Assembly: GCF_009720625.1 (NCBI RefSeq)
Contig: NZ_CP046266.1
Span: 498,501 to 562,500, forward strand
Length of the DNA: 64,000 nt
Source: Metabacillus sediminilitoris
GTDB lineage: Bacteria > Bacillota > Bacilli > Bacillales > Bacillaceae
Direction: 5' to 3'
In this document: positions 1 through 64,000 of the stretch, piece after piece
Layout: each line of letters starts with the position of its first letter
Numbering within the stretch: the stretch's first letter is position 1
Notes under the pieces: model-generated
Database searches by the model: none
What the model saw: the letters and a program-made list of their open reading frames with translations, nothing else
Told to the model about the DNA's origin: nothing
Made by a program: the position numbers and the translations under genes

Positions 1-347
1 GCTATCGTGAACAAATTGATGCAAAGCGATTTGATGTGACGATTCCAAAAGAGGCATCTGTCACTTCAGGTTATGCAACAATTATTAACAAATATTCTAA
101 AAACCCGCATGCTGCGATGTTGACTCGTGAATACATTCTTTCGGATGAAGGTCAAGAAAATTTAGCAAAAGGCTATGCACGCCCAATTCGTGAAAATGTT
201 GAATTATCAGAAGATGTAGAATCACTTCTATTACCAGATGAAATGTATGAAAATGCAAAACCAGTGGCTGATCAAAAGGCTTGGGAAGAAACAACAAAAA
301 ACATTCCGCAAATTTGGCAAGAACAGGTATTGATCCATGTTAAATAA
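1..347 (+). CDS. ABC transporter solute-binding protein, C-terminal part
   Basis: Reading frame open from the left edge (first whole codon at 3), so the N-terminus and lipoprotein signal are outside the window. The visible ~115 residues resemble the C-terminal lobe of family-1-like extracellular solute-binding proteins (SGYATIINKYSKNPHAA, then an LSDEGQENLAKGYARP stretch typical of iron/thiamine/2-aminoethylphosphonate binding proteins). It overlaps the next gene by 11 bp and heads an operon with two permeases and an ATPase, so it is the substrate-capture component outside the membrane. The substrate is not shown; the phosphodiesterase and PHP-domain genes downstream suggest a phosphorus-containing compound. 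An internal ATG at 36 is not the real start. Confidence 0.75.
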   Translation, partial: YREQIDAKRFDVTIPKEASVTSGYATIINKYSKNPHAAMLTREYILSDEGQENLAKGYARPIRENVELSEDVESLLLPDEMYENAKPVADQKAWEETTKNIPQIWQEQVLIHVK

Positions 348-1179
348 TCGATTAATTATGATTGTTGTGGATGCGCTTCGTTATGATACAGCGTGTTCAC
401 ATATGGGGTTTATGCAACATCTTGTTGAACATGGCAAAGTTGCACGTTATGAAGTGAAATCAGAGGTTCCTTCATTATCAAGACCTCTCTATGAAACGAT
501 CTTAACCGGAACGCCGCCAATCCTCCATGGAATTGTAGGCAATGGTGTTGTTCGCTTATCAACACAGGAAAGCATATTTCATTTAGCTAGACGCAGCGGG
601 AAAGTAACTGCTGCAGCTGCTTATTATTGGGTAAGTGAGCTCTATAATCATGCACCGTTTCGACATGGGATCGATCGTATTCAATTGGACAAGCACGCAC
701 CTATTGAGAATGGCCTGTTTTATTTTGAAGATCATTATCCTGATAGTCATTTATTTGCAGAAGCTGAGTGGCTTGTTTCAGAGAAAGAACCTGATTTTCT
801 CTATATTCATCCGATGAATGTCGATGATGATGGACATAAATTTACAGCAGATTCTGTTCAATATCGAAATCGAGTTTTAGCAACAGATGCATTACTGGCT
901 CTTACATTACCTAAATGGATGGAGCTTGGATATGACATTATTGTGACAGCGGATCATGGGATGACGTCTGATGGAAACCATGGTGGCAATACGGCTAGTG
1001 ATCGCCATGTACCGTTATTTATTGCTTCAAATAAAGTAAAACCAGTTGTGCAAGAGCAGTTGATTTCTCAGCTTCAAGTAGCGCCGTTAGCCTGTCATTT
1101 ACTTGGAATTGATCCCTCAGAAGCGATGGTCCCGCTCACCATACCTGGACTAGTTGAATATAGTAAAACTCATTTCTAG
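337..1179 (+). CDS. alkaline-phosphatase-superfamily hydrolase (nucleotide pyrophosphatase/phosphodiesterase-like)
   Basis: 280 residues. Metal-binding signatures of the superfamily are visible: Asp12 in IVVDALRYD near the N-terminus, a likely nucleophile Ser48 in the SLSRP...TILTG segment, DDDGHK in the middle, TADHG and a later HGG. No signal peptide is seen, so it should act in the cytosol on imported phosphodiesters or phosphonate-like compounds. It overlaps the binding-protein gene by 11 bp, so translation is coupled. About 230 bp with hairpins separate it from the permease genes. Family assignment is firm; the substrate is unknown. Confidence 0.8.
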   Translation: MLNNRLIMIVVDALRYDTACSHMGFMQHLVEHGKVARYEVKSEVPSLSRPLYETILTGTPPILHGIVGNGVVRLSTQESIFHLARRSGKVTAAAAYYWVSELYNHAPFRHGIDRIQLDKHAPIENGLFYFEDHYPDSHLFAEAEWLVSEKEPDFLYIHPMNVDDDGHKFTADSVQYRNRVLATDALLALTLPKWMELGYDIIVTADHGMTSDGNHGGNTASDRHVPLFIASNKVKPVVQEQLISQLQVAPLACHLLGIDPSEAMVPLTIPGLVEYSKTHF

Positions 1180-1203
1180 AATAATCGTTTAAAAGAGAAC
1201 ATT

Positions 1204-1255
1204 AGAAAAACTTGGCTTATCGCCAAGCCCTAATGGCGAAAGCCTTAGTTTTTCT
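1204..1255. repeat. imperfect palindrome with AGAAAAACT/AGTTTTTCT ends
   Basis: Outer arms AGAAAAACT (1204-1212) and AGTTTTTCT (1247-1255) enclose a second stem, GGCTTATCGCCA against TGGCGAAAGCC. The whole 52 bp folds into one long hairpin. From memory it resembles a short intergenic repeat found in several Bacillus genomes. It lies between two genes of the same operon. Confidence 0.6.
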
Positions 1256-1298
1256 CATACTATCAACATTAAAATATAAATTCTGATAGTATAACAAA

Positions 1299-1323
1299 AG
1301 CAATCGGTGAAAAGCCGATTGCT
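1299..1323. terminator. hairpin between operon genes, possible attenuating terminator
   Basis: Perfect 9-bp stem AGCAATCGG / CCGATTGCT with a 7-nt loop. The 3' side lacks a good U-tract on the + strand, so termination would be weak; the flank on the - strand is T-richer. A dyad ACTATCA/TGATAGT (1259-1290) precedes it. It may stabilise or attenuate the transcript between the hydrolase and permease genes. Confidence 0.4.
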
Positions 1324-1407
1324 CCCCTATTAAAATATCATTTCCAGATTTGAGAGCTGTTCTAATTAAAGCTTTAAATCTTTTACAAATTTCAAAAGGG
1401 AGACTGC

Positions 1408-2247
1408 ATGATGAATGGAAATAAACGTGTGTTTTTAATAATAGTTCCGTTCGCTTTGTTGATGACATTCTTTTTCCTAGTACCACTTATCTATATGCTG
1501 GTTAGTAGTTTTTCAAATAGTGAGGGTATTACATTTGAACATTATCAAGAAGTGTTAACAAACTCATATATTTTGCAAGGATTTAAGAATAGTTTAGTTC
1601 TTTCCTTTGTGTCAGCATTGATTGCATTAATCGCTTCCTTGCTGGGTGTTTATGCAATGACATCCTTTTCCGAAAAAGTACGTGAAAGATTATTGGTCCT
1701 TTCAAATTTAACATCTAATTTTTCAGGCGTTCCACTTGCTTTTGCATTTATCGTTTTACTTGGTAATAGCGGACTTTTTACATTAGCAATGGAAAAATTC
1801 GGCTGGGATTTATCTTTTTCCCTTTATAGTTGGTCAGGTCTTTTGCTTATTTATATTTATTTTCAACTTCCGCTCGCAGTCATGCTATTATATCCAATTT
1901 ATTTTGGGATACAGATGCAATGGAAAGAGGCTGCAGCGTTACTTGGCGCTTCTACATTTATGTTTTGGAAAAAAATCGGACTGCCGATTATATTTCCTGG
2001 TGTTATCGGGACATTTACGATCTTGTTCGCAAATGCATTTGGTGCCTATGCATCTGCATATGCATTAACCGGCAGCAATTATAATCTAGCAGCAATTCGT
2101 ATTGGGGCGCTTATTCAAGGAGATATTTTTGCACAACCTGAACTTGCTAGTGCGATTGCCGTATTACTTGGAGTTATTATGATTGTCGGAATGCTGCTTA
2201 ACGAATGGCTTATTAAGAAAACAAGAAAGGACTTGTCAGGACGATGA
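1408..2247 (+). CDS. ABC transporter permease subunit 1
   Basis: 279 residues, about six membrane helices, starting after an AAAAGGGAG ribosome site; ATG 1411 is an alternative start. The EAA loop (EAAALLGASTFMFWKKIGLP), which docks on the ATPase, is clear around residues 170-195. It belongs to the binding-protein-dependent permease family of polyamine/iron/phosphonate-type importers. It overlaps the next permease by 4 bp (ATGA), so the two subunits are made together. Substrate unknown. Confidence 0.88.
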   Translation: MMNGNKRVFLIIVPFALLMTFFFLVPLIYMLVSSFSNSEGITFEHYQEVLTNSYILQGFKNSLVLSFVSALIALIASLLGVYAMTSFSEKVRERLLVLSNLTSNFSGVPLAFAFIVLLGNSGLFTLAMEKFGWDLSFSLYSWSGLLLIYIYFQLPLAVMLLYPIYFGIQMQWKEAAALLGASTFMFWKKIGLPIIFPGVIGTFTILFANAFGAYASAYALTGSNYNLAAIRIGALIQGDIFAQPELASAIAVLLGVIMIVGMLLNEWLIKKTRKDLSGR

Positions 2248-3023
2248 AAAAATTGACAATCGTTATGCTTATTCTGATTGGAATTTATTTAACCTTGCCA
2301 ATAGTAGCGACTGCGCTATATGCATTTTCTACAGAATGGAATAAAACAGTTTTACCTGAGGGATTAACTGTTGAGTGGTTGACAGCTTTATTTCAAGATT
2401 CACGTTTTATCGAAGCATTTGGTCGTTCTATTCTTCTTTCAGGTGGAGCAGTTTTGATCTCAATTTTGTTTATTGTACCGGCGATTTTCGTTATCGTTTT
2501 ATACTACCCATCATTGGAAAAGTGGTTTCAAGCAAGTGTTGTAATGGTGTATGCCTTTCCTGGTGTTATTTTAGCAGTCGGGTTAATCCGTTTTTATTCA
2601 GGAACAAGCTTGCCGATGATTATCGCTGTTATCGGAGTATACGTCATTAGTGTTCTTCCCTATATGTATCAAGGAACAAGAAATAGCTTACGAAACATTC
2701 AAGGACGACAGTTAATGGATGCAGCTGAGTTATTAGGTGCCACAAAAGTAGAAGCTTTCCGAAGAGTGTTGCTGCCATCTGTTTATCCAGGATTATTTGT
2801 TTCGGTGTTATTATCTTTCTCTATTTTATTTGGTGAATTTGTTTTGATTAATCTTGTTGTTGGTTCCCGCTTTGAAACCGTTCAAATCTATTTAATGGAA
2901 AAATTGAGCACAAGTGGTCATCTTGCTAGTGCGATTGTGTTTGTTTACATTGTGTTGATGGGGATTTTAACGATCGTAATGGCGGCATTAACGAAAAAAG
3001 CGAAAGGAATGACAAGTGCATGA
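2244..3023 (+). CDS. ABC transporter permease subunit 2
   Basis: 259 residues with about six hydrophobic helices and an EAA loop (DAAELLGATKVEAFRRVLLP, roughly 155-175). It pairs with the preceding permease to form the membrane channel. Coupled by 4-bp overlaps to both neighbours. The two-permease layout matches the PotB/PotC-like branch of importers rather than fused FbpB-type permeases. Confidence 0.88.
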   Translation: MKKLTIVMLILIGIYLTLPIVATALYAFSTEWNKTVLPEGLTVEWLTALFQDSRFIEAFGRSILLSGGAVLISILFIVPAIFVIVLYYPSLEKWFQASVVMVYAFPGVILAVGLIRFYSGTSLPMIIAVIGVYVISVLPYMYQGTRNSLRNIQGRQLMDAAELLGATKVEAFRRVLLPSVYPGLFVSVLLSFSILFGEFVLINLVVGSRFETVQIYLMEKLSTSGHLASAIVFVYIVLMGILTIVMAALTKKAKGMTSA

Positions 3024-4024
3024 GTGATGTAGTATTAAAAAACGTTGTGAAACGATACAAAGATACAGATGTTCTTTCAGGAATCGATATGACAATAAAA
3101 GACGGTGAATTTGTTACGTTATTAGGACCAAGTGGCTGTGGAAAGAGCACAATTTTGCGTATTTTATCTGGTTTGACAGATTTAACAACAGGTGAAGTCT
3201 TAATTGATGGCAAAAACATGAAAAATGTTGCACCAAAAAATCGGAAAGTTGGAATGGTGTTCCAATCGTATGCGTTATTTCCGAATATGAGTGTATTTGA
3301 AAATGTAGCTTTCGGTTTAAAAATGTTGAAAAAACCTGCTAATGAAGTGGCAATTGAAGTTGATAAAATGCTAAAGCTTGTTGGATTAGAAGAGAAGAAG
3401 CATGCATATCCACATGAGCTTTCTGGTGGTCAACAGCAACGGGTTGCGTTAGCTCGTTCTCTCGTTGTACGCCCTAACGTATTGTTGCTTGATGAGCCAT
3501 TAAGTGCCCTTGATGCACAAATTCGTAAACATCTTCAAGTTGAACTTCGTGAAATTCAACGTGAATTGAAGATGACGATGATCCTTGTTACACATGACCA
3601 AGAAGAAGCTATGACGGTTTCAGATCGTATTTTCGTTATGAATAATGGCAAAATTGCACAAGAAGGTACACCGGCTGAAATATATACAAAACCTAATACA
3701 GAGTTTGTTGCTAATTTTATTGGTCATTATAATGTTTTTTCAAAAGAACAATTAGCAAAATTAGTCGGGAATCAATTACAAGTGTCTGCAGATAAATATG
3801 CGATTCGCCCAGAGTCAATTCATTTTGACATTCACCCTTCCTCATACCAATTACGTGCTGTTGCAGGTGATTCAATCATGAATGGAAATGTCATCCGAAC
3901 TGTTTTTCATACAGATGACAAACAATTTACAACAGAGCAATTACATCATCGTGCATTCTCCTTTGAGAAAGGATTGGAATATAATTTATTCGTAGAACCA
4001 GAGGATGTCATCGCTTTATCATGA
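3020..4024 (+). CDS. ABC transporter ATP-binding protein (importer)
   Basis: 334 residues. Walker A GPSGCGKST, Q-loop, signature LSGGQQQRVALARS, Walker B VLLLDEPLSALD and switch histidine in VTHDQEEAMT are all intact, followed by a ~90-residue C-terminal regulatory (TOBE-like) part. It energises the two permeases upstream and overlaps both neighbours by 4 bp. This CUT1/MOI-type architecture is shared by sugar, polyamine, iron and phosphonate importers, so it does not reveal the substrate. Confidence 0.9.
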   Translation: MSDVVLKNVVKRYKDTDVLSGIDMTIKDGEFVTLLGPSGCGKSTILRILSGLTDLTTGEVLIDGKNMKNVAPKNRKVGMVFQSYALFPNMSVFENVAFGLKMLKKPANEVAIEVDKMLKLVGLEEKKHAYPHELSGGQQQRVALARSLVVRPNVLLLDEPLSALDAQIRKHLQVELREIQRELKMTMILVTHDQEEAMTVSDRIFVMNNGKIAQEGTPAEIYTKPNTEFVANFIGHYNVFSKEQLAKLVGNQLQVSADKYAIRPESIHFDIHPSSYQLRAVAGDSIMNGNVIRTVFHTDDKQFTTEQLHHRAFSFEKGLEYNLFVEPEDVIALS

Positions 4025-4797
4025 GCCAACTCAAGGAAGAACGTCATCGGTTAATTATTCAATGGGTAAATGAGGAGAAACGTGTATCAGTTGCAAAAAT
4101 GGCAAAGAAGTTTTCGGTGACACCTGAAACAATTCGACGAGATTTAACAGAGTTGGAAGAACAAGAAAAGATCTCTAGGGTTCATGGCGGAGCAACCTTA
4201 TATTCAAAATTAGAAAAAGAGCAGGCATACTTGCGGAAGCTGGATATTAATCGAAAAGAAAAGCAGCAAATAGCGATTGAAGCAGTCACACGTATCAATC
4301 ATGGTGATACAATCGCTGTCGATGTTGGGACGACGACGGTTCATCTAGCCGATTACATCCAAGATATTCAAAACCTAACCGTTGTAACCAATTCAATTGC
4401 TGCAGCAGATCGTTTTAATCTAGCAATTGAAGAGAAAAGGATGACTGGAAAGGTTATCTTGTTAGGAGGCTTTACAAATCCTGCCCAATCCTCGGTTTCC
4501 GGTGCAATGACCCTTGAATGGTTAAATCACATGTATATGGATAAAGCATTTATATCCTGCGGGGGAATTGTTGCAGAGTCAATCTATGATTATGATTTAG
4601 ATGAATCACTTGTTTCAGCGAAAATGATGGCAAGAAGCAAGTATAATATATTACTTGCTGATTCATCAAAAGTAGGTATTCCATCTTTTTATTCCTTTGG
4701 AGAGGCAAGACATTTTAACGAAGTTATAAGTGATAAGCCTTGTCCAAAGGAATGGAATGAATGGTATAAACGATGGACGATAGCGAAGGGGAGTTAA
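4021..4797 (+). CDS. DeoR/GlpR-family transcriptional regulator
   Basis: 258 residues. N-terminal winged helix with the family motif (VAKMAKKFSVTPETIRRDLTELE, given in part), then a sugar-phosphate-isomerase-like sensor domain with VDVGTTTVHLAD and the LLADSSKVG signature. Such proteins respond to phosphorylated metabolites, which agrees with phospho-compound degradation by this operon. It overlaps the ATPase gene by 4 bp, so it probably regulates its own operon. The operator was not identified because the operon promoter is outside the window. Confidence 0.87.
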   Translation: MSQLKEERHRLIIQWVNEEKRVSVAKMAKKFSVTPETIRRDLTELEEQEKISRVHGGATLYSKLEKEQAYLRKLDINRKEKQQIAIEAVTRINHGDTIAVDVGTTTVHLADYIQDIQNLTVVTNSIAAADRFNLAIEEKRMTGKVILLGGFTNPAQSSVSGAMTLEWLNHMYMDKAFISCGGIVAESIYDYDLDESLVSAKMMARSKYNILLADSSKVGIPSFYSFGEARHFNEVISDKPCPKEWNEWYKRWTIAKGS

Positions 4798-4801
4798 TCA
4801 A

Positions 4802-5806
4802 ATGTTAATTGATTATCATGTACATCTAGAGGAAGGTCCGTATTCGTTTAACTGGCTTGAACGTACGGCAAAAGCACTCGGATATTTTGAAACAAATGAA
4901 GAATTAGAAAAAGGGTCAAGGGAAAAAGTCGAATATCAAGTAAATCAGCTGCAAAAAAGGCTTTCTTCTGGTTGTTACAGCGAAGAGTGGCTTGATTTAT
5001 ATTTGAAGAAAGCTAAGCAAATTGGCTTGAAAGAGGTCGGGATCGTCGATCATTTATACCGTTTTAAAGAAACTCAACATTATTTTGAAAAAGCGTTAAT
5101 TCTTGATCCTGCAGATCCAATTGGTGAATTGCAATCATATTGGTTAAAGAATGTCATGACAGAAAGAATGGATCGATTTGTTGAAGCGATTTTAGCTGCA
5201 AAAAAACGTTGGGAAAAACAAGGTGTATTATTAAAGTTAGGAATTGAAGCTGATTATTTTATAGGACAAGAGCAAGAACTTGAAGGACTATTAGCAGGAA
5301 AACCATGGGACTATGTTATTGGTTCTGTTCATTATGTTGACGGCTGGGGATTTGATAATCCGCAAACAGCATCTCGGTTTGCAAAAAGTAATTTAGAAGA
5401 GCTTTATACTCGTTTTTATGTGACGGTTGAACATATGATTCGTTCAAATATGTTTGATTTTGTCGCGCATTTAGATAATTTAAAAGTGTTTAATTACAAA
5501 GTGAACAATGAAACATTTAATCGTAAATGGTATGAGCGCATAGCTGATGCATTAGTTGAAACAAATACGGCAACAGAAGTGAACGCAGGTTTATTTTATC
5601 GTTATCCTGTCAAAGAAATGTGTCCATCTGCTGATTTTTTATCGATAATCGTAAGGAATGGTGTGCCAATTACCCTATCATCTGATTCGCACTATCCCGA
5701 TGATCTTGGCAAATATGTAAGAGAAAACAAGAAGTTTTTGCAGGAATTAGGTGTTTCACATATAGCAACTTTTCAACAAAGAGAAAGGATTTTAAAACAG
5801 ATCTAA
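4802..5806 (+). CDS. PHP-domain phosphoesterase (histidinol-phosphatase-like)
   Basis: 334 residues beginning DYHVHLEEG, the metal-binding HxH of PHP domains. Further likely ligands appear in EVGIVDH, GIEADYF, GSVHYVDGW, DFVAHLDN and LSSDSHYPDD. It is similar in length and motifs to HisK/HisJ-type phosphatases, but its place as last gene of a transport operon with a phosphodiesterase argues for a catabolic role: a phosphomonoester released by the first enzyme could be its substrate. Starts 4 bp after the regulator stop. Confidence 0.78.
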   Translation: MLIDYHVHLEEGPYSFNWLERTAKALGYFETNEELEKGSREKVEYQVNQLQKRLSSGCYSEEWLDLYLKKAKQIGLKEVGIVDHLYRFKETQHYFEKALILDPADPIGELQSYWLKNVMTERMDRFVEAILAAKKRWEKQGVLLKLGIEADYFIGQEQELEGLLAGKPWDYVIGSVHYVDGWGFDNPQTASRFAKSNLEELYTRFYVTVEHMIRSNMFDFVAHLDNLKVFNYKVNNETFNRKWYERIADALVETNTATEVNAGLFYRYPVKEMCPSADFLSIIVRNGVPITLSSDSHYPDDLGKYVRENKKFLQELGVSHIATFQQRERILKQI

Positions 5807-5827
5807 TAGTCGGGATCTGTTTTTTTA
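5796..5827 (+). terminator. rho-independent terminator of the transport operon
   Basis: Stem AACAGATC / GATCTGTT followed directly by a run of T. It overlaps the stop codon of the PHP gene. Confidence 0.85.
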
Positions 5828-5997
5828 TCATTCAGCAAATTAAGCGCACTAATTCTATATAATAATGTAGGAATATTCATCCAGAGCTATTTAAAGCAAT
5901 CATTGTGTGTATGTTGTCCCTAAATGTGTGCTCACCGCAACATTTTACGTTTAAAAAGTAAAGTGGAAAGGGAAAATAAGCAAGTGGAGGGATAAAG

Positions 5998-7329
5998 ATG
6001 AAGATTATTATTATTGGCGGAGATGCAGCGGGAATGAGTGCTGCCATGCAAATTGTAAGGAATAGCTCAGAACATCAGATAACTGTTCTTGAAATGGGAG
6101 AAGTATACTCATATGGTCAATGTGGACTCCCTTATGTGATTAGTAATAAAATTGATTCAACAGATAAATTAATTGCTCGGACACAATTTGAATTTAAAGA
6201 AAAATACGGAATTGATGCACGAATCTTACATGAAGTTCGTCAAGTTGACACAAGAAATAAACAAGTGAATGGAATCAACCATGCAAATGGTGAAAAGTTC
6301 AACTTATCTTATGACAGACTCCTTATCGCAACTGGAGTAAGTCCAGTAATACCTGAGTGGGACGGTGCGCAACTTTCAGGTGTTTTCACTTTAAAGACAA
6401 TTCCAGATGCAAAGCAAATCATGGAATCCCTTCAAGGCAATGTAAAAAATGTTACAGTTATTGGCGGCGGTTATATTGGCCTTGAAATGGCTGAGAGTTT
6501 TGTGGAATTGGGTAAGAAGGTAACAATCATTGAACGAAATGAACAATTAGCAAAAATATTCGATGCAGAGATGGCAGAACTTATCCATGAAGAAGCAAAA
6601 AATCATAACATTGTTCTTAGAATGGGAGAATCTGTAGAAGCGTTTCTCGGTAAAAAACATATTGAATATGTTAAGACTGATAAAGGTGAGATTGAGACAG
6701 ATCTTGTACTAATCGCAATTGGCGTGCGGCCTAATACATCCTTTTTAGATAAGACTGGAATTATGACAAGTGTTAATGGTGCAATCCAGGTAAATGCGTA
6801 TATGCAAACTAATATTGAAGATATTTATGCAGCAGGTGATTGTGCCACGCAATATCATCGAATCAAAGAAAAGGATGACCATATTGCACTAGGAACACAT
6901 GCAAATAAGCAAGGGCAAATCGCAGGACTAAACATGATCAATATTCCAAAAACCTTTAAGGGTGTAGTAGGATCTTCAATTATAAAATTTTTCCGTTTAT
7001 CACTTGGAAGGACAGGGTTATCAGAAAGAGAAGCAAAATTATTAAACATTCCATATCAAACCGTAACGATTAAAACGTCAGATATTGCAGGCTATTATCC
7101 AAATGCTAAAAAAATGACCTTAAAATTAGTCGTACATAATGAAACACATAAAATTCTCGGCGGACAAATTATTGGAGAAAAGGGGATTGATAAAAGAATC
7201 GATGTACTTGCAACAGCTTTATTTCATTCTATGACAACCGAGCAATTGCTAGATTTAGATTTAGCTTACGCTCCTCCGTATAATGGTGTATGGGATCCGC
7301 TTCAGCAAGCTGCAAGAAGAATAAAATAA
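5998..7329 (+). CDS. CoA-disulfide reductase / NADH oxidase-like flavoprotein
   Basis: 443 residues. N-terminal FAD dinucleotide fold (IIIGGDAAGMSAA), a single redox cysteine in SYGQCGLPYVIS near residue 42, a second Rossmann motif for NAD(P)H (VIGGGYIGLEMAE), the AAGDCA FAD motif, and a C-terminal dimerisation domain. This is the layout of CoA-disulfide reductases and peroxide/polysulfide-reducing relatives, which keep low-molecular-weight thiols reduced in the cytosol. A strong GTGGAGG site precedes ATG 5998. Single-gene unit with its own terminator. Which of the related activities it has cannot be told from sequence. Confidence 0.85.
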   Translation: MKIIIIGGDAAGMSAAMQIVRNSSEHQITVLEMGEVYSYGQCGLPYVISNKIDSTDKLIARTQFEFKEKYGIDARILHEVRQVDTRNKQVNGINHANGEKFNLSYDRLLIATGVSPVIPEWDGAQLSGVFTLKTIPDAKQIMESLQGNVKNVTVIGGGYIGLEMAESFVELGKKVTIIERNEQLAKIFDAEMAELIHEEAKNHNIVLRMGESVEAFLGKKHIEYVKTDKGEIETDLVLIAIGVRPNTSFLDKTGIMTSVNGAIQVNAYMQTNIEDIYAAGDCATQYHRIKEKDDHIALGTHANKQGQIAGLNMINIPKTFKGVVGSSIIKFFRLSLGRTGLSEREAKLLNIPYQTVTIKTSDIAGYYPNAKKMTLKLVVHNETHKILGGQIIGEKGIDKRIDVLATALFHSMTTEQLLDLDLAYAPPYNGVWDPLQQAARRIK

Positions 7330-7342
7330 TTTGGAATATTTA

Positions 7343-7368
7343 GGCTCAGTCATAGGACTGGGCCTTTA
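7343..7368 (+). terminator. terminator after the flavoprotein gene
   Basis: Stem GGCTCAGTC / GACTGGGCC with a 4-nt loop, then a T-rich tail. Confidence 0.75.
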
Positions 7369-7650
7369 CTTTGGCTCATAGTCATTTAGGGATAGAAATC
7401 CAACTATTAGATACTTTTCATTGAAAGCTAAAAATATCTCAACGGAAAGTATCTTCTAGAGAAATCTCATTATTTTTCAAGTGGAATAAAATAATGGGTA
7501 GACGATCTAAAAGAATATAAAGTATATTAGAAACAAAATATGTAAAAAATAAACGTTTGTTTAAAAAAATAGTAAATATTGGTAGTTATCTGAAAATTTA
7601 AATAGATCACGTTATAATCATAGATAGAATACATGTTAAGCGGAGGCCAT
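7369..7650. other. gene-free leader of the signalling cluster
   Basis: AT-rich stretch with a spaced dyad AGATACTTT (7409-7417) / AAAGTATCT (7446-7454) and, at 7547-7565, a 19-bp sequence AAATAAACGTTTGTTTAAA that recurs exactly at 47138-47156. No unambiguous promoter was picked. Confidence 0.4.
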
Positions 7651-10407
7651 ATGAAATTCAAAACAAAGCTCTATGCGAGTATAGGATCATTACTATTATT
7701 AATATCAATTATTGTCGTTATCTTAATGAATATGCTTGAGCAATCAACAGTGAATATGAATGTTGTTGTTAATGAGTTATATGAACGAACAGAAATGGCC
7801 TCAATCATTAAGTACGAGACCTTGAATATTGGTAGAGAGGCAAGGGAAATAACGACACGACATTCTGATGAAGCGGTCCAAGCTGAGGTAAATGCTTGGG
7901 AAGAATCTCGTAAAAATATCCAAATTGCGATTGAAGAACTTGAAAAAAAAGATACACAGGAAAAATCGCAAGAATTAATTGCGAAGTATAAAACATTACA
8001 TGATACTTATGAAAATTTGTCCCATCAAGTGATGACAACAATAAAAATAGATAGTCAAGCTGATATTCCACCTTCCTTATGGGATGAAGCTGAACTTACT
8101 AGGAAGAGGATGCTCCAAATTGCAGACCTTCTTCATGGATTACAAGAACAAGAGATGAAAAATGAGCTGTTAAGATCTCGAGAAACTTACAATTGGGCCG
8201 TCACGATTATTTACATTTATCTAGCAATAGCCTTAACGATTGGAATTGGGTTGACGATATGGATCATTAAACGAATTACAGATAACCTTAATACTGTAAC
8301 TTCTGTTATGAAGAGTGTAACAACAAGCGATTTTGATTCACTGCCTCGAATAAAGATTTCCAATAAAGGGGAGATAGGTGAAATCGCAGGTGCATTTAAT
8401 AAAATGGCACAAGCTCTTGAAGATCATAGCAAGCTCGAGAAGCAATTAAAAGAAGAAGCTGAAGAACAAAGCTGGCTAAAAACAAAAATAGCTGATATTG
8501 CTACGATGTACCCTGAAGTGGAAAATGTACAAATGTTAGCAGAATTATTAATTTCTAAGCTTGTACCTATGGTAGGAGCGAGTTGTGGGATATTTTATGT
8601 AAAAGATGTAGAAAACGGGCAGTACTTTTTACGAAGAATGTCTTCCTATGCATTGATAGATGAAAAGAAAGAGCATGATCGTTATTACTTTGGAGAGGGA
8701 CTTGTCGGTCAATGTGCCATTGAGAGACGTACCATCTTATTAGACAATGTACCTGAGAATTATATAAAAATTGGCTCTGGAATAGGTAATGGTTCACCGA
8801 AAAATGTGATCATCCTGCCAGTTCAATTTGAAGGTGATGTTCTTGCTGTATTAGAAATTGCCTCATTTGATTCCTTTAGCCCGTCACAACTAAAGCTGCT
8901 TGAAGAAGTCAATAATAATATTGGTATAACGCTAAATAGTATTTCAAACCGCATGAGAGCAGAAAGATTATTACAAGAGTCTCAGAGTTTAACAGAGGAA
9001 CTGCAGGCACAATCAGAAGAATTGCAATTACAACAAGAGGAATTAAGAACAACGAATGAAAAACTTGAAGAACAATATGAAGCCTCTGAACATAAGAAAA
9101 AGGAAATTGAAAAGGTTAGAGAGGCACTTGAAGAGAAAGCACAACAATTAGAAATTAGCTCTCAATATAAATCAGAGTTTTTAGCTAATATGTCTCACGA
9201 ACTTAGAACGCCGCTTAATAGTTTACTAATATTGGCGCAAATACTTTCTGAAAACAAGGAAGGAAATCTTACCTCTAAACAAGAGGAGTATATTAGGACG
9301 ATCTATTCTTCTGGAAATGATTTACTTCTTCTGATTAATGATGTTTTAGATTTAGCTAAAGTAGAATCTGGTAAAATAGATATACTACCTAAAGAAGTAG
9401 AGTTTCATAGTATGCAAGAATATATATATAATCAATTTTCTCCGCTTGCCCGTCATAAAAAAGTCCAGTTTAATGTTGAAATAGCGCACGATCTACCAGA
9501 AACATTCTATACGGATGAACAGCGATTACAGCAAATCTTAAAAAACCTTTTGTCAAATGCGTTTAAATTCACTGATAGTGGTCGCGTATCATTAATTATT
9601 CGTAAGGTACTTAAAGAAGGAATTGGATGGAAGACTGGTGAAGGGGAAAATCAACCAAAATCGATGCTTGCTTTCTCAGTGATTGATACAGGAATCGGCA
9701 TAGACGAAGAAAAACAAGAGACAATATTTGAAGCTTTTAAACAAGCAGATGGAACGACAAGTCGTCAATATGGCGGAACAGGATTAGGACTTTCAATTAG
9801 TCGAGAATATGCTCAGTTATTAGGTGGAGCTATTGAAGTATCGAGTGAAAAGGGGAATGGAAGTACCTTTACCTTATATTTGCCATACTTACCATCGAGC
9901 AGTCATGTAACTGGAAAATTAGCTATTGAAGAAGTAGCTGCCAGTCTTGAACAACATTATCCTTTGAGAGATTCTGAAAAAGTAATAGAAGAAGAGAGTA
10001 TGATACAACATGGGAGATCATTGCTGAAAAACAAGAAAATTCTCATCGTTGATGATGATATACGTAATGTATATGCTTTAACGATTGCTCTTGAGAAATT
10101 TCAAATGGATATTATAGTAGCAGAAAATGGGCGTGAAGGGATTGAGGTATTAAAGGAAAATCCAGATACAGATTTGGTCTTAATGGATATTATGATGCCT
10201 GAGATTGATGGATTTGAAGCAATGCGAAGAATACGTAAAATACCACAGTTTACATCGCTACCAATTATCGCTCTTACAGCAAAAGCAATGAAAAGAAGTA
10301 GAGAAGAGTGTCTAAATGCTGGAGCTACAGACTATATAAGTAAGCCTATTAATTTAGATCAATTATTCTCACTCATGCAAGTTTGGTTGTATAGCAAGGA
10401 GGGCTAG
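7651..10407 (+). CDS. membrane hybrid histidine kinase (HAMP-GAF-HisKA-HATPase-REC)
   Basis: 918 residues from ATG 7651, preferred over ATG 7633 because CGGAGG sits just before it. Order: membrane helix (~6-28), extracytoplasmic segment rich in helices, second helix (~186-208), HAMP, GAF (~285-435), long Glu/Gln-rich coiled coil, HisKA with FLANMSHELRTPLN (His516), ATPase domain with DTGIGID and GTGLGLSIS, and a C-terminal receiver with LVLMDIMMPE (Asp846). It should sense an outside or redox signal and pass phosphate within itself. The next genes, a CheR-like methyltransferase and a REC-PAS kinase, probably form one pathway with it. Confidence 0.9.
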   Translation: MKFKTKLYASIGSLLLLISIIVVILMNMLEQSTVNMNVVVNELYERTEMASIIKYETLNIGREAREITTRHSDEAVQAEVNAWEESRKNIQIAIEELEKKDTQEKSQELIAKYKTLHDTYENLSHQVMTTIKIDSQADIPPSLWDEAELTRKRMLQIADLLHGLQEQEMKNELLRSRETYNWAVTIIYIYLAIALTIGIGLTIWIIKRITDNLNTVTSVMKSVTTSDFDSLPRIKISNKGEIGEIAGAFNKMAQALEDHSKLEKQLKEEAEEQSWLKTKIADIATMYPEVENVQMLAELLISKLVPMVGASCGIFYVKDVENGQYFLRRMSSYALIDEKKEHDRYYFGEGLVGQCAIERRTILLDNVPENYIKIGSGIGNGSPKNVIILPVQFEGDVLAVLEIASFDSFSPSQLKLLEEVNNNIGITLNSISNRMRAERLLQESQSLTEELQAQSEELQLQQEELRTTNEKLEEQYEASEHKKKEIEKVREALEEKAQQLEISSQYKSEFLANMSHELRTPLNSLLILAQILSENKEGNLTSKQEEYIRTIYSSGNDLLLLINDVLDLAKVESGKIDILPKEVEFHSMQEYIYNQFSPLARHKKVQFNVEIAHDLPETFYTDEQRLQQILKNLLSNAFKFTDSGRVSLIIRKVLKEGIGWKTGEGENQPKSMLAFSVIDTGIGIDEEKQETIFEAFKQADGTTSRQYGGTGLGLSISREYAQLLGGAIEVSSEKGNGSTFTLYLPYLPSSSHVTGKLAIEEVAASLEQHYPLRDSEKVIEEESMIQHGRSLLKNKKILIVDDDIRNVYALTIALEKFQMDIIVAENGREGIEVLKENPDTDLVLMDIMMPEIDGFEAMRRIRKIPQFTSLPIIALTAKAMKRSREECLNAGATDYISKPINLDQLFSLMQVWLYSKEG

Positions 10408-10410
10408 AAG

Positions 10411-11271
10411 ATAACACAAGAGACTGCAATAAATACGAATGATCGTATTCAGTTAGAAGAAATTGAAAAAATAGAAATAGATTTACTTTTGGAAGCCATT
10501 TTTCGATATTATGGGTATGATTTTAGAAACTATGCCTTGCCTTTTATTCAAAGAAGAATTCGTCATCGTGTCCTTAAAGAAAATTTATTAAGTATATCAG
10601 CTTTACAAGAAAAAGTATTACGTGACCCTATGGTCATGTCTCATTTAATTTCTGATTTTTCGATCAATGTTACCGAGATGTTTCGTGATCCTTCCTTTTT
10701 TAAATCATTTCGCACAAAGGTTGTTCCAATCATAAAGGATTACCCTGATATAAGGATTTGGCATGTCGGCTGTTCTTCTGGGGAGGAAGTTTATTCTATG
10801 GCTATTCTCTTACATGAAGAAGGAATTTATGATAAAACGAGAATCTTTGCAACAGATATAAACACATGTATTTTAGAGAAGGCCAAACAAGGTACCTTCC
10901 CACTAGATGGAATGCAACTGTATACGAAAAATTATTTTGAAGCAGGTGGAAAGAGGGCCTTTTCGGAATATTATAAGGCAGTTGACGATAAGGTTTTCTT
11001 CCATCCCTTCCTTCGGAAAAATGTTGTATTTGCTCAACATAATTTGGTGACAGATCATTCGTTTAACGAATTCGATATCATTATTTGCCGAAATGTCCTT
11101 ATCTATTTTAATAAGCATCTACAAAATGAGGTCCATAAGTTGTTTTATGAAAGTCTAAGCCTATCAGGTTTCCTGGGGTTAGGTAAAAGAGAGGGGATTA
11201 AATTTACTAGTTATGAAAACTGTTACGGAGAAATCGATGCATCCGAAAAACTCTATCGAAAAAATAAATAG
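10411..11271 (+). CDS. CheR-type SAM-dependent protein-glutamate methyltransferase (apparent ATA start)
   Basis: Has the CheR fold: N-terminal helical part (YGYDFRNYALPFIQRRIRHR) and a SAM-binding core with IRIWHVGCSSGEEVYS, ATDI, and FDIIICRNVLIYF. In CheR proteins this pattern methylates glutamates of chemoreceptors; free-standing homologues occur in kinase clusters. The first conventional codon is TTG 10489, but the frame is open upstream and reads a plausible family N-terminus (NDRIQLEEIEKIEIDLLLEA). The only codon well placed behind the strong AAGGAGGG site (10396-10403) is ATA at 10411, giving 286 residues. No chemoreceptor is nearby. Confidence 0.78.
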   Translation: MTQETAINTNDRIQLEEIEKIEIDLLLEAIFRYYGYDFRNYALPFIQRRIRHRVLKENLLSISALQEKVLRDPMVMSHLISDFSINVTEMFRDPSFFKSFRTKVVPIIKDYPDIRIWHVGCSSGEEVYSMAILLHEEGIYDKTRIFATDINTCILEKAKQGTFPLDGMQLYTKNYFEAGGKRAFSEYYKAVDDKVFFHPFLRKNVVFAQHNLVTDHSFNEFDIIICRNVLIYFNKHLQNEVHKLFYESLSLSGFLGLGKREGIKFTSYENCYGEIDASEKLYRKNK

Positions 11272-13267
11272 AACTCTTCCAAAAAAGGTTAATATTTTAA
11301 TGGTAGATGATCATCCAGAAAATCTGCTTGCATTGGAGGCTGTACTCAACTCTCCAAACTATCACTTAGTTAGTGCAAATTCAGGTAAAGAGGCATTAAA
11401 ATGCATGCTGAAACAAGATTTTGCTGTAATTTTACTAGACGTTCAAATGCCTGGTTTAAATGGATTTGAAACAGCTAAACTAATTAAAGCTAGAGAAAAA
11501 ACGAGACATATACCAATTATTTTTATTACTGCAATTAGTCAAGATATCGAACATGTCCACAAAGGATATTCTGTTGGAGCGATTGATTATATATTTAAAC
11601 CTTTTCACCCAGAAACACTTAAGCAGAAAATAGAACAGTTTGTGAAAATTCAACAAAATCATGAAGAGAACATTATTCAGACTGATAGAGAATATACAGT
11701 TGAACTTAATGAAGTAAACAAAAAGTTAGATCGAACGACGCTAAATTTGCGAAGGACTGAGGCATTGGCCAAGGTCATTGGTGAAACAATCAGCGATACG
11801 ATTGTAACGTTTGATGAACAAGGCTCTATTATTTCAGTGAATCCAGCAGTTAAAAATATGTTTGGTTACAATCCGGATGAACTAATTGGAAAACATATTG
11901 TGATGCTCTTAAAAAAAGTAAAAGGTGATCATGTTAAAGATTCTTCGTTTGCTTTCTTTTCCTCTATTAAACAAGCTGTAGGCTTAGGAAAGATAATTGA
12001 ATCAATAGCAAAACGAAAAGACGAAAGTTATTTTTATGCAGATATTCAAATTGGAGAGACGAAAGTCGAAAACCACCAAATTTTTGTTTGCACAATTCGT
12101 GATGTAACAGAAAGAAAGCAGATCGAGGAAGTTAAAAAGCAAAAAGTTAATAATCTAGAACATATTGTAGAAAAACGAACACTAGAGCTTTTAAAAGCCA
12201 ATGAGAATTTACAAAAGGAGATTGAAGAACGAAATAAGATCTCTGACCATCTATTTTTATCCCAAGAAAGATTTCAGAAAATATTCGAGTCCAGTCCATG
12301 CTTGATGGCGATCTTTTCTCAAAAAGATCAGATTTTCATTGATGTTAATACTAGCTGGGTGAACTTTACTGGTTACTCTTACAATGAACTGGTTAATAAA
12401 AAAATTGATTTCCAGCATTTTATTGATGAATCTGACGATAACCAAGTTGACCTTAAGCAGATCGTTCGAAATCAAAAAATTAGTTACAGAACGAAAAAAG
12501 GGGATATTCGCTCAGGCCTATTATCCACTGAGAAAATTGATATCCATTCTGAGCCATGTACGTTAATTGCTTTGACCGATATTACAGAAAGGGTACATTT
12601 GGAGAAGGAGATGTATCGATTAGATCGGTTAAATCTAATTGGTGAGATGGCCGCGGGAATTGCTCATGAAATAAGAAATCCAATGACGACAGTTCACGGC
12701 TTTCTACAATTATCAAAAACGAATTTTGATAGTCTATCAATCGAGATAGTTGATTTAATGTTAGAAGAATTAAACAGAGCGAATTCAATTATTACAGAAT
12801 TTTTAAATTTAGCGAAAAATAAAATTAGTGTTAAAAAGCAACAAAATTTAAATGCAATTATTGAAGCACTATTTCCACTCATTCAAGCAGAAGCCTTACG
12901 TTCTAGTAAACAAATTAAACTAGAACTAAATAAATGTCCTCATATATTCATAGATCAAAAAGAAATACGTCAGCTTATCTTAAATATTGCGTTAAATGGG
13001 CTAGATGCCATGACTTCTGGTGGAAAGCTTATCATTAAAACATATGCAGAAGAACGATCTGTCATATTAGAAATAACAGACCAAGGTGAAGGAATGAGTC
13101 CTGAAGTGTTGGAGAAAATAGGGACACCTTTCTTTACTACAAAAGAAAAGGGAACAGGATTAGGTTTAGCAATTTGTTATAGTGTAGCTGAACGACATCA
13201 TGCTGAAATAGATATAGACACAAGTAACGAGGGGACAACTTTCTCAGTTCGTTTCAACCTACATTAA
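11237..13267 (+). CDS. hybrid sensor kinase, REC-PAS-PAS-HisKA-HATPase
   Basis: 676 residues from ATG 11237, chosen over ATG 11213 because ACGGAG lies six bases before it. No membrane segment. Domains: receiver with VILLDVQMPG (Asp68), PAS (~185-295), coiled coil, second PAS (~335-445), HisKA with GIAHEIRNPM (His477) and an ATPase domain ending GTGLGLAICYS. The ATPase type resembles sporulation/NtrB-like kinases. It overlaps the CheR gene end by 35 bp. It may receive phosphate on its receiver from the first kinase and pass it to an unlinked regulator. Confidence 0.88.
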   Translation: MHPKNSIEKINRTLPKKVNILMVDDHPENLLALEAVLNSPNYHLVSANSGKEALKCMLKQDFAVILLDVQMPGLNGFETAKLIKAREKTRHIPIIFITAISQDIEHVHKGYSVGAIDYIFKPFHPETLKQKIEQFVKIQQNHEENIIQTDREYTVELNEVNKKLDRTTLNLRRTEALAKVIGETISDTIVTFDEQGSIISVNPAVKNMFGYNPDELIGKHIVMLLKKVKGDHVKDSSFAFFSSIKQAVGLGKIIESIAKRKDESYFYADIQIGETKVENHQIFVCTIRDVTERKQIEEVKKQKVNNLEHIVEKRTLELLKANENLQKEIEERNKISDHLFLSQERFQKIFESSPCLMAIFSQKDQIFIDVNTSWVNFTGYSYNELVNKKIDFQHFIDESDDNQVDLKQIVRNQKISYRTKKGDIRSGLLSTEKIDIHSEPCTLIALTDITERVHLEKEMYRLDRLNLIGEMAAGIAHEIRNPMTTVHGFLQLSKTNFDSLSIEIVDLMLEELNRANSIITEFLNLAKNKISVKKQQNLNAIIEALFPLIQAEALRSSKQIKLELNKCPHIFIDQKEIRQLILNIALNGLDAMTSGGKLIIKTYAEERSVILEITDQGEGMSPEVLEKIGTPFFTTKEKGTGLGLAICYSVAERHHAEIDIDTSNEGTTFSVRFNLH

Positions 13268-13323
13268 TCCGTCATTCAACAGTAATAAGTTTCATTATAT
13301 TCTTGAAGAGAGGAGGGGAATTA

Positions 13324-14298
13324 GTGAAAAAAAACAAAGCATTTATTCTTATTATGTTGATTATAGTGGTTATATTAGGTGGGTTTATTACAAAGTCACT
13401 TGCAGATGATAAGCCTAAAGTAATTGTTGTGTTGGATAATTTAAATATAGAATATTGGAACACGATTAAAGCAGGCGCTGAAAAAGGATTCAGGGACTTT
13501 GGGATTGAAGGAAAAGTGCTTGCATCAAAAAATGGTACTGATAAAGAAATAATTGAAATATTAAAAGGTATCCAAAAAGAAAAACCAGATGCACTAATTG
13601 TCTCGGGACAATCACTTAACTATATTCCTGAGTTAGAAAAATTCGTTAATAATAAAATTCCAGTTTTACTTGTATCGACAGATCTTCCCTGGGTAAATAA
13701 AACCTCTTATATTGGTACAAATAACATAGATTTAGGGGAAACGGCTGGAGCATTTATTGCTTCACAGCTTCAACCCGGAGATCAAGTGGCTCTTATTGGC
13801 GGGGATCCAAATTTCTCAGTTTTTGCTGAAAGAATACAAGGAAACAAAGAAGCATTAAAAGAAGCAGGAATCGATATCGCAGTTGAAAGATTTGGCATAT
13901 CTGATGAGGAAAAAACAATAAAGAATACAGTTGCAAAGATGTTGCATGATTATCCCTCTATAAAAGGTGTCATAGTAACACATGATACGATGGCATTAGA
14001 AGTATTAAAAGAAATTAAAAATCAGGGTCTAAATATACCAGTCATCGGGGCAGATGGTATAACAGAAATGATTGATTTAATCCTTAACGGAACGATTCCA
14101 GGCACCGTTGCCCAAAATCCTTATGATATGGGATACCTAAGTGTTGAAACTGCCTTGAAGGTGACAAAAGGAGAAAAGGTAGATTCCTTTATAGATAGTG
14201 GAGTAGACATTATTGTTGAAGGTAATGCAAAAGATAGACACGAATTTTTGATAAAGTTGTATAATAAAAAGAATGGAACGGTCGAGTCGAAAAGGTAG
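13324..14298 (+). CDS. sugar-type periplasmic-binding protein, membrane-anchored
   Basis: 324 residues from GTG 13324, which follows a very strong GAGGAGGGG site; TTG 13303 overlaps that site. N-terminal hydrophobic helix (~6-25), no lipobox cysteine seen, then a type-1 (RbsB-like) binding fold: VIVVLDNLNIEYWNTIKAG, GAFIASQL, VIGADGI, VAQNPYDMG. No permease or ATPase is adjacent, so it more likely presents a ligand to the neighbouring kinases than feeds an importer. That role is inferred from context. Confidence 0.78.
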   Translation: MKKNKAFILIMLIIVVILGGFITKSLADDKPKVIVVLDNLNIEYWNTIKAGAEKGFRDFGIEGKVLASKNGTDKEIIEILKGIQKEKPDALIVSGQSLNYIPELEKFVNNKIPVLLVSTDLPWVNKTSYIGTNNIDLGETAGAFIASQLQPGDQVALIGGDPNFSVFAERIQGNKEALKEAGIDIAVERFGISDEEKTIKNTVAKMLHDYPSIKGVIVTHDTMALEVLKEIKNQGLNIPVIGADGITEMIDLILNGTIPGTVAQNPYDMGYLSVETALKVTKGEKVDSFIDSGVDIIVEGNAKDRHEFLIKLYNKKNGTVESKR

Positions 14299-14318
14299 AT
14301 GAATAATCAAAATGCAGT

Positions 14319-14347
14319 TCCCCTTGCCTATTGGTGGGGATTTTTTG
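14319..14347 (+). terminator. terminator of the signalling cluster
   Basis: Stem TCCCC / GGGGA with additional inner pairs, then a run of six T. Confidence 0.7.
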
Positions 14348-14455
14348 TTTTAATTTAAAGGATTTCAATATTGATGCTAGCAAGTTAGGTTAGTTGCCTA
14401 GTTTGAAAAAACTCCTTAAAAGAGGAATCTTATAGAATGGTGTAGATTCTAAGCC

Positions 14456-14488
14456 AACCAACTGAAAAAGATTCAGTTGGTTTTTTAA
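14456..14488 (+). terminator. strong stand-alone terminator or attenuator before the oxidoreductase
   Basis: Perfect 11-bp stem AACCAACTGAA / TTCAGTTGGTT, 5-nt loop, tail of T. It sits about 100 bp before the next start with no gene between it and the previous terminator. It could end a short leader transcript; an upstream stretch 14400-14455 shows no clear alternative pairing. Confidence 0.75.
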
Positions 14489-14591
14489 ATTGAAAGGCAG
14501 GAGCATAATCGCAAGTGAATTGAGTAGCATTCCATTGTTTAGTAAAATAAAGAAAACATAAAAAACTGACAAACGAAAAGGTGTTTAATAT

Positions 14592-15710
14592 ATGAAAAAA
14601 TTCGTCATCGTTGGAGCGGGGATACTCGGAGCATCAACCGCTTATCATCTCGCAAAATTAGGTAGTGACGTGACGCTTGTTGATCGTCAAGATCAAGGAC
14701 AAGCAACAGATGCTGCAGCAGGTATTGTTTGTCCTTGGCTTTCACAGCGTCGAAATAAAGCGTGGTATCAACTAGTGAAAGGCGGAGCGAGATACTATCC
14801 GGAATTGGTTGAGCAATTAAAAGCAGATGGAGAAACAGATACAGGATATAAACGTGTAGGTGCAATAAGTATCCACCATGATGCTGATAAGTTAGAAAAG
14901 ATGGCTGAGCGAGCGAGAAAACGCCGTGAGGATGCACCAGAAATTGGGGAAATTACCATTTTATCAGCAGCGGAAACAAAAAGATTGTTTCCGCTATTAG
15001 CAGAGGATTATGGATCTGTCCATGTAAGCGGAGGGGCACGTGTGAATGGAAGAGCACTTCGTGAAGCTTTAGTTAATGGTGCAAAAAAGCATGGAGCTAA
15101 AGTTCTTTATGGGGATGCAAAACTTATCCATACTAATGATAAAGTAACTGGCATCAAGTTGCAGGGCAAAACGATAGTAGCTGACAAAGTACTTGTCACA
15201 GCAGGAGCATGGGCGAAGGAATTATTACAGCCATTAGGTGTTCAATTTTTAGTTTCGCCGCAGAAAGCTCAAATCGTTCATCTTGAAATGCAGAATACTG
15301 ATACGAGTCAATGGCCAGTTGTCATGCCGCCAAATGACCAATATATCCTTACATTTGAAAATGGACGGGTCGTCATTGGGGCAACACATGAAGATGAAGC
15401 AGGTCTTGACTACCGAGTAACAGCAGGCGGACTTTACGAAATTTTTAGCAAGGCCTTAACCATTGCCCCAGGTTTAGCAGATGGCACGATGCTTGAAACA
15501 AGGGTAGGCTTCCGCCCGTTCACACCTGGATTCTTACCTGTCATTGGGGCATTACCGACATATCAAGGCCTTTTATTTGCAAATGGATTAGGAGCATCAG
15601 GCTTAACAAGTGGTCCATATCTTGGTGCTGAACTAGCAAAGCTTGCACTTGATAAGCCTTTAGAAATTGATTTAAGTCTATATGATGTTGCCGGGGCACT
15701 TGAGGCATAG
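14592..15710 (+). CDS. FAD-dependent amino-acid oxidase/dehydrogenase-like protein
   Basis: 372 residues of the DAO superfamily: N-terminal FAD motif VGAGILGASTAYHL, a conserved ATDAAAGIVCPW segment, and C-terminal GFRPFTPGFLPVIG plus ANGLGASGLTSGP that close the FAD site. Members oxidise glycine, D-amino acids or N-methyl amino acids and may pass electrons to oxygen or quinone. No partner subunit is adjacent; it is flanked by its own terminator, so it is probably monocistronic. The substrate cannot be read from sequence. Confidence 0.83.
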   Translation: MKKFVIVGAGILGASTAYHLAKLGSDVTLVDRQDQGQATDAAAGIVCPWLSQRRNKAWYQLVKGGARYYPELVEQLKADGETDTGYKRVGAISIHHDADKLEKMAERARKRREDAPEIGEITILSAAETKRLFPLLAEDYGSVHVSGGARVNGRALREALVNGAKKHGAKVLYGDAKLIHTNDKVTGIKLQGKTIVADKVLVTAGAWAKELLQPLGVQFLVSPQKAQIVHLEMQNTDTSQWPVVMPPNDQYILTFENGRVVIGATHEDEAGLDYRVTAGGLYEIFSKALTIAPGLADGTMLETRVGFRPFTPGFLPVIGALPTYQGLLFANGLGASGLTSGPYLGAELAKLALDKPLEIDLSLYDVAGALEA

Positions 15711-15719
15711 GTTCCTTTG

Positions 15720-15750
15720 AAGAATCCCATCAGACGATGGGATTCTTATT
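15720..15750. terminator. terminator after the DAO-family gene
   Basis: Perfect 12-bp stem AAGAATCCCATC / GATGGGATTCTT with loop AGAC. Symmetric A/T flanks let it work on both strands. Confidence 0.85.
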
Positions 15751-15790
15751 ATGCAAAATCTCAGTAACTTCATTCGTAGTGGTGTGAAAT

Positions 15791-15907
15791 TTAAAGCGAA
15801 TAAACCATTACATTAACGGTAAATACACAAAGCTGATACAGAAAATACACACTAAAACCAACAAGAGTAAAAAACACTAATAAAGTGGCAGGAATCACAT
15901 TTTTCAT
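15791..15907 (-). CDS. possible 38-residue single-span membrane peptide
   Basis: Starts ATG at 15907 with GAGG (15916-15919) eight bases upstream. The product is MKNVIPATLLVFFTLVGF followed by a second hydrophobic stretch, so nearly all of it could lie in the membrane. It fills most of a 420-bp gap between the DAO-family gene and the LacI gene and shares the bidirectional terminator at 15720-15750. No family is recognised; composition plus a proper ribosome site are the only support. Confidence 0.35.
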   Translation of the reverse strand: MKNVIPATLLVFFTLVGFSVYFLYQLCVFTVNVMVYSL

Positions 15908-16103
15908 TATAGTAACCTCACAATCTATAAAGTATAGAAACATTATTTCCAAAAAATTGGGTTCTATACATACGATGAATACAAGTTTAGAAGTAGAACG
16001 GGAGGAAAGGATTTTAGCCTTTGGAAGGATCGAACAACTCGGTTCTCGACTTATCCGCACTACTAACATTATAAAAAACTTTTGAAACAACCATATTACC
16101 TTA

Positions 16104-16132
16104 TTGATCTTCTAAGCCGCCTATAATATAAT
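16104..16132 (+). promoter_or_regulatory. sigma-A promoter of the LacI-family gene
   Basis: -35 TTGATC (16104-16109), 17-bp spacer, -10 TATAAT (16127-16132). Confidence 0.7.
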
Positions 16133-16144
16133 GAATTTAACGTT

Positions 16145-16160
16145 AGTTAACCGCTTAACT
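16145..16160. promoter_or_regulatory. LacI-family operator 1 (autoregulation)
   Basis: AGTTAACCGCTTAACT, a dyad with central CG typical for LacI-family sites, placed just downstream of the expected transcription start. It matches operator 2 at 17234-17249 in 13 of 16 bases. Confidence 0.7.
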
Positions 16161-16169
16161 GGAGGAACT

Positions 16170-17195
16170 ATGAAACAAAAAATAACGATACGTGACGTCG
16201 CAAAACACGCTGGTGTGTCATCTGCAACAGTATCTTATGTTCTAAATGGTGTAAAAAAGGTTTCAGAGGACACGAAAGAAAGAGTTTTATTATCTATCGA
16301 ACAACTAAACTATCAACCTGATTTCACTGCTATTAGCTTATCGAAAAGAAAATCTAAGATGCTTGGCATCATATTGCCGTTAGTAGGCGGTTCACTTGCA
16401 CCGATTTTTAAAGAAAATCATTATTTTAGTGAGTTGCTTAGCGGAGTTGAATATGAATGCAGGAACAATGGATTTGATTTTCTTATTTCTGGTATCTCAG
16501 AAGCGGAAGAATGCAAAAGCTGGGTAATGAAACGCAATTTAGACGCTCTGCTTGTGATAGGAAAGTTTTCGCAAAAAGTTCACAAAGAAATGAAAACGTT
16601 ATCTTTACCGTTAGTGTTTGTCGATTCGTTTGAAAGTGATACAAATCTTTATCATAATATCCGAATCGATGATGAATTAGGTGGATACTTAGGAACAAAG
16701 CATTTAATCGATCTAGGACATAATCAGATCCGATTTGTTCCGAATGGGAGAATCGATCGCGATGTCGACGGGCAACGTTTTTTAGGATTTAAGCGTGCCT
16801 TATCTGAAGCAAATATTGAGTTCAAACCGAGCATGATTATTGAAGGCGGAACGAATTCCTTTGAAAACGGCTATAAACTAGGATATGAAATGGCGAAAAA
16901 TCTAGAAATGACAGCAGTTTTTACATCTGCAGACATCACTGCGTTTGGAATTATGAAAGCGCTAACTGATAATGGAATTAAAGTTCCAGACGATATCTCA
17001 ATTGTTGGATTTGATGATTTGATGATTAGTCGTTATACGTCACCAAGTTTAACAACGATTCGTCAGGATGTTTTTCGTAAAGGAGCAGTTTCTGCACAAA
17101 TCGCGATTGAAGCCATTGAGAATAATGATAAAGAAATAAAAGGAATCATGCTGCCTGTAGAGCTTGTTATTCGAGACTCGACAGCAAGCATTTAA
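16170..17195 (+). CDS. LacI/CcpA-family transcriptional repressor
   Basis: 341 residues from ATG 16170, which follows GGAGGAACT; ATG 16131 is rejected because it overlaps the -10 box. N-terminal LacI helix-turn-helix ITIRDVAKHAGVSSATVSYV with hinge, then a periplasmic-binding-like sensor (LGIILPLVGG, IRIDDELGGYLGTKHL, FTSADITAFGIMKAL, SIVGFDDL). Two copies of a palindrome with TTAACCG core flank the gene, one on its own start and one before the ThuA gene. It should repress itself and the downstream operon until a sugar-like inducer appears. Confidence 0.9.
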   Translation: MKQKITIRDVAKHAGVSSATVSYVLNGVKKVSEDTKERVLLSIEQLNYQPDFTAISLSKRKSKMLGIILPLVGGSLAPIFKENHYFSELLSGVEYECRNNGFDFLISGISEAEECKSWVMKRNLDALLVIGKFSQKVHKEMKTLSLPLVFVDSFESDTNLYHNIRIDDELGGYLGTKHLIDLGHNQIRFVPNGRIDRDVDGQRFLGFKRALSEANIEFKPSMIIEGGTNSFENGYKLGYEMAKNLEMTAVFTSADITAFGIMKALTDNGIKVPDDISIVGFDDLMISRYTSPSLTTIRQDVFRKGAVSAQIAIEAIENNDKEIKGIMLPVELVIRDSTASI

Positions 17196-17233
17196 GGAGG
17201 TGATTTCATCTAATCTCGTCATAAAGTATGGAA

Positions 17234-17249
17234 AGTTAACCGGTTAAAT
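17234..17249. promoter_or_regulatory. LacI-family operator 2 for the thuA operon
   Basis: AGTTAACCGGTTAAAT with a perfect 12-bp palindromic core TTAACCGGTTAA (17236-17247), 35 bp after the repressor gene stop and about 275 bp before thuA. Confidence 0.7.
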
Positions 17250-17290
17250 TATTTATTTTTCCTATTAAATAAAGGCTCTTTTCTAAGAGA

Positions 17291-17475
17291 TTGTTGCTTT
17301 TAGAACGAATACTATTTAAGGTTGATTGGAGCAGATTGCGAGACTCCAGCGGGAGCAGCGGACAGGTGAGACTCATGCAGGCGTTAACGCCGAGGAGGCT
17401 CACCGCCCGCCCCGCGGTCATCGTGCATCTCTCGCTGCAATCAACCAAACCCCACTACTTGGTAAAAAGCAACAA
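17291..17475. repeat. GC-rich interspersed repeat inside an extended inverted repeat
   Basis: Arms TTGTTGCTTTT (17291-17301) and AAAAGCAACAA (17465-17475) enclose inner arms GGTTGATTG (17320-17328) and CAATCAACC (17438-17446). The centre is far more GC-rich than anything around it, with AGACTCCAGCGGGAGCAGCG and GAGGAGGCTCACCGCC motifs. From memory this resembles a repeat scattered through many Bacillus-type genomes. It would make a long structured leader between operator 2 and thuA. Confidence 0.65.
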
Positions 17476-17524
17476 AGTATGCGAAAACAGCCTAAATAAA
17501 AAACAATAGATTAGGGTGGATACT

Positions 17525-18247
17525 ATGACAAAAGTTACTGTATGGAATGAAAATAGACATGAACAGAAAAATCCAGTAGTAAGTGAGATTTATCCAAAAG
17601 GAATTCACGGCGCAATTGCTGAATTTCTTCAAGCAGATAACAATGACGTAAGAACAGCAACTCTAGATGAGTCGGAGCATGGTCTTACAGATGAAGTATT
17701 AGAAAATACAGATGTATTAGTTTGGTGGGGGCATCTTGCTCATGGAGAAGTTGAAGATGAAATTGTGAAAAAGGTCCAACAACGAGTGCTAGATGGAATG
17801 GGGCTAATCGTTCTTCATTCAGGCCACTTCTCAAAAATCTTCAAAGTGTTAATGGGAACAAGCTGTGACTTAAAATGGCGAGAAGCAGATGAAAAAGAAC
17901 GCCTTTGGGTAGTTGATCCAACACATCCGATAGCTGAAGGTATTGGTGAGTATATTGAATTAGAACAAGAAGAAATGTATGGTGAACATTTTGATATTCC
18001 AGCACCTGATGAATTGATTTTTACAAGCTGGTTCGAAGGTGGAGAAATCTTCCGTAGTGGATGTACGTTCAAGCGCGGAAATGGAAAGATTTTTTATTTC
18101 CGTCCAGGTCATGAAACATATCCGACATATCACAATGAACAAGTACAACAAGTCATTAAGAACGCTGTGAAATACGTAAAACCAGTAATCAGAAACCGCC
18201 CTGTTTATGGAAATGCACAGCCATTAGAGACGATTTCTGCAAAATAA
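17525..18247 (+). CDS. ThuA-domain protein (trehalose-utilization-like)
   Basis: 240 residues; ATG 17525 preferred over GTG 17516 because AGGGTGG precedes it. Whole length is a ThuA domain, a glutamine-amidotransferase-like fold: [44 protein letters not shown]. ThuA proteins take part in metabolism of 3-keto sugars and other oxidised glycosides, usually beside Gfo/Idh/MocA dehydrogenases, exactly as here. First gene of a four-gene operon under LacI-type control. Confidence 0.88.
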
Positions 18248-18377
18248 CGGAGAGAAGCAGAAGTACCATGTCATGATCCAGAAATGAAAACACATATATT
18301 TTAAAGGTTTATTAGCAACAAATCATTTATGAAAGAGGAAACTTATATTTTCATATAAAACAGGAGGAATGATGGAA

Positions 18378-19409
18378 ATGGCTAAATTAAGAATCGGAGT
18401 AATTGGATGTGGGAGTATTGCCCAACATCGTCATCTTTTAGAATATGCGGCAAACAAAGACGTTGAATTAGTTGCCGTTTGTGACATAGTTGAGGACAGA
18501 GTAAAGGAAATAGCAAGCAAATATCAAGCGAAGGCATATACAGACTATAAAGAACTTATCCAAAGTGGTGAAGTAGATGCTGTAAGTGTGTGTACACCAA
18601 ATTATCTTCATGCACCAATTTCAATTGAAGCGCTAAATAACGGATTACATGTATTATGTGAAAAGCCAATGGCTACTTCTAGAGAGGAAGCAGAGGCAAT
18701 GATTCAAGCAGCAGAGAAAAGCGGCAAAAAACTTATGATTGCACATAACCAACGTTTTGTCCGTTCTCATCAGCTTGCTCGTCAATTAATTGAAAGCGGT
18801 TCAATCGGAAAGATTTATAGCTTCCGCACAGCATTTGGTCATCCTGGTCCAGAGGGTTGGAGTGTTGATGGAAAAGATAGCTGGTTCTTCCAAAAAGAAA
18901 AAGCATATATCGGTGCAATGGGGGATCTAGGTGTTCATAAAACAGATTTGCTGCGCTATTTACTAGATGAAGAGATTGTTGAAGTTGGAGCATTTATTGA
19001 AACAACTGCGAAGGACTTTGCTGATGTCGATGATACTGCTGTTTGTGCGCTAAAAACAGAAAGCGGAATTATTGGCACACTTGCTGCGAGCTGGTCTTAT
19101 ACAGCAAAAGAAGATAATTCAACAATTATCTATGGAGAAAAGGCCATTATCCGTTTAGAAGATCATCCAACTTATTCATTAATTGTTCATTATTCAAATG
19201 GTGAAGTTGTAAATTATGAACTGGGTAAAATCCAATCAAATGATGAAGGCGGCCAAAAAACAACACATGTTATTGATCACTTTGTAGATTCCGTTACTCA
19301 AAATACAGAGCCGCTCATTAGTGGTGAAGAAGGTATGAGATCATTAGCGGTTATTCTTGCAGCAATCAAATCAAACGATACGAAGACGATTGCAAAAGTA
19401 TTTGAGTGA
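18378..19409 (+). CDS. Gfo/Idh/MocA-family oxidoreductase 1
   Basis: 343 residues from ATG 18378, ten bases after AGGAGG; ATG 18369 and 18372 are too close to it. Rossmann motif IGVIGCGSIAQHRHL, then the family hallmark CEKPMA around residue 96, and a C-terminal alpha/beta substrate domain. Such enzymes oxidise sugar hydroxyls with NAD(P) in the cytosol. With a second paralogue next door they could form a two-step or hetero-oligomeric dehydrogenase of the keto-sugar pathway. Confidence 0.9.
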   Translation: MAKLRIGVIGCGSIAQHRHLLEYAANKDVELVAVCDIVEDRVKEIASKYQAKAYTDYKELIQSGEVDAVSVCTPNYLHAPISIEALNNGLHVLCEKPMATSREEAEAMIQAAEKSGKKLMIAHNQRFVRSHQLARQLIESGSIGKIYSFRTAFGHPGPEGWSVDGKDSWFFQKEKAYIGAMGDLGVHKTDLLRYLLDEEIVEVGAFIETTAKDFADVDDTAVCALKTESGIIGTLAASWSYTAKEDNSTIIYGEKAIIRLEDHPTYSLIVHYSNGEVVNYELGKIQSNDEGGQKTTHVIDHFVDSVTQNTEPLISGEEGMRSLAVILAAIKSNDTKTIAKVFE

Positions 19410-19414
19410 TATCA

Positions 19415-20431
19415 ATGGGTAAGTTACAATTCGGAATCATCGGTGTGGGTGGAATTGCCCAAGGAAGACATATCCCAGCACTTCAGGCGTTAAAGGAAGA
19501 ATGCGTCATTACAGCAGTAAGTGATGTGAACAAGGAAAGGGCACAGGAAGTTGCTGCTAAGTATAACATTGTACATGTTTTTGATGATTATCATGATATG
19601 TTTAACGTAGTAGATGCCGTCATTATTTGTACACCGAACAAATTTCATGCTGAAATAACAGTTGCTGCACTCGAAGCAGGTGTACACGTTCTATGTGAAA
19701 AACCAATGGCATTGTCTGCAGAAGAATGTGAAAAAATGCTTGAGGCATCACAGCGTTCAAATAAAGTACTTGCGATTGCCTACCATTATCGCTTTATGAA
19801 AAATTCCCAAGCTGCAAAACAATTGATGAAAGAGGTTGGAACGCCGCTTGTAACAAGAGTTCAAGCATTGCGCCGCAGAAAAGTGCCTGGCTGGGGTGTG
19901 TTTACAAACAAATCTCTTCAAGGCGGAGGCAGTTTAATTGATTACGGCTGCCACCTGCTTGATTTAGCCATATGGTTAATGGGGAGCCCGAAACATATTT
20001 CAGTCAATGGTAGTACGTATAATATGTTAAGTAAAACACCAAATAGTGTAAATCAATGGGGAGCATTTGATCATGAAACATTTGATGTTGATGATCATGT
20101 AACTGCTTATATTAAATTTGAAAATGGGGCATCTCTTTTACTTGAAACATCTTGGGCGGCCAATATTTTAGATGACCAAGAACATGTGAGTATTTCAGGT
20201 GTCGAAGGTGGAATAAGTGTTTTCCCGCTTGAACTTTATACGGCAAAGAATGGCATGCTCATGAATAGTCAGCCTGCTTGGGTGCCAGGTGAGGATGATC
20301 CAGGTCTCGCCCAAGCGAAAAACTTCATTGATGCTTGCCTTGGTCAAGCTGAACTGATCGTAAAGCCTGAAGAGGCATTGCAAGTTTCACAAATTATTGA
20401 TGAAATTTATAAATCCGCTGACGCAAAATAA
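19415..20431 (+). CDS. Gfo/Idh/MocA-family oxidoreductase 2
   Basis: 338 residues from ATG 19415 (GTG 19406 is in frame and overlaps the previous stop). Motifs FGIIGVGGIAQGRHIPAL, CEKPMALS, and YHYRFMKN. It shares the fold of the preceding gene but is only distantly similar in the C-terminal half, so it probably acts on another intermediate. Only 5 bp separate the two genes. Confidence 0.9.
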   Translation: MGKLQFGIIGVGGIAQGRHIPALQALKEECVITAVSDVNKERAQEVAAKYNIVHVFDDYHDMFNVVDAVIICTPNKFHAEITVAALEAGVHVLCEKPMALSAEECEKMLEASQRSNKVLAIAYHYRFMKNSQAAKQLMKEVGTPLVTRVQALRRRKVPGWGVFTNKSLQGGGSLIDYGCHLLDLAIWLMGSPKHISVNGSTYNMLSKTPNSVNQWGAFDHETFDVDDHVTAYIKFENGASLLLETSWAANILDDQEHVSISGVEGGISVFPLELYTAKNGMLMNSQPAWVPGEDDPGLAQAKNFIDACLGQAELIVKPEEALQVSQIIDEIYKSADAK

Positions 20432-20443
20432 GGAGGAGTTTCA

Positions 20444-21412
20444 ATGAAACTAGGTGTATTCACAGTTCTTTTTAATGATAAATCATTTGAGGATATGTTA
20501 GATCGCGTAAAAGCTTCAGGACTTCATGCAGTAGAGATCGGTACAGGAGGGTATCCCGGAAACAGCCATTGTGATTTAGATGCATTATTAGAGAGTGAAG
20601 AGAAGCGTAACGAATATGCAGCAAAGATACAGGACAAAAACTTAATCATTAGTGCGTTTAGCTGTCATGCAAATCCCATTTCGCCTGATAAGGAATTTGC
20701 AAACGACAGTCATGAAACACTTTTAAAAACAATTAAACTAGCATCCTTATTAAACGTTCCGGTTGTTAATACATTCTCGGGCACAGCAGGTGACCATGAA
20801 GGTGCTAAATATCCGAACTGGCCAGTTACACCATGGCCAAATGAATATGGTGATGTGTTAAAGTGGCAATGGGAAGAAAAATTAATTCCTTATTGGAAAG
20901 AAGTTGGCCAATATGCACAAGAGCATAATGTAAAAATTGGGTTGGAATTACACGGCGGATTTTTAGTTCACACTCCTTATACATTGCTTAAGCTTCGTGA
21001 GGCAACTTGTGATGCGATCGGTGCAAATTTAGATCCAAGTCATTTGTGGTGGCAAGGAATTGATCCAGTTGCTGCAATCAAAATTTTAGGAAAAGCAAAT
21101 GCGATTCACCATTTCCATGCGAAAGATACTTATATTGATCAGGATAATGTCAATATGTATGGTTTAACAGATATGCAGCCATACGGTGAAGTACAGACAA
21201 GAGCTTGGACATTTCGATCTGTTGGATGCGGTCATAGCTTAACTGAGTGGAATGACATCATGAGTGCACTTCGTACGTACAACTATGATTATGTCGTAAG
21301 CATTGAGCACGAAGATCCAATCATGTCGATTGATGAAGGCTTTGAACGAGCTGTAACGAATCTTAAAGGTGTATTAATTAATGAAACACCATCACAAATG
21401 TGGTGGGTATAA
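20444..21412 (+). CDS. sugar phosphate isomerase/epimerase (xylose-isomerase-like TIM barrel)
   Basis: 322 residues after a strong AAGGAGGAG site. TIM-barrel AP-endonuclease-2 family signatures: GLHAVEIGTGGYPGN, GLELHGGFLVH, IGANLDPSHLWWQ, HFHAKD and VSIEHEDP, carrying the Glu/Asp/His metal ligands. Family members isomerise or epimerise sugars and some hydrolyse 3-keto-glycosides, which suits a ThuA/Gfo operon. Last gene before a clear terminator. Confidence 0.88.
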   Translation: MKLGVFTVLFNDKSFEDMLDRVKASGLHAVEIGTGGYPGNSHCDLDALLESEEKRNEYAAKIQDKNLIISAFSCHANPISPDKEFANDSHETLLKTIKLASLLNVPVVNTFSGTAGDHEGAKYPNWPVTPWPNEYGDVLKWQWEEKLIPYWKEVGQYAQEHNVKIGLELHGGFLVHTPYTLLKLREATCDAIGANLDPSHLWWQGIDPVAAIKILGKANAIHHFHAKDTYIDQDNVNMYGLTDMQPYGEVQTRAWTFRSVGCGHSLTEWNDIMSALRTYNYDYVVSIEHEDPIMSIDEGFERAVTNLKGVLINETPSQMWWV

Positions 21413-21422
21413 GATGATTCTT

Positions 21423-21452
21423 CCCCTCTTGACATTCAAGAGGGGTTTTATT
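21423..21452 (+). terminator. terminator of the thuA operon
   Basis: Stem CCCCTCTTG / CAAGAGGGG, 5-nt loop, then TTTTATTTTTTT. Confidence 0.9.
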
Positions 21453-21522
21453 TTTTTATAGAAAATGGGTATGATGGTAAAGATTCGTATTTTAAATTAT
21501 ATAAGAATGATTGGGTGGATAA

Positions 21523-22719
21523 ATGAAGAATGCAGTTCGATTACAGGTAAAATCAGATTTTGTGAAATATATGAAAGCAGGCAACCCGCTAATCAACAAG
21601 GATGCCATTAAAAATAGTGATGCCTTAAAAGTAGAAGGTACAATTATCGATTTATATGATGAGAAAAATCAGTTTCTTGCAAAGGGATACTATGGGAAAC
21701 AAAACAAAGGCCGAGGTTGGGTTTTATCGAGAAATCAACATGAGGTGATTGATCAAGCTTTCTTCGAAAAAAAAATAAGACGAGCATTAGAAGAACGCCA
21801 TTTTCTTTTTGAAGATCCTGACACAACGGCCTTTCGAGTTTTTAATGGTGAAGGCGACGGGATTGGCGGCTTAACGATCGATTATTATGATGGTTATTTT
21901 GTTATGAGTTGGTATAGTGAAGGGATTTATCATTTTAAAGAAGCTGTGACTCAGTCTTTAACAAATTTAATAGAGTTTAAAGGGCTCTATGAAAAAAAGC
22001 GCTTTGATGTCAAAGGGACGTATATAGAAGATGATGATTTTGTAGTCGGAGAAAGAGCAAATTTCCCGCTTATTGTGAAGGAAAATGGAATTCGATTTGC
22101 CATTTATTTAAATGATGGTGCAATGGTTGGAGTATTTCTTGATCAAAGAGATGTTAGGAAAACGATTCGAGATAAATATGCAAGAGGGAAAACTGTGTTA
22201 AATACGTTCTCTTATACAGGGGCGTTTTCTGTCGCTGCTGCATTAGGAGGTGCAGCGAAAACAACGAGTGTTGACCTTGCAAATCGCAGTAAAGCGAAAA
22301 CAATTGAACAATTTAGTGTAAATGGTCTTGATTATGAAGCACATGATATCATCGTTGAAGATGTGTTTCATTATTTTAAATATGCTGTAAGAAAGAATTT
22401 GCTATTCGATATGGTTATATTAGACCCACCAAGCTTTGCCCGCTCAAAAAAACATACGTTTAGTGCAGGGAAGGATTATCCCGATCTATTAAAGCAAGCG
22501 ATTGCTATTACAGAGAAAAATGGTATGATTGTTGCTTCATCAAACTGCAGCACCTTCGGAATGAATAAATTCAAGGGCTTTATCGAAAAGGCTTTTCATG
22601 AGTCTGGTGAGACATATGAAATTCTCGAAGAGTTTAGCCTCCCGCAGGATTTTAAGACAATAAAAGAATTTAAAGAAGGAAACTATTTAAAAGTAGTTTT
22701 TATAAAAAAACAGTCTTAG
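21523..22719 (+). CDS. class I rRNA methyltransferase, RlmI-like (YwbD-type)
   Basis: 398 residues. N-terminal PUA-like domain (GTIIDLYDEKNQFLAKGYYG), a central EEHF-like linker, then a Rossmann SAM domain with FLDQRDVRKTI, VLNTFSYTGAFSVAA and the catalytic-region motifs VILDPPSFAR and ASSNCSTF. This is the layout of 23S rRNA m5C1962 methyltransferase RlmI and its Gram-positive relative YwbD. The target base in this organism is inferred. Single gene with its own terminator. Confidence 0.86.
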   Translation: MKNAVRLQVKSDFVKYMKAGNPLINKDAIKNSDALKVEGTIIDLYDEKNQFLAKGYYGKQNKGRGWVLSRNQHEVIDQAFFEKKIRRALEERHFLFEDPDTTAFRVFNGEGDGIGGLTIDYYDGYFVMSWYSEGIYHFKEAVTQSLTNLIEFKGLYEKKRFDVKGTYIEDDDFVVGERANFPLIVKENGIRFAIYLNDGAMVGVFLDQRDVRKTIRDKYARGKTVLNTFSYTGAFSVAAALGGAAKTTSVDLANRSKAKTIEQFSVNGLDYEAHDIIVEDVFHYFKYAVRKNLLFDMVILDPPSFARSKKHTFSAGKDYPDLLKQAIAITEKNGMIVASSNCSTFGMNKFKGFIEKAFHESGETYEILEEFSLPQDFKTIKEFKEGNYLKVVFIKKQS

Positions 22720-22744
22720 AAAATAGGTTCTCACTTAGGAAATT

Positions 22745-22783
22745 GACTGTCAGGAAAGCTCTTATGTGGCAGTCTATTTTTTA
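22745..22783 (+). terminator. terminator after the RlmI-like gene
   Basis: GACTGTCA pairs with TGGCAGTC (one G-U pair), followed by TATTTTTT. Confidence 0.65.
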
Positions 22784-22880
22784 AGAATGTTTATACATGC
22801 ACACTCGTATTTTCCTTTTTTTCCTCTTTTTAAAAAGGGAGCAAAGACTAGCTAAGATACACATCAGCTCTTGATCCTTA

Positions 22881-23145
22881 AGTAGGACTAAAAACAATGT
22901 TTTCGTAACAAGGAGTTTGAAAACAGCAGTAGAGAGAATGCTGGTGAAAGTGCATCTTTCTAGTTATTGGGAATATTGGAGAAAGATAGAGGTGAAAACT
23001 AGTTATTAATCTGTCAATCATTCTACTATTTTGAGGAATGACAATTATTTCTGGGGAAATATGACGAATGATCCGTTATCCATGCTATGCTTAACAAGGC
23101 AGTTATACCATCTCATAAAGAAACATGTCAAAGAAAGAGATGAGA
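22881..23145 (+). ncRNA. degenerate T-box-like leader remnant
   Basis: Landmarks of a T-box leader appear in order and at reasonable spacing: AGTA (22881), AGAGAG then GGTGAAAG (22931-22950) as in stem I, GAATATTGGAG (22971-22981) where a specifier loop would be, CCGTTATC (23073-23080) and AACAAGG followed by a corrupted T-box (23093-23111, expected GGGTGGTACCGCG). A weak CATCTC/GAGATG pairing sits where the terminator would be. The key T-box bases are lost, so it is probably not functional. The following gene, yfmL, is not an amino-acid gene and has its own promoter. Confidence 0.38.
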
Positions 23146-23213
23146 ATGTAGTGATAAGAGCTATGGAAAACGATAAAGAGAATAGTTTTGCTTTTATTGT
23201 TATTTAGCTGTAC

Positions 23214-23219
23214 TATAAT
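23214..23219 (+). promoter_or_regulatory. -10 box of yfmL promoter
   Basis: Perfect TATAAT about 100 bp before the start codon; the -35 region is weak (TTTTAT at 16-bp spacing). The long leader that follows (about 95 nt) is common for RNA helicase genes. Confidence 0.45.
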
Positions 23220-23319
23220 GGGTGACTTTCAATCGTTTTTTATACAGTACGAATTTGCTCGTGAAGGCAAATATTAACCATACATAAGCTTTATATTTAG
23301 ATAAAGGAGATTACTATTA

Positions 23320-24453
23320 ATGACACAAATGAATTTTTTAGCGGATTTAAAACCGTTTATCCAATCGAATTGGGAGAAGGCGAATTTCAAGGAAGCAACT
23401 GCCATTCAAACAAAATCGATCCCTCTTATTTTAGAAGGAAAAGATATAATTGCGGAGTCTCCAACTGGAACGGGAAAAACACTTGCATATGTGTTACCAA
23501 TATTAAATAATATCGATGCGAATAAAAAGAATGCTCAAGTAGTGATCCTTGCACCTTCAAGAGAGTTAGTTATGCAAATTTTCGAGGAAATTAAAAAGTG
23601 GGCTGAAGGTAGCGGATTAACAAGTGCATCTCTTATCGGCGGGGCTAATATTAAACGTCAAGTTGAAAAATTAAAGAAGAGTCCTCAAATAATCGTTGGA
23701 ACGCCTGGTCGAATTCATGAATTGATTAAAATGAAAAAGTTGAAAATGCATGCTGTAAACACGATCGTTTTAGATGAAGGAGATCAATTGCTTACTCCTG
23801 AACATAAAAATACAATCAAAGAAATCATAAAAACAACCTTAAATGATCGTCAAGTTGTTTTGTTCTCAGCAACTTTAAATGAAAGCACAGAATCAAGAGC
23901 TAGAGATCTAATGAAGAAAAACCCGGAGGTCATTCAAGTAGGGGTAGATGAAATTCCAGTGGGTGATGTGGAACATATTTATCTTTTATGTGAACAAAGA
24001 GAAAAGATTGAGCTGTTAGAAAGAATAGCGAAAACTGTCCGCATGAAAGCATTAGTGTTTGTTAAAGATATTGGAAACCTTGATGTCCTTGCTGAAAAAT
24101 TAGAATTTAAAGGTGTGGATATCCATCTTTTACACAGCGATACGAAAAAGGAAGAAAGAGAAGCTGCACTAAAGAGCATGAGATCTGATAACCAAGGTCT
24201 TTTACTTGCAACAGATGTGGCAGCAAGAGGTCTTGATATTGCGAATCTTTCACATGTGATTCATTTTGATGTACCTGTGAGTACAACACAATATGTTCAT
24301 CGTTCAGGAAGAACTGGAAGACAAGGAGCCTCTGGAACAGTTGTTTCGTTTGTAACGGAGCGTGAGGAAAGAGAATTAAAGAAATTAGCGAAAGAACTCA
24401 ATATAAACCTTAAGAAGAATAGACTATACAAGGGTGAGTTAGTAGAAGTATAA
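23320..24453 (+). CDS. yfmL: DEAD-box-family ATP-dependent RNA helicase, YfmL-like
   Basis: 377 residues, helicase core only. Q motif (FKEATAIQTKSIP), motif I SPTGTGKT, GTPGRIHEL, motif II reading DEGD instead of DEAD, motif III SAT, and motif VI HRSGRTGR. Length and N-terminus match B. subtilis YfmL, which helps ribosome assembly, mostly at the large subunit. No basic C-terminal tail as in CshA. The DEGD variant keeps both acidic metal ligands, so activity is expected. Confidence 0.88.
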   Translation: MTQMNFLADLKPFIQSNWEKANFKEATAIQTKSIPLILEGKDIIAESPTGTGKTLAYVLPILNNIDANKKNAQVVILAPSRELVMQIFEEIKKWAEGSGLTSASLIGGANIKRQVEKLKKSPQIIVGTPGRIHELIKMKKLKMHAVNTIVLDEGDQLLTPEHKNTIKEIIKTTLNDRQVVLFSATLNESTESRARDLMKKNPEVIQVGVDEIPVGDVEHIYLLCEQREKIELLERIAKTVRMKALVFVKDIGNLDVLAEKLEFKGVDIHLLHSDTKKEEREAALKSMRSDNQGLLLATDVAARGLDIANLSHVIHFDVPVSTTQYVHRSGRTGRQGASGTVVSFVTEREERELKKLAKELNINLKKNRLYKGELVEV

Positions 24454-24460
24454 GCAGGAG

Positions 24461-24492
24461 GGTCTGACATTTTTTCAGTCAGGCCTATTTTT
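24461..24492 (+). terminator. terminator of yfmL
   Basis: Stem GGTCTGAC / GTCAGGCC and tail TATTTTTA. Confidence 0.75.
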
Positions 24493-24622
24493 ATGAAGTG
24501 TGACAGGAAAACACGCCACTCTATATGAGCAGCGTGCTTTCATAACGTGGTGTAAGTTCTCTGATGTAATAATACTTTATGCGGCTTTTGCTTACGTTAT
24601 ACATATTTTTTGAGGACATGTT

Positions 24623-25702
24623 TTAATCATCCAATTCCATTCTAATATATTTGCGTGTATTAGGACCGTACACTCCATCATCAGCTAAAGCAGCATATAA
24701 GGATTGAAATCTCCTAACAGCATCTTCAGTACGAGTACCATAAATTCCATCAATGGTTCCTGGATCGAAATTTATTTGCTTTAAAGCTCTTTGAACTTGT
24801 TTCACACCTTCACCTTGGCTCCCTATGCGCAAGACACCAGATGGTAAAGGGAAGTCAGTAGCAGATCTTCTTTGTTGATTTACTTCTTGTAGTTTATTTA
24901 ATGTAATAGGTCCTACTAATCCATCGACTGTAAGATTAAAGTTCTTTTGAAATTTCATGACTGCATTTTCAGTTTCTTCTCCAAATTGTCCATCTGCTCC
25001 ATAACGAGGTAATCTGTATCCTGCTTTTATTAACTCTTCTTGAATATCTTTAACAAATGCTCCTGAGTCACCTTCTCCAATAGGTAATTTTACTGTCGAA
25101 CTTTTAACTACAGGTTTAGCAGGTTTAGACGTTTGAGGAGGTGAAGCTGAAGGAGGAGCTTCTTGTGTTGAGCCATTAAAGTTACGCAAAGTTTCTGAAA
25201 CATCTTCGATAAACATTGACCATGAAATTCCATGTGATCTTAAAATATTAATTGGGTCTGTCCGTCTAGATGGATCAAGTGTGGCATGTGCAACAATATC
25301 CTTATTAGGATTTAAGTTAAATTTCTCGCATAAGTATGCATGATACCATACGTAGCGATTATAAGCCTGTTCAAAGTTAATTTTTCCGCCATGGCATAAT
25401 TCTACGCCAATTGCGGCATCGTTTGAATTAGCACCATACCGTCTATTATCACCTGTAACATTGGAACGGACATGCCAGGCTTTTTCACTTAAAGGAATGA
25501 TTTCCAGAATAAATTTATCATCAATAAAGGTGTGTGCTGATGCGGAAGGTTGCTGTCTATCAAAATAATTTCGATTGCCATATGCAGTTGAACCCGGATT
25601 TCCAGTATCATGACTAACAATAAAGCGGACAGTTCCAATACGTTGCCCAGAGCGGGAATTACCAGTTCGAATATAGTCTCTTGTGATCTCGTATGTCAAC
25701 AA
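24623..25702 (-). CDS. N-acetylmuramoyl-L-alanine amidase with two peptidoglycan-binding domains
   Basis: 359 residues from TTG 25702, with GGGGTG five bases upstream. Residues ~20-165 are an Amidase_2 (T7-lysozyme-like) zinc domain: FIVSHDTGNPG, IGVELCHGG and AHATLDPSRRTDP give the ligands. A Pro/Ser/Lys linker follows, then two PG_binding_1 repeats (~205-275 and ~290-355, each with GxxGxxVxxxQ and DGxxGxxT). It cuts the bond between MurNAc and the peptide. No signal peptide is present, as in phage endolysins; no holin or phage gene is near. Release could be by mother-cell lysis or it may be domesticated. Confidence 0.88.
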   Translation of the reverse strand: MLTYEITRDYIRTGNSRSGQRIGTVRFIVSHDTGNPGSTAYGNRNYFDRQQPSASAHTFIDDKFILEIIPLSEKAWHVRSNVTGDNRRYGANSNDAAIGVELCHGGKINFEQAYNRYVWYHAYLCEKFNLNPNKDIVAHATLDPSRRTDPINILRSHGISWSMFIEDVSETLRNFNGSTQEAPPSASPPQTSKPAKPVVKSSTVKLPIGEGDSGAFVKDIQEELIKAGYRLPRYGADGQFGEETENAVMKFQKNFNLTVDGLVGPITLNKLQEVNQQRRSATDFPLPSGVLRIGSQGEGVKQVQRALKQINFDPGTIDGIYGTRTEDAVRRFQSLYAALADDGVYGPNTRKYIRMELDD

Positions 25703-25797
25703 ATATACACCCCAGTCATTTTTGAATACAATCCATTATTAGTATATTAAGATGAAGGGTGATATGTGAAAGCAAGACAAGTTATTAACAATTAACA

Positions 25798-25924
25798 TTG
25801 TCCACAGTCAAGAAGATGAATTTTTTGAAAATTGAGGATAATATGTGGATAATCTAGTTTCGGTTTGTAGAGATATTAACAACTTATTAACAATATTCAC
25901 AATTTTCAAGTAAAGTTATCCACA
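25798..25924. promoter_or_regulatory. cluster of DnaA-box-like 9-mers
   Basis: TTATCCACA (25916-25924, perfect), its reverse complement TGTGGATAA (25844-25852, perfect) and TTGTCCACA (25798-25806, one mismatch) within 127 bp of AT-rich DNA between the amidase and yfhD. Such clusters bind DnaA and either regulate neighbours or titrate the initiator. No replication genes are here, so it is not taken as oriC. Confidence 0.5.
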
Positions 25925-25931
25925 AAATGTG

Positions 25932-25959
25932 AAAAAGGAGTGGATAGCCACTCCTTTTT
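25932..25959. terminator. bidirectional terminator after yfhD
   Basis: Perfect 12-bp stem AAAAAGGAGTGG / CCACTCCTTTTT with loop ATAG. It ends the leftward yfhD unit. Confidence 0.9.
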
Positions 25960-25962
25960 AAT

Positions 25963-26151
25963 TTAACGATTTCTATTCGTACTTTGTCTTTGATTAGCGG
26001 CATTTGCTCGCGCTTGTGCTTCTAAATCTGCTTGATCAGCAAGCTCACGAGAAAATTCTTCGTCAACGCCATCTCTTTTTAAATTTTTAGGTACTTGAGG
26101 AAGTGATCCTTTATTTTTATCACGAGTTTTATGTTTGTGTCCACGACCCAT
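25963..26151 (-). CDS. yfhD: YfhD family small protein
   Basis: 62 residues, very hydrophilic: begins MGRGHKHKTRDKNKGSLPQ and contains DGVDEEFSRELADQADLEAQ, the signature of the Bacillaceae YfhD family. Function unknown; related small basic proteins accumulate in spores. It sits next to yfhE as in B. subtilis, which supports the identity. Confidence 0.88.
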   Translation of the reverse strand: MGRGHKHKTRDKNKGSLPQVPKNLKRDGVDEEFSRELADQADLEAQARANAANQRQSTNRNR

Positions 26152-26216
26152 GAAAAAAGCCCCCTTTTAATGTCTTTGAACATGTTGTTCAAGATTAGGA
26201 TGGCTTTTTTTCATGA
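26152..26216 (-). terminator. nested hairpin between yfhE and yfhD
   Basis: Outer arms ATGAAAAAAGCC / GGCTTTTTTTCAT surround an inner dyad TTGAACA / TGTTCAA. Read leftwards it follows yfhE, but the left arm also contains the start region of yfhD, so it could limit as well as end transcription. Confidence 0.55.
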
Positions 26217-26230
26217 ATTCATGTTGGAAG

Positions 26231-26359
26231 TTAGTGCCTATGTTTACTTATGTATCCACCAGCACGATCAGCATTTTTAAATTCTCTTGAATATGTCACT
26301 TCTTGCATGCTAGAAAGAGTACTCTTAATTCTGTCACGCTTCTTTTTTTCTGATGCCAA
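26231..26359 (-). CDS. yfhE: YfhE family small protein
   Basis: 42 residues, starting at TTG 26359 behind AAGGATG. Sequence MASEKKKRDRIKSTLSSMQE then VTYSREFKNADRAGGYISKH matches the YfhE family, short basic proteins of unknown function restricted to Bacillaceae. Adjacent to yfhD as in B. subtilis. Confidence 0.8.
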   Translation of the reverse strand: MASEKKKRDRIKSTLSSMQEVTYSREFKNADRAGGYISKHRH

Positions 26360-26443
26360 TGTAATCATCCTTCCAAATTATAGTATTCATTAATAGTTTT
26401 AACAAGGTGAAGTTGATTCATACTAAGTGAAGAGAAATAAAAA

Positions 26444-26466
26444 GGTGGGATCGTCATGATCCCACC
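26444..26466 (-). terminator. terminator of the GNAT gene
   Basis: Stem GGTGGGATC / GATCCCACC; on the - strand it is followed by TTTTTA. Confidence 0.85.
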
Positions 26467-26479
26467 AGCTGTAAAATAT

Positions 26480-27037
26480 TTAAGCTTCCTTAAGCTGATT
26501 TTCATCAGTTTCAGAAGAATTGTGATATGTGTAAAAAGTATAAAGGTCTTTTGTAATTTCAAATAAGTTAAATGAATCTTCTCCGTTGTTAATTTGTTCA
26601 AGCAAAGAAGCTCTAGATTCATTTGCATTAACAACGTAAGGCAGTTTTTCAGCTGCTTTTGTAGAGCGAATGTTTTGTTTGCGAATTCTTAAGAAGATTG
26701 TATCGATATTTAATTCATAAAATAGCTCATCGAAAAAAGCATCTTTAGCAAGCTTGTTATAGCCTTTTCCGTGATATGGTTTTCCTAGCCATGTTCCTAA
26801 AAAGCCGGCATTATCTTGAATATCAAACAAACTAATCGTACCGATTGGAGAGCCCCATTCATCTAAAATTGTACGTGAAATCAATTCACCACGTTCTTCG
26901 GCTTCAATGGTTTGTTTGGTTAAGAAAAGGTATTCCTCAAAAGAATTTGCTTTTTGGCGGACAAAAGGGAAGACATCAGGGTGAATCATGTGATCATAAA
27001 GAGCATGGCAATCGTGAATATCACGTTTTTTTAGCAT
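26480..27037 (-). CDS. GNAT-family N-acetyltransferase
   Basis: 185 residues. Starts MLKKRDIHDCHALYDHMIHPD and carries the acetyl-CoA loop region GTWLGKPYHGKGYNKLAKDA (Q/RxxGxG/A-like) and a RIRKQNIRSTKAAEKL stretch typical of RimJ-like GNATs acting on proteins or small amines. It is placed between yfhE and the amidohydrolase, where B. subtilis has neither gene. Its ribosome site is paired in a hairpin and preceded by a tRNA-like sequence, so it is a candidate for leader-mediated control. Acceptor unknown. Confidence 0.82.
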   Translation of the reverse strand: MLKKRDIHDCHALYDHMIHPDVFPFVRQKANSFEEYLFLTKQTIEAEERGELISRTILDEWGSPIGTISLFDIQDNAGFLGTWLGKPYHGKGYNKLAKDAFFDELFYELNIDTIFLRIRKQNIRSTKAAEKLPYVVNANESRASLLEQINNGEDSFNLFEITKDLYTFYTYHNSSETDENQLKEA

Positions 27038-27043
27038 TTGGAT

Positions 27044-27058
27044 CCCTCCAATAGAGGG
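27044..27058 (-). promoter_or_regulatory. hairpin sequestering the GNAT Shine-Dalgarno site
   Basis: Read on the - strand, CCCTC-TATTG-GAGGG folds so that the GGAGGG ribosome site (27044-27049, six bases before ATG) is in the stem. Confidence 0.55.
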
Positions 27059-27081
27059 CAGACTCCACGTGTAGCGTCTTA

Positions 27082-27137
27082 CCCACCCTCGAAATTTTTT
27101 ATGTTAGCTTATTACGTTCAAAAAATTTCGGGGTGGG
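27082..27137 (-). promoter_or_regulatory. 18-bp hairpin competing with the tRNA-like T-arm
   Basis: Arms 27082-27100 and 27120-27137 pair over 18 bp with a single bulged base, loop 19 nt. The arm 27120-27137 also contains the tRNA-like acceptor 3' strand and half the T-arm stem, so the two folds exclude each other. Confidence 0.6.
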
Positions 27138-27192
27138 AATCGAACCCACTAGAACCAGTAAAGCTGGTGGCGCACCATTTGCCTTCCCATTA
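27126..27192 (-). ncRNA. tRNA-like element (pseudo-tRNA or tRNA mimic) in the GNAT leader
   Basis: 67 nt on the - strand that map part by part on a tRNA: 5' acceptor TAATGGG, AA, D-arm GGC-AAATGGTGC-GCC with the GG of a D-loop, a 5-bp anticodon-like arm ACCAG-CTTTA-CTGGT whose loop has five rather than seven bases, variable TCTA, a perfect T-arm GTGGG-TTCGATT-CCCAC and 3' acceptor CCCGAAA. The acceptor stem pairs only in its inner four positions plus one outer pair, and no CCA follows. It cannot be a normal tRNA. Either a decayed tRNA gene, a scar of integration, or a regulatory mimic. Confidence 0.55.
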
Positions 27193-27496
27193 CTAGATTA
27201 AATTGTCTATTCAACTTGCTCCATGAAGTATAATACGTCAAAATCTAAAAAAAAGATACTCCTTTTTTGTCGAATTTCAAAAAAAATTTACCTATCGTAA
27301 TATAGCAGTTATTACGCTAGGAAGTCTGCCATTTCGATGTTATTTTTTCGGCAGAAAAAGTGGGAATATAGTCCGCTTGCCTAACCATTTAACGCGTTAC
27401 CTAACTATAGTAAAAGGTTTGTATTAAAAAGAGTAGACAAACCGTAGTAAAGAGTAGTTTCTAATACTAATATAATTTTATGGCAGAATTATTTTT

Positions 27497-28618
27497 TTAT
27501 GAATAGACTATTTCGCCATCTATCATTGTTATTTTTGGTTTAGCTAGATAATGGAAAGGATGGTAATTCCAAATAACGATATCAGCGTCTTTGCCAACCT
27601 CAATACTACCTACACGGTCGGCTATTCGTAAATTGCGAGCAGCAGCAATTGTAATCCCCTCTAAAGCTTTTTGTTCATTAAACCCTTCCCTTACAGCAAT
27701 TGAAGCACAAATATTTAAGTATTGAATAGGGGTGTAGGGATGGTCAGTTGTGATGGACACCTCGACACCTTTTTCAGATAGAGCTTGATAGGTTGACCAG
27801 CTTTTATTTTTAAGTTCAATTTTAGACTTTCTCGTTAATGTTGGCCCTATACAAACCTTAGCGTGCTTGCCTACTAATTCATCTGCAATTAAATGGCCCT
27901 CTGTACAATGTTCAATACGAAAATCTAGATTAAATTCCTCTGCAAATCGAATGGCACTCATCATATCATCAGCACGATGGGCATGAATGCGGACAGGAAT
28001 TTCACGACGGAGTGCCTTTTGGAGGGGAATCAAACGAAAGTCATCGAAATCCTTACTTTTTTTTGCTTTATAAAATGCTTCACGAAGCATTCCCATAATT
28101 CCCATTCTTGTAATCGATTCTTTATTTCCATGGCTGTGCACACGCTTTGGATTTTCCCCTAACGCAATTTTTAATCCAGCTGTTTCTTGGATTATCATTT
28201 TTGTGATGTTAGAGCCATGTGTTTTTATGACAGATGTTGTCCCGCCAATAACATTGGAACTTCCGGGCATAACATGAACAGTCGTAATACCGTATTTAAT
28301 GGCATCCTTAAAAGCAGGATCTAGAGGATGAACACCATCTATTGCTCGAATATGTGGAGTAAGTGGTTCAGTCGTTTCATTTGCATCATTCCCTGCCCAT
28401 CCAGTACCTTCGTCATATAAACCAAGATGTGTATGCACATCAATAAAGCCGGGAAATAAATGCAAATCATTACAATTAATGATAGTTGTGTTTTCAGGTA
28501 TCGTTAAATTTTTTCCTATGGCAGCGATCTTTCCATTCTCCACAAGTACATCAGTTTCATACTTAACCGCTGAAGTAACAGGATAAACCGTTGCTTGCCT
28601 AAAAATTGTTGATTTCAT
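27497..28618 (-). CDS. metal-dependent amidohydrolase
   Basis: 373 residues from ATG 28618, which has GGAG six bases upstream; ATG 28630 lies on that site. PGFIDVHTHLG gives the HxH metal pair, PVRIHAHRADD and FRIEHCTEG further histidines, and TTDHPYTP the late aspartate; C-terminal GSIEVGKDADIVIW is the usual beta-sandwich closure. Relatives include imidazolonepropionase-like hydrolases; one metal-bridging lysine is not evident. It lies between the GNAT and yfhF genes, both same strand. Substrate unknown. Confidence 0.85.
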   Translation of the reverse strand: MKSTIFRQATVYPVTSAVKYETDVLVENGKIAAIGKNLTIPENTTIINCNDLHLFPGFIDVHTHLGLYDEGTGWAGNDANETTEPLTPHIRAIDGVHPLDPAFKDAIKYGITTVHVMPGSSNVIGGTTSVIKTHGSNITKMIIQETAGLKIALGENPKRVHSHGNKESITRMGIMGMLREAFYKAKKSKDFDDFRLIPLQKALRREIPVRIHAHRADDMMSAIRFAEEFNLDFRIEHCTEGHLIADELVGKHAKVCIGPTLTRKSKIELKNKSWSTYQALSEKGVEVSITTDHPYTPIQYLNICASIAVREGFNEQKALEGITIAAARNLRIADRVGSIEVGKDADIVIWNYHPFHYLAKPKITMIDGEIVYS

Positions 28619-28680
28619 AGCTTTCTCCATTCAAAGTTTTTCACTGTGTGAAGCTGTTAATTTTCAAAAAAGTAACCGCT

Positions 28681-29586
28681 TCAATTAGAAGGTTGCAGTA
28701 AATGGTACAAGGCCTTTTCCAAAGTAGGATATGAAAATTGAAAATCATGGTTTAATGCCTTTTCTGGTACCACTTTTTGCCCTTCTAAAATCAGTATACT
28801 CATTTCCCCCAATAATGTTTTTATTGCAATTGAAGGAGCCGGAATCCAGTTTGGGCGATGAAGAATATGGCTAATTGTCTCACCGAATTCATCCATTTTT
28901 ACTGGGTTTGGTGCGGTTACATTTACTGGGCCAGTAATATCTGGTGTCTGTATGAGGTATTCAATTAGTCTTGCGACATCCTCGATATGTATCCATGACA
29001 CCCATTGCTGACCAGAGCCAAGTCTGCCGCCAGCAAAAAATTTGTAAGGTGTTATCATTTTAGGAAGTGCACGGTCTTTGCCTAAGACAAGACCGAATCT
29101 TGCAAATATAGTTCTAACATGTAAATCAGCCACTTTTTCAGCTTCTTTTTCCCAAGCCTTTACTGTATCAGCTAGAAAATCTGTTCCAATCTGTTGAGAT
29201 TCTTCGGTAAAAGTGTTTACTAATGATGTGCCATATATTCCAATAGCACTAGCATTAATGAACACGGCTGGCTTCTTATTTAGTTTATTGATAAATGAAT
29301 AGATGGCTCTTGTTGCCGACAATCTACTTTCAATAATTTCTTTTTTATTGCTCTCCGTCCAACGGGTATTTATCGATTTTCCAGCTAAATTTATAACAGC
29401 ATCAACACCTTCCAATGCATCTGCTGGAGTTGCTGAGTCTGATAGCCATTCGACATAATGTAAGTTTTTATTTGAAGATGTTTTTTTGTTTCTCGTTAAA
29501 ATAAACACATCATGGCCTTCATTTAAAAAATAGTGAGATAGCTGCTTACCGATAAAACCAGTACCACCAGCGATTGCAATTTTCAT
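28681..29586 (-). CDS. yfhF: TIGR01777-family NAD-dependent epimerase, YfhF
   Basis: 301 residues with an AAGGAGTG site. N-terminal Rossmann motif IAGGTGFIGKQLSHYF, central VINLAGKSINTRWTE, ASAIGIYG, and C-terminal DUF1731 part (GEMSILILEGQKVVPEKAL). This is the SulA/YfhF epimerase family of unknown substrate. In B. subtilis recX is the next gene; here recX lies 15.6 kb away beyond the accessory island. Confidence 0.88.
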   Translation of the reverse strand: MKIAIAGGTGFIGKQLSHYFLNEGHDVFILTRNKKTSSNKNLHYVEWLSDSATPADALEGVDAVINLAGKSINTRWTESNKKEIIESRLSATRAIYSFINKLNKKPAVFINASAIGIYGTSLVNTFTEESQQIGTDFLADTVKAWEKEAEKVADLHVRTIFARFGLVLGKDRALPKMITPYKFFAGGRLGSGQQWVSWIHIEDVARLIEYLIQTPDITGPVNVTAPNPVKMDEFGETISHILHRPNWIPAPSIAIKTLLGEMSILILEGQKVVPEKALNHDFQFSYPTLEKALYHLLQPSN

Positions 29587-29670
29587 GATCGTTCACTCCT
29601 TAAGGATTAATCTATTTTTCACTTATGAATGCAGAATAGAAGGGGGCCTTTCCCAGTTAGCAGGTCGTTT

Positions 29671-29790
29671 TATCAGCGAACGCTGATATATTTTAGATTT
29701 CGCTGATATATTTCCGAATTTCGCTGATATATCAAAATTTTCGCTGATATAATGAAAAAATCGCTGATATTTCTTTGATATTGCTGTTTA
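29671..29790 (+). repeat. 20-bp-period array A (CGCTGATAT motif) at left island edge
   Basis: Begins with the palindrome TATCAGCGAACGCTGATA (29671-29688) then CGCTGATAT at 29681, 29701, 29722, 29742 and 29762, separated by 11-12 variable AT-rich bases, with a decayed copy near 29782. Its first 24 bases (29671-29694) are identical to 45012-45035. Confidence 0.85.
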
Positions 29791-29843
29791 TTAACGTGCA
29801 GTCATCCCCTAGATAGAAGGTGAGAGATAACTGCCCATAAAAT
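29791..29843 (+). repeat. degenerate copy of the ACGGGCAGT hairpin element
   Basis: TTAACGTGCAGT ... GAGATAACTGCCCATAAA, matching the outer arms of the element at 34275-34351 with two changed bases and a shortened inside. Directly after array A. Confidence 0.55.
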
Positions 29844-29860
29844 CTATTTATGACAGCATT

Positions 29861-31039
29861 TTAGCCGCCAATATTGATTTGTTTATTATCCCAAACCTTG
29901 AAATTTGTAATTTGGCTGTTTGAATAGATCCCGAATTTCCCGTTCACAAATGTATTATCAGATATCGTAAAATCTTTTAAGAGATGGTTTGAGATATTGT
30001 TTGTAATGGCAACAATCGAAGACTGCTTATAGTTTCCCTTGATTCCATTTTCAAGGTGATTTCCAACTATTTTGATATGACTAGCGTTGGCTATATCAAT
30101 AATTCTCCCGAAATTGCCAATCCCGCTTATTTTATTGTTTTCGATCGTTGTGTTGTCTGCATATACCGAGATCGCAGCCCACATATCATATTTTCGATTT
30201 GATGAATAGGTCGTATAATAATTATTTTCATCAAAGCCATTATAGATTTTATTTTCTTTTATAAGAACTCCTGGGGATTGGATCTTAATGGCTCGTTTAT
30301 AATTATAATGAAAGGTATTGTTCAGAATTTGAGCATCAACTGGTTCTTCAAACCCTTGTATGACAATGCCATCTCCATCATCTTTTGGACCTATTTTTGT
30401 AAAGGTTGAGTTGCTGATTTTTATATGTTTACTTGTTTTTTGTTTTGCATTTGCTGGGCTTATTAATATCCCTCTTGCGATAAGATGATCCCAGCCTTTT
30501 ACCGGGTTCTTTGCCATAACATTTTGGATCTTATTCTTTTCTAAGGTAATATGTTTTGTTCCGCCTTCAATTCTAATCGCACTGACTGTTAATCGGTTTA
30601 ACTCAGGGTCATCCGGTTGTGTAAAGTTATGAATACGACTATTCGTAATTTCAATATCAGCGGATCCATTAGCAATTGTCAATCCTCGTAATGATAAAAA
30701 ATTTCCATTTATCGTTAAGTTATCAATGGAAATATTCCTTCCTTTAATTTTAAAAACAGTTAACATGTCTGAAGCTGCTTTTATGCTCGCATTTTTCCCA
30801 TCGATTTCTGTATGATCTCCAATATGTAATTCCTTTGTGATTTTATATTCGCCTTCAGGAAAATAAATTTTATGGTTAGCACCTTGCTGTAACGCCCTCT
30901 GTATGGCTTTTGTATCATCAACAACCCCGTCACCAACAGCTCCATAATCTTTGACGTTAATTACACTGAAATTGAGCTTAACCAAAATAACCAAAACGAC
31001 GAACAAGAGTGCAAAAATAGTTAATTTTTTTTTCACCAT
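29861..31039 (-). CDS. secreted right-handed beta-helix protein (pectate-lyase-like)
   Basis: 392 residues; ATG 31039 or GTG 31036 after AAGGAG. N-terminal signal/anchor helix (~5-24), then VKDYGAVGDGVVDDTKAIQRAL, the hallmark of the pectate_lyase_3/phage tail-spike-type beta helix, followed by many repeating N/I/T-rich coils (ITNSRIHNF, ISNSTFTKIG, IENNKISGIGNF). Such proteins bind, cleave or epimerise polysaccharides outside the cell. Close to a hyaluronan operon, so a role in capsule processing is possible but not shown. First gene of the accessory island. Confidence 0.8.
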   Translation of the reverse strand: MVKKKLTIFALLFVVLVILVKLNFSVINVKDYGAVGDGVVDDTKAIQRALQQGANHKIYFPEGEYKITKELHIGDHTEIDGKNASIKAASDMLTVFKIKGRNISIDNLTINGNFLSLRGLTIANGSADIEITNSRIHNFTQPDDPELNRLTVSAIRIEGGTKHITLEKNKIQNVMAKNPVKGWDHLIARGILISPANAKQKTSKHIKISNSTFTKIGPKDDGDGIVIQGFEEPVDAQILNNTFHYNYKRAIKIQSPGVLIKENKIYNGFDENNYYTTYSSNRKYDMWAAISVYADNTTIENNKISGIGNFGRIIDIANASHIKIVGNHLENGIKGNYKQSSIVAITNNISNHLLKDFTISDNTFVNGKFGIYSNSQITNFKVWDNKQINIGG

Positions 31040-31500
31040 GAAACTCCTTTTCTTATTTAATACTTTTAATAGTATTCTACATTTCTATTAATACCCTTAT
31101 AGATAAATGATTTCATAATTTGTGCTGAAATATTGTCCTTCTTCTAAATTTTTAGGATGATTTCCTTACATTGTTTCTCTTGATTTTAATATTTGGGATG
31201 CAGTGATAAATATATTTGTCTATTTCTAAGTATTCTGATGCATATTAAAAAGTTATTAAAAAAAAGAAAATTATTTTTGGCAAAAGCATAAGACCTTTTG
31301 ATTAAATTTTCCTTTCAATAGTTGTTTAGGAAAATTAACATAGCGGCTCGATGCAAATGATAGAGTGATTATCTAAAATTTTATGAATAAATTGTCCCTT
31401 TTATGAATCCAAGACAAAAGACTACTTTTCATAAAATGACCCCATCTTTAGAAGTAATTGAATTAAAATGATGTTGAACTTTGAAGAAGGAGGAAAATGA
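31040..31500. other. intergenic region between divergent surface genes
   Basis: 460 bp, AT-rich, holds the divergent promoters of the beta-helix and acyltransferase genes. Two similar words TTTTATGAAT at about 31379 and 31399 are seen; nothing else is supportable. Confidence 0.35.
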
Positions 31501-32625
31501 ATGTCTAATATAACTACTATTCATCCCAGCCAAAAAAATAAGAAATATATTTATGAAATTCATTTTTTACGTGCCTTTGCTTGTCTTGCAGTTGTTGGTG
31601 TACATGTTTCAGCTACAAATTATGGGATGAATGAAGACACATGGAATTGGTTTACTTATTTTCTAAATCAAATTGGCCGATTTGGCACCCCGATTTTCGC
31701 TGTTATTAGTGGGTTTCTTCTTTTCTATCAAGTGAAAAGAAGAGGTTTTGAGTTAGGGCATTTCTTTCAATCTCGTTTAACAAAGATTTTATTTCCATTC
31801 CTTATTTGGAGCTTGGCCTACAGACTTCTTCTATACGTGTATGATAATCAATCACTCGGTGATCTTGGAGCGGAAGTCTTGAAAATTGTTACCGGAAATT
31901 CTTTTTATCACCTATATTTTGTAGTGATTGTTATCCAATTCTATTTTATCTTTCCTTTTCTGCAAAAGATTTTTCGAACCCAGACCTTTTTGCTGATCCT
32001 GACATTTGTTTCGTTGTTAATAAGCTATAATCTTTATGGCTTTAATCCAGGTTTAGAAGGACCGCTAGGGGAATTTTTAGCTAGTAAATCATTTATGCCT
32101 ATCTGGATCTTTTACTTTGCTTTTGGCGGTTTTCTCGCTTACTTTTGGGATGAAATTGTCCAATTTGCCACAAAGCGTCCATGGAAAATGCTTGTGTTAG
32201 CTTTGATTCTTTCAGCTGGTGCAGTTGTGGAGTATACGATAAATGGTTATGTTGCAAATAATAGACCGTCAAATTTGATCAATATACCATTGCTTTGTAT
32301 TGCTGTGATTGGAATGTATCCGTTGCTTTCTAAATGGAATGTTTTAAAGAAGCCTTTAACATTAATTGGACAATACTCAATGGGTATCTACTTGATTCAC
32401 CCTATGATCTTATATCTGTTTGCAAGACATTTACCAGAACAATATTGGCATGTAAATTACGTACCCGCTATGTTTATAGCTGTTATGCTCATTGCAGTCA
32501 TTTTTATTCGAGTCGTTCAAATGATCCCATTTAGTAGTTTTGTGATCCCGGTGCCCAAAATCAAAAAGGTAAAGAATGTTTCACCGCCAGAAGAAGGGAA
32601 CCTGGAAAAAAAACAGCTTGCCTAA
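31501..32625 (+). CDS. membrane acyltransferase (acyltransferase-3 family)
   Basis: 374 residues, about ten membrane helices. N-terminal EIHFLRAFACLAVVGVHVS contains the catalytic-type histidine of the family; RFGTPIFAVISGFLLF and the C-terminal IGQYSMGIYLIHPMILYL are typical. Members transfer acetyl or succinyl groups to extracellular glycans (IcaC, OatA membrane part, YkrP/YfiQ in Bacillus). Likely decorates a surface polysaccharide. Good AGGAGGA site; own terminator. Confidence 0.88.
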   Translation: MSNITTIHPSQKNKKYIYEIHFLRAFACLAVVGVHVSATNYGMNEDTWNWFTYFLNQIGRFGTPIFAVISGFLLFYQVKRRGFELGHFFQSRLTKILFPFLIWSLAYRLLLYVYDNQSLGDLGAEVLKIVTGNSFYHLYFVVIVIQFYFIFPFLQKIFRTQTFLLILTFVSLLISYNLYGFNPGLEGPLGEFLASKSFMPIWIFYFAFGGFLAYFWDEIVQFATKRPWKMLVLALILSAGAVVEYTINGYVANNRPSNLINIPLLCIAVIGMYPLLSKWNVLKKPLTLIGQYSMGIYLIHPMILYLFARHLPEQYWHVNYVPAMFIAVMLIAVIFIRVVQMIPFSSFVIPVPKIKKVKNVSPPEEGNLEKKQLA

Positions 32626-32696
32626 TTTATACAAGGTGAGAGGAGATAAAAGATTCATCATTTCATTTGAATTTGCATATAAATATCGAGGAAAAT

Positions 32697-32730
32697 AAAA
32701 TAGGTACCCTTTTGGTACCTATTTTATTTT
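32697..32730. terminator. terminator after the acyltransferase gene
   Basis: Perfect 12-bp stem AAAATAGGTACC / GGTACCTATTTT, 5-nt loop, T-rich on the + side. Confidence 0.9.
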
Positions 32731-32955
32731 CTGTAATTTTAATCTTGATAGTACCTAAGTGATAATATTTCTTTACATCTTAGTAAAAATGAACAAGAAA
32801 TGACCGATATAGTAAGTGAGAAAGACTCATAGAATGATGAATAAATATTTTAGTTCATTTACACTTATTAAAAATATGTTTAACATAGTCGTTTTTCGTT
32901 TAATAATTACGTAATACTATTAGTAAAAGACACCAAAAAGAAAGCAGGAAATTAT

Positions 32956-33072
32956 ATGGCGACATTTATGGAAATTTTCCATTTTATTTTTACTTGGATG
33001 CATATTTTTGTATTAATTATAGGTTGCGTTTTCATCTATTATCAAATTTTCGCAAAAAGCAAAAAATCTTAA
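32956..33072 (+). CDS. possible 38-residue membrane peptide
   Basis: ATG 32956 follows AGCAGGAA. Product MATFMEIFHFIFTWMHIFV continues as one hydrophobic span (LIIGCVFIYY) and ends in a basic tail FAKSKKS, a normal orientation signal for a single-pass peptide with N-out. It converges with the glycosyltransferase gene, overlapping its end by 4 bp. No family recognised. Confidence 0.4.
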   Translation: MATFMEIFHFIFTWMHIFVLIIGCVFIYYQIFAKSKKS

Positions 33073-34235
33073 AGACTGTAGTAAAGACGGGAAAAGATAT
33101 GATCAATATATTGAACACGCTTGTTTATTGTCCGTTTTGTCATTCTATTGAAAATAAACTCAGCAACCTCTTCACAACTATTTATCTCAATATCGCTAAG
33201 GAAAAGGTGCATTGATTTTCTTATATCAAATAATGCAATAGGATTATTGAGCACTGACAATATTTGTTCTTCTATTAACATATTATTGTTTAATTTTCTT
33301 ACTAGTCCACGTTTAGCAAGGTAGTCCATATTTACTTCTTCCTGTCCTGGAAGTACAGAATGGATGAAAATAGGAAGTTTCTTTTTAATGGCTTCGCTAA
33401 TTGTAACACCACCAGGTTTTGTAATAAGGGCATCTGCCCAGTTGTATAAATGATTCATTTGTTCAGGGCTTGTAATATAAGAAAAAGGTTTAATTGAATC
33501 GCTATTTAAAGAATCAATCTCCTCATACAATTTGCTGTTTGAACCACATAGGACACGATATTCAACTAATTTGCTATCTACACAATCCTTGAGGGAAGAT
33601 AGCTGTTTTCCGAGCCCCAAGCTGCCTCCAGCAACTAGAATATGAACTTTCTCTTTTTCCGACTTTTCCTTTTTTCGTTTTAAAAATTTATCGTTTGTCA
33701 CAATTCCCGTAATTAGAATGTTTTCCTCAGGAATAGAGGCCTTTATCAATTGCTCCTTTGTATCTTTGGAAGGAACTAAGTGCATATCAATATGCGTTTT
33801 ACCCCATAAATCATTTATGAAAAAATCAGTATATACATTTACAACAGGAATTTTACATACACCGTATTCTTTAAGTTTATTGACGAGAAAAGAAGGGAAG
33901 CTATGTGTACAAATAATTAAATCGGGCTGTTTCTGCTCGATCAGCTGCTCCATTTTCTCTAAAAAGATTGCTTCATATGTTGATTGAAGAATTTTTGACT
34001 CCTTGTTAAAAAATTGATTGTAAAAAGTACTATATACGGAGGGGATATTATTAATCCAATTTAAATACAAGTGAGATATAAATTTTTCGATCCCCGAATT
34101 CATATAGCTTAAAAAATCTACCTTTTCACATTGCATATAAGGGTCATGTTTTTTTAATGATTCCATTAGTGCATTAGAACTTCGGTGATGACCAGATTCC
34201 ATTGTAAAAAGAGGTAATAACAATATCTTTTTCAT
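33069..34235 (-). CDS. MGDG-synthase-like glycosyltransferase (GT28, UgtP type)
   Basis: 388 residues after a GGAGGATAA-type site. N-terminal MGDG_synth domain with LLLPLFTMESGHHRSSNALM, where GHHRSS is the family signature, and C-terminal nucleotide-sugar domain with VAGGSLGLGKQL and the GPGG-like TKPGGVTISEA and PGQEEVNMD motifs. Relatives transfer glucose or galactose to diacylglycerol, or act on peptidoglycan precursors. In the island it may make a glycolipid for envelope or capsule anchoring. UgtP itself is normally elsewhere; substrate not certain. Confidence 0.83.
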   Translation of the reverse strand: MKKILLLPLFTMESGHHRSSNALMESLKKHDPYMQCEKVDFLSYMNSGIEKFISHLYLNWINNIPSVYSTFYNQFFNKESKILQSTYEAIFLEKMEQLIEQKQPDLIICTHSFPSFLVNKLKEYGVCKIPVVNVYTDFFINDLWGKTHIDMHLVPSKDTKEQLIKASIPEENILITGIVTNDKFLKRKKEKSEKEKVHILVAGGSLGLGKQLSSLKDCVDSKLVEYRVLCGSNSKLYEEIDSLNSDSIKPFSYITSPEQMNHLYNWADALITKPGGVTISEAIKKKLPIFIHSVLPGQEEVNMDYLAKRGLVRKLNNNMLIEEQILSVLNNPIALFDIRKSMHLFLSDIEINSCEEVAEFIFNRMTKRTINKRVQYIDHIFSRLYYSL

Positions 34236-34267
34236 ATTTATCCTCCACCATCATTATTGTTAATTTA

Positions 34268-34485
34268 TCCCACCTTAACGGGCAGTAAAACTCCCACTTC
34301 AAGATTCGAGAGAAGCAAAGAAGATAAGTGGGAGATAACTGCCCGTAAAGATCCGACGAGCGATTGACGTCCGAGTCAGGCGAAGCCACACGATGTGGCG
34401 TTTTGTGCGTGATAAGTCTCGCTAACCATCAGTGGGGGATGAAGAAAACCCCCACTGATGGAAGTCTCACTTTATCGATAAAACA
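34268..34485 (+). repeat. hairpin-rich element, full-length copy
   Basis: Outer stem ACGGGCAGT (34278-34286) / ACTGCCCGT (34338-34346) enclosing CTCCCACTT/AAGTGGGAG; then GCCACA...TGTGGC and a 13-bp stem CCATCAGTGGGGG / CCCCCACTGATGG (34427-34461); ends GAAGTCTCACTTTA. Non-coding. Related copies are at 29791, 39555 and 49912-50291. The arrangement looks like a non-autonomous, palindrome-ended element derived from the IS200/IS605 type, which is an inference. Confidence 0.6.
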
Positions 34486-34512
34486 AATGTACTGTATTTC
34501 TATATTAGATAC

Positions 34513-36831
34513 CTACAGTAATGTAGTAAGAGGCTGCCTTGCTGCTATTCTTGCAGGGAAAAAGCTTGCAAATATTCCGATTAAGATGCTAAAACCTAAC
34601 CAAAGCAGGCTTCCATTTAAGGACATCCCGGAATGAAGCGGTGAATTTAATAGGATAGATCCGATCCTTTCACTTAAATAAGTATGAAGTGGATAGGATA
34701 TGATAACGGAAAATACCCAGCTCATTCCCGCAATAAAAATACCTTCGCCAATGAACAGTTGATAAATCTTACCCTTGGAACCTCCAAGAGAGCGAATAAT
34801 TCCAATTTCTTGCTTTCTTTCAAGAACATTTATACTCATTGCCGTTGTCATATTTAGCACTCCAACGCTTGAAATGAGAATGCCGACAAAAAGAAGGGAA
34901 TAAATGATCAGTTTAATCACTTCTTCAGGACGTGAATTTATATCTTCTACCTTATCAGAGGCTTCAATAGTAATATCTTTGTCGTTAAACCAATTTTCCA
35001 CTTTATTTTGAACATCTGATTTTGAATCTTGTTTGATAAGTAAACGGTTAATGTGCTCATTATTAAGCCATTGAATATAGTCAGTTTGCGACATATAAAT
35101 AGTAGGTCCTTTTAATTGACTTTTGACGATGCCAGCTATCTTCCATTGTTTTTCCTCAATGCCAATTTGGATCGTTAAGGAGTCTCCAGTTTTTATATTT
35201 CCTAAACTCTGACTTAAATCAGAACTAATAACAATCGAATTTGGAACTTGTTTATCTAACCAATGACCTTCCAATATTTCAGGATGAATAAAATCTGTTT
35301 GAGCTGGTACAGAGTTTAATAGAACATTATGTTTTGAAGATGACTGTGAAATAATCGCATTTCTTATTGTCCATGCCTCAGCCTGTTCCACTCCGTTAAT
35401 CTCTTCTAAGGAATGTATAAGTTCTTCCTTTGGCAAAGAGGTTTGAATACTCCATTCCCGGTCATAGTTCAAAAATTGATTCATATCTTTAAGAGTCAGA
35501 AGTAAGGAATTGTTCAATGCAATACAAGCAATAATGATCGCACCGCCAAAGGATAACATTAATACGTTCGTCAAGAGTTGCCCTTTTTTTATCATCGCAT
35601 TTCGAATGGAAAGAAAGCGAAAATGAAAATATCTTTTTGAATGTTTCTTTTTTTGCTTTACAAAGGGCCTGCTAGTATTTTTAAGTCCTCTGATAACAGG
35701 TATTTTCAGCACTTTCTGAATTGGATAGGAAGCTGCTAGCATTGGAACAATAAACGATAAAATCAAGGTAAGTATTAAAACCTTTAGTGAATATGTAAAT
35801 TCTACTTTTCCTATATTTAATTCCTGAACAGTGAATTTGGAAAAATAAAATGATATGGCTCCACTTAAAGGGACAGATGTTAAAAATACAATTGATCCAA
35901 ACAAGATGAGCGTAACCGAGTATTGTTTCCAAATATGATACGATGTCGCGCCAAGAACCTTCTGTATACTAAGCTCCATAACCTGCTCTGATACAATTCG
36001 ATAAAAAAGATGGGTAATAAGTAAAAATCCAAGTAAGAATGCGACAACTCCTAATACGACTAATAAAAGGAGGATGGCATTAACAACTGTCTCGCGAATA
36101 AACAATGATTCTTCTGATAGCTCTGTTCGGGAAACAGTGATATTTTTCGTTTTTAAATCAGCTTTTGCTTCCTGGATGATTTTGTTTACTTGTGATTCTG
36201 ATTTGGACGATTCAAAGGTGACATGAATTAAATTTTTAGATGAGATCAGCCCTAAGTTTTCTAATGCATCTTCTGTTAAATAACCATAACCTAATCCGCT
36301 AAGCCTAGTAGGGATTCGATAGAAATCTTCAACTGTACCGTCAATTGAAAGCTCTTTTGTTTGTTTACCTGGAAGTGAGATCATGACATGATCACCAATC
36401 GATTGCTTAAATTGCTCCAATGTAGACTTCTCAAGAAGTAGTCCTTGACCTGAAGGAGTTAATTGACCTGCCGTACGAATTTTGTTGATTTGAAAAGGTT
36501 TATTAGCAGAATAAGCCATTAATTCAAAATTTCGAAACTCACCATTGATTTTAATCCTAGCTCTTATTTGCTGCTTTGCTTCCACTTCTTTTATGCCATC
36601 CACTTTTTCTAAAGAAGAGATATCCTCTTCAAATGGTGACGTATAAAGAGTGAGCTCAGCTGCGTTAGTGTTTTCAAGATTTTGTTGAAGCGCCTTATTA
36701 AATAGATAATTGGTATTAAGCAGAGCTCCAATCGTAGAAAGACAAATTGTAATAGAAACAAGAATAAATATTGCTCTCGTTTTCTGCTTGGTCAAATCCT
36801 TACCGGCTTTTTTCATATAGATAGGTATCAT
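34513..36831 (-). CDS. ABC transporter permease, FtsX/MacB family, two-domain
   Basis: 772 residues. Two FtsX repeats: a helix at ~20-40, a large extracytoplasmic domain, three helices at ~255-380, then a helix at ~425, a second outside domain and three helices at ~645-765; each repeat has the loop VLGATS or SLGGSK before a helix, characteristic of this family. It lacks any solute-binding partner, as usual for exporters or mechanotransmission systems. Overlaps the ATPase gene by 4 bp. In Bacillus such pairs export peptides, lipids or protect against antimicrobials. Confidence 0.88.
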   Translation of the reverse strand: MIPIYMKKAGKDLTKQKTRAIFILVSITICLSTIGALLNTNYLFNKALQQNLENTNAAELTLYTSPFEEDISSLEKVDGIKEVEAKQQIRARIKINGEFRNFELMAYSANKPFQINKIRTAGQLTPSGQGLLLEKSTLEQFKQSIGDHVMISLPGKQTKELSIDGTVEDFYRIPTRLSGLGYGYLTEDALENLGLISSKNLIHVTFESSKSESQVNKIIQEAKADLKTKNITVSRTELSEESLFIRETVVNAILLLLVVLGVVAFLLGFLLITHLFYRIVSEQVMELSIQKVLGATSYHIWKQYSVTLILFGSIVFLTSVPLSGAISFYFSKFTVQELNIGKVEFTYSLKVLILTLILSFIVPMLAASYPIQKVLKIPVIRGLKNTSRPFVKQKKKHSKRYFHFRFLSIRNAMIKKGQLLTNVLMLSFGGAIIIACIALNNSLLLTLKDMNQFLNYDREWSIQTSLPKEELIHSLEEINGVEQAEAWTIRNAIISQSSSKHNVLLNSVPAQTDFIHPEILEGHWLDKQVPNSIVISSDLSQSLGNIKTGDSLTIQIGIEEKQWKIAGIVKSQLKGPTIYMSQTDYIQWLNNEHINRLLIKQDSKSDVQNKVENWFNDKDITIEASDKVEDINSRPEEVIKLIIYSLLFVGILISSVGVLNMTTAMSINVLERKQEIGIIRSLGGSKGKIYQLFIGEGIFIAGMSWVFSVIISYPLHTYLSERIGSILLNSPLHSGMSLNGSLLWLGFSILIGIFASFFPARIAARQPLTTLL

Positions 36832-37532
36832 TGCATCCCCAATCCCTCTTTCTTGTCTTGAAACAAGGTGTTTATTACTTCTCCATCTTTTACCCTTAAT
36901 GTTCGTGTGACTTGTTTTGAAAGGTCCAGGTCATGAGTAACCATGACAATTGTTTTTCCATTCTTCACAAGTTCCTCAAACAGTTTAAATATGTGTTGGG
37001 CATTTTCACTATCTAAATTACCTGTCGGTTCATCTGCTAAGATAAGCGGTGGATCATTCGCTAACGCTCTGGCAATTGCAGCACGTTGTTTCTCTCCGCC
37101 AGAGGCATAGTCAGGAAAGAGATTCCCTTTTCCACTTAAACCAACAGACTCAAGTAAGTTCATTGCTTTTTTTTGTTTTTGCTTTTTTCGAAATGAAGAA
37201 GCAAATTCCATAGGAAGAATGATATTTTCCAATAAAGTAAGTGTTGGAATTAGGTGAAAGTCTTGAAATACAATCCCAATATTTTTTAATCTCCATTTCG
37301 TCATTTCGCGATGGGAAAGGCTAGAGATTTCAGTTCCGTTAATTTTTACAGATCCATTTGTAGGGGAATCGATTCCACTCATCAAATTAAGGAGAGTTGA
37401 TTTTCCACTTCCCGATTTCCCGATTATTCCAATAAATTCTTGTTTTTGAATCCTAAACGAAACGTTATTTAAGGCATAGTGTGGGGTATCTCCACTAGAG
37501 AAAATCTTTGATACACGTTCCAGCTCAATCAT
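36828..37532 (-). CDS. ABC transporter ATP-binding protein, LolD/MacB type
   Basis: 234 residues. Walker A GKSGSGKST, signature ASGGEKQRAAIARAL (Ser-Gly-Gly kept, first residue Ala), Walker B LILADEPTGNLD and VTHDLDL. The LADEPTGNLD form marks the MacB/LolD branch that works with FtsX-like permeases. First gene of the leftward exporter pair. Confidence 0.9.
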   Translation of the reverse strand: MIELERVSKIFSSGDTPHYALNNVSFRIQKQEFIGIIGKSGSGKSTLLNLMSGIDSPTNGSVKINGTEISSLSHREMTKWRLKNIGIVFQDFHLIPTLTLLENIILPMEFASSFRKKQKQKKAMNLLESVGLSGKGNLFPDYASGGEKQRAAIARALANDPPLILADEPTGNLDSENAQHIFKLFEELVKNGKTIVMVTHDLDLSKQVTRTLRVKDGEVINTLFQDKKEGLGMQ

Positions 37533-38188
37533 GCTCCAACACCTTTCTTAAAACAATTTTTTCTATTAAGTAAAACTTTACTAATCTCATTAAATACCAT
37601 GATTTCTCTATCTTCAAACATAGCAAAATTCGTCTGAAAGAGTTTAATAGGCATAAATTAACGGAAAATCATTAGGATTATCGTTAAAACATTTACATTT
37701 TTTACCATAAGATTGTGTTTAAAAAAAATTCATATGAAATAATCCCTATAAAAGTATCTAAATTTGTAAAAAAATGATGGTTTTTGTGTTTTTTACTAGA
37801 TAGCATTTCTTATTTTTACTGGTAATTTTAGATAATTTTTTTTATTTTCAATAAAAGTCACTTAATTGCTATTTTTCGAGTTTTTTATGTGAAGTTTTTG
37901 TTACTTTCTTTACAAGAGTTGGAAACTTCTATAAATAAAGGGGTATTTGCCCTGATAATCGTTTCTTATTCGCAAAAACCAAGAAAATGTTACAAATTTT
38001 ACATAATTTATAACGAATCAATAAGAACGCTTTCATTGTTGAGACGACAAGTGATTTCAATTGATGGGCTAAAAAGCAATGAATTTAGTCACAGGAAAAA
38101 CGACACATTGATAAAAAGAACTAAGTTTCATTAAGCTTATGATGTTGAAAAACAAGATCTTGAAATAAATTTTGAGAGGAGTGCTAGA
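37533..38188. other. long AT-rich gap before the hyaluronan operon
   Basis: 656 bp with promoters of the divergent ABC exporter and hasA. A cre-like site is annotated inside. A reading frame at 37889-38134 has no ribosome site and unremarkable composition and is not counted as a gene. Confidence 0.35.
38022..38035 (-). promoter_or_regulatory. candidate cre site (CcpA) upstream of hasA
   Basis: On the - strand TGAAAGCGTTCTTA, one mismatch to the consensus TGWAANCGNTNWCA. About 155 bp before hasA, so catabolite control of capsule synthesis is possible. Confidence 0.35.
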
Positions 38189-39541
38189 ATGGCAAAATTA
38201 GAACAAGAACTTCAAGTACCTATTTCGGCCAACGAAGATATTAGTACACAGAAGAAGTTGTCGAACAGAGAAAAAACGTTTGTTATTACATTATTTTTCT
38301 TTACTGTCGCTGGACTTTTCTTTGTTAACTGGACCGCATCTGACAAATTGAATTTAACTATCGGATTATATGGTTCAGTTATGATCGCCTACTTACTAGG
38401 AAAAATGCTTCTTTCATTTAAGTATTCGGAAGTAACAATGGACCCGCCGGATTTAAAGGTATCGGTTGTCATTCCGTCTTACAATGAAGCCCCTGAAGCT
38501 GTACTAGGAACAATCGAAAGTATTTTAAAGCAGGATTATCCCATTCATGAGATCTTTTTAGTAGATGATGGCAGCAAAGATATATCAGCATATGAAGCAG
38601 TATTAAAACTGAAGGAAAACCTTATGGGTGGATCAGGAGAACCACCAGCACTAATACCTCCATATAAAATGCCAAACTTGATCGTTCACCGACTTCCTAA
38701 AAATAAAGGGAAACGTCATGCTCAAATCTGGGCATTTGAACGTGCAACTGGTGATGTGTTTGTCACAGTTGACTCTGATTGTACAGTATTCTCAGATGCG
38801 ATTAGAGAATTATTAAAACCAATGAATAACCCGGAAGTTACTGCTACAACCGGTCATGTAAACATTAGAAATCGTACAGATAATATTCTTACTCGCTTAA
38901 TTGATATGCGCTATGATAATGCGTTTCGTGTAGAGCGTGCTGCTCACTCAGTTACAAATAATGTACTAGTATGCAGCGGTCCTTTAAGTGCTTACCGCAG
39001 AGAAGTGGTAATGAAAAACCTTGATCATTACGGTACTCAGACTTTTCTTGGCCAACAAGTGCAATTAGGTGATGATCGCTGTTTAACAAACTATGCAATC
39101 CGAGAAGGAAAAACATTATATCAATCTACAGCCCGTTGTATTACAGATGCACCAACTAGTTTAAAAACATTACTTAAGCAACAATCACGTTGGAATAAAT
39201 CATTTTTTAGAGAAAGTTTAATTGCCTTAAAAATCGGTTTGAAAAAACCTAACGTATTTATTTGGGTCTTGCTCGAAATGTTCCTTTGGATCGCTTTCGG
39301 TGTTTCATTGGTTATGGCTTTTTACATTGCTTCTACTACAATGGCCTGGGTTATCGGTATTTATTATTTAGCTTATGTCATCATTTCGGCTTATGCCAGA
39401 AACGTATTTTATGCGTATAAAAGGCCACTGACATTCTTAATGGCCCCGCTATATGGATTGTTATTCTTAATCTTGTTATGCCCTCTTCGTTTTTGGGCGT
39501 TACTTACACTTCGTTCAACTTCTTGGGGAACGAGAGGTTAA
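38189..39541 (+). CDS. hasA: hyaluronan synthase HasA
   Basis: 450 residues, GT2 family. Two N-terminal membrane helices, cytosolic catalytic domain with VVIPSYNE, LVDDGS, TVDSDCTVF, the class I hyaluronan synthase motifs CSGPLSAYRREVV, FLGQQVQLGDDRCLTNYA and QQSRWNKSFFRES, and four C-terminal helices. These motifs match streptococcal HasA closely, not chitin or cellulose synthases in general. It polymerises UDP-GlcNAc and UDP-GlcA and exports the chain. GAGAGGAG lies before the ATG. Operon with UDP-glucose pyrophosphorylase and dehydrogenase genes, which make UDP-GlcA. Confidence 0.92.
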   Translation: MAKLEQELQVPISANEDISTQKKLSNREKTFVITLFFFTVAGLFFVNWTASDKLNLTIGLYGSVMIAYLLGKMLLSFKYSEVTMDPPDLKVSVVIPSYNEAPEAVLGTIESILKQDYPIHEIFLVDDGSKDISAYEAVLKLKENLMGGSGEPPALIPPYKMPNLIVHRLPKNKGKRHAQIWAFERATGDVFVTVDSDCTVFSDAIRELLKPMNNPEVTATTGHVNIRNRTDNILTRLIDMRYDNAFRVERAAHSVTNNVLVCSGPLSAYRREVVMKNLDHYGTQTFLGQQVQLGDDRCLTNYAIREGKTLYQSTARCITDAPTSLKTLLKQQSRWNKSFFRESLIALKIGLKKPNVFIWVLLEMFLWIAFGVSLVMAFYIASTTMAWVIGIYYLAYVIISAYARNVFYAYKRPLTFLMAPLYGLLFLILLCPLRFWALLTLRSTSWGTRG

Positions 39542-39554
39542 TCGTTTATCGGTA

Positions 39555-39690
39555 TGAACGTACAGTAAATCCCCGCCTTTTAGCAAGAATAATGAAACAA
39601 AGGTGGGGGGAACTGCTTGATAATTCGGACTACCATCTTCAGGTGATGGAGAAAACCCTGCTTTATGGAAGTCTCGCTATAACTATAGAC
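39555..39690 (+). repeat. degenerate hairpin element between hasA and hasC
   Basis: GAACGTACAGT ... GAACTGC outer arms, inner stem CCCCGCCTTT (39571-39580) / AAAGGTGGGG (39600-39609), a second stem CCATC / GATGG (39632-39649) and end GGAAGTCTCGCTATA. Same architecture as 34268-34485 but diverged. It fills the hasA-hasC gap. Confidence 0.55.
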
Positions 39691-39724
39691 AATCTATTAT
39701 CTAATAAGATGGGAGATGTTTTAT

Positions 39725-40618
39725 TTGAAAATTCGTAAAGCAATTATTCCTGCTGCCGGTTTGGGAACTCGATTTCTTCCTGCCACAAAGGCACAGCCAA
39801 AGGAAATGCTGCCAATTGTAGACAAACCCACTATTCAATATATTGTCGAAGAAGCAATTCGATCTGGTATTGAAGATATCCTTATCATAAGCGGTCGCGG
39901 AAAGCGAGCGATAGAGGATCACTTTGATAAATCATATGAGTTAGAAGAAACTCTATTAAAAAAAGAAAAGTATGACAGATTAGCAGAAATCCAGGCAATT
40001 TCAAATCTTGCAAACATCCATTATATTCGTCAAAAGGAGCCTCTTGGATTAGGCCATGCCATTCATTGTGCGAGTAGTTTTATCGGAAACGAACCTTTTG
40101 CGGTGCTGCTAGGAGACGACATCGTGAAAGCAGAAACTCCTTGTCTTAAGCAATTAATTGACGTTTTTGACAAATATCAAACCTCTGTTCTAGGAGTTCA
40201 GGATGTAGATCGTAATGAAGTGTCCAAGTATGGAATTATAAATCCTCTTTCAAATAAATCGTTAGAAGAAGGTGTACTATCTCTTTCTTCAGTTGTAGAA
40301 AAGCCAGCTATTGATGAGGCGCCTTCAAATTATGCTATTATGGGACGCTATATCCTTACACCGGATATTTTTGATATTTTAGCAACTTTATCACCAGGGG
40401 CAGGCAATGAAATTCAATTAACTGATGCTATTGAAAAATTAAACGAAAAAGAAACTGTATTAGCGTACAATTTTTCTGGAAAGCGCTATGATGTCGGAGA
40501 TAAATTTGGATTCGTCAAAGCAACAATTGATTTTGCATTAGAAAGACCTGATTTAAGTGCGGATGTGAAAACATACTTACGAGATGTAGTAATGGCAAAT
40601 GATCCTATTCCTTCTTAA
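39725..40618 (+). CDS. hasC: UTP-glucose-1-phosphate uridylyltransferase
   Basis: 297 residues from TTG 39725, nine bases after GGGAG; ATG 39716 touches that site and would add three odd residues. The N-terminus [23 protein letters not shown].. (shown in part) and [27 protein letters not shown] and VEKP are the GalU/GtaB signatures. Makes UDP-glucose for the next enzyme. Housekeeping gtaB is normally elsewhere, so this is a dedicated capsule copy. Confidence 0.9.
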
Positions 40619-40742
40619 AGATACCCGGTTTATTAAAAGAAAAACGATTAGACTCCGTTGATGGCAACAAACAACGGTTAATTAGTATGTCAGCATCGTA
40701 AATAAGTTCATTTTAGAAATTCTATCAAAGGAGGAGTTTTTA

Positions 40743-42092
40743 ATGAAAATTGCGATTATCGGAACAGGCTATGTAGGATTGGTGACAGGTGTAGCTTTGT
40801 CTGAAATAGGTCACAACGTCACTTGTATTGATATTAACCCCGAAAAGATCGAACTTCTTGCAAAAGGGATTTCACCCATTTATGAACCGGGTTTAGAGGA
40901 ATTGATGGTAAAAAACATTGAGATTGGAAATCTTCAATTTACTTCAAATCATATTATCGGATTGAAGGATGCTGAAGTTGTTTATATAGCTGTAGGTACT
41001 CCACAAGGAGAAGATGGCGCAGCAGACCTTTCTTATATTTTCCAAGCTGCTCGAGATATTGGCCAAAACATTACCCGCGATGTTGTTGTTGTGACAAAAA
41101 GCACAGTTCCACTAGGTACGAACTATAAAGTGAAAGAATTAGTTTTATTAAATCTACAAGGAAATCACAGTGTCGAAGTCGTCTCAAATCCTGAATTCTT
41201 ACGAGAAGGGTCAGCTGTTTATGATTCTTTCAATGGAGATCGGATTGTCATCGGAGCAGATAATCCAGAGGCTGCTAACTTAATAGAAGAAGTGAATATA
41301 CCTTTTGGTCTTCCGATTATAAAAACAAGTATTAGTAGCGCAGAGATGATTAAATACGCAGCAAATGCATTTTTAGCAACGAAAATTTCTTTCATCAATG
41401 AAATTGCTAATCTATCTGAAAAAGTTGGTGCGGATATTAGTGAAGTTGCGAAAGGAATTGGTCAAGATGAACGGATCGGTTCGAAATTCCTTAATGCCGG
41501 CATTGGTTTTGGCGGTTCTTGCTTCCCGAAAGATACAAAGGCATTACTTAAAATTTCCGAAGAAGTTGATCATGATTTCCATCTCATTAAATCTGTTATC
41601 GATATTAATGAAAAACAAAAGATTAACCTCGTGGAAAAAGCCAAAGAACGCTTCGGGTCACTTAAAGGAAAACGAATTTCCCTGCTTGGTCTTGCATTTA
41701 AACCGGATACGGATGATATGCGCGAGGCAGCTTCAATTAGTGTTGCTAGAAATTTAATAGATGAAGGTGCTGAAGTGATTGGATATGATCCAATTGCCAT
41801 TGAAAATGCCAAGAAAGTCCTCCCAGAATCTGTTACATATGTTAACTATATTGAAGATGCGATTAAACAGTCAGATATCGTCTTCCTTTTAACAGATTGG
41901 AAGGAGATTGTTGAAAAAGCATTAATCCTATCAAGTCTCTTTATGGATCAACCGATTATCTTTGATGGTCGTAACTGTTATACAGTAGAAGCTGCAAAAA
42001 AATACCATGTTGAATATATCTCAATCGGCAGGGAACCTGTTATTCCGGATGGTAAAAAAGAGAGCAAAACATCACTTGTTGCATCTTTTTAA
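40743..42092 (+). CDS. hasB: UDP-glucose 6-dehydrogenase
   Basis: 449 residues. NAD motif IAIIGTGYVGLVTGVALSE, YIAVGTPQGEDGAAD, NPEFLREGSA, active-site GFGGSCFPKD (Cys260), and C-terminal AFKPDTDDMREA. Four-electron oxidation of UDP-glucose to UDP-glucuronate, the second precursor of hyaluronan. Strong AAAGGAGGAG site. Third gene of the hasA-hasC-hasB unit; the order differs from streptococcal hasABC. Confidence 0.92.
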   Translation: MKIAIIGTGYVGLVTGVALSEIGHNVTCIDINPEKIELLAKGISPIYEPGLEELMVKNIEIGNLQFTSNHIIGLKDAEVVYIAVGTPQGEDGAADLSYIFQAARDIGQNITRDVVVVTKSTVPLGTNYKVKELVLLNLQGNHSVEVVSNPEFLREGSAVYDSFNGDRIVIGADNPEAANLIEEVNIPFGLPIIKTSISSAEMIKYAANAFLATKISFINEIANLSEKVGADISEVAKGIGQDERIGSKFLNAGIGFGGSCFPKDTKALLKISEEVDHDFHLIKSVIDINEKQKINLVEKAKERFGSLKGKRISLLGLAFKPDTDDMREAASISVARNLIDEGAEVIGYDPIAIENAKKVLPESVTYVNYIEDAIKQSDIVFLLTDWKEIVEKALILSSLFMDQPIIFDGRNCYTVEAAKKYHVEYISIGREPVIPDGKKESKTSLVASF

Positions 42093-42150
42093 TCATAAAA
42101 ATTTAGCATTAATACAGTCAAAAAATCTTAATTTCGAAAGGGTGTAAATA

Positions 42151-42945
42151 ATGAAAAAAGTAACATCTGCTCTTTTAGTAACTGCTTTAGCTGTTAGTGT
42201 AACTGGACAAGTTTCTGCAGAGGAAATCAAACAACCTGCGCCAATTGTACAAAATGTTGATGTAAATAATCTTTGGAAGCAAATTGACACATTTCAAGCA
42301 ACAGTTGTCCTTCAAGATGAAAAGTACAAAGTTACTTACGATGACAATGATGGAATCGTTCATGTGAAAATTAAGAAGGAAACAGGTAAAGAGGAGATAG
42401 AGGTAACAGGTCAGGAAGCAAGCGACAAAGTCGTTGAATTTGTAAAAGACCTTGATTTATCAAAAAACCTAAGCAAGGAAGAAGTGATTAATCGCCTTTC
42501 AGCTGCTTTAGGTGTTGAACCTTCAGAAGTAGAAAAAGCGGATGCAGATATCACACTAACAAATCATGCAAGTGTATCATTCTCCTACAAACAAGGGGAA
42601 AAAACACAAGTAATCAATCCTTATGAGCTTCAAAAGCTAGACGCTAAACTTGAAGCGAAAGATGGAAGCTTTTATCACATTCGCTTTTTATTAAACAAAA
42701 ATGGTATCCAAGCATTAGTGAAGGAAAAGACTGAAGAGGGCTTAAAAACATTTAAAGGTACTGCTGCACTTGAAGAAATTCATCGTATAAAAGATGGTCT
42801 TATCCCAGCAAATGATACAACTTGGAATGGATATTTAGACCAAGTATCGGATGTACTAGGTGTAGAAGTAACAGATATTACAAAAGCGGATCTTAAAGTT
42901 CAATTTGCTAATAATACAAAAGTAGATGTGGATTTTAACAGATAA
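42151..42945 (+). CDS. secreted protein with two YusW-like domains
   Basis: 264 residues. Signal peptide (KKVTSALLVTALAVSVTGQVSA, cleavage near 23). Two similar units, ~38-130 and ~145-262, each ending in a GV-x-x-x-x-x-x-KAD pattern (ALGVEPSEVEKADADI; VLGVEVTDITKADLKV), as in YusW-like proteins of Bacillus. Function unknown; it is expected outside the membrane. Follows hasB by about 60 bp with its own ribosome site, possibly co-transcribed. Confidence 0.78.
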   Translation: MKKVTSALLVTALAVSVTGQVSAEEIKQPAPIVQNVDVNNLWKQIDTFQATVVLQDEKYKVTYDDNDGIVHVKIKKETGKEEIEVTGQEASDKVVEFVKDLDLSKNLSKEEVINRLSAALGVEPSEVEKADADITLTNHASVSFSYKQGEKTQVINPYELQKLDAKLEAKDGSFYHIRFLLNKNGIQALVKEKTEEGLKTFKGTAALEEIHRIKDGLIPANDTTWNGYLDQVSDVLGVEVTDITKADLKVQFANNTKVDVDFNR

Positions 42946-42957
42946 ATAATAGGTAAG

Positions 42958-42984
42958 GCGGCTTCCTGGTTGGAAGCCGTTTTT
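42958..42984 (+). terminator. terminator of the has/YusW unit
   Basis: Stem GCGGCTTCC / GGAAGCCGT, loop TGGTT, then TTTT. Confidence 0.85.
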
Positions 42985-43008
42985 GGGTGTTTGTTGGTAT
43001 ACTTTCAT

Positions 43009-43060
43009 TTCGCTACTATATTTTCGATTTTCGCTTATATATCAAATATCGCTGTTAAAT
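43009..43060 (+). repeat. decayed 20-bp-period array B
   Basis: TTCGCTACTATAT, TTCGCTTATATAT and ATCGCTGTTAAAT at 20- and 18-bp spacing, a worn version of the CGCTGATAT array. Lies between the YusW-like and YwqI-like genes. Confidence 0.6.
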
Positions 43061-43064
43061 CGTC

Positions 43065-43343
43065 CTAACGTGACTTAATAGAGGAGGAGATGTCTTGATC
43101 AACCTCTTTTAAGTTTTGTATGGTTTTAAGCACAGACTGATTATTGTCTTTTAATACATTTTTATATGTCTGACCAATCTCTTCTAACAGGTTATTTATT
43201 TCATTTAATTTTGTAACAACATCTAATTCATTCCCGCTTGCCACATCTTTCGCTAAAGTAGTTTCAAAAGCATCTGCTGCAGCTTCCATTTTAGAGACCG
43301 CATCTTCAACATCTCCATAACGAATTTTCATTTCCTGGCTCAT
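43065..43343 (-). CDS. YwqI-like (DUF5344) type VII secretion partner
   Basis: 92 residues, all helical, WXG100-sized: MKIRYGDVEDAVSKMEAAAD, then ELDVVTKLNEINNLLEEIG. Matches the YwqI/DUF5344 family, small helical proteins encoded before LXG-type polymorphic toxins and thought to form the targeting complex for the type VII secretion system. Overlaps the upstream partner by 4 bp. No LXG toxin follows: the next leftward genes are on the other strand. Confidence 0.78.
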   Translation of the reverse strand: MSQEMKIRYGDVEDAVSKMEAAADAFETTLAKDVASGNELDVVTKLNEINNLLEEIGQTYKNVLKDNNQSVLKTIQNLKEVDQDISSSIKSR

Positions 43344-43711
43344 CGTTGTTCAGCCCTTTCTCTTCTTCTTTCCATTTCAATTCGCGCTTTTTCAGCTGCA
43401 ATACTACTTTGTAAGGACTGAATTTCGGCATGAATTGCTTCGATTTTATTTTCAATCGTCGTTAATGCGTTGTTCAATTGTGTTTGTGAAATATCTTTGT
43501 AGGAAAAAGAAAGGTCTTCTCGAATCTCTTCAAATTTAGTGGCTAATGTTCCTTGCCACGTAGTTGAGGTAAGTTCTGGGTCTTTAATGAACTTTTGATG
43601 TTGAATAAATTCCGATTGCAAACCGTCTAACTTTGAGACGCAATTTTGTAATCGAATTAACTGTTCCTTTTTTTCACTTAGTTGTGATTGCAAATATGAT
43701 AAATAGGACAA
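43340..43711 (-). CDS. YwqH-like (DUF5082) type VII secretion partner
   Basis: 123 residues, two long coiled-coil helices around a short TSTTWQGTLATKFEE turn, a WxG-like element. Matches YwqH/DUF5082, the first gene of LXG toxin operons (ywqH-ywqI-ywqJ in B. subtilis). With the next gene it forms the pair that escorts the toxin to the secretion machine. Here toxin and immunity genes are absent, so the pair is an orphan or a remnant. Confidence 0.78.
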   Translation of the reverse strand: MSYLSYLQSQLSEKKEQLIRLQNCVSKLDGLQSEFIQHQKFIKDPELTSTTWQGTLATKFEEIREDLSFSYKDISQTQLNNALTTIENKIEAIHAEIQSLQSSIAAEKARIEMERRRERAEQR

Positions 43712-43852
43712 TGTTTTCAGCCCCTTATTATTTGTTTGGTCTAGTTATTATGGTATCAAATGGAAATGGATTGTATAAATAGGTAAAATCTCATAAATTT
43801 CAAGGAGCGTGAGACTTTATAATTAGCTTGCTATTACTTGTATATCGAATAT

Positions 43853-43940
43853 CGCTGATATATTTAAAATTCCGCTGATATATCTTGAAAATCGCTGATA
43901 TATTCAGATTTTCGCTGATATATCGGAAATATCGCTGAAA
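43853..43940 (+). repeat. 20-bp-period array C before the NERD gene
   Basis: CGCTGATA(T) at 43853, 43873, 43893, 43913 and a partial copy at 43933: exactly 20 bp apart, with AT-rich variable spacers. It lacks the palindromic head of arrays A and D. Confidence 0.85.
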
Positions 43941-44012
43941 TTGCAATTGAAAGGAGGAGATTACAATCTTGAAGACGAAGTAGAAAAGGAGTACAAATGT
44001 GGGAGTGATGCT

Positions 44013-45008
44013 ATGATTGTAAAAGAACGCGAAAAACCTATTTTGCTGGAACATCTAGAGGCACTGATTAGACGTTTGCATCATGATCAACAGAAACGTA
44101 GGCATGTTTTAGAGGATTATAATAAGAAGTTAAGCGGATATAAGGGAGAGTTAGCGATAAATTATCCTTTAAGCTTTCTTCGCGAAGACCAATACTTTAT
44201 TTTGCATGATGTAAGACTTTTTGATGGTTGTCATTTTTTTCAAATGGACACATTGATTGTTTCGAAGAAGTTTTTTCTTATTATTGAAGTGAAAAATATT
44301 GCGGGTACACTCACTTTTGATTCAGATTCCCATCAGTTAGTCCGTACAACAGAAGAGAAGGAAGAGGCATTTCCCCATCCTGTTAATCAAGTGTTACGTC
44401 ATCGAATGCAGCTTAAAAATTGGCTTGATAATAACGATTGCCCCTCGATCCCGATTGAAACCTTAGTTGTCATCGCAAATGAACGCTCCATCATTAAAAC
44501 TGCAAACCAACATACATTCCCCAAGCAAGTGATTCCAGCCTATATGATTCCAAATAAAATATTCGAGCTAGAGAAGAAATATTCTAATGAAAAGATAGAC
44601 GAGCTAGATATGATCATAGGTGCTCTACTTGAAGATCATGTTCCTCTCACTCCTAATCCTTTGAAAAAGTATCAAATTCAACCATCATTAGATCTTGTAA
44701 AAGGTGTACAGTGTCCATCTTGTTTAAAGTTCCCAATGAATCGAATTCATGGAAAATGGCTGTGCATGAAATGTGAGGTGAAATCAGAGAATGCGCACCT
44801 TCTTGCTTTAAAAGATTATTCTCTTTTGATTCATTCTACAATAAGCAACAAAGAGGCAAGGGAGTATTTACATGTTCTTTCACATGATGTGGTTAAAAGA
44901 TTATTTCAGACAATCGGTTTAGAGACTGTAGGAATGAACAAAGGAAGGAAGTATAAATTGAGTATAGGAGTGCTGAATAGTCTGTTAGAAAAGGGAAGAT
45001 CGACTTGA
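44013..45008 (+). CDS. NERD-domain protein (nuclease-related)
   Basis: 331 residues from ATG 44013, seven bases after GGGAG; the typical family N-terminus MIVKEREKP starts exactly there. NERD domain at ~35-150 with the nuclease-like LFDGCHFFQMDTLIVSKKFFLI (in part) and EVKN motif, the acidic/lysine pattern of PD-(D/E)XK folds. C-terminal zinc ribbon (CPSC...CMKC, about residues 240-262) and a short winged-helix-like end. Role unknown; may process DNA or RNA. Framed by arrays C and D. Confidence 0.83.
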   Translation: MIVKEREKPILLEHLEALIRRLHHDQQKRRHVLEDYNKKLSGYKGELAINYPLSFLREDQYFILHDVRLFDGCHFFQMDTLIVSKKFFLIIEVKNIAGTLTFDSDSHQLVRTTEEKEEAFPHPVNQVLRHRMQLKNWLDNNDCPSIPIETLVVIANERSIIKTANQHTFPKQVIPAYMIPNKIFELEKKYSNEKIDELDMIIGALLEDHVPLTPNPLKKYQIQPSLDLVKGVQCPSCLKFPMNRIHGKWLCMKCEVKSENAHLLALKDYSLLIHSTISNKEAREYLHVLSHDVVKRLFQTIGLETVGMNKGRKYKLSIGVLNSLLEKGRST

Positions 45009-45011
45009 TAT

Positions 45012-45131
45012 ATCAGCGAACGCTGATATATTTTGAACTTCGCTGATATATTCAAAAAAATCGCTGATATCTTCGGAATTTCGCTGATATAATTATAAAA
45101 TCGCTGATATATTCAGAATTTCGCCGATATA
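45012..45131 (+). repeat. 20-bp-period array D at right island edge
   Basis: Palindromic head TATCAGCGAACGCTGATA (45012-45029), then CGCTGATAT at 45022, 45042, 45062, 45082, 45102 and a variant CGCCGATAT at 45122, exactly every 20 bp. First 24 bases identical to array A. It starts 4 bp after the NERD gene stop and ends before recX. Confidence 0.87.
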
Positions 45132-45216
45132 CATCCTCCGCCGCACTTCCTAATTCAACTGCAGCACTTTTAATGTTATGATCGGACTAACTTCATATAT
45201 AGAAGCAGGTGAAAAA

Positions 45217-46017
45217 ATGGCGATTATTACAAAAATTACTTCTCAAAAACACACTGATGATCGATATAATATTTTTATAGATGATGGTAAGGGAGAAAAA
45301 TTTGCTTTTAGTGTTGATCAGGACGTTCTCATACGATTTCAGCTTAAAAAAGGTAAAGAGCTTGATGAATTCGAGATTCTTGATATTCAATATGGGGATG
45401 CGGTAAAGAAGGCGTATAATAAAGCTATAGAATATTTGAGCTATCGCATGCGCTCCATTAAGGAAGTGGAAGACCATTTACGTAAAAAAGAATACAATGA
45501 CGCGATTATTCACGAAGTCATTTTAAAGCTGAAAGAATATAAATATGTGGATGATCTAGAGTTTGCAAAAGCTTTTGTGAAAACACATTGGCAAACAAAT
45601 GGAAAAGGGCCAAGTGTAATTAAACGGGAGCTTGCCGGCAAAGGCATTGAACAAGCAATGATCGAACAAGCCTTAGTCCAATATGATCAAGAGGCTCAAA
45701 TAGAAGAAGCAATCAATCATGCTGAAAAAGTACTGAAAAAAAACAACAATCTTTCAACAGTACAGCTAAAGCAAAAGATCGAGCAGCATTTAATGAGGAA
45801 AGGTTTTTCTTATTCGGTGATTTCTATTGCCTTAGAAGAAGTGTCCGTTGAACAGGATGAATCTGAAGAATGGATGGCCCTGCAAAAACATGCTGAAAAG
45901 GCAAAAAAGAAATATCAGAATGAAGAACCTTATCAATATAAAATGAAAATGAAGCAGTTTTTATACAGAAAAGGGTTTGAGATCGAATTAATTGAACGAT
46001 ATTTAGACGAACATTAA
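45217..46017 (+). CDS. recX: RecX, regulator of RecA
   Basis: 266 residues from ATG 45217, preceded by AGGTGA; the earlier ATG 45178 adds residues absent from the family. Long Bacillus-type RecX with three-helix repeats: AIEYLSYRMRSIKEVEDHL, VEYKYVDDLEFAKAFV-like, KGPSVIKRELAGKGI, and MKQFLYRKGFEIELI at the end. Binds RecA filaments and modulates recombination. Followed by yfhH as in B. subtilis. Confidence 0.9.
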   Translation: MAIITKITSQKHTDDRYNIFIDDGKGEKFAFSVDQDVLIRFQLKKGKELDEFEILDIQYGDAVKKAYNKAIEYLSYRMRSIKEVEDHLRKKEYNDAIIHEVILKLKEYKYVDDLEFAKAFVKTHWQTNGKGPSVIKRELAGKGIEQAMIEQALVQYDQEAQIEEAINHAEKVLKKNNNLSTVQLKQKIEQHLMRKGFSYSVISIALEEVSVEQDESEEWMALQKHAEKAKKKYQNEEPYQYKMKMKQFLYRKGFEIELIERYLDEH

Positions 46018-46034
46018 AGGATAGCAGGGGGATA

Positions 46035-46361
46035 ATGAAAGTGAATCAAAAACGTTATAGTGAAATGTCAGAATTTGAATTAACGAATGAAATTGCTACT
46101 CTTAAAGAGAAGGCACGTAAAGCGGAACAGCTTGGTATTGTTAATGAATTTGCTGTATTAGAACGAAAAATTACAATGGCTAAATCATATACGCTGAATC
46201 CAAATCACTATAAACCAGAAGAAGTATATGAGATCGAAGGAGCACCAGGCGAATCATTTAAAATTAATTATATGAACGGGATCTTTGCATGGGGCTATCG
46301 TTTATCAAGCCCAAATGTGGAAGAAGCCTTACCAATTGCAATGTTAATGAAGGAAAAGTAA
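46035..46361 (+). CDS. yfhH: YfhH (DUF1811) protein
   Basis: 108 residues: KRYSEMSEFELTNEIATLKE helix, then NPNHYKPEEVYEIEGAPGE and a beta-rich end with YMNGIFAWGYRL. Matches the DUF1811/YfhH family, a small cytosolic protein of unknown function. Directly behind recX, probably the same transcript. Confidence 0.88.
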   Translation: MKVNQKRYSEMSEFELTNEIATLKEKARKAEQLGIVNEFAVLERKITMAKSYTLNPNHYKPEEVYEIEGAPGESFKINYMNGIFAWGYRLSSPNVEEALPIAMLMKEK

Positions 46362-46368
46362 AATAAGC

Positions 46369-46399
46369 AGACTGCCCTAAATAGGGACAGTCTCTTTTA
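46369..46399 (+). terminator. terminator of recX-yfhH
   Basis: AGACTGCCCTA / TAGGGACAGTCT, one mismatch, then CTTTT. Confidence 0.75.
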
Positions 46400-46403
46400 A
46401 AAA

Positions 46404-46565
46404 TTACGCTTGCTTTCTAGTTTGTCTTTTTAGAATGATGTTATGCTGAGTTAGTTGTGTTTGCCCATTAACTTGAGACTGCGCATGCTTCGGATTAGCC
46501 CAAGGCTGATTAAATGGATTAGAATAGAGATTATCATAAAAACTTTTTTTCTGATTTGAACCCAT
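46404..46565 (-). CDS. YpzG family small protein
   Basis: 53 residues behind a perfect GGAGGTG site: MGSNQKKSFYDNLYSNPFNQ, PWANPKHAQSQVNGQTQ, ending RQTRKQA. The NPFxQPWANPKHAxxQVNGxTQ signature is that of YpzG-type small proteins of Bacillaceae (spore-associated in some reports, function unknown). It sits where yfhI lies in B. subtilis. Confidence 0.78.
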   Translation of the reverse strand: MGSNQKKSFYDNLYSNPFNQPWANPKHAQSQVNGQTQLTQHNIILKRQTRKQA

Positions 46566-46598
46566 TCGAAAGCACCTCCGCAAGTTTGTAGAAGCGTA

Positions 46599-46763
46599 TT
46601 AAGAGTAAGGATTTTCACGGTTACCAGACGCTCTCATCCGTTCCTGCGGATGAGTATTAGTGGTACCATCTGCTCGTTTAGAAGCATATTCTGCTTTAGC
46701 TCTTGGTTCGCCTTCCAACTTGTTGTTGTTCAGATTGGGAAATCCTTTAGCTTTATTGCGCAA
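46599..46763 (-). CDS. sspK: small acid-soluble spore protein K
   Basis: 54 residues: [53 protein letters not shown]. It matches SspK, made in the forespore under sigma-G in B. subtilis. Start is TTG 46763 (seven bases from GGAGG) or GTG 46766 (four bases). Located between yfhH and yfhJ as in B. subtilis. Confidence 0.88.
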
Positions 46764-46869
46764 CACAATCCCTCCAAATCATCATTAGCTTCTTAAAAAG
46801 AAGCGTACTTATAGTATGGTTGCTTTAAGGTAAAATATTAATAGCGAATCCTTCCTAGAGGTGAGAATA

Positions 46870-47139
46870 ATGGAAATCTACTTTGAACGATTAACGAATG
46901 AATTATTAAGTAAAAACAAAAGCATGTCTTATACTCAAGCAAGAACATGGATTGAATTACTTTGGGAAGATTTTGAATCCACTCATGCAAAAACAGGCAA
47001 AGAATATCGTGGGAAAGAAGTAACAGAACAAGTCGTAAGACAGTTGATCACACATTACGGTGATAAGCTTCACGAATTTATTGCTACAAATCCAAAATAT
47101 AGTCATTTATTAAATAGTGATGATGGTGTAAAGCATTAA
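46870..47139 (+). CDS. yfhJ: YfhJ, WVELL-motif protein
   Basis: 89 residues from ATG 46870, six bases after AGGTGA; GTG 46861 lies on that site. Core motif ARTWIELLWEDFESTHAKTG identifies the WVELL/YfhJ family; C-terminal helix VRQLITHYGDKLHEFI. Function unknown. Confidence 0.87.
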   Translation: MEIYFERLTNELLSKNKSMSYTQARTWIELLWEDFESTHAKTGKEYRGKEVTEQVVRQLITHYGDKLHEFIATNPKYSHLLNSDDGVKH

Positions 47140-47156
47140 ATAAACGTTTGTTTAAA
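47138..47156. promoter_or_regulatory. 19-bp dyad-containing site, second copy
   Basis: AAATAAACGTTTGTTTAAA, identical to 7547-7565; contains TAAAC-N4-GTTTA. Overlaps the yfhJ stop codon. Looks like a repressor-type operator; regulator unknown. Confidence 0.4.
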
Positions 47157-47216
47157 TTGGCTTTATACACGCCCGACATGACAATGCTGGATGTATTCAT
47201 TAATCATGTTTCGAAA

Positions 47217-47245
47217 AAAGGCTGATTCCTTAAGGATCAGCCTTT
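47217..47245 (-). terminator. terminator of yfhP
   Basis: AAAGGCTGAT / ATCAGCCTTT with loop TCCTTAAGG; just left of the yfhP stop. Confidence 0.8.
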
Positions 47246-47249
47246 ACAT

Positions 47250-48230
47250 TTACTCTGGTATTAATTCAAGCTTTTTACGAAGTTTTTCTTCACTAAAGAT
47301 CCAGCCAGTGTATGAGCTTACAATGTTTAAATCCTGATCAAGCTGTACGATTGCGACAAAAGGATAGTAACCTTTGCTGCGGTAACGTAAGTCAATAAAG
47401 CGAACTTCATAATGATCTGTATACTCATCGACTTCCCAGCGATAGACAGGTGAAAAGGAAAGAAAAGCGGAAATGTTGTCATCCTTTTCTGCTGCTCGTA
47501 TAATGTCTGTTTGGGGAACAGGTATACGTTCAAATTCATCTAAAAGGATGATTTCCCCATTTTCTGATCTTGCTACATGAAAACTTGTCTTTGTCATGAT
47601 CGCAATATGCCATTTGCGAAATCTCATTGTTGGTGAAATGATTACTTGTTCAATGTGAGGCAGTAGCTTATGCAGCTTATGAACGATATTCCTTTTCATC
47701 ATGATTCGAACCACGTAGTAGCCAATTAGCACGAGATATACACCTAAAAAAGTATAACCAGGGTGACCACCTATCAACCAAATGGAAATACCAACGAGAT
47801 GTGCGATAAAAATAAATGGATCAAATGTATTAATAATGCCCAGCGCAATCCATTTTTTTGTAAATGGTCTTAAAGCTTGGGTACCATATGCATTGAAGAT
47901 ATCAACAAAAACATGGAGGACAATAGCAAGTAATGTCCATAAATATAAATGGAGCAAATTACTTTCAGGTAGAAAAATGGTAATCATACCTGTTATTAAA
48001 ATTGACCATAAAAAGATCGCTGGGATGGAATGGGTGATTCCTCGATGATTTCGAATATATTTCGCATTATTTCTAAGTTTTAAAATGGTATCAAGATCAG
48101 GTGCCTGCGATCCAATGAGTGCACCAAGCATCACGGCATGTGCTGTTGGATTATCTAATCCTACAGCTGGATCTAATGTTGATAATCCACCTAATGCAAT
48201 ACCCATCACGACATGTGTTCCAGTATCCAA
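47250..48230 (-). CDS. yfhP: YfhP, membrane-bound metal-dependent hydrolase
   Basis: 326 residues. N-terminal DTGTHVVMGIALGG, SQAPDLDTILKL and HRGITHS carry the His/Asp metal ligands of the YdjM/LexA-binding-inner-membrane hydrolase family; four to five membrane helices to ~residue 185, then a C-terminal soluble part. B. subtilis YfhP has been linked to DNA-damage and lipid genes but its substrate is unclear. Precedes mutY divergently as in B. subtilis. Confidence 0.87.
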   Translation of the reverse strand: MDTGTHVVMGIALGGLSTLDPAVGLDNPTAHAVMLGALIGSQAPDLDTILKLRNNAKYIRNHRGITHSIPAIFLWSILITGMITIFLPESNLLHLYLWTLLAIVLHVFVDIFNAYGTQALRPFTKKWIALGIINTFDPFIFIAHLVGISIWLIGGHPGYTFLGVYLVLIGYYVVRIMMKRNIVHKLHKLLPHIEQVIISPTMRFRKWHIAIMTKTSFHVARSENGEIILLDEFERIPVPQTDIIRAAEKDDNISAFLSFSPVYRWEVDEYTDHYEVRFIDLRYRSKGYYPFVAIVQLDQDLNIVSSYTGWIFSEEKLRKKLELIPE

Positions 48231-48436
48231 GAAATGTACCTCCTTGTATTTACTCGAATGAAATAAAATTCAATTGTATTTATATGTGAGCATTCGTTTA
48301 AATGTAACATTTTTAGTTTCTCTGCTTTATTAATCGTGAGTCATGTACTATCCTAATAAAAGCAACTTGAACTCTATATCCTTATTCTCTATTTTCCCAA
48401 TTATCATGGAAATTAACTACCGGAGGAAAAAACAAC

Positions 48437-49540
48437 ATGGTTTACGAAGAAAAAAATAAGCTTAAAAGCTTTCCAATACAGGCATTTCAACAAGATTTGA
48501 TCCACTGGTATTTAGCTGAAAAAAGAGATCTGCCATGGCGTAAAGATCAGGATCCTTACAAAGTTTGGGTGTCAGAAATTATGCTTCAGCAAACTCGTGT
48601 AGATACGGTTATTCCCTATTTTACTTCATTTATAAACAAATTTCCGACAATCGATGCATTAGCTGATGCAAATGAGGAAGAAGTACTAAAAGCATGGGAA
48701 GGACTTGGATACTATTCACGGGTACGAAATCTTCAAGCGGCTGTAAAAGAAGTAAAAGAAAGCTATGGGGGAGTAGTACCGAAATCTCCAGAAGAAATTT
48801 CAAAATTAAAAGGGGTTGGACCATATACAAAGGGGGCCATTTTAAGTATTGCCTACAATATTCCCGAGCCTGCCGTTGATGGAAATGTCATGAGGGTTCT
48901 ATCAAGAATCTTATCAATATGGGAAGATATTGCTAAACCAAAAACAAGGAAGATTTTTGAAGATATAACATATGAACTCATTTCGAAAGATGATCCATCT
49001 TCCTTTAATCAAGCGCTAATGGAGCTTGGGGCATTAATTTGTACGCCAACTTCGCCATCGTGCTTATTATGTCCGGTACGAGAGCATTGTTCTGCTTTTG
49101 AAGAAGGAGTTCAGACTGAACTGCCGATAAAAAGTAAGAAAAAGAAACCGAAACCGTTACAAATAACAGCCGCTGTTTTATATGATGCAAATGGGAATGT
49201 CTATATTCATAAACGGCCATCAACAGGATTGCTCGCCAATCTTTGGGAACATCCAAATGTTGAAGTAAATGCTGAAGTAGGAAAACCATATCGGGAACAA
49301 CTTTCAGATTATTTGCAATCAGAATATCATGCAAAGGTTGAGTTGTCTGAATTAGCCGGGACAGTAGAACATATTTTTTCACATTTAATTTGGAACATCT
49401 CTATTTATTTTGGAGAGTTAAAAAATACTCCAAATCAAATGCTCGTTTCTTTAACAGAAGAGGAATTAAACAAATATGCATTTCCAGTATCACATCAGAA
49501 AATATATCAAATATTTAAAGGGTCTGCCCTCAATGTATAG
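48437..49540 (+). CDS. mutY: A/G-specific adenine glycosylase
   Basis: 367 residues. [16 protein letters not shown] with the catalytic Glu, helix-hairpin-helix [28 protein letters not shown] with catalytic Asp, and the 4Fe-4S ligand set C-x6-C-x2-C-x5-C ([17 protein letters not shown]). C-terminal NUDIX-like domain recognises 8-oxoG. Removes adenine paired with 8-oxoguanine. Strong GGAGG upstream. Confidence 0.93.
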
Positions 49541-49548
49541 AGGGCAGA
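49523..49548. terminator. hairpin at the end of mutY
   Basis: TCTGCCCTC / GAGGGCAGA around the mutY stop codon; T-tract poor, so only moderate support. It could also serve the leftward yfhS gene. Confidence 0.55.
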
Positions 49549-49555
49549 TTGGAAC

Positions 49556-49780
49556 TTAATCATATTGCATTTTTGAACCATGTGTATAATCGGCTTCATT
49601 TCGGCTTATTCCGCCGCGTGAAGTGATTTCTTCTACAATTTCTCTATGAATGGTTTGCCCTTCAACGTTTAAATAAGGGACAACCTGTTGAAGAGAATGA
49701 TGGAAAAAAGCAAGCTCAGAATCTTCCCACTCTTTCTTTGAAATCATAGACAACTCTGTCATATCACGACCAACATACAT
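49556..49780 (-). CDS. yfhS: YfhS-like small protein
   Basis: 74 residues, AGGAGG before the ATG. MYVGRDMTELSMISKKEWED and HREIVEEITSRGGISRNEAD give an acidic, helical cytosolic protein. Position between mutY and fabL and its length match yfhS; sequence identity is from memory only. Function unknown, possibly sporulation related. Confidence 0.7.
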   Translation of the reverse strand: MYVGRDMTELSMISKKEWEDSELAFFHHSLQQVVPYLNVEGQTIHREIVEEITSRGGISRNEADYTHGSKMQYD

Positions 49781-49867
49781 GAATGATCCTCCTAACTAAA
49801 TGGGCCAATATTTAACGTGTTATGAGAGAAAACTTTTTATTCATAGGAGCTTTACTAAATCCATAAG

Positions 49868-50291
49868 TTCAAACGAACTATTAGAGGAAAATCCCTAATA
49901 AAAGTTTCACTATTCCCCACATTAACGGGCAGTAAAAAAGATATGTGTGGAAAATAATGCTTTTTCCGCTAACTGCCCGTAAATGTCTGATTAAGTTCAA
50001 CTAACTATTAGGGGGAAAATCACCCCCTAATAGAAGTTTCACTATTCCCCACATTAACGGGCAGTAAAAAGATATGTGGGGAAAGTAATTCTGTTTCCGC
50101 TAACTGCCCGTAAATGTCCGATTATTAGGGGGGAAATCGTCCCCTAATAGAAGTTTCACTATTCCCCACATTAACGGGCAGTAAAAAGATATGTGGGGAA
50201 AGTAATTCTGTTTCCGCTAACTGCCCGTAAATGTCCGATTAAGTTCAACTAACTATTAGGGGGGAAATCGTCCCCTAATAGAAGTTTCACT
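49868..50291 (+). repeat. three tandem copies of the hairpin-rich element plus an end fragment
   Basis: An end-only piece (49868-49911) precedes units 49912-50043 (132 bp), 50044-50160 (117 bp) and 50161-50291 (131 bp). Each unit has: CCCCACAT/ATGTGGGG hairpin whose left arm leads into ACGGGCAGT; the matching ACTGCCCGT about 50 bp later; a stem TATTAGGGG / CCCCTAATA; and the end GAAGTTTCACTA. The middle unit lacks AAGTTCAACTAAC. Units 2 and 3 are nearly identical, so duplication is recent. Confidence 0.75.
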
Positions 50292-50338
50292 ATAGTATCT
50301 GATACAATATATTCATCTATTCGATTGTTTACATATAA

Positions 50339-51106
<768 letters not shown>

Positions 51107-51132
51107 TTTTTAAAAACTTTTATAAATTTTTG

Positions 51133-51162
51133 GGATAGAAAATTCACCTCCTGGACAATCTA
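51133..51162 (+). promoter_or_regulatory. candidate sigma-G promoter of sspE
   Basis: -35 GGATA (51133-51137), 18-bp spacer, -10 CAATCTA (51156-51162). Fits forespore sigma-G promoters and the known control of SASP genes. Confidence 0.55.
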
Positions 51163-51184
51163 TATTTCGTGGAGGTGATATAAA

Positions 51185-51400
51185 ATGGCAAACAACAACT
51201 TTCAACCAGGAAAATCATCAGCAGGTACTAACATCCAACAAGTAAGACAACAAAACGCTCAATCAGCACAAGCTGGTGCAGGAGCAGCAGGTGCTGCAGG
51301 TGCTGGTCAATTTGGCACTGAATTCGCTAGTGAAACAAATGCTCAAGAAGTAAGACAACAAAACCAACAAGCTGAAGCTAAAAAGAACCAAAATTCTTAA
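51185..51400 (+). CDS. sspE: gamma-type small acid-soluble spore protein
   Basis: 71 residues, rich in Gln, Ala and Asn. Two repeats (NIQQVRQQNAQSAQAG and NAQEVRQQNQQAEAKK) flank GTEFASET, the site cut by germination protease GPR. An amino-acid store for germinating spores; does not coat DNA. Shorter than the B. subtilis protein (two repeats, one GPR site). Strong GGAGGTG ribosome site. Confidence 0.93.
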   Translation: MANNNFQPGKSSAGTNIQQVRQQNAQSAQAGAGAAGAAGAGQFGTEFASETNAQEVRQQNQQAEAKKNQNS

Positions 51401-51413
51401 TTAGCTACTTTAA

Positions 51414-51449
51414 AGACACTTCTCCAAAACGGGAGAGGTGTCTTTTTTT
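51414..51449 (+). terminator. terminator of sspE
   Basis: AGACACTTCTCC / GGAGAGGTGTCT then seven T. Confidence 0.92.
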
Positions 51450-51659
51450 GGAACGAAATGCTTTTAAGGTTTAAAAAGGAAAAAGAAGTGAAATACTACC
51501 CATATAATACCAAGAGACAAACCCTGCTTATTCATAAAAATTAGCATACGACAAAACTTCCGTTTCCTCTACATAAGTAGTCAAAGGAAAGTTAGCTATT
51601 ACGGAGAATTTAACATTAATAGAATTTATATTTCTCTTTAACAGAAAGGAGAGGAACAG

Positions 51660-51914
51660 ATGAATTTTGAACAGCTTGTAGGTGAACAGCTAAAAACAAT
51701 GGATAAGTTATTATATTTGCAATCAGAAATTGAAAGATGTCTGGATATTAAAAAACAATTAATTGCCCTACAGGATGAAGCAAAGGTACTTTCTGTTCAG
51801 GAGGAAATTGAGCAGATGAAAATAGAGTTAAACAGGATACAAGAAGTATTCGAGCAACAAACAGAAGAGGTTATTCGAACATATGAAAACCAACGTTTTG
51901 AAACTGTATCATGA
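51660..51914 (+). CDS. ygaB: YgaB-like coiled-coil protein
   Basis: 84 residues after AAAGGAGAGG. Almost fully alpha-helical with heptads: EQLVGEQLKTMDKLLYLQSE then EEIEQMKIELNRIQEVFEQQ. Matches YgaB in length and position (between sspE and ygaC). Function unknown. Confidence 0.82.
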   Translation: MNFEQLVGEQLKTMDKLLYLQSEIERCLDIKKQLIALQDEAKVLSVQEEIEQMKIELNRIQEVFEQQTEEVIRTYENQRFETVS

Positions 51915-52067
51915 ATGGCAAAAAGGGGGGGTCATTTCTTATTGAAATGACTCTTTTATTTTCTTTTTTTATACACAAAAGGTATAATGAGAACAAAATA
52001 TATTTCGAGATGACGTTTGTGAGACAAAAGAGTTCACGAAGCCAACTTGTGAAAGAAGGAGAGAACA

Positions 52068-52598
52068 ATGGGTATTCCCAGGGAAGGAGACAAAATCCAA
52101 ATACATAGCTATAAGCATAATGGGTTCATTCACAGAATCTGGGAGGAATCTACCGTTCTAAAAGGTTCACAACATTGCATAATTGGTGGCAATGATCGTA
52201 CTGTCGTGACTGAATCTGACGGAAGAACATGGATAACAAGAGAGCCGGCCATCTGTTATTTTCATGCAAGACATTGGTTTAATATTATCGGTATGCTAAG
52301 AGAAGATGGTGTTTATTATTATTGTAATATTAGTTCACCATTTGTTTTTGACGATGAAGCTCTGAAATATATTGACTATGATCTTGATGTGAAGGTATTT
52401 CCTGATATGACTTATACGATATTGGATGAAGATGAATACGAACAGCACAGTAAGCAAATGAACTATCCGGAAGTAATCGATCTTATTTTAAAAAAGAATC
52501 TAGAAACATTGCTTCGTTGGATTCGGCAAAAAAAGGGTCCATTTGCACCTGAATTTATCGATCAATGGTATGAACAATACTTAACATATGTAAAATGA
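52068..52598 (+). CDS. ygaC: nucleoside tri-/diphosphate phosphatase, Ntdp family (YgaC, DUF402)
   Basis: 176 residues, DUF402 barrel. [20 protein letters not shown] at the start, then [38 protein letters not shown] and [11 protein letters not shown], which carry the acidic residues that bind metal and phosphate. The staphylococcal homologue hydrolyses nucleoside di- and triphosphates. Order ygaB-ygaC-ygaD preserved. Confidence 0.87.
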
Positions 52599-52611
52599 TA
52601 GTGGCAGTAAG

Positions 52612-52678
52612 GGTGGCTCAGGAGTACTTCAACTGAAGGTAATGTTGAAGGCGAGATAATGGAGTCAGCCTTTTTTAC
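52612..52678 (+). terminator. long-loop terminator after ygaC
   Basis: GGCT (52615-) pairs with AGCC before TTTTTT (52669-52678); an inner hairpin CTTCAAC / GTTGAAG helps close the loop. Confidence 0.5.
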
Positions 52679-52693
52679 ATAGTAAAATAAAAG

Positions 52694-52970
52694 TACCGAA
52701 AACAAGAGGTAATGCGAAAAAATTAGTTTTATATGCACCGAAAATAAGAATGAAGCGCGAAAAACAGTTTTCAATACACCAAATTGTATTTATTCGGAAT
52801 TCGGTCACCAAGAGGAGTTATGATACCCGGAAAATGTAAATTTTGACAATGAGATAGTACTGTGTCAAATGGATTAAGCATCGCATTCAGTATCCTGTTC
52901 ATTGTAAACGAAGTTAAATGCACGAAAAACAGGGTTCAATGCACCGAAACGAAGAGAATGCACAATTAAG
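52694..52970 (+). repeat. degenerate ~42-bp tandem repeat region
   Basis: Alternating words ACCGAAAA and GCGAAAAA/ACGAAAAACAG recur: ACCGAA at 52695 and 52737, ACCAAA at 52778 (period 41-42), and a second patch around 52917-52970 with GCACGAAAAACAGGGTTCAA then GCACCGAAACGAAG. Non-coding gap between ygaC and ygaD. Unrelated to the CGCTGATAT arrays. Confidence 0.55.
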
Positions 52971-53059
52971 ACTGCCACAAGCATAAGTAAACTCATTCGT
53001 AAGAAAAGTCAGCTAGTCTTATGTCAAAGGCGCTTGCGTTAAAGAAACGGGGGATATGA

Positions 53060-54802
53060 TTGGGGTCTGTTAGACGTTATATGGCTTTTGTTAAGCCTTA
53101 TAGGCTTCAGATTGTGGGAACCATTATTATAGGAATCATAAAATTCTCAATACCACTTCTTTTGCCATTACTTATTAAATATGTTGTCGATGATATCATT
53201 GGCGGTGCAGGTTCAGCTGACGAGAAATCCCGCACCTTGCTGACGATTATGGGTATCATGTTTGTTTTATTTGTAGTTGTACGCCCGCCGATTGAATATT
53301 ATCGGCAATATTTTGCACAATGGGTAGGAAGTAAGATTTTATATGATATTCGTGACCAGCTTTTTACACATTTGCAAAAATTAAGCCTTCGTTATTATGC
53401 CAATACGAGAGCTGGAGAAATTATCTCACGTGTTATTAATGATGTTGAGCAAACAAAGAATTTCGTTATTACAGGATTAATGAATGTGTGGCTTGATGTG
53501 GTCACAATCATTATTGCAATTGGGATTATGATGACGATGGATATTAAGTTGACACTCGTTTCGATTGTCCTTTTTCCGTTCTATGGATTATCGGTTAAGT
53601 ATTTTTATGGAAAGCTGCGTCATTTAACAAGAGTCCGTTCCCAAGCACTTGCAGAAGTACAAGGACATTTGCATGAGCGTGTCCAAGGAATGCCTGTTAT
53701 AAGAAGTTTTGCAACTGAAGAATTTGAGCAGAATCAATTTGCAAAGGAAAATTCTCATTTTTTAAATAAAGCACTTGACCATACGAGTTGGAATGCGAGA
53801 ACATTTGCGGTGGTGAATACCTTAACAGATATCGCCCCGCTTGTTGTGATCAGTTATGCAGGGTATCAAGTCATACATGGACAGCTATCAATTGGAACAA
53901 TGGTTGCGTTTATTGCGTATATTGAACAGCTTTACGGACCGTTAAGAAGATTAATTAATTCGTCAACAACCTTAACACAGGCCTTTGCATCGATGGACCG
54001 AGTATTTGAATTTATTGACGTTCCTTATGAAGTTGTTGATAAACCGAATGCAAAGTTGGCAAGTAAGGTAAAAGGAGACGTTGAGTTTCAAAACATTTCT
54101 TTTCGCTACCAAGAAAACGAAGATCTTATCATTGAGGATCTTTCTCTGCAAATTAAAAGCGGTGAAACTGTTGCACTTGTTGGTATGAGTGGCGGGGGGA
54201 AATCAACACTTGTCAGCTTATTACCACGATTTTATGATGTGACAGCCGGAAGGATCCTGCTGGATCATATTGATATTCGAGATTATCAAACACAAAGCCT
54301 GCGCGAACAAATTGGTATGGTGCTTCAGGATACATTCTTATTTAGTAATACCGTCCGAGAAAACATTCTAATTGGGAAGCCAGATGCATCAGAAGAAGAA
54401 ATCGTCGCGGCTGCAAAGGCAGCGAACGCACATGATTTTATTTTAAAATTGCCGAATGGCTATGATACAAAAGTTGGGGAGCGCGGAGTTAAGCTTTCAG
54501 GCGGACAAAAGCAAAGGGTTTCAATTGCCAGAGTCTTTTTGAAAAATCCACCTATTCTTGTTTTAGATGAGGCGACATCAGCCTTAGATTTAGAGAGCGA
54601 GCATTTAATACAGGAAGCCCTTGAAAAACTTGCTAAAGATCGAACAACCTTTATTGTGGCCCATCGCCTTTCAACCATTACTCATTCTGATAAAATCGTC
54701 TTAATTGAGGATGGGAAGGTAGTTGAAAAAGGAACACATCAAGAACTAATGGAGAAAAAGAGCCATTATTACAAGTTGTTCCAAATTCAGCAATTGGATT
54801 GA
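53060..54802 (+). CDS. ygaD: ABC exporter, fused membrane and ATPase half-transporter (YgaD)
   Basis: 580 residues from TTG 53060 behind CGGGGGAT. Six-helix ABC type-1 membrane domain (~1-310) and nucleotide-binding domain with [34 protein letters not shown] and AHRLST. Works as a dimer, exporting lipids or drugs; substrate unknown. Position before ygaE and gsaB matches ygaD. Confidence 0.9.
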
Positions 54803-54831
54803 GCTGGAGGCAGTTCCCCACATAAACAAAA

Positions 54832-54860
54832 AATAAGGCTAGCATTCTGCTGGCCTTATT
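54832..54860. terminator. shared terminator between ygaD and ygaE
   Basis: AATAAGGCTAGCA / TGCTGGCCTTATT (one mismatch), 3-nt loop; converging genes. Confidence 0.8.
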
Positions 54861-55923
54861 CCTCATTAATCTTAATTTCATTGTCGTCTTTGTGGAAGCT
54901 TTTGAAGCTATCAATTAACGTATTTAAATGTTCAAGATGATCGCTATAGTCAATAATAGCTGATAATAGCGGCAATAAGCTGTAAAAGCATGTTTGATCA
55001 TCTTGTTCATAATATTCCATAAATGTGTCGATAAGCAGCTGTTTATTAAATTTATTTTCACTTAAAAACTCTGTTGAAGACTGAGGTTTAATTTTCCCGA
55101 TAAATCTTAGCAGGGATTCCTCATGAATATAAAGCAAGATGTCTAATTCACTTTTCAACACGATTCGAAAGTGTTCCGGCATTTGATGAAGTTCATTTTC
55201 TAAGCGATGAAGCTTCTTTAATGTATCAAGTGCACGATTTGAGGTGACAATCATCTGTCTAAAAAGAACGAGCTTTCTGGATTTTGCATATGTTTCTTTT
55301 TTAAAATAATTTCGTTCCTCTTTATAATGTAAGTAGATTTGATCCAGCTTGATCATATTTTCCTTCATTTTTTCAATATCATCTTTTAACATTTTATGCT
55401 CTGATGCATGTCTTGTATTGATTCTAATCCACTTGATAATTTCCTCAGTATTTTCATTTATTTTCAAATATAGCTTTGTTTCATATTTTGGCGGCAGAAA
55501 GACTAAATTAACGATAAACGCTGATAAGATACCAAGTAAAATCGTCAAAAATCGAATGACTCCTACTTCAAGAAAATCATCACCCGTACTTTCTAATATT
55601 GCGATTACTGTTACAAGGGCAACTGAGATATTAGATTGAGATTTAAGTCTAATATTAATAGAAATCACAATAATGGCAATTAATCCAATTAATAATGGAT
55701 GGGTACCAAAGAAATATCCAAATCCAATGGCTAATACTGCACCAATTATATTTGCCTGTACTTGTACGAGTAGCTCTAAATATGAACGATAGATCGTCGG
55801 CTGTATAGCAAAAATGGCTGCGATTCCAGCAAAGGCAGGAGATGGAAATTGAAAGAGTGTTGCTAAAAACAAAGCTAGTGTAATGGCAATCCCAGTTTTA
55901 AGGATGCGTGCACCTAGTTTCAT
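54856..55923 (-). CDS. ygaE: YgaE, aromatic-acid-exporter-like membrane protein
   Basis: 355 residues. Six hydrophobic helices in the first ~145 residues with FPSPAFAGIAAIFAIQPTIY, LLVQVQANIIGAVLAIGFG and FLPPKYE, the ArAE/UPF0421 signature, followed by a ~200-residue soluble helical part. Function in Bacillus unknown. Convergent with ygaD as in B. subtilis. Confidence 0.87.
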   Translation of the reverse strand: MKLGARILKTGIAITLALFLATLFQFPSPAFAGIAAIFAIQPTIYRSYLELLVQVQANIIGAVLAIGFGYFFGTHPLLIGLIAIIVISINIRLKSQSNISVALVTVIAILESTGDDFLEVGVIRFLTILLGILSAFIVNLVFLPPKYETKLYLKINENTEEIIKWIRINTRHASEHKMLKDDIEKMKENMIKLDQIYLHYKEERNYFKKETYAKSRKLVLFRQMIVTSNRALDTLKKLHRLENELHQMPEHFRIVLKSELDILLYIHEESLLRFIGKIKPQSSTEFLSENKFNKQLLIDTFMEYYEQDDQTCFYSLLPLLSAIIDYSDHLEHLNTLIDSFKSFHKDDNEIKINEE

Positions 55924-56210
55924 GTATACTGCCTAACATCCCTTCTAAAAATCATAATTAATATTTTTGAACAATATCGTACTATACATGCTTTAGCAAA
56001 TTTATACAAGATACAATTTCCCTTTTTTACATAAATTTAAAACAATCATAAATGCTGTCAAAAAAGGCGCTATTTAAGAGCGTTTACATTAGGAGATATG
56101 GAGTATTTCTACATGTTATAACTAAAAATGGGTGAATATAACAAAAGATTTGTGAAAGCAACCTTTTCTTTTATGATCAGGTTTTAATATAGTATTCCAT
56201 TTTCAATAAG
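55924..56210. other. gap upstream of ygaE
   Basis: About 290 bp, AT-rich; holds the ygaE promoter region. No gene, repeat or clear promoter could be supported. Confidence 0.35.
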
Positions 56211-56247
56211 AAAAATGAGGCAAGGTACATTTCGTACACTTGCCTCA
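56211..56247 (-). terminator. terminator of hemL
   Basis: TGAGGCAAG-GTAC / GTAC-CTTGCCTCA with one bulge; T-tract on the leftward side. Confidence 0.85.
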
Positions 56248-56255
56248 GGTAAAAT

Positions 56256-57548
56256 CTATTTTTTAAGTTGACTAAACGCGTATTCAACAGCCTTTAATGT
56301 TTCTGCTACATCTTCTTTTGTATGTGCAGTGGTTAAAAACCATGCTTCATATTTTGACGGTGCCAAGTTAATTCCTTGGTGAAGCATCAGCTTAAAGAAT
56401 TTTGCGAACATCTCTCCATCTGTATTTTCAGCTTGCTCATAATTAACAATTTTTTCATGTGTAAAGTAAATGGTTAGTGCACCTTTAAGTCGATTAATCG
56501 TGATTGGAATCTGATATGTATGTGCATGTTGTAAGATTCCATCTTCAAGGATTGCTCCTAGTTCGTCGAGTTTATCATACACACCTTCCTCTTTAAGAAC
56601 CTCTAAGCAGGCAATTCCGGATAACATTGATGCTGGGTTGCCAGCCATCGTTCCTGCTTGATAAGCTGGTCCAAGCGGTGCGACTTGTTCCATGATTTCT
56701 TTTTTTCCACCATAAGCTCCGATCGGAAGTCCTCCGCCGATAATTTTTCCTAATGCCGTGAGATCCGGGTATACATCTAAAAGGTCTTGTGCACCGCCAT
56801 ACATAAAGCGAAATGCCGTGATGACTTCATCATAAATAACGAGAGCGCCTGCATCATGAACCAACTCATTCACCTTTTCTAAAAATCCGGGCTTTGGTTC
56901 AACGATTCCGAAGTTGCCGACGATTGGTTCGACTAATATGGCCGCTACTTCATTTCCCCATTTATCTAATGCTTCTTTTAACGGTTCAATTTCATTAAAT
57001 GGAACAGTTATGACTTCCTGTGCGATGCTTTTTGGTACTCCCGCAGAATCTGGTGTCCCTAATGTTGATGGACCAGAGCCGGCAGCAACAAGCACAAGGT
57101 CAGAGTGTCCATGGTAGCAGCCTGCAAATTTTATGATTTTGTCACGTCCTGTATAAGCCCGTGCCACACGAATCGTAGTCATGACAGCTTCTGTCCCTGA
57201 ATTTACGAAACGAACTTTATCTAATGCAGGCATTGCCTCCTTAAGCATTTTCGCAAAAGTTATTTCATGTGGTGTTGGTGTACCATAAAGAACCCCTGTT
57301 TCAGCCGCTCTGCAAATAGCCTTTGTAATATGCGGGTGTGCATGTCCGGTAATAATTGGACCATAGGCTGCTAAATAATCAATGTATTTATTGCCGTCAA
57401 CATCCCAGAAATAGGCTCCATTTGCCTTTTCCATCACAACTGGTGAACCGCCGCCCACTGCCTTGTAAGAACGTGAAGGAGAGTTTACCCCGCCAACAAT
57501 ATGTTGTAATGCTTCTTCGTGTAATTCATTTGATTTAGTAAATTCCAT
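56256..57548 (-). CDS. gsaB: glutamate-1-semialdehyde 2,1-aminomutase, second type (GsaB)
   Basis: 430 residues, PLP fold class [41 protein letters not shown], the pyridoxal lysine in [17 protein letters not shown], and [13 protein letters not shown]. Makes 5-aminolevulinate from glutamate semialdehyde. Bacilli carry hemL in the hem operon and this paralogue next to ygaE, so gsaB fits the location better than hemL. Confidence 0.9.
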
Positions 57549-57770
57549 AATTGCCTCCTGCTATGTATCGTAATGATTTAACATGTAGTATAATCGTCAA
57601 CTGAAAGTCAAGTGACTTGGATAACTGCTTTAAAGTGCCGACTTTATTTTAACATGAAAGCTATTGCTTAATAAATTTCTATCATTTTCATGATTAAAAT
57701 GCATACTAATTGTTGTTATGATGAAGATTAGATAAACTAATCGTTGTGGAGAAAAGCAGGAGGGTCGACA

Positions 57771-58787
57771 ATGACTAATATTATTGAAGTGAAGAAATTA
57801 CGAAAAGAATTTAAGTCGTACTCAAGTCGTCAAGGACTTGGCGGTGCGTTTCGCGATTTATTAAATCGTCAATATAAAATTATCCCTGCTGTGAATGATG
57901 TTTCGTTTACAGTCAAGCAGGGTGAAATGGTCGGATATATTGGGGAAAATGGGGCAGGAAAATCGACATCAATCAAAATGCTAACTGGAATCCTAACACC
58001 TACGTCTGGTGAGGTGCTTGTCAATGGAATGAATCCACATAAAGAACGGGAGCGATTTGCTCAGACAATTGGGGTTGTTTTCGGGCAGCGTTCACAGCTT
58101 TGGTGGGATATTGCCGTACAGGAATCATTTCGTCTATTAAAAAAGGTCTATAAGGTTTCAGATGCAGATTATAACGAACATATGGACCATGTTATTAAGA
58201 CACTAGATATTGAACCATTGCTAGATAAGCCGGTGCGTAAGCTGTCTTTAGGACAAAGAATGAGATGTGAGCTTGCCGCTGCACTTATTCATAATCCACC
58301 GTTACTGTTTTTAGATGAACCGACAATTGGTCTTGATGTACTTGTAAAATTAAAGATCCGTCAATTTTTGAAAGAAATGAATGAGAAATATAAAACAACC
58401 ATTCTATTAACCACCCATGATTTATCAGACATTGAAGCACTTTGTGAACGAGTTGTCATGCTTGATGAAGGTAAGGTTATCTATGATGGAGCGCTAGAGA
58501 AATTACGTGCTCATTGGGGCGAAGGGAAGCAAATTCAATTCCAATTTGCAGAGGAATTAATTGAAGAACAATTATTATTTTTAACAGCTGATCTTCATGT
58601 AACATGGCAAAAAACCGATAAGTTAAATGTGTGGACAGCATTAGTTCTTGATAAAGAAGCGCAAATGTCAGAGCTGATTGGGCGAATTGTCGGGGCTTAT
58701 CAAATTACCGATTTAAGTGTGACGGAAATCTCAACAGAAGAAGTGATTCGCAACATTTATGAAAAAGGAGAGGCATTAACAAGCTGA
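57771..58787 (+). CDS. ABC-2 exporter ATP-binding protein
   Basis: 338 residues from ATG 57771 after AGGAGGG; ATG 57744 would start upstream of that site. Walker A GENGAGKST, signature LSLGQRMRCELAAAL, Walker B LLFLDEPTIGLD, TTHDLSD. A ~35-residue insert before the P-loop and the C-terminal extension are typical of the ABC class paired with two DUF990-like permeases. Heads a three-gene operon; substrate unknown. Confidence 0.9.
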   Translation: MTNIIEVKKLRKEFKSYSSRQGLGGAFRDLLNRQYKIIPAVNDVSFTVKQGEMVGYIGENGAGKSTSIKMLTGILTPTSGEVLVNGMNPHKERERFAQTIGVVFGQRSQLWWDIAVQESFRLLKKVYKVSDADYNEHMDHVIKTLDIEPLLDKPVRKLSLGQRMRCELAAALIHNPPLLFLDEPTIGLDVLVKLKIRQFLKEMNEKYKTTILLTTHDLSDIEALCERVVMLDEGKVIYDGALEKLRAHWGEGKQIQFQFAEELIEEQLLFLTADLHVTWQKTDKLNVWTALVLDKEAQMSELIGRIVGAYQITDLSVTEISTEEVIRNIYEKGEALTS

Positions 58788-58795
58788 GGTGGACT

Positions 58796-59587
58796 ATGGA
58801 CAAATATATTGAAATGATTAGGATCCGCTTTTTAATGATGCTTGCATATCGTACAAATTATTATAGCGGGATCCTCATCTACAGCATTAACATTGGAGCG
58901 TATTACTTTTTGTGGACTGCCATTTATGGTGGAAAAGAATCAATTGAAGGCCTATCTGTTGTTCAGATGACTTCATATATAGCTGTTTCATGGATGGCAC
59001 GGGCTTTTTATTTTAATAATATTGATCGTGAAATAGCTTTGGAGATTAAAGAAGGAAAAGTCGCCGTAGAATTAATTAGGCCTTATAACTATTTAGGGAT
59101 GAAGACAATGCAGGCGTTTGGAGAAGGGGTTTTCCGCTTAGTGTTTTTCTCATTACCAGGGATGGTGATCGTGGGACTTGTATTTCCAATGGAGTTCTCT
59201 ACAAATGGAGCTACTTGGCTGTTTTTTGCTTGTTCATTAGTTTTTAGCTTTATTATTAATACCCAGATCAACTTGATTACAGGGTTGCTGACGTTTTTCT
59301 TATTTAATAATGATGGCCTAATGAGAGCAAAGCGGGTGATTATCGATCTCTTTTCTGGATTACTTTTGCCGATCAGCTTTTACCCGTTGTGGGCTCAGAA
59401 TATTATGCAGTATTTTCCGTTTCAAGCAATCAGCTATATTCCAAGTATGATTTTTACTGAAGGTATAGAAGGAAATGAAGTGTTTCAAGCCATCTTATTG
59501 CAAGGCATGTGGGCAATCATATTACTCATTCCCATCCAAATGCTGTGGATTTCAGCGAAAAAACGAATGATTATTCAGGGGGGATGA
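58796..59587 (+). CDS. ABC-2 family permease 1 (DUF990-like)
   Basis: 263 residues, six membrane helices. Short cytosolic N-terminus (MDKYIEMIRIRFLMMLAYRT), YFNNIDREIALEIKEGKVAV and ELIRPYNYLGMKTMQAFGEG, the loop found in this permease family. Pairs with the next gene. No extracytoplasmic partner is encoded, consistent with export. Confidence 0.85.
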   Translation: MDKYIEMIRIRFLMMLAYRTNYYSGILIYSINIGAYYFLWTAIYGGKESIEGLSVVQMTSYIAVSWMARAFYFNNIDREIALEIKEGKVAVELIRPYNYLGMKTMQAFGEGVFRLVFFSLPGMVIVGLVFPMEFSTNGATWLFFACSLVFSFIINTQINLITGLLTFFLFNNDGLMRAKRVIIDLFSGLLLPISFYPLWAQNIMQYFPFQAISYIPSMIFTEGIEGNEVFQAILLQGMWAIILLIPIQMLWISAKKRMIIQGG

Positions 59588-59591
59588 GAAG

Positions 59592-60377
59592 ATGTTTTAT
59601 TTTTCAATGTTCATACAGTATGTCGGACAATATATGAAAACCAGGTTGGAATATCGTGCAGACATGGTTGTTGAATTGTTATCTGACATGCTGTTTCAAA
59701 TTACAAATCTCGTATTTATTCTCGTTGTTTTCGGACATACACAATTTTTAAGCGGTTGGACTCGTGATGAAATAATCTTTATCTACGGTTTTTTCTTAGT
59801 ACCATATGCGATATTTGGAGCATTTTTCAACATTTGGGATTTCAATGAGCGTTACATTGTAAAAGGAGAAATGGACCGGATTTTAACTAGACCTATACAT
59901 AGCTTGTTTCAAGTTATCCTCGAACGAATGGACCTTGAATCATTGTTTGGTGCGGTTACTGGGATATTCATTATGGGGTATGCTTCCATTCAATTAGGGT
60001 TAAGTTTTCAATGGTATGACTTGCTGCTCTTTATTGTATTTGCGATTAGTGGCGCACTCGTATATGCAGGGATTTTTGTCTCCTTGGCAAGTATTGGTTT
60101 TTGGTCTGATTCCCCAACCTCCTTAATGCCGATGATGTACAATATCGGAAACTATGGACGCTACCCTGTGGATATTTATAATTCTGTTATCCGCTTTGTG
60201 TTAACTTGGATTCTTCCTTTTGCATTTGTTGGAGTGTATCCGGCTGCATTTTTTCTCGAAAAAGAAGAATGGTATGTATACTCCTTTTTAACACCAGTAA
60301 TGGGGCTTGTGTTCTTTATCATTTCGGTCATTCTGTGGAATTCAGGTGTGAAAAAATATCGTGGAGCAGGTAATTAA
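59592..60377 (+). CDS. ABC-2 family permease 2 (DUF990-like)
   Basis: 261 residues with six membrane helices: KTRLEYRADMVVELLSDMLF at the start, FNERYIVKGEMDRILTRPIH, then PVDIYNSVIRFVLTWILPFA, all features of the second DUF990-type subunit. Four bases after the first permease. Confidence 0.85.
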   Translation: MFYFSMFIQYVGQYMKTRLEYRADMVVELLSDMLFQITNLVFILVVFGHTQFLSGWTRDEIIFIYGFFLVPYAIFGAFFNIWDFNERYIVKGEMDRILTRPIHSLFQVILERMDLESLFGAVTGIFIMGYASIQLGLSFQWYDLLLFIVFAISGALVYAGIFVSLASIGFWSDSPTSLMPMMYNIGNYGRYPVDIYNSVIRFVLTWILPFAFVGVYPAAFFLEKEEWYVYSFLTPVMGLVFFIISVILWNSGVKKYRGAGN

Positions 60378-60384
60378 TAGAATG

Positions 60385-60418
60385 AAAAGAGGGCGATGTA
60401 ACAATCGTTCTCTTTTTT
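60385..60418 (+). terminator. terminator of the ABC-2 operon
   Basis: AAAAGAGGGCGA / TCGTTCTCTTTT, pairing throughout with two G-U pairs, then T. Confidence 0.8.
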
Positions 60419-60536
60419 CATTTGGAAAAAGACGTAAAACTTTAAGCGAATTGATCATCTGTTAAAGTGAATCGAATACAAGCCTGCCTGCTTGTATATA
60501 TTGTACTAAGTGTCATCTTAGGCAGGTGGGGGTTAG

Positions 60537-60938
60537 TTGGAATTATTTTTTTGTATTTTTATCATCGTCTGTATCTTTATGAGCTTTAAGAGTGTTGTTG
60601 CTGTATGCTTCCAAAAAAACTTTTTATCTTTTGATACCATCATCATGATTACGTATTTATACTTATCACTCCTCATAGGATTTGGCATGCTCTATTTAGT
60701 TTGTATTCAAAGTAATGTTCACGTCTTAATGGAAGCAGGCATGCCAATTACTGGGGATTATTTTGACAAGTTGTTTACATCACTTTATTTCAGTGCCGTT
60801 ACGTTATTTTCAGTCGGTTACGGTGATATTGTCCCAATTGGTATGGGAAGATTTCTTGCTGTCACAGAAGCATTAATCGGATATATCCTTCCAGCTGTTT
60901 TCCTCGCTCGAACCGTTATTGGAATCGAAAAATCGTAA
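60537..60938 (+). CDS. two-helix potassium channel-like protein
   Basis: 133 residues from TTG 60537 behind GGTGGGGG. Hydrophobic N-terminal helices, a pore helix and filter TLFSVGYGDIVP, then a final helix: an Ion_trans_2 K+ channel without a cytosolic gating domain. Forms a tetramer. The filter (SVGYGD) is intact. Not present at this place in B. subtilis as far as I recall. Confidence 0.82.
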   Translation: MELFFCIFIIVCIFMSFKSVVAVCFQKNFLSFDTIIMITYLYLSLLIGFGMLYLVCIQSNVHVLMEAGMPITGDYFDKLFTSLYFSAVTLFSVGYGDIVPIGMGRFLAVTEALIGYILPAVFLARTVIGIEKS

Positions 60939-61002
60939 AAGTTGTACAATTAGTGAAAGTTGGTTACGCTTAAAGAGGGAATATTTTTTTGGAGGGATTA
61001 TC

Positions 61003-61473
61003 ATGACAGTTGAAGTCGGCAGCATAGCGCCAGATTTGGAATTACTAGCTGATAATGGAGAGAAAACAAGTCTTGCAGATTATCGAGGGAAATATATTGT
61101 TTTATATTTTTACCCAAAGGATATGACACCTGGATGTACGACAGAGGCATGTGACTTTAGGGACCAGCATCAAAGCTTTGCAGACTTAAATGCAGTTATT
61201 TTAGGCGTAAGTCCTGATCCGCAGGAAAAACATCAAAAATTTAAAGAGAAGCATGATCTCCCTTTTTCACTACTAGTGGATGATGAACATAAACTAGCAG
61301 ATGCTTTTGGTGTATGGAAATTAAAAAAGAATTTTGGGAAAGAGTACATGGGGATTGAACGATCCACTTTTATAATTGATCCAGATGGAAAGATTGTGAA
61401 GGAATGGAGAAAAGTAAAAGTAAAGGATCATGTACTTGAAGCTTTACAATACATTAAAGAACACCAATCTTAA
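61003..61473 (+). CDS. bcp: thiol peroxidase Bcp (YgaF)
   Basis: 156 residues from ATG 61003 after GGAGGGATT; the longer in-frame start at 60919 overlaps the channel gene. Peroxiredoxin fold, TPGCTTEACDFRD with peroxidatic Cys45 and resolving Cys50 (1-Cys/atypical 2-Cys pattern of BCP), later IERSTFIIDPDG. Reduces peroxides using thioredoxin. Its place before perR matches ygaF. Confidence 0.92.
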   Translation: MTVEVGSIAPDLELLADNGEKTSLADYRGKYIVLYFYPKDMTPGCTTEACDFRDQHQSFADLNAVILGVSPDPQEKHQKFKEKHDLPFSLLVDDEHKLADAFGVWKLKKNFGKEYMGIERSTFIIDPDGKIVKEWRKVKVKDHVLEALQYIKEHQS

Positions 61474-61616
61474 ATAAATAAATAAATCCTATTCGAAGAT
61501 ACCAACAAATTTATCGCCCATTTTTTAAAAGTAAGGCAAATGTCCAGCCAAAATAAGGGAAAATGCGTACCGTATAGGGAAGGCATTACCTCCTCAAATG
61601 TTAGCGCCGGATTTGA

Positions 61617-61648
61617 AGTGCGGACTCTAAGCTCCGCACTCTTTTTTA
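61617..61648 (+). terminator. terminator between bcp and perR
   Basis: AGTGCGGA / TCCGCACT, 8-nt loop, then CTTTTTT. It lies 140 bp past bcp; the DNA between holds no gene. Confidence 0.75.
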
Positions 61649-61814
61649 TGTGATAAAAAATGAGGATATATATCTTTATACCCATATCATTTCTTTATTC
61701 TATCCAGCCTTACAGAATAAATAAAATGATGTGAACTCCCATTCTCTAAGAAAAAATATATTATTAGCATGAATCTTATTTTAATGTAAACTATATTTAT
61801 ATATAGAAGAATAT

Positions 61815-61844
61815 TTGACAAAAGTCTTAGTTACAATGTACACT
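61815..61844 (+). promoter_or_regulatory. perR promoter
   Basis: -35 TTGACA (61815-61820), 18-bp spacer, -10 TACACT (61839-61844). Confidence 0.6.
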
Positions 61845-61846
61845 AA

Positions 61847-61861
61847 TTATAAACATTATAA
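61847..61861. promoter_or_regulatory. Per box
   Basis: TTATAAACATTATAA, 14 of 15 positions against the PerR consensus TTATAATNATTATAA (N counted as match), directly behind the -10 box. Autorepression of perR relieved by peroxide. Confidence 0.75.
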
Positions 61862-61896
61862 AGTAATAATATTTATTATAGCGAGGTGCATGGCGG

Positions 61897-62334
61897 ATGT
61901 CTGAACATCAATTAAAAGATGCATTAGATTCACTCAAGCAAACTGGAGTACGGATCACACCGCAACGTCATGCTATACTTGAATTCTTAGTCGATTCCAT
62001 GACACACCCTACAGCCGATGATATATATAAAGCATTAGAAGGAAAATTCCCTAATATGAGTGTTGCGACTGTTTATAACAACTTAAGGGTATTTCGTGAA
62101 GTTGGACTAGTAAAGGAATTAACGTATGGCGATTCATCAAGTCGCTTTGATTTTGTCACATCTGATCATTATCACTGTATTTGTGAAAAATGTGGAAAGA
62201 TCGTTGATTTTCATTACCCTGGACTTGATGAAGTTGAAGCGTTAGCGGCACATGTGACTGGATTTAAAGTTAGTCATCACCGTTTAGAGATATACGGAAT
62301 GTGCAACAGTTGTGAAAAAAATGAAACTCATTAA
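61897..62334 (+). CDS. perR: peroxide-responsive repressor PerR
   Basis: 145 residues, Fur family. Winged helix to ~80, with metal ligands His37, Asp85, His91, His93 and Asp104 all present at the B. subtilis numbering, and structural zinc CxxC pairs Cys96/Cys99 and Cys136/Cys139. His37 and His91 are the residues oxidised by peroxide with iron bound. A Per box precedes the gene. Confidence 0.95.
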
Positions 62335-62371
62335 AAACAAGCTTAGTCATCAAACTAAGCTTGTTTTTTTA
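62333..62371 (+). terminator. terminator of perR
   Basis: AAAAACAAGCTTAGT / ACTAAGCTTGTTTTT with a 6-nt loop; T-run continues. Confidence 0.93.
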
Positions 62372-62457
62372 TATTTTTTTTATAAGGACCAAAAAGGATG
62401 ATTTTCAATAGATGAAGCACAATAATTCATGATGAAGGATTATACGAGAAAGCTCTT

Positions 62458-62919
62458 ATGTGGATACTTTTTTATCTTTTTTTTATACTGCTAAACATTC
62501 TTGTTATTTTCATCCCAAAAGTCTGAGAAAAATTGAGATTTATGCTGCAACCATGTTTGCACTATTTTTTGGGACTAATACAGACCTTATACTTGGAAGG
62601 TATTTTGATCTTTATAGCTATTTTGGAAAAGGTATCGAGGCAAAAGCTTTTATCGGGCAATATTTGTATTATATCCCTATTAATATCTTGTATCTCAACT
62701 ATTTTCCTCAGAATAAAGGGTTGAAAGCGAAAATTGGCTATATTCTATGCTGGACAGTCTTTTCAGTCTGGTTTGAATGGGTTGGCTGAACTAACTTCCT
62801 TTTTTAACTATACTGGATGGAAGCTCTGGTATTCTGCTCTAGCCTATCCACTTATTTTTACGATTCTTAGCTGTAATTTAAAATTGATAAAGATTTATAA
62901 AACAATAAGAACGGCTTAG
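62458..62919 (+). pseudogene. CBO0543-like membrane protein gene with two frameshifts
   Basis: Three overlapping frames together give one ~155-residue four-helix membrane protein. N-terminus MWILFYLFFILLNILVIFIP from ATG 62458 stops at TGA 62524; the middle (KSLRKIEIYAATMFALFF ...) is in the -1 frame; at ~62785-62790 the frame changes by +1 and continues AELTSFFNYTGWKLWYSA. Dropping one G at 62789 restores W-V-A-E-L. The joined protein resembles the CBO0543 family. The two shifts cancel each other. Either a pseudogene or sequencing errors. Confidence 0.6.
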
Positions 62920-62932
62920 CTGCAGCCGTTCT
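62908..62932. terminator. hairpin between the broken gene and ygzB
   Basis: AGAACGGCT / AGCCGTTCT, loop TAGCTGC; converging genes. Confidence 0.7.
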
Positions 62933-62938
62933 AAATTA

Positions 62939-63295
62939 CTATGTCTTTATTTTTTTGCGATTATAATCCTCATTAAATTCTTTACCTTCTAAATCCTTGT
63001 CCAATGTTAGCGGTTCCTTACAATACATGCACATATCAACACGTCCGAGTATTTTTGTAGGCTTTTCACATGAGGGACAAATGACTTGAACCGCTTTCGT
63101 TGAAAGCATCCCAATCCAAAAATACACGACTGTACTAGCGATGATTGAAATCATACCCAGCATCATAAAAATCGTCATTACCCACATATTTGTTCGAAAG
63201 AAAACACCAACATACATAATAATGAAACCAATAAAGATTAAGCTTAAAGCAAAAGTTCTTATTTTATTTATTTTACTAGTATATTTGCGAGCCAT
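62939..63295 (-). CDS. ygzB: YgzB membrane protein (DUF2614)
   Basis: 118 residues: two membrane helices (~14-34 and ~40-65), then a zinc-ribbon-like [21 protein letters not shown] with two CxxC pairs. Matches the UPF0295/YgzB family; function unknown. Strong GGGAGGTTATT ribosome site. Order perR-ygzB-ygxA as in B. subtilis. Confidence 0.9.
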
Positions 63296-63559
63296 AACAA
63301 TAACCTCCCAGTTTTAATATAGCACAGGTTGCAGGGCAGATAAATTGTTAACTCAAATTAGAAATAATGTTTGTTTGTATGTTGATGTTATTTTATACTA
63401 TCAGAGTTAAATTTTTAGAAAATCGCATTTGAAAAAGTATCATACTTTGCTTTAATAATGAACGGCCTTTTCTTTATGTACTCCATTATGAGATTAGAAA
63501 AGGAATTTTGCTTTAATTTGTAGAAACAATAATAAAGCCTACATATTGGAGGAATAATG

Positions 63560-64000
63560 ATGGAAAACATTCTCCGTCCTATTTATCAAGAACGAGCAAG
63601 CCATGCAACTACATTGGCAATCATTATGATTGAAAAAAGACAGCAAATCTCCCCTACAACAGATAATTTTGATGTTGCATTACTTGTTATCGTTGATGAT
63701 TCAGAACAGGAACTTTTTATTAAACATTATGAGTTTGAAAATAAAATAGCGTCTTTAACTGTTATATCAAAAGAAGAGTTAAATGATTCAATCCTATTAG
63801 GAACAAATAGAAGAATGGTTGAATGGGTGTTAAATGGGAAAGTCCTATTTGACCGAAATGAATACATAGTAGATCTAATTGATCGTTTGCGAACCTTTCC
63901 TTTTTCAGAACGTAAACTGAAAATTGGGATTGAGTATGGAAAGCTAATAAGAAGATATATAGAAGGAAAAGCATTTTTTGAATCGAAACAACTGCTTGAT
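63560..64000 (+). CDS. ygxA: YgxA nucleotidyltransferase-like protein, N-terminal part
   Basis: 147 codons open to the right edge. ATG 63560 (or ATG 63557) follows TTGGAGG. Reads MENILRPIYQERASHATTLA, DNFDVALLVIVDD, LTVISKEELNDSILLGTNRR, LFDRNEYIVDLIDRLR. Matches YgxA, with a nucleotidyltransferase-like fold; substrate unknown. In B. subtilis an rRNA operon follows ygxA. Confidence 0.82.
   Translation, partial: MENILRPIYQERASHATTLAIIMIEKRQQISPTTDNFDVALLVIVDDSEQELFIKHYEFENKIASLTVISKEELNDSILLGTNRRMVEWVLNGKVLFDRNEYIVDLIDRLRTFPFSERKLKIGIEYGKLIRRYIEGKAFFESKQLLD

What the first reader, a model, noticed from the sequence alone, without database searches (positions are those of the whole stretch)
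29671..45131. Accessory island between yfhF and recX bracketed by direct copies of a repeat array
In B. subtilis yfhF and recX (yfhG) are neighbours. Here 15.6 kb separates them. Array A begins 85 bp beyond the start codon of yfhF and array D ends 86 bp before recX. Both begin with the same 24 bases (29671-29694 and 45012-45035) in the same orientation, containing an 18-bp palindrome, and continue with 20-bp-period repeats. Between them lie surface-glycan, export, T7SS-partner and NERD genes; no integrase or transposase is seen. This could be a gene-capture or recombination hot spot using the arrays, or arrays that merely survive at the edges. The genes inside are mostly cell-surface functions, as in phase-varied or horizontally gained loci.
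Basis: partly seen in the sequence, partly recalled or inferred. Interest (0 to 1): 0.78.

Follow-up and report, generated by a model that had tools for sequence, protein, structure and literature searches.

The report
Nuclease genes paired with repeat arrays
The repeats that seemed to fence off a gene island include partner repeats of a DNA-cutting-type protein gene lying between two of them, and the same pairing of gene family and fixed-length repeats recurs across the Bacillus order, which points to a partner for repeats whose purpose has been unknown.

Summary
In detail: three clear 20-bp arrays, plus a degenerate fourth, lie in a 15.6-kb insertion between yfhF and recX that 20 of 20 genus relatives lack.

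The island reading is weak. At least 16 such arrays are scattered in this genome. Of two checked against relatives, one sits between genes adjacent in 7 of 7, the other in 3 of 7.

Arrays C and D bracket a NERD-domain nuclease gene. In the genus, 42 of 46 "long" NERD genes have a 20-21-bp array in a flank (control genes 13 of 325). A sister "short" NERD subfamily has 52-bp arrays instead: 13 of 16 in the genus, 15 of 15 in an order-wide sample (one by TRF only); controls at most 6 of 325. The classes did not swap in the genus.

These are the two orphan constant-length repeat classes of Subirana and Messeguer (2021), who knew no partner protein. Repeat motif tracks the nuclease's C-terminal winged-helix-like domain, dispersed arrays resemble their own genome's NERD motifs, and one NERD+array unit has empty sites in two sister species. 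Best reading: a nuclease with cognate, dispersing repeats, working somewhat like RAYT/REP. No binding or cutting was tested.

The parts
44013..45008 (+). Long-type NERD protein (331 aa): PD-(D/E)XK-like nuclease core, CxxC...CxxC zinc ribbon, C-terminal winged-helix-like domain
   Evidence: Pfam NERD PF08378 E=2.2e-20; AlphaFold mean pLDDT 96.5; E46, D79, K94, Q126 invariant in 81 of 81 aligned long NERDs, E92 in 80 of 81; domain names inferred from fold and motif
43841..43938 (+). Array C: 20-bp units TCGCTGATATAT, ends about 75 bp before the NERD start codon
   Evidence: TRF; units at 20-bp spacing; lag-20 z=8.2
45009..45131 (+). Array D: begins directly after the NERD stop codon with an inverted unit (head), then 20-bp units of the same motif and orientation as C
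   Evidence: up/down motif similarity 0.85 same orientation versus 0.50 opposite
29669..29780 (+). Array A: dispersed copy of the same motif with the same 24-base head, left edge of the insertion
43011..43059 (+). Degenerate 3-unit array between the YusW-like and DUF5344 genes
   Evidence: unit scan with up to 2 mismatches
29781..43840 (.). Other genes of the insertion: pectate-lyase-like, acyltransferase, MGDG-synthase-like glycosyltransferase, FtsX ABC transporter, GT2, galU-like, UDP-glucose-dehydrogenase-like (name recalled), YusW, DUF5344 and YwqH-like; not part of the nuclease-array unit
   Evidence: absent between yfhF and recX in 20 of 20 relatives

Best explanation
Arrays C and D and the gene between them form a two-part unit: a NERD nuclease and the tandem repeat that it recognises. 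The nuclease core would cut or nick DNA. The C-terminal winged-helix-like domain would read the repeat, and repeats spaced two helical turns apart (20-21 bp; five turns, 52 bp, in the short subfamily) would let several molecules bind on one face of the DNA. The upstream array of long genes would also serve as the gene's own operator. Cleavage and repair at arrays would expand, move and overwrite arrays in trans, so that one genome's dispersed arrays come to share the motif of its own NERD genes, as REP sequences depend on RAYT proteins. Array A and the other arrays of this motif are such dispersed copies. Shown here: adjacency, subfamily-specific period, shared motif and orientation, resemblance of dispersed arrays, covariation with one domain, conserved catalytic-type residues, one presence/absence site. 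Inferred: binding, cutting, array spread, autoregulation.
For: Genus: 42 of 46 long NERD genes have lag 19-22 z>=5 in a flank (40 upstream, 12 downstream), controls 13 of 325; 52-bp lag 0 of 46. All 11 synteny positions of long genes have at least one gene with an array. Short NERD: 13 of 16 with a 52-bp array downstream, 0 of 16 with a 20-bp one; controls 4 upstream and 2 downstream of 325. Order-wide sample of 60 loci: long 29 of 38 readable, short 15 of 15 (L319 by TRF only), other NERD 1 of 6. Arrays on the two sides match better in the same orientation in 25 of 26 genes. 52 dispersed arrays resemble own-genome NERD motifs more than other genomes' (0.747 vs 0.657, permutation p=0.0002). 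Motif similarity tracks the winged-helix-like part after the rest is partialled out (0.253, p=0.002; nuclease 0.037, p=0.25). The 52-bp array beside this genome's short NERD has 7 relatives elsewhere in the genome. A 1.57-kb NERD+array unit has empty sites in two sister species. 52-bp units after NERD genes match dispersed B. litoralis families in print: L193 0.85, L200 0.94, L194 0.92, shuffled at most 0.60 and 0.54.
Against: No binding or cutting was measured. Most long genes have an array only upstream (downstream 12 of 46), as an operator alone would give. Three of 16 short genes in the genus fail the 52-bp lag test (L195, where TRF still sees a 51-bp unit, and L202, L223). Nine of 38 readable long genes of the order fail lags 19-23 (four of them have a 41-42-bp period instead). 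Four of 8 broken NERD copies show no array by the same test. NERD genes are often fixed in place: one position holds 14 loci, another 13, so mobility is low. The empty site could be a loss in the sister species. Not every dispersed array matches its own genome's NERD motif: of 29, 10 ranked first and 7 ranked tenth or worse among 21 genomes. The stretch 176-230 also covaries with the motif (0.151, p=0.002). One other published 52-nt family that I had thought similar to L307 is not above shuffled units (0.53, shuffled maximum 0.54). No short NERD in 148 other genomes drawn from the phylum at E<=1e-20. Foldseek found no PDB match at E<=0.001. The density comparison with NERD-less genomes is small.
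Confidence: 0.7

Rival explanations
1. Arrays next to NERD genes are only operators for autoregulation; the dispersed arrays are binding sites for regulation of other genes or passive copies, and the nuclease activity has nothing to do with arrays.
For: For many long genes the array ends 55-125 bp before the start codon, where a promoter may lie; upstream arrays are far commoner than downstream ones (40 versus 12 of 46).
Against: Short NERD arrays lie after the stop codon; dispersed arrays show no consistent orientation to neighbouring genes; catalytic-type residues are invariant or nearly so.
Confidence: 0.15
2. NERD proteins are defence nucleases and the arrays are self-marks, decoys or reservoirs that hold the nuclease until foreign DNA arrives.
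For: Weak similarity of the nuclease domain to BREX PglW and MADS MAD6; NERD genes are mostly multicopy and some are broken.
Against: Matches far below family cut-offs and confined mostly to the shared nuclease domain; no further defence gene was recognised as part of the unit in the window; the motif differs between species.
Confidence: 0.12
3. Arrays are structural sites for a nucleoid protein, as Subirana and Messeguer proposed, and NERD genes sit beside them for other reasons.
For: Periods of 20-21 and 52 bp equal whole helical turns; proposed in print.
Against: Adjacency is 42 of 46 against 13 of 325 and is subfamily-specific in period; stretches from genomes without a NERD match hold few arrays (2 in 238 kb versus 5 in 152 kb and 15 in 375 kb, two of the 15 beside NERD).
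Confidence: 0.08
4. Gene-capture island: arrays A and D are recombination ends by which the 15.6-kb island was gained.
For: Insertion present only here among 21 genomes, arrays at both edges in direct orientation; the array at 1.720 Mb lies at a site where the right-hand gene is elsewhere in 4 of 7 relatives.
Against: Arrays C and D belong to the NERD gene; NERD without the rest of the island is found in the same place in G011 and G016; the array at 1.716 Mb lies between genes adjacent in 7 of 7 relatives.
Confidence: 0.05

Closest known systems
Constant-length tandem repeats of Bacillus (20-21 nt and 52 nt classes; Subirana and Messeguer 2021, PMC8161180)
   Same: Same unit lengths, non-coding, motif species-specific, dispersed in many copies, short conserved signal; the B. 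weihaiensis signal TCGCGG and two B. litoralis 52-nt families appear beside NERD genes here.
   Different: The paper names no partner protein and proposes nucleoid proteins or small RNA; here each class is tied to one NERD subfamily.
REP/REPIN repeats with RAYT proteins (recalled; only the listing and start of abstract of a REPIN paper seen)
   Same: A chromosomal nuclease-type gene flanked by copies of a short repeat that is also dispersed without the gene, largely vertical inheritance.
   Different: RAYTs are HUH (Y1) transposases with palindromic REPs (recalled); here the fold is PD-(D/E)XK-like with zinc ribbon and winged-helix-like part, and repeats are tandem arrays of fixed period.
NERD domain PF08378
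   Same: The protein is a NERD protein above the Pfam cut-off.
   Different: No link of NERD to repeats was seen in the listings of four searches of the held library.
Centromere-type arrays with winged-helix binders (TubR, AspA)
   Same: Weak fold resemblance to a part of the long NERD model; repeated DNA sites (the role of these proteins is recalled).
   Different: Foldseek E about 0.23-0.3; no nuclease in those proteins (recalled).

Membership tests
Subirana-Messeguer 20-21-nt repeat class | Unit of 20-21 nt with at least four copies, regular length | tested here: met
   TRF period 20, 4.4-5.5 copies for A, C, D
Subirana-Messeguer 20-21-nt repeat class | Several non-coding arrays in one genome with a shared short signal | tested here: met
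   At least 16 arrays sharing CGCTGATAT-like units; they lie between the larger ORFs, though short ORFs can be read across some
Subirana-Messeguer 52-nt repeat class (short NERD arrays) | Unit of 51-53 nt, species-specific families | tested here: met
   13 of 16 genus and 15 of 15 order-sample short NERD genes; two published families matched
NERD domain family PF08378 | Score above curated cut-off | tested here: met
   73.7 bits, cut-off 22.1
NERD domain family PF08378 | Nuclease activity | not testable with these tools
   Catalytic-type residues conserved in 80-81 of 81 sequences, activity unmeasured
RAYT/REP system | Y1 HUH transposase fold and motif | tested here: not met
   Pfam finds only NERD in the window protein; weak fold matches are to restriction-endonuclease-like enzymes
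RAYT/REP system | Gene flanked by repeats also dispersed in the genome | tested here: met
CRISPR array | Long identical repeats with unique spacers and cas genes | tested here: not met
   Conserved core about 10 bp of a 20-bp unit; no Cas match among the 10 island proteins scanned with Pfam

The most novel reading that the evidence does not exclude
The two orphan fixed-length repeat classes of Bacillales are substrates of two sister NERD nuclease subfamilies that copy and overwrite arrays in trans. A change in the DNA-reading domain would then convert arrays throughout a genome to a new motif, a bacterial parallel to PRDM9-driven turnover, with the helical period (two or five turns) set by the subfamily.
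Probability: 0.35. Interest if true: 0.95.

Novelty: categorically new. Interest (0 to 1): 0.86.

Why it matters
Fixed-length 20-21 and 52-nt repeats were described as enigmatic, without partner or function. Naming a protein family whose two branches match the two lengths makes the question testable at the bench with one protein and one DNA. If the nuclease spreads its repeats, this would be a domesticated repeat-nuclease pair built on a fold different from that of RAYT proteins, and a source of sequence-specific DNA-reading domains whose likely target is written next to each gene.

Tried and rejected
Island as capture site: not supported as a rule, though only two arrays were tested for synteny and one of these sites is variable. 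Rfam: no family at gathering score in 29000-46000. Exact-letter paper search for the unit: 15 of 700 papers listed, none on this repeat by title. Defence libraries: weak matches only. Foldseek against PDB: restriction endonuclease, Bax1, McrC, R2 retrotransposon endonuclease and Can2-type matches, none at E<=0.001. Short NERD beyond the order: in 149 genomes drawn from the phylum only the window's own genome matched at E<=1e-20. Dispersed arrays as footprints of lost NERD genes: no NERD match falls in the ten dispersed-array regions. Motif swap at the 1.716-Mb site: in G009 and G013 a few GGACAATAAA-like units can be seen by eye, but the lag test is weak (19-22 bp: z 2.5 and 3.5; 41 bp in G013: 5.3), so it is left as a lead. 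Order-locus controls: no other ORF qualified in the 4.9-kb NERD loci (0 examined); order controls rest on 82 ORFs (5 with 20, 0 with 52) from NERD-bearing and 133 ORFs (3 and 0) from NERD-less genomes.

Dropped rows: not all matches were fetched (weak and fragmentary rows were left). Of the 68 NERD loci fetched gave no tblastn hit and are absent from the 46/10/8 classes (64 loci with the window, L092 and L097); one search recovered them as short NERDs. L227, classed short, is a three-piece broken gene. Genes with internal stops were left out of the protein alignments. In the order only the listed best matches could be sampled. L276 and L319 contain runs of N that spoiled the lag score and are counted as said. 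One search includes loci fetched by the CGCTGATA pattern, a bias. Some upstream arrays lie 150-290 bp from the start.
Full report
WHAT WAS CHECKED. TRF gives 20-bp arrays at 29681-29770, 43848-43938 and 45021-45131; a unit scan adds a degenerate one at 43011-43059. The window lies in a 5.6-Mb single-contig genome. The named loci with the closest RecX relatives are mostly Metabacillus and several contig lengths equal those of G-handle genomes, so I take the genus to be Metabacillus. The two-unit pattern occurs 45 times in the genome, 0 times reversed; at least 16 arrays were seen in the window and ten fetched regions.

THE JUNCTION IN RELATIVES. In 20 of 20 genus relatives the stretch fetched upstream of recX (18-20 kb, 5 kb in G013) has no island and no CGCTGATAT unit. 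yfhF is next to recX in 16; in G008 and G017 no yfhF hit lies there and the amidohydrolase gene is next; in G011 and G016 yfhF was not found and a decayed NERD gene stands before recX, preceded by an array of CGCTGAAAA units at about 20 bp. So NERD at this site is probably older than the rest of the island, and its upstream array is kept with another motif.

ARRAYS AND ISLANDS. A 14-kb query around the arrays at 1.716 and 1.720 Mb was run against 7 relatives. The genes flanking the first array are adjacent in 7 of 7. Those flanking the second are adjacent in 3 of 7 (G001, G012, G013); in the other 4 the right-hand gene lies elsewhere. At the first gap G009 and G013 show a few GGACAATAAA-like units by eye, weak in the lag test; this is the motif beside another NERD gene of the window genome, L164, and by eye upstream of L182 in G013.

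THE PARTNER. NERD proteins matching the one between C and D occur in 21 of 21 genus genomes, one to ten matches each, some broken. I fetched 68 NERD loci and scored periodicity in 450 bp upstream and 350 bp downstream. Long NERD: 42 of 46 with z>=5 at lag 19-22 (40 upstream, 12 downstream); broken copies 4 of 8; control ORFs of at least 200 aa from the same and the recX loci 13 of 325. The long genes fall into 11 synteny positions, each with at least one gene with an array. Fisher p values treat genes as independent and are only a guide.

THE SECOND CLASS. Short NERD proteins (about 300 aa) carry a 52-bp array after the stop codon: 13 of 16 in the genus, 0 of 16 with a 20-bp array; long genes 0 of 46 with 52 bp; controls 4 upstream and 2 downstream of 325. 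In the order PF08378 is found in 89 of 101 genomes. From its listing I took one match per genome for 50 genomes plus 10 further short candidates. Of these 60, 39 are long, 15 short and 6 neither. Long: 30 of 39 pass at lag 19-23, of which L276 is spoiled by N (TRF sees a 21-bp unit there), so 29 of 38; among the misses L274, L287, L292 and L294 have a 41-42-bp period. Short: 15 of 15 pass in one flank or the other (L316 stronger upstream), of which L319 is spoiled by N and rests on TRF. Others: 1 of 6.

KNOWN REPEAT CLASSES. Subirana and Messeguer 2021 (PMC8161180; abstract, introduction, methods, results 3.1-3.4, discussion and tables read; results 3.5 not read) describe two constant lengths in Bacillus, 20-21 and 52 nt, of unknown role, and say there is no evidence for a Cas-like protein acting on the 52-nt repeats. 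Their B. weihaiensis signal TCGCGG is the motif on both sides of the NERD gene L197. Their B. litoralis families 42_52_9 and 77_52_5 match the units after L193 (0.85) and after L200 and L194 (0.94, 0.92), shuffled units reaching 0.60 and 0.54 at most; family 22_52_12 matches none above chance. In two related papers I saw passages only (PMC8625621; PMC6749651), with 0 occurrences of nuclease. Paper searches whose listings showed no NERD-repeat link.

MOTIF LOGIC. Where both flanks have arrays, units match better in the same orientation in 25 of 26 genes (mean 0.77; different genes 0.55). At one position held by 13 genomes, units are TCGAAGATAAA-, TCGCGGATAAA- or TCGAAAATAAA-like according to species, mostly alike on both sides. 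52 dispersed arrays resemble motifs of their own genome's NERD genes more than those of other genomes (0.747 versus null 0.657, p=0.0002; 38 arrays without the window genome 0.731 versus 0.662, p=0.001); in a smaller set 10 of 29 rank first and 7 of 29 tenth or worse among 21 genomes. In 68 long NERDs motif similarity correlates with protein similarity, and with the rest partialled out only the C-terminal winged-helix-like part (0.253, p=0.002) and the stretch before the zinc ribbon (0.151, p=0.002) keep a signal.

DISPERSAL AND PRESENCE/ABSENCE. The 52-bp array beside the window genome's short NERD (z=13.3) has 7 relatives elsewhere in the genome, 67-87% identical. The short NERD of G004 (L231) and its array form a 1.57-kb block absent from G001 and G012, whose flanks run on without it; TTTGG stands at both ends. 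Gain in G004 or loss in the others is open. Stretches from 8 NERD-less genomes hold 2 arrays of 20/40 bp in 238 kb, NERD-bearing ones of the order 5 in 152 kb, Metabacillus recX stretches 15 in 375 kb, two of them beside NERD.

STRUCTURE. AlphaFold gives pLDDT 96.5 (long) and 92.9 (short): nuclease core, zinc ribbon, C-terminal helices with short strands. Foldseek matches are weak and point to PD-(D/E)XK enzymes; TubR and AspA also appear for the long model at E about 0.23-0.3. G42, G45, E46, D79, K94, G98, P123, Q126 are invariant in 81 of 81 long proteins, E92 in 80; their catalytic role is inferred.

READING. The island is real and, as far as seen, ordinary. The notable thing is the array-NERD-array unit and its generality. 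I hold the pairing very likely functional, own-motif recognition by the C-terminal domain likely, and array spread by the nuclease plausible but unshown.

Noticed in passing
window 49864-50293: A 117-bp tandem repeat, 3.4 copies, of another kind than the 20-bp arrays.
   Followed up: no
window 38189-42945: Operon-like run of a GT2 glycosyltransferase, galU-like, UDP-glucose-dehydrogenase-like (recalled) and YusW-like genes: looks like a hyaluronan- or uronate-type polysaccharide locus.
   Followed up: no
window 43065-43711: DUF5344 and YwqH-like genes, recalled as partners of LXG-type secreted proteins, with no such protein recognised beside them.
   Followed up: no
L108:9824-10192 (genome 4963123-4963491): Array of 18 units organised as 40-bp dimers 96% alike, a higher-order repeat; may be recent growth.
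   Followed up: no
L153:2590-3399 (G007): NERD-adjacent array with a 103-bp higher-order period over 21-bp units.
   Followed up: no
G011 and G016 junctions (L092, L097): yfhF not found and the NERD gene decayed while its upstream array persists.
   Followed up: partly
L231:4974-5030: The sequence GTGCCTGTCACCACCCGG next to the NERD+array block is itself repeated at several places in G001, G012 and G002.
   Followed up: no
genome 1715948-1716214 versus G009 and G013: The same intergenic gap may hold units of another motif (GGACAATAAA) in other species; seen by eye, weak in the lag test.
   Followed up: partly
genome 1720367-1720574: This array lies beside a gene that is in another place in 4 of 7 relatives.
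   Followed up: no
L267 (G105): A NERD protein outside both subfamilies that also has a 21-bp array upstream (z=7.2): a possible third branch.
   Followed up: no
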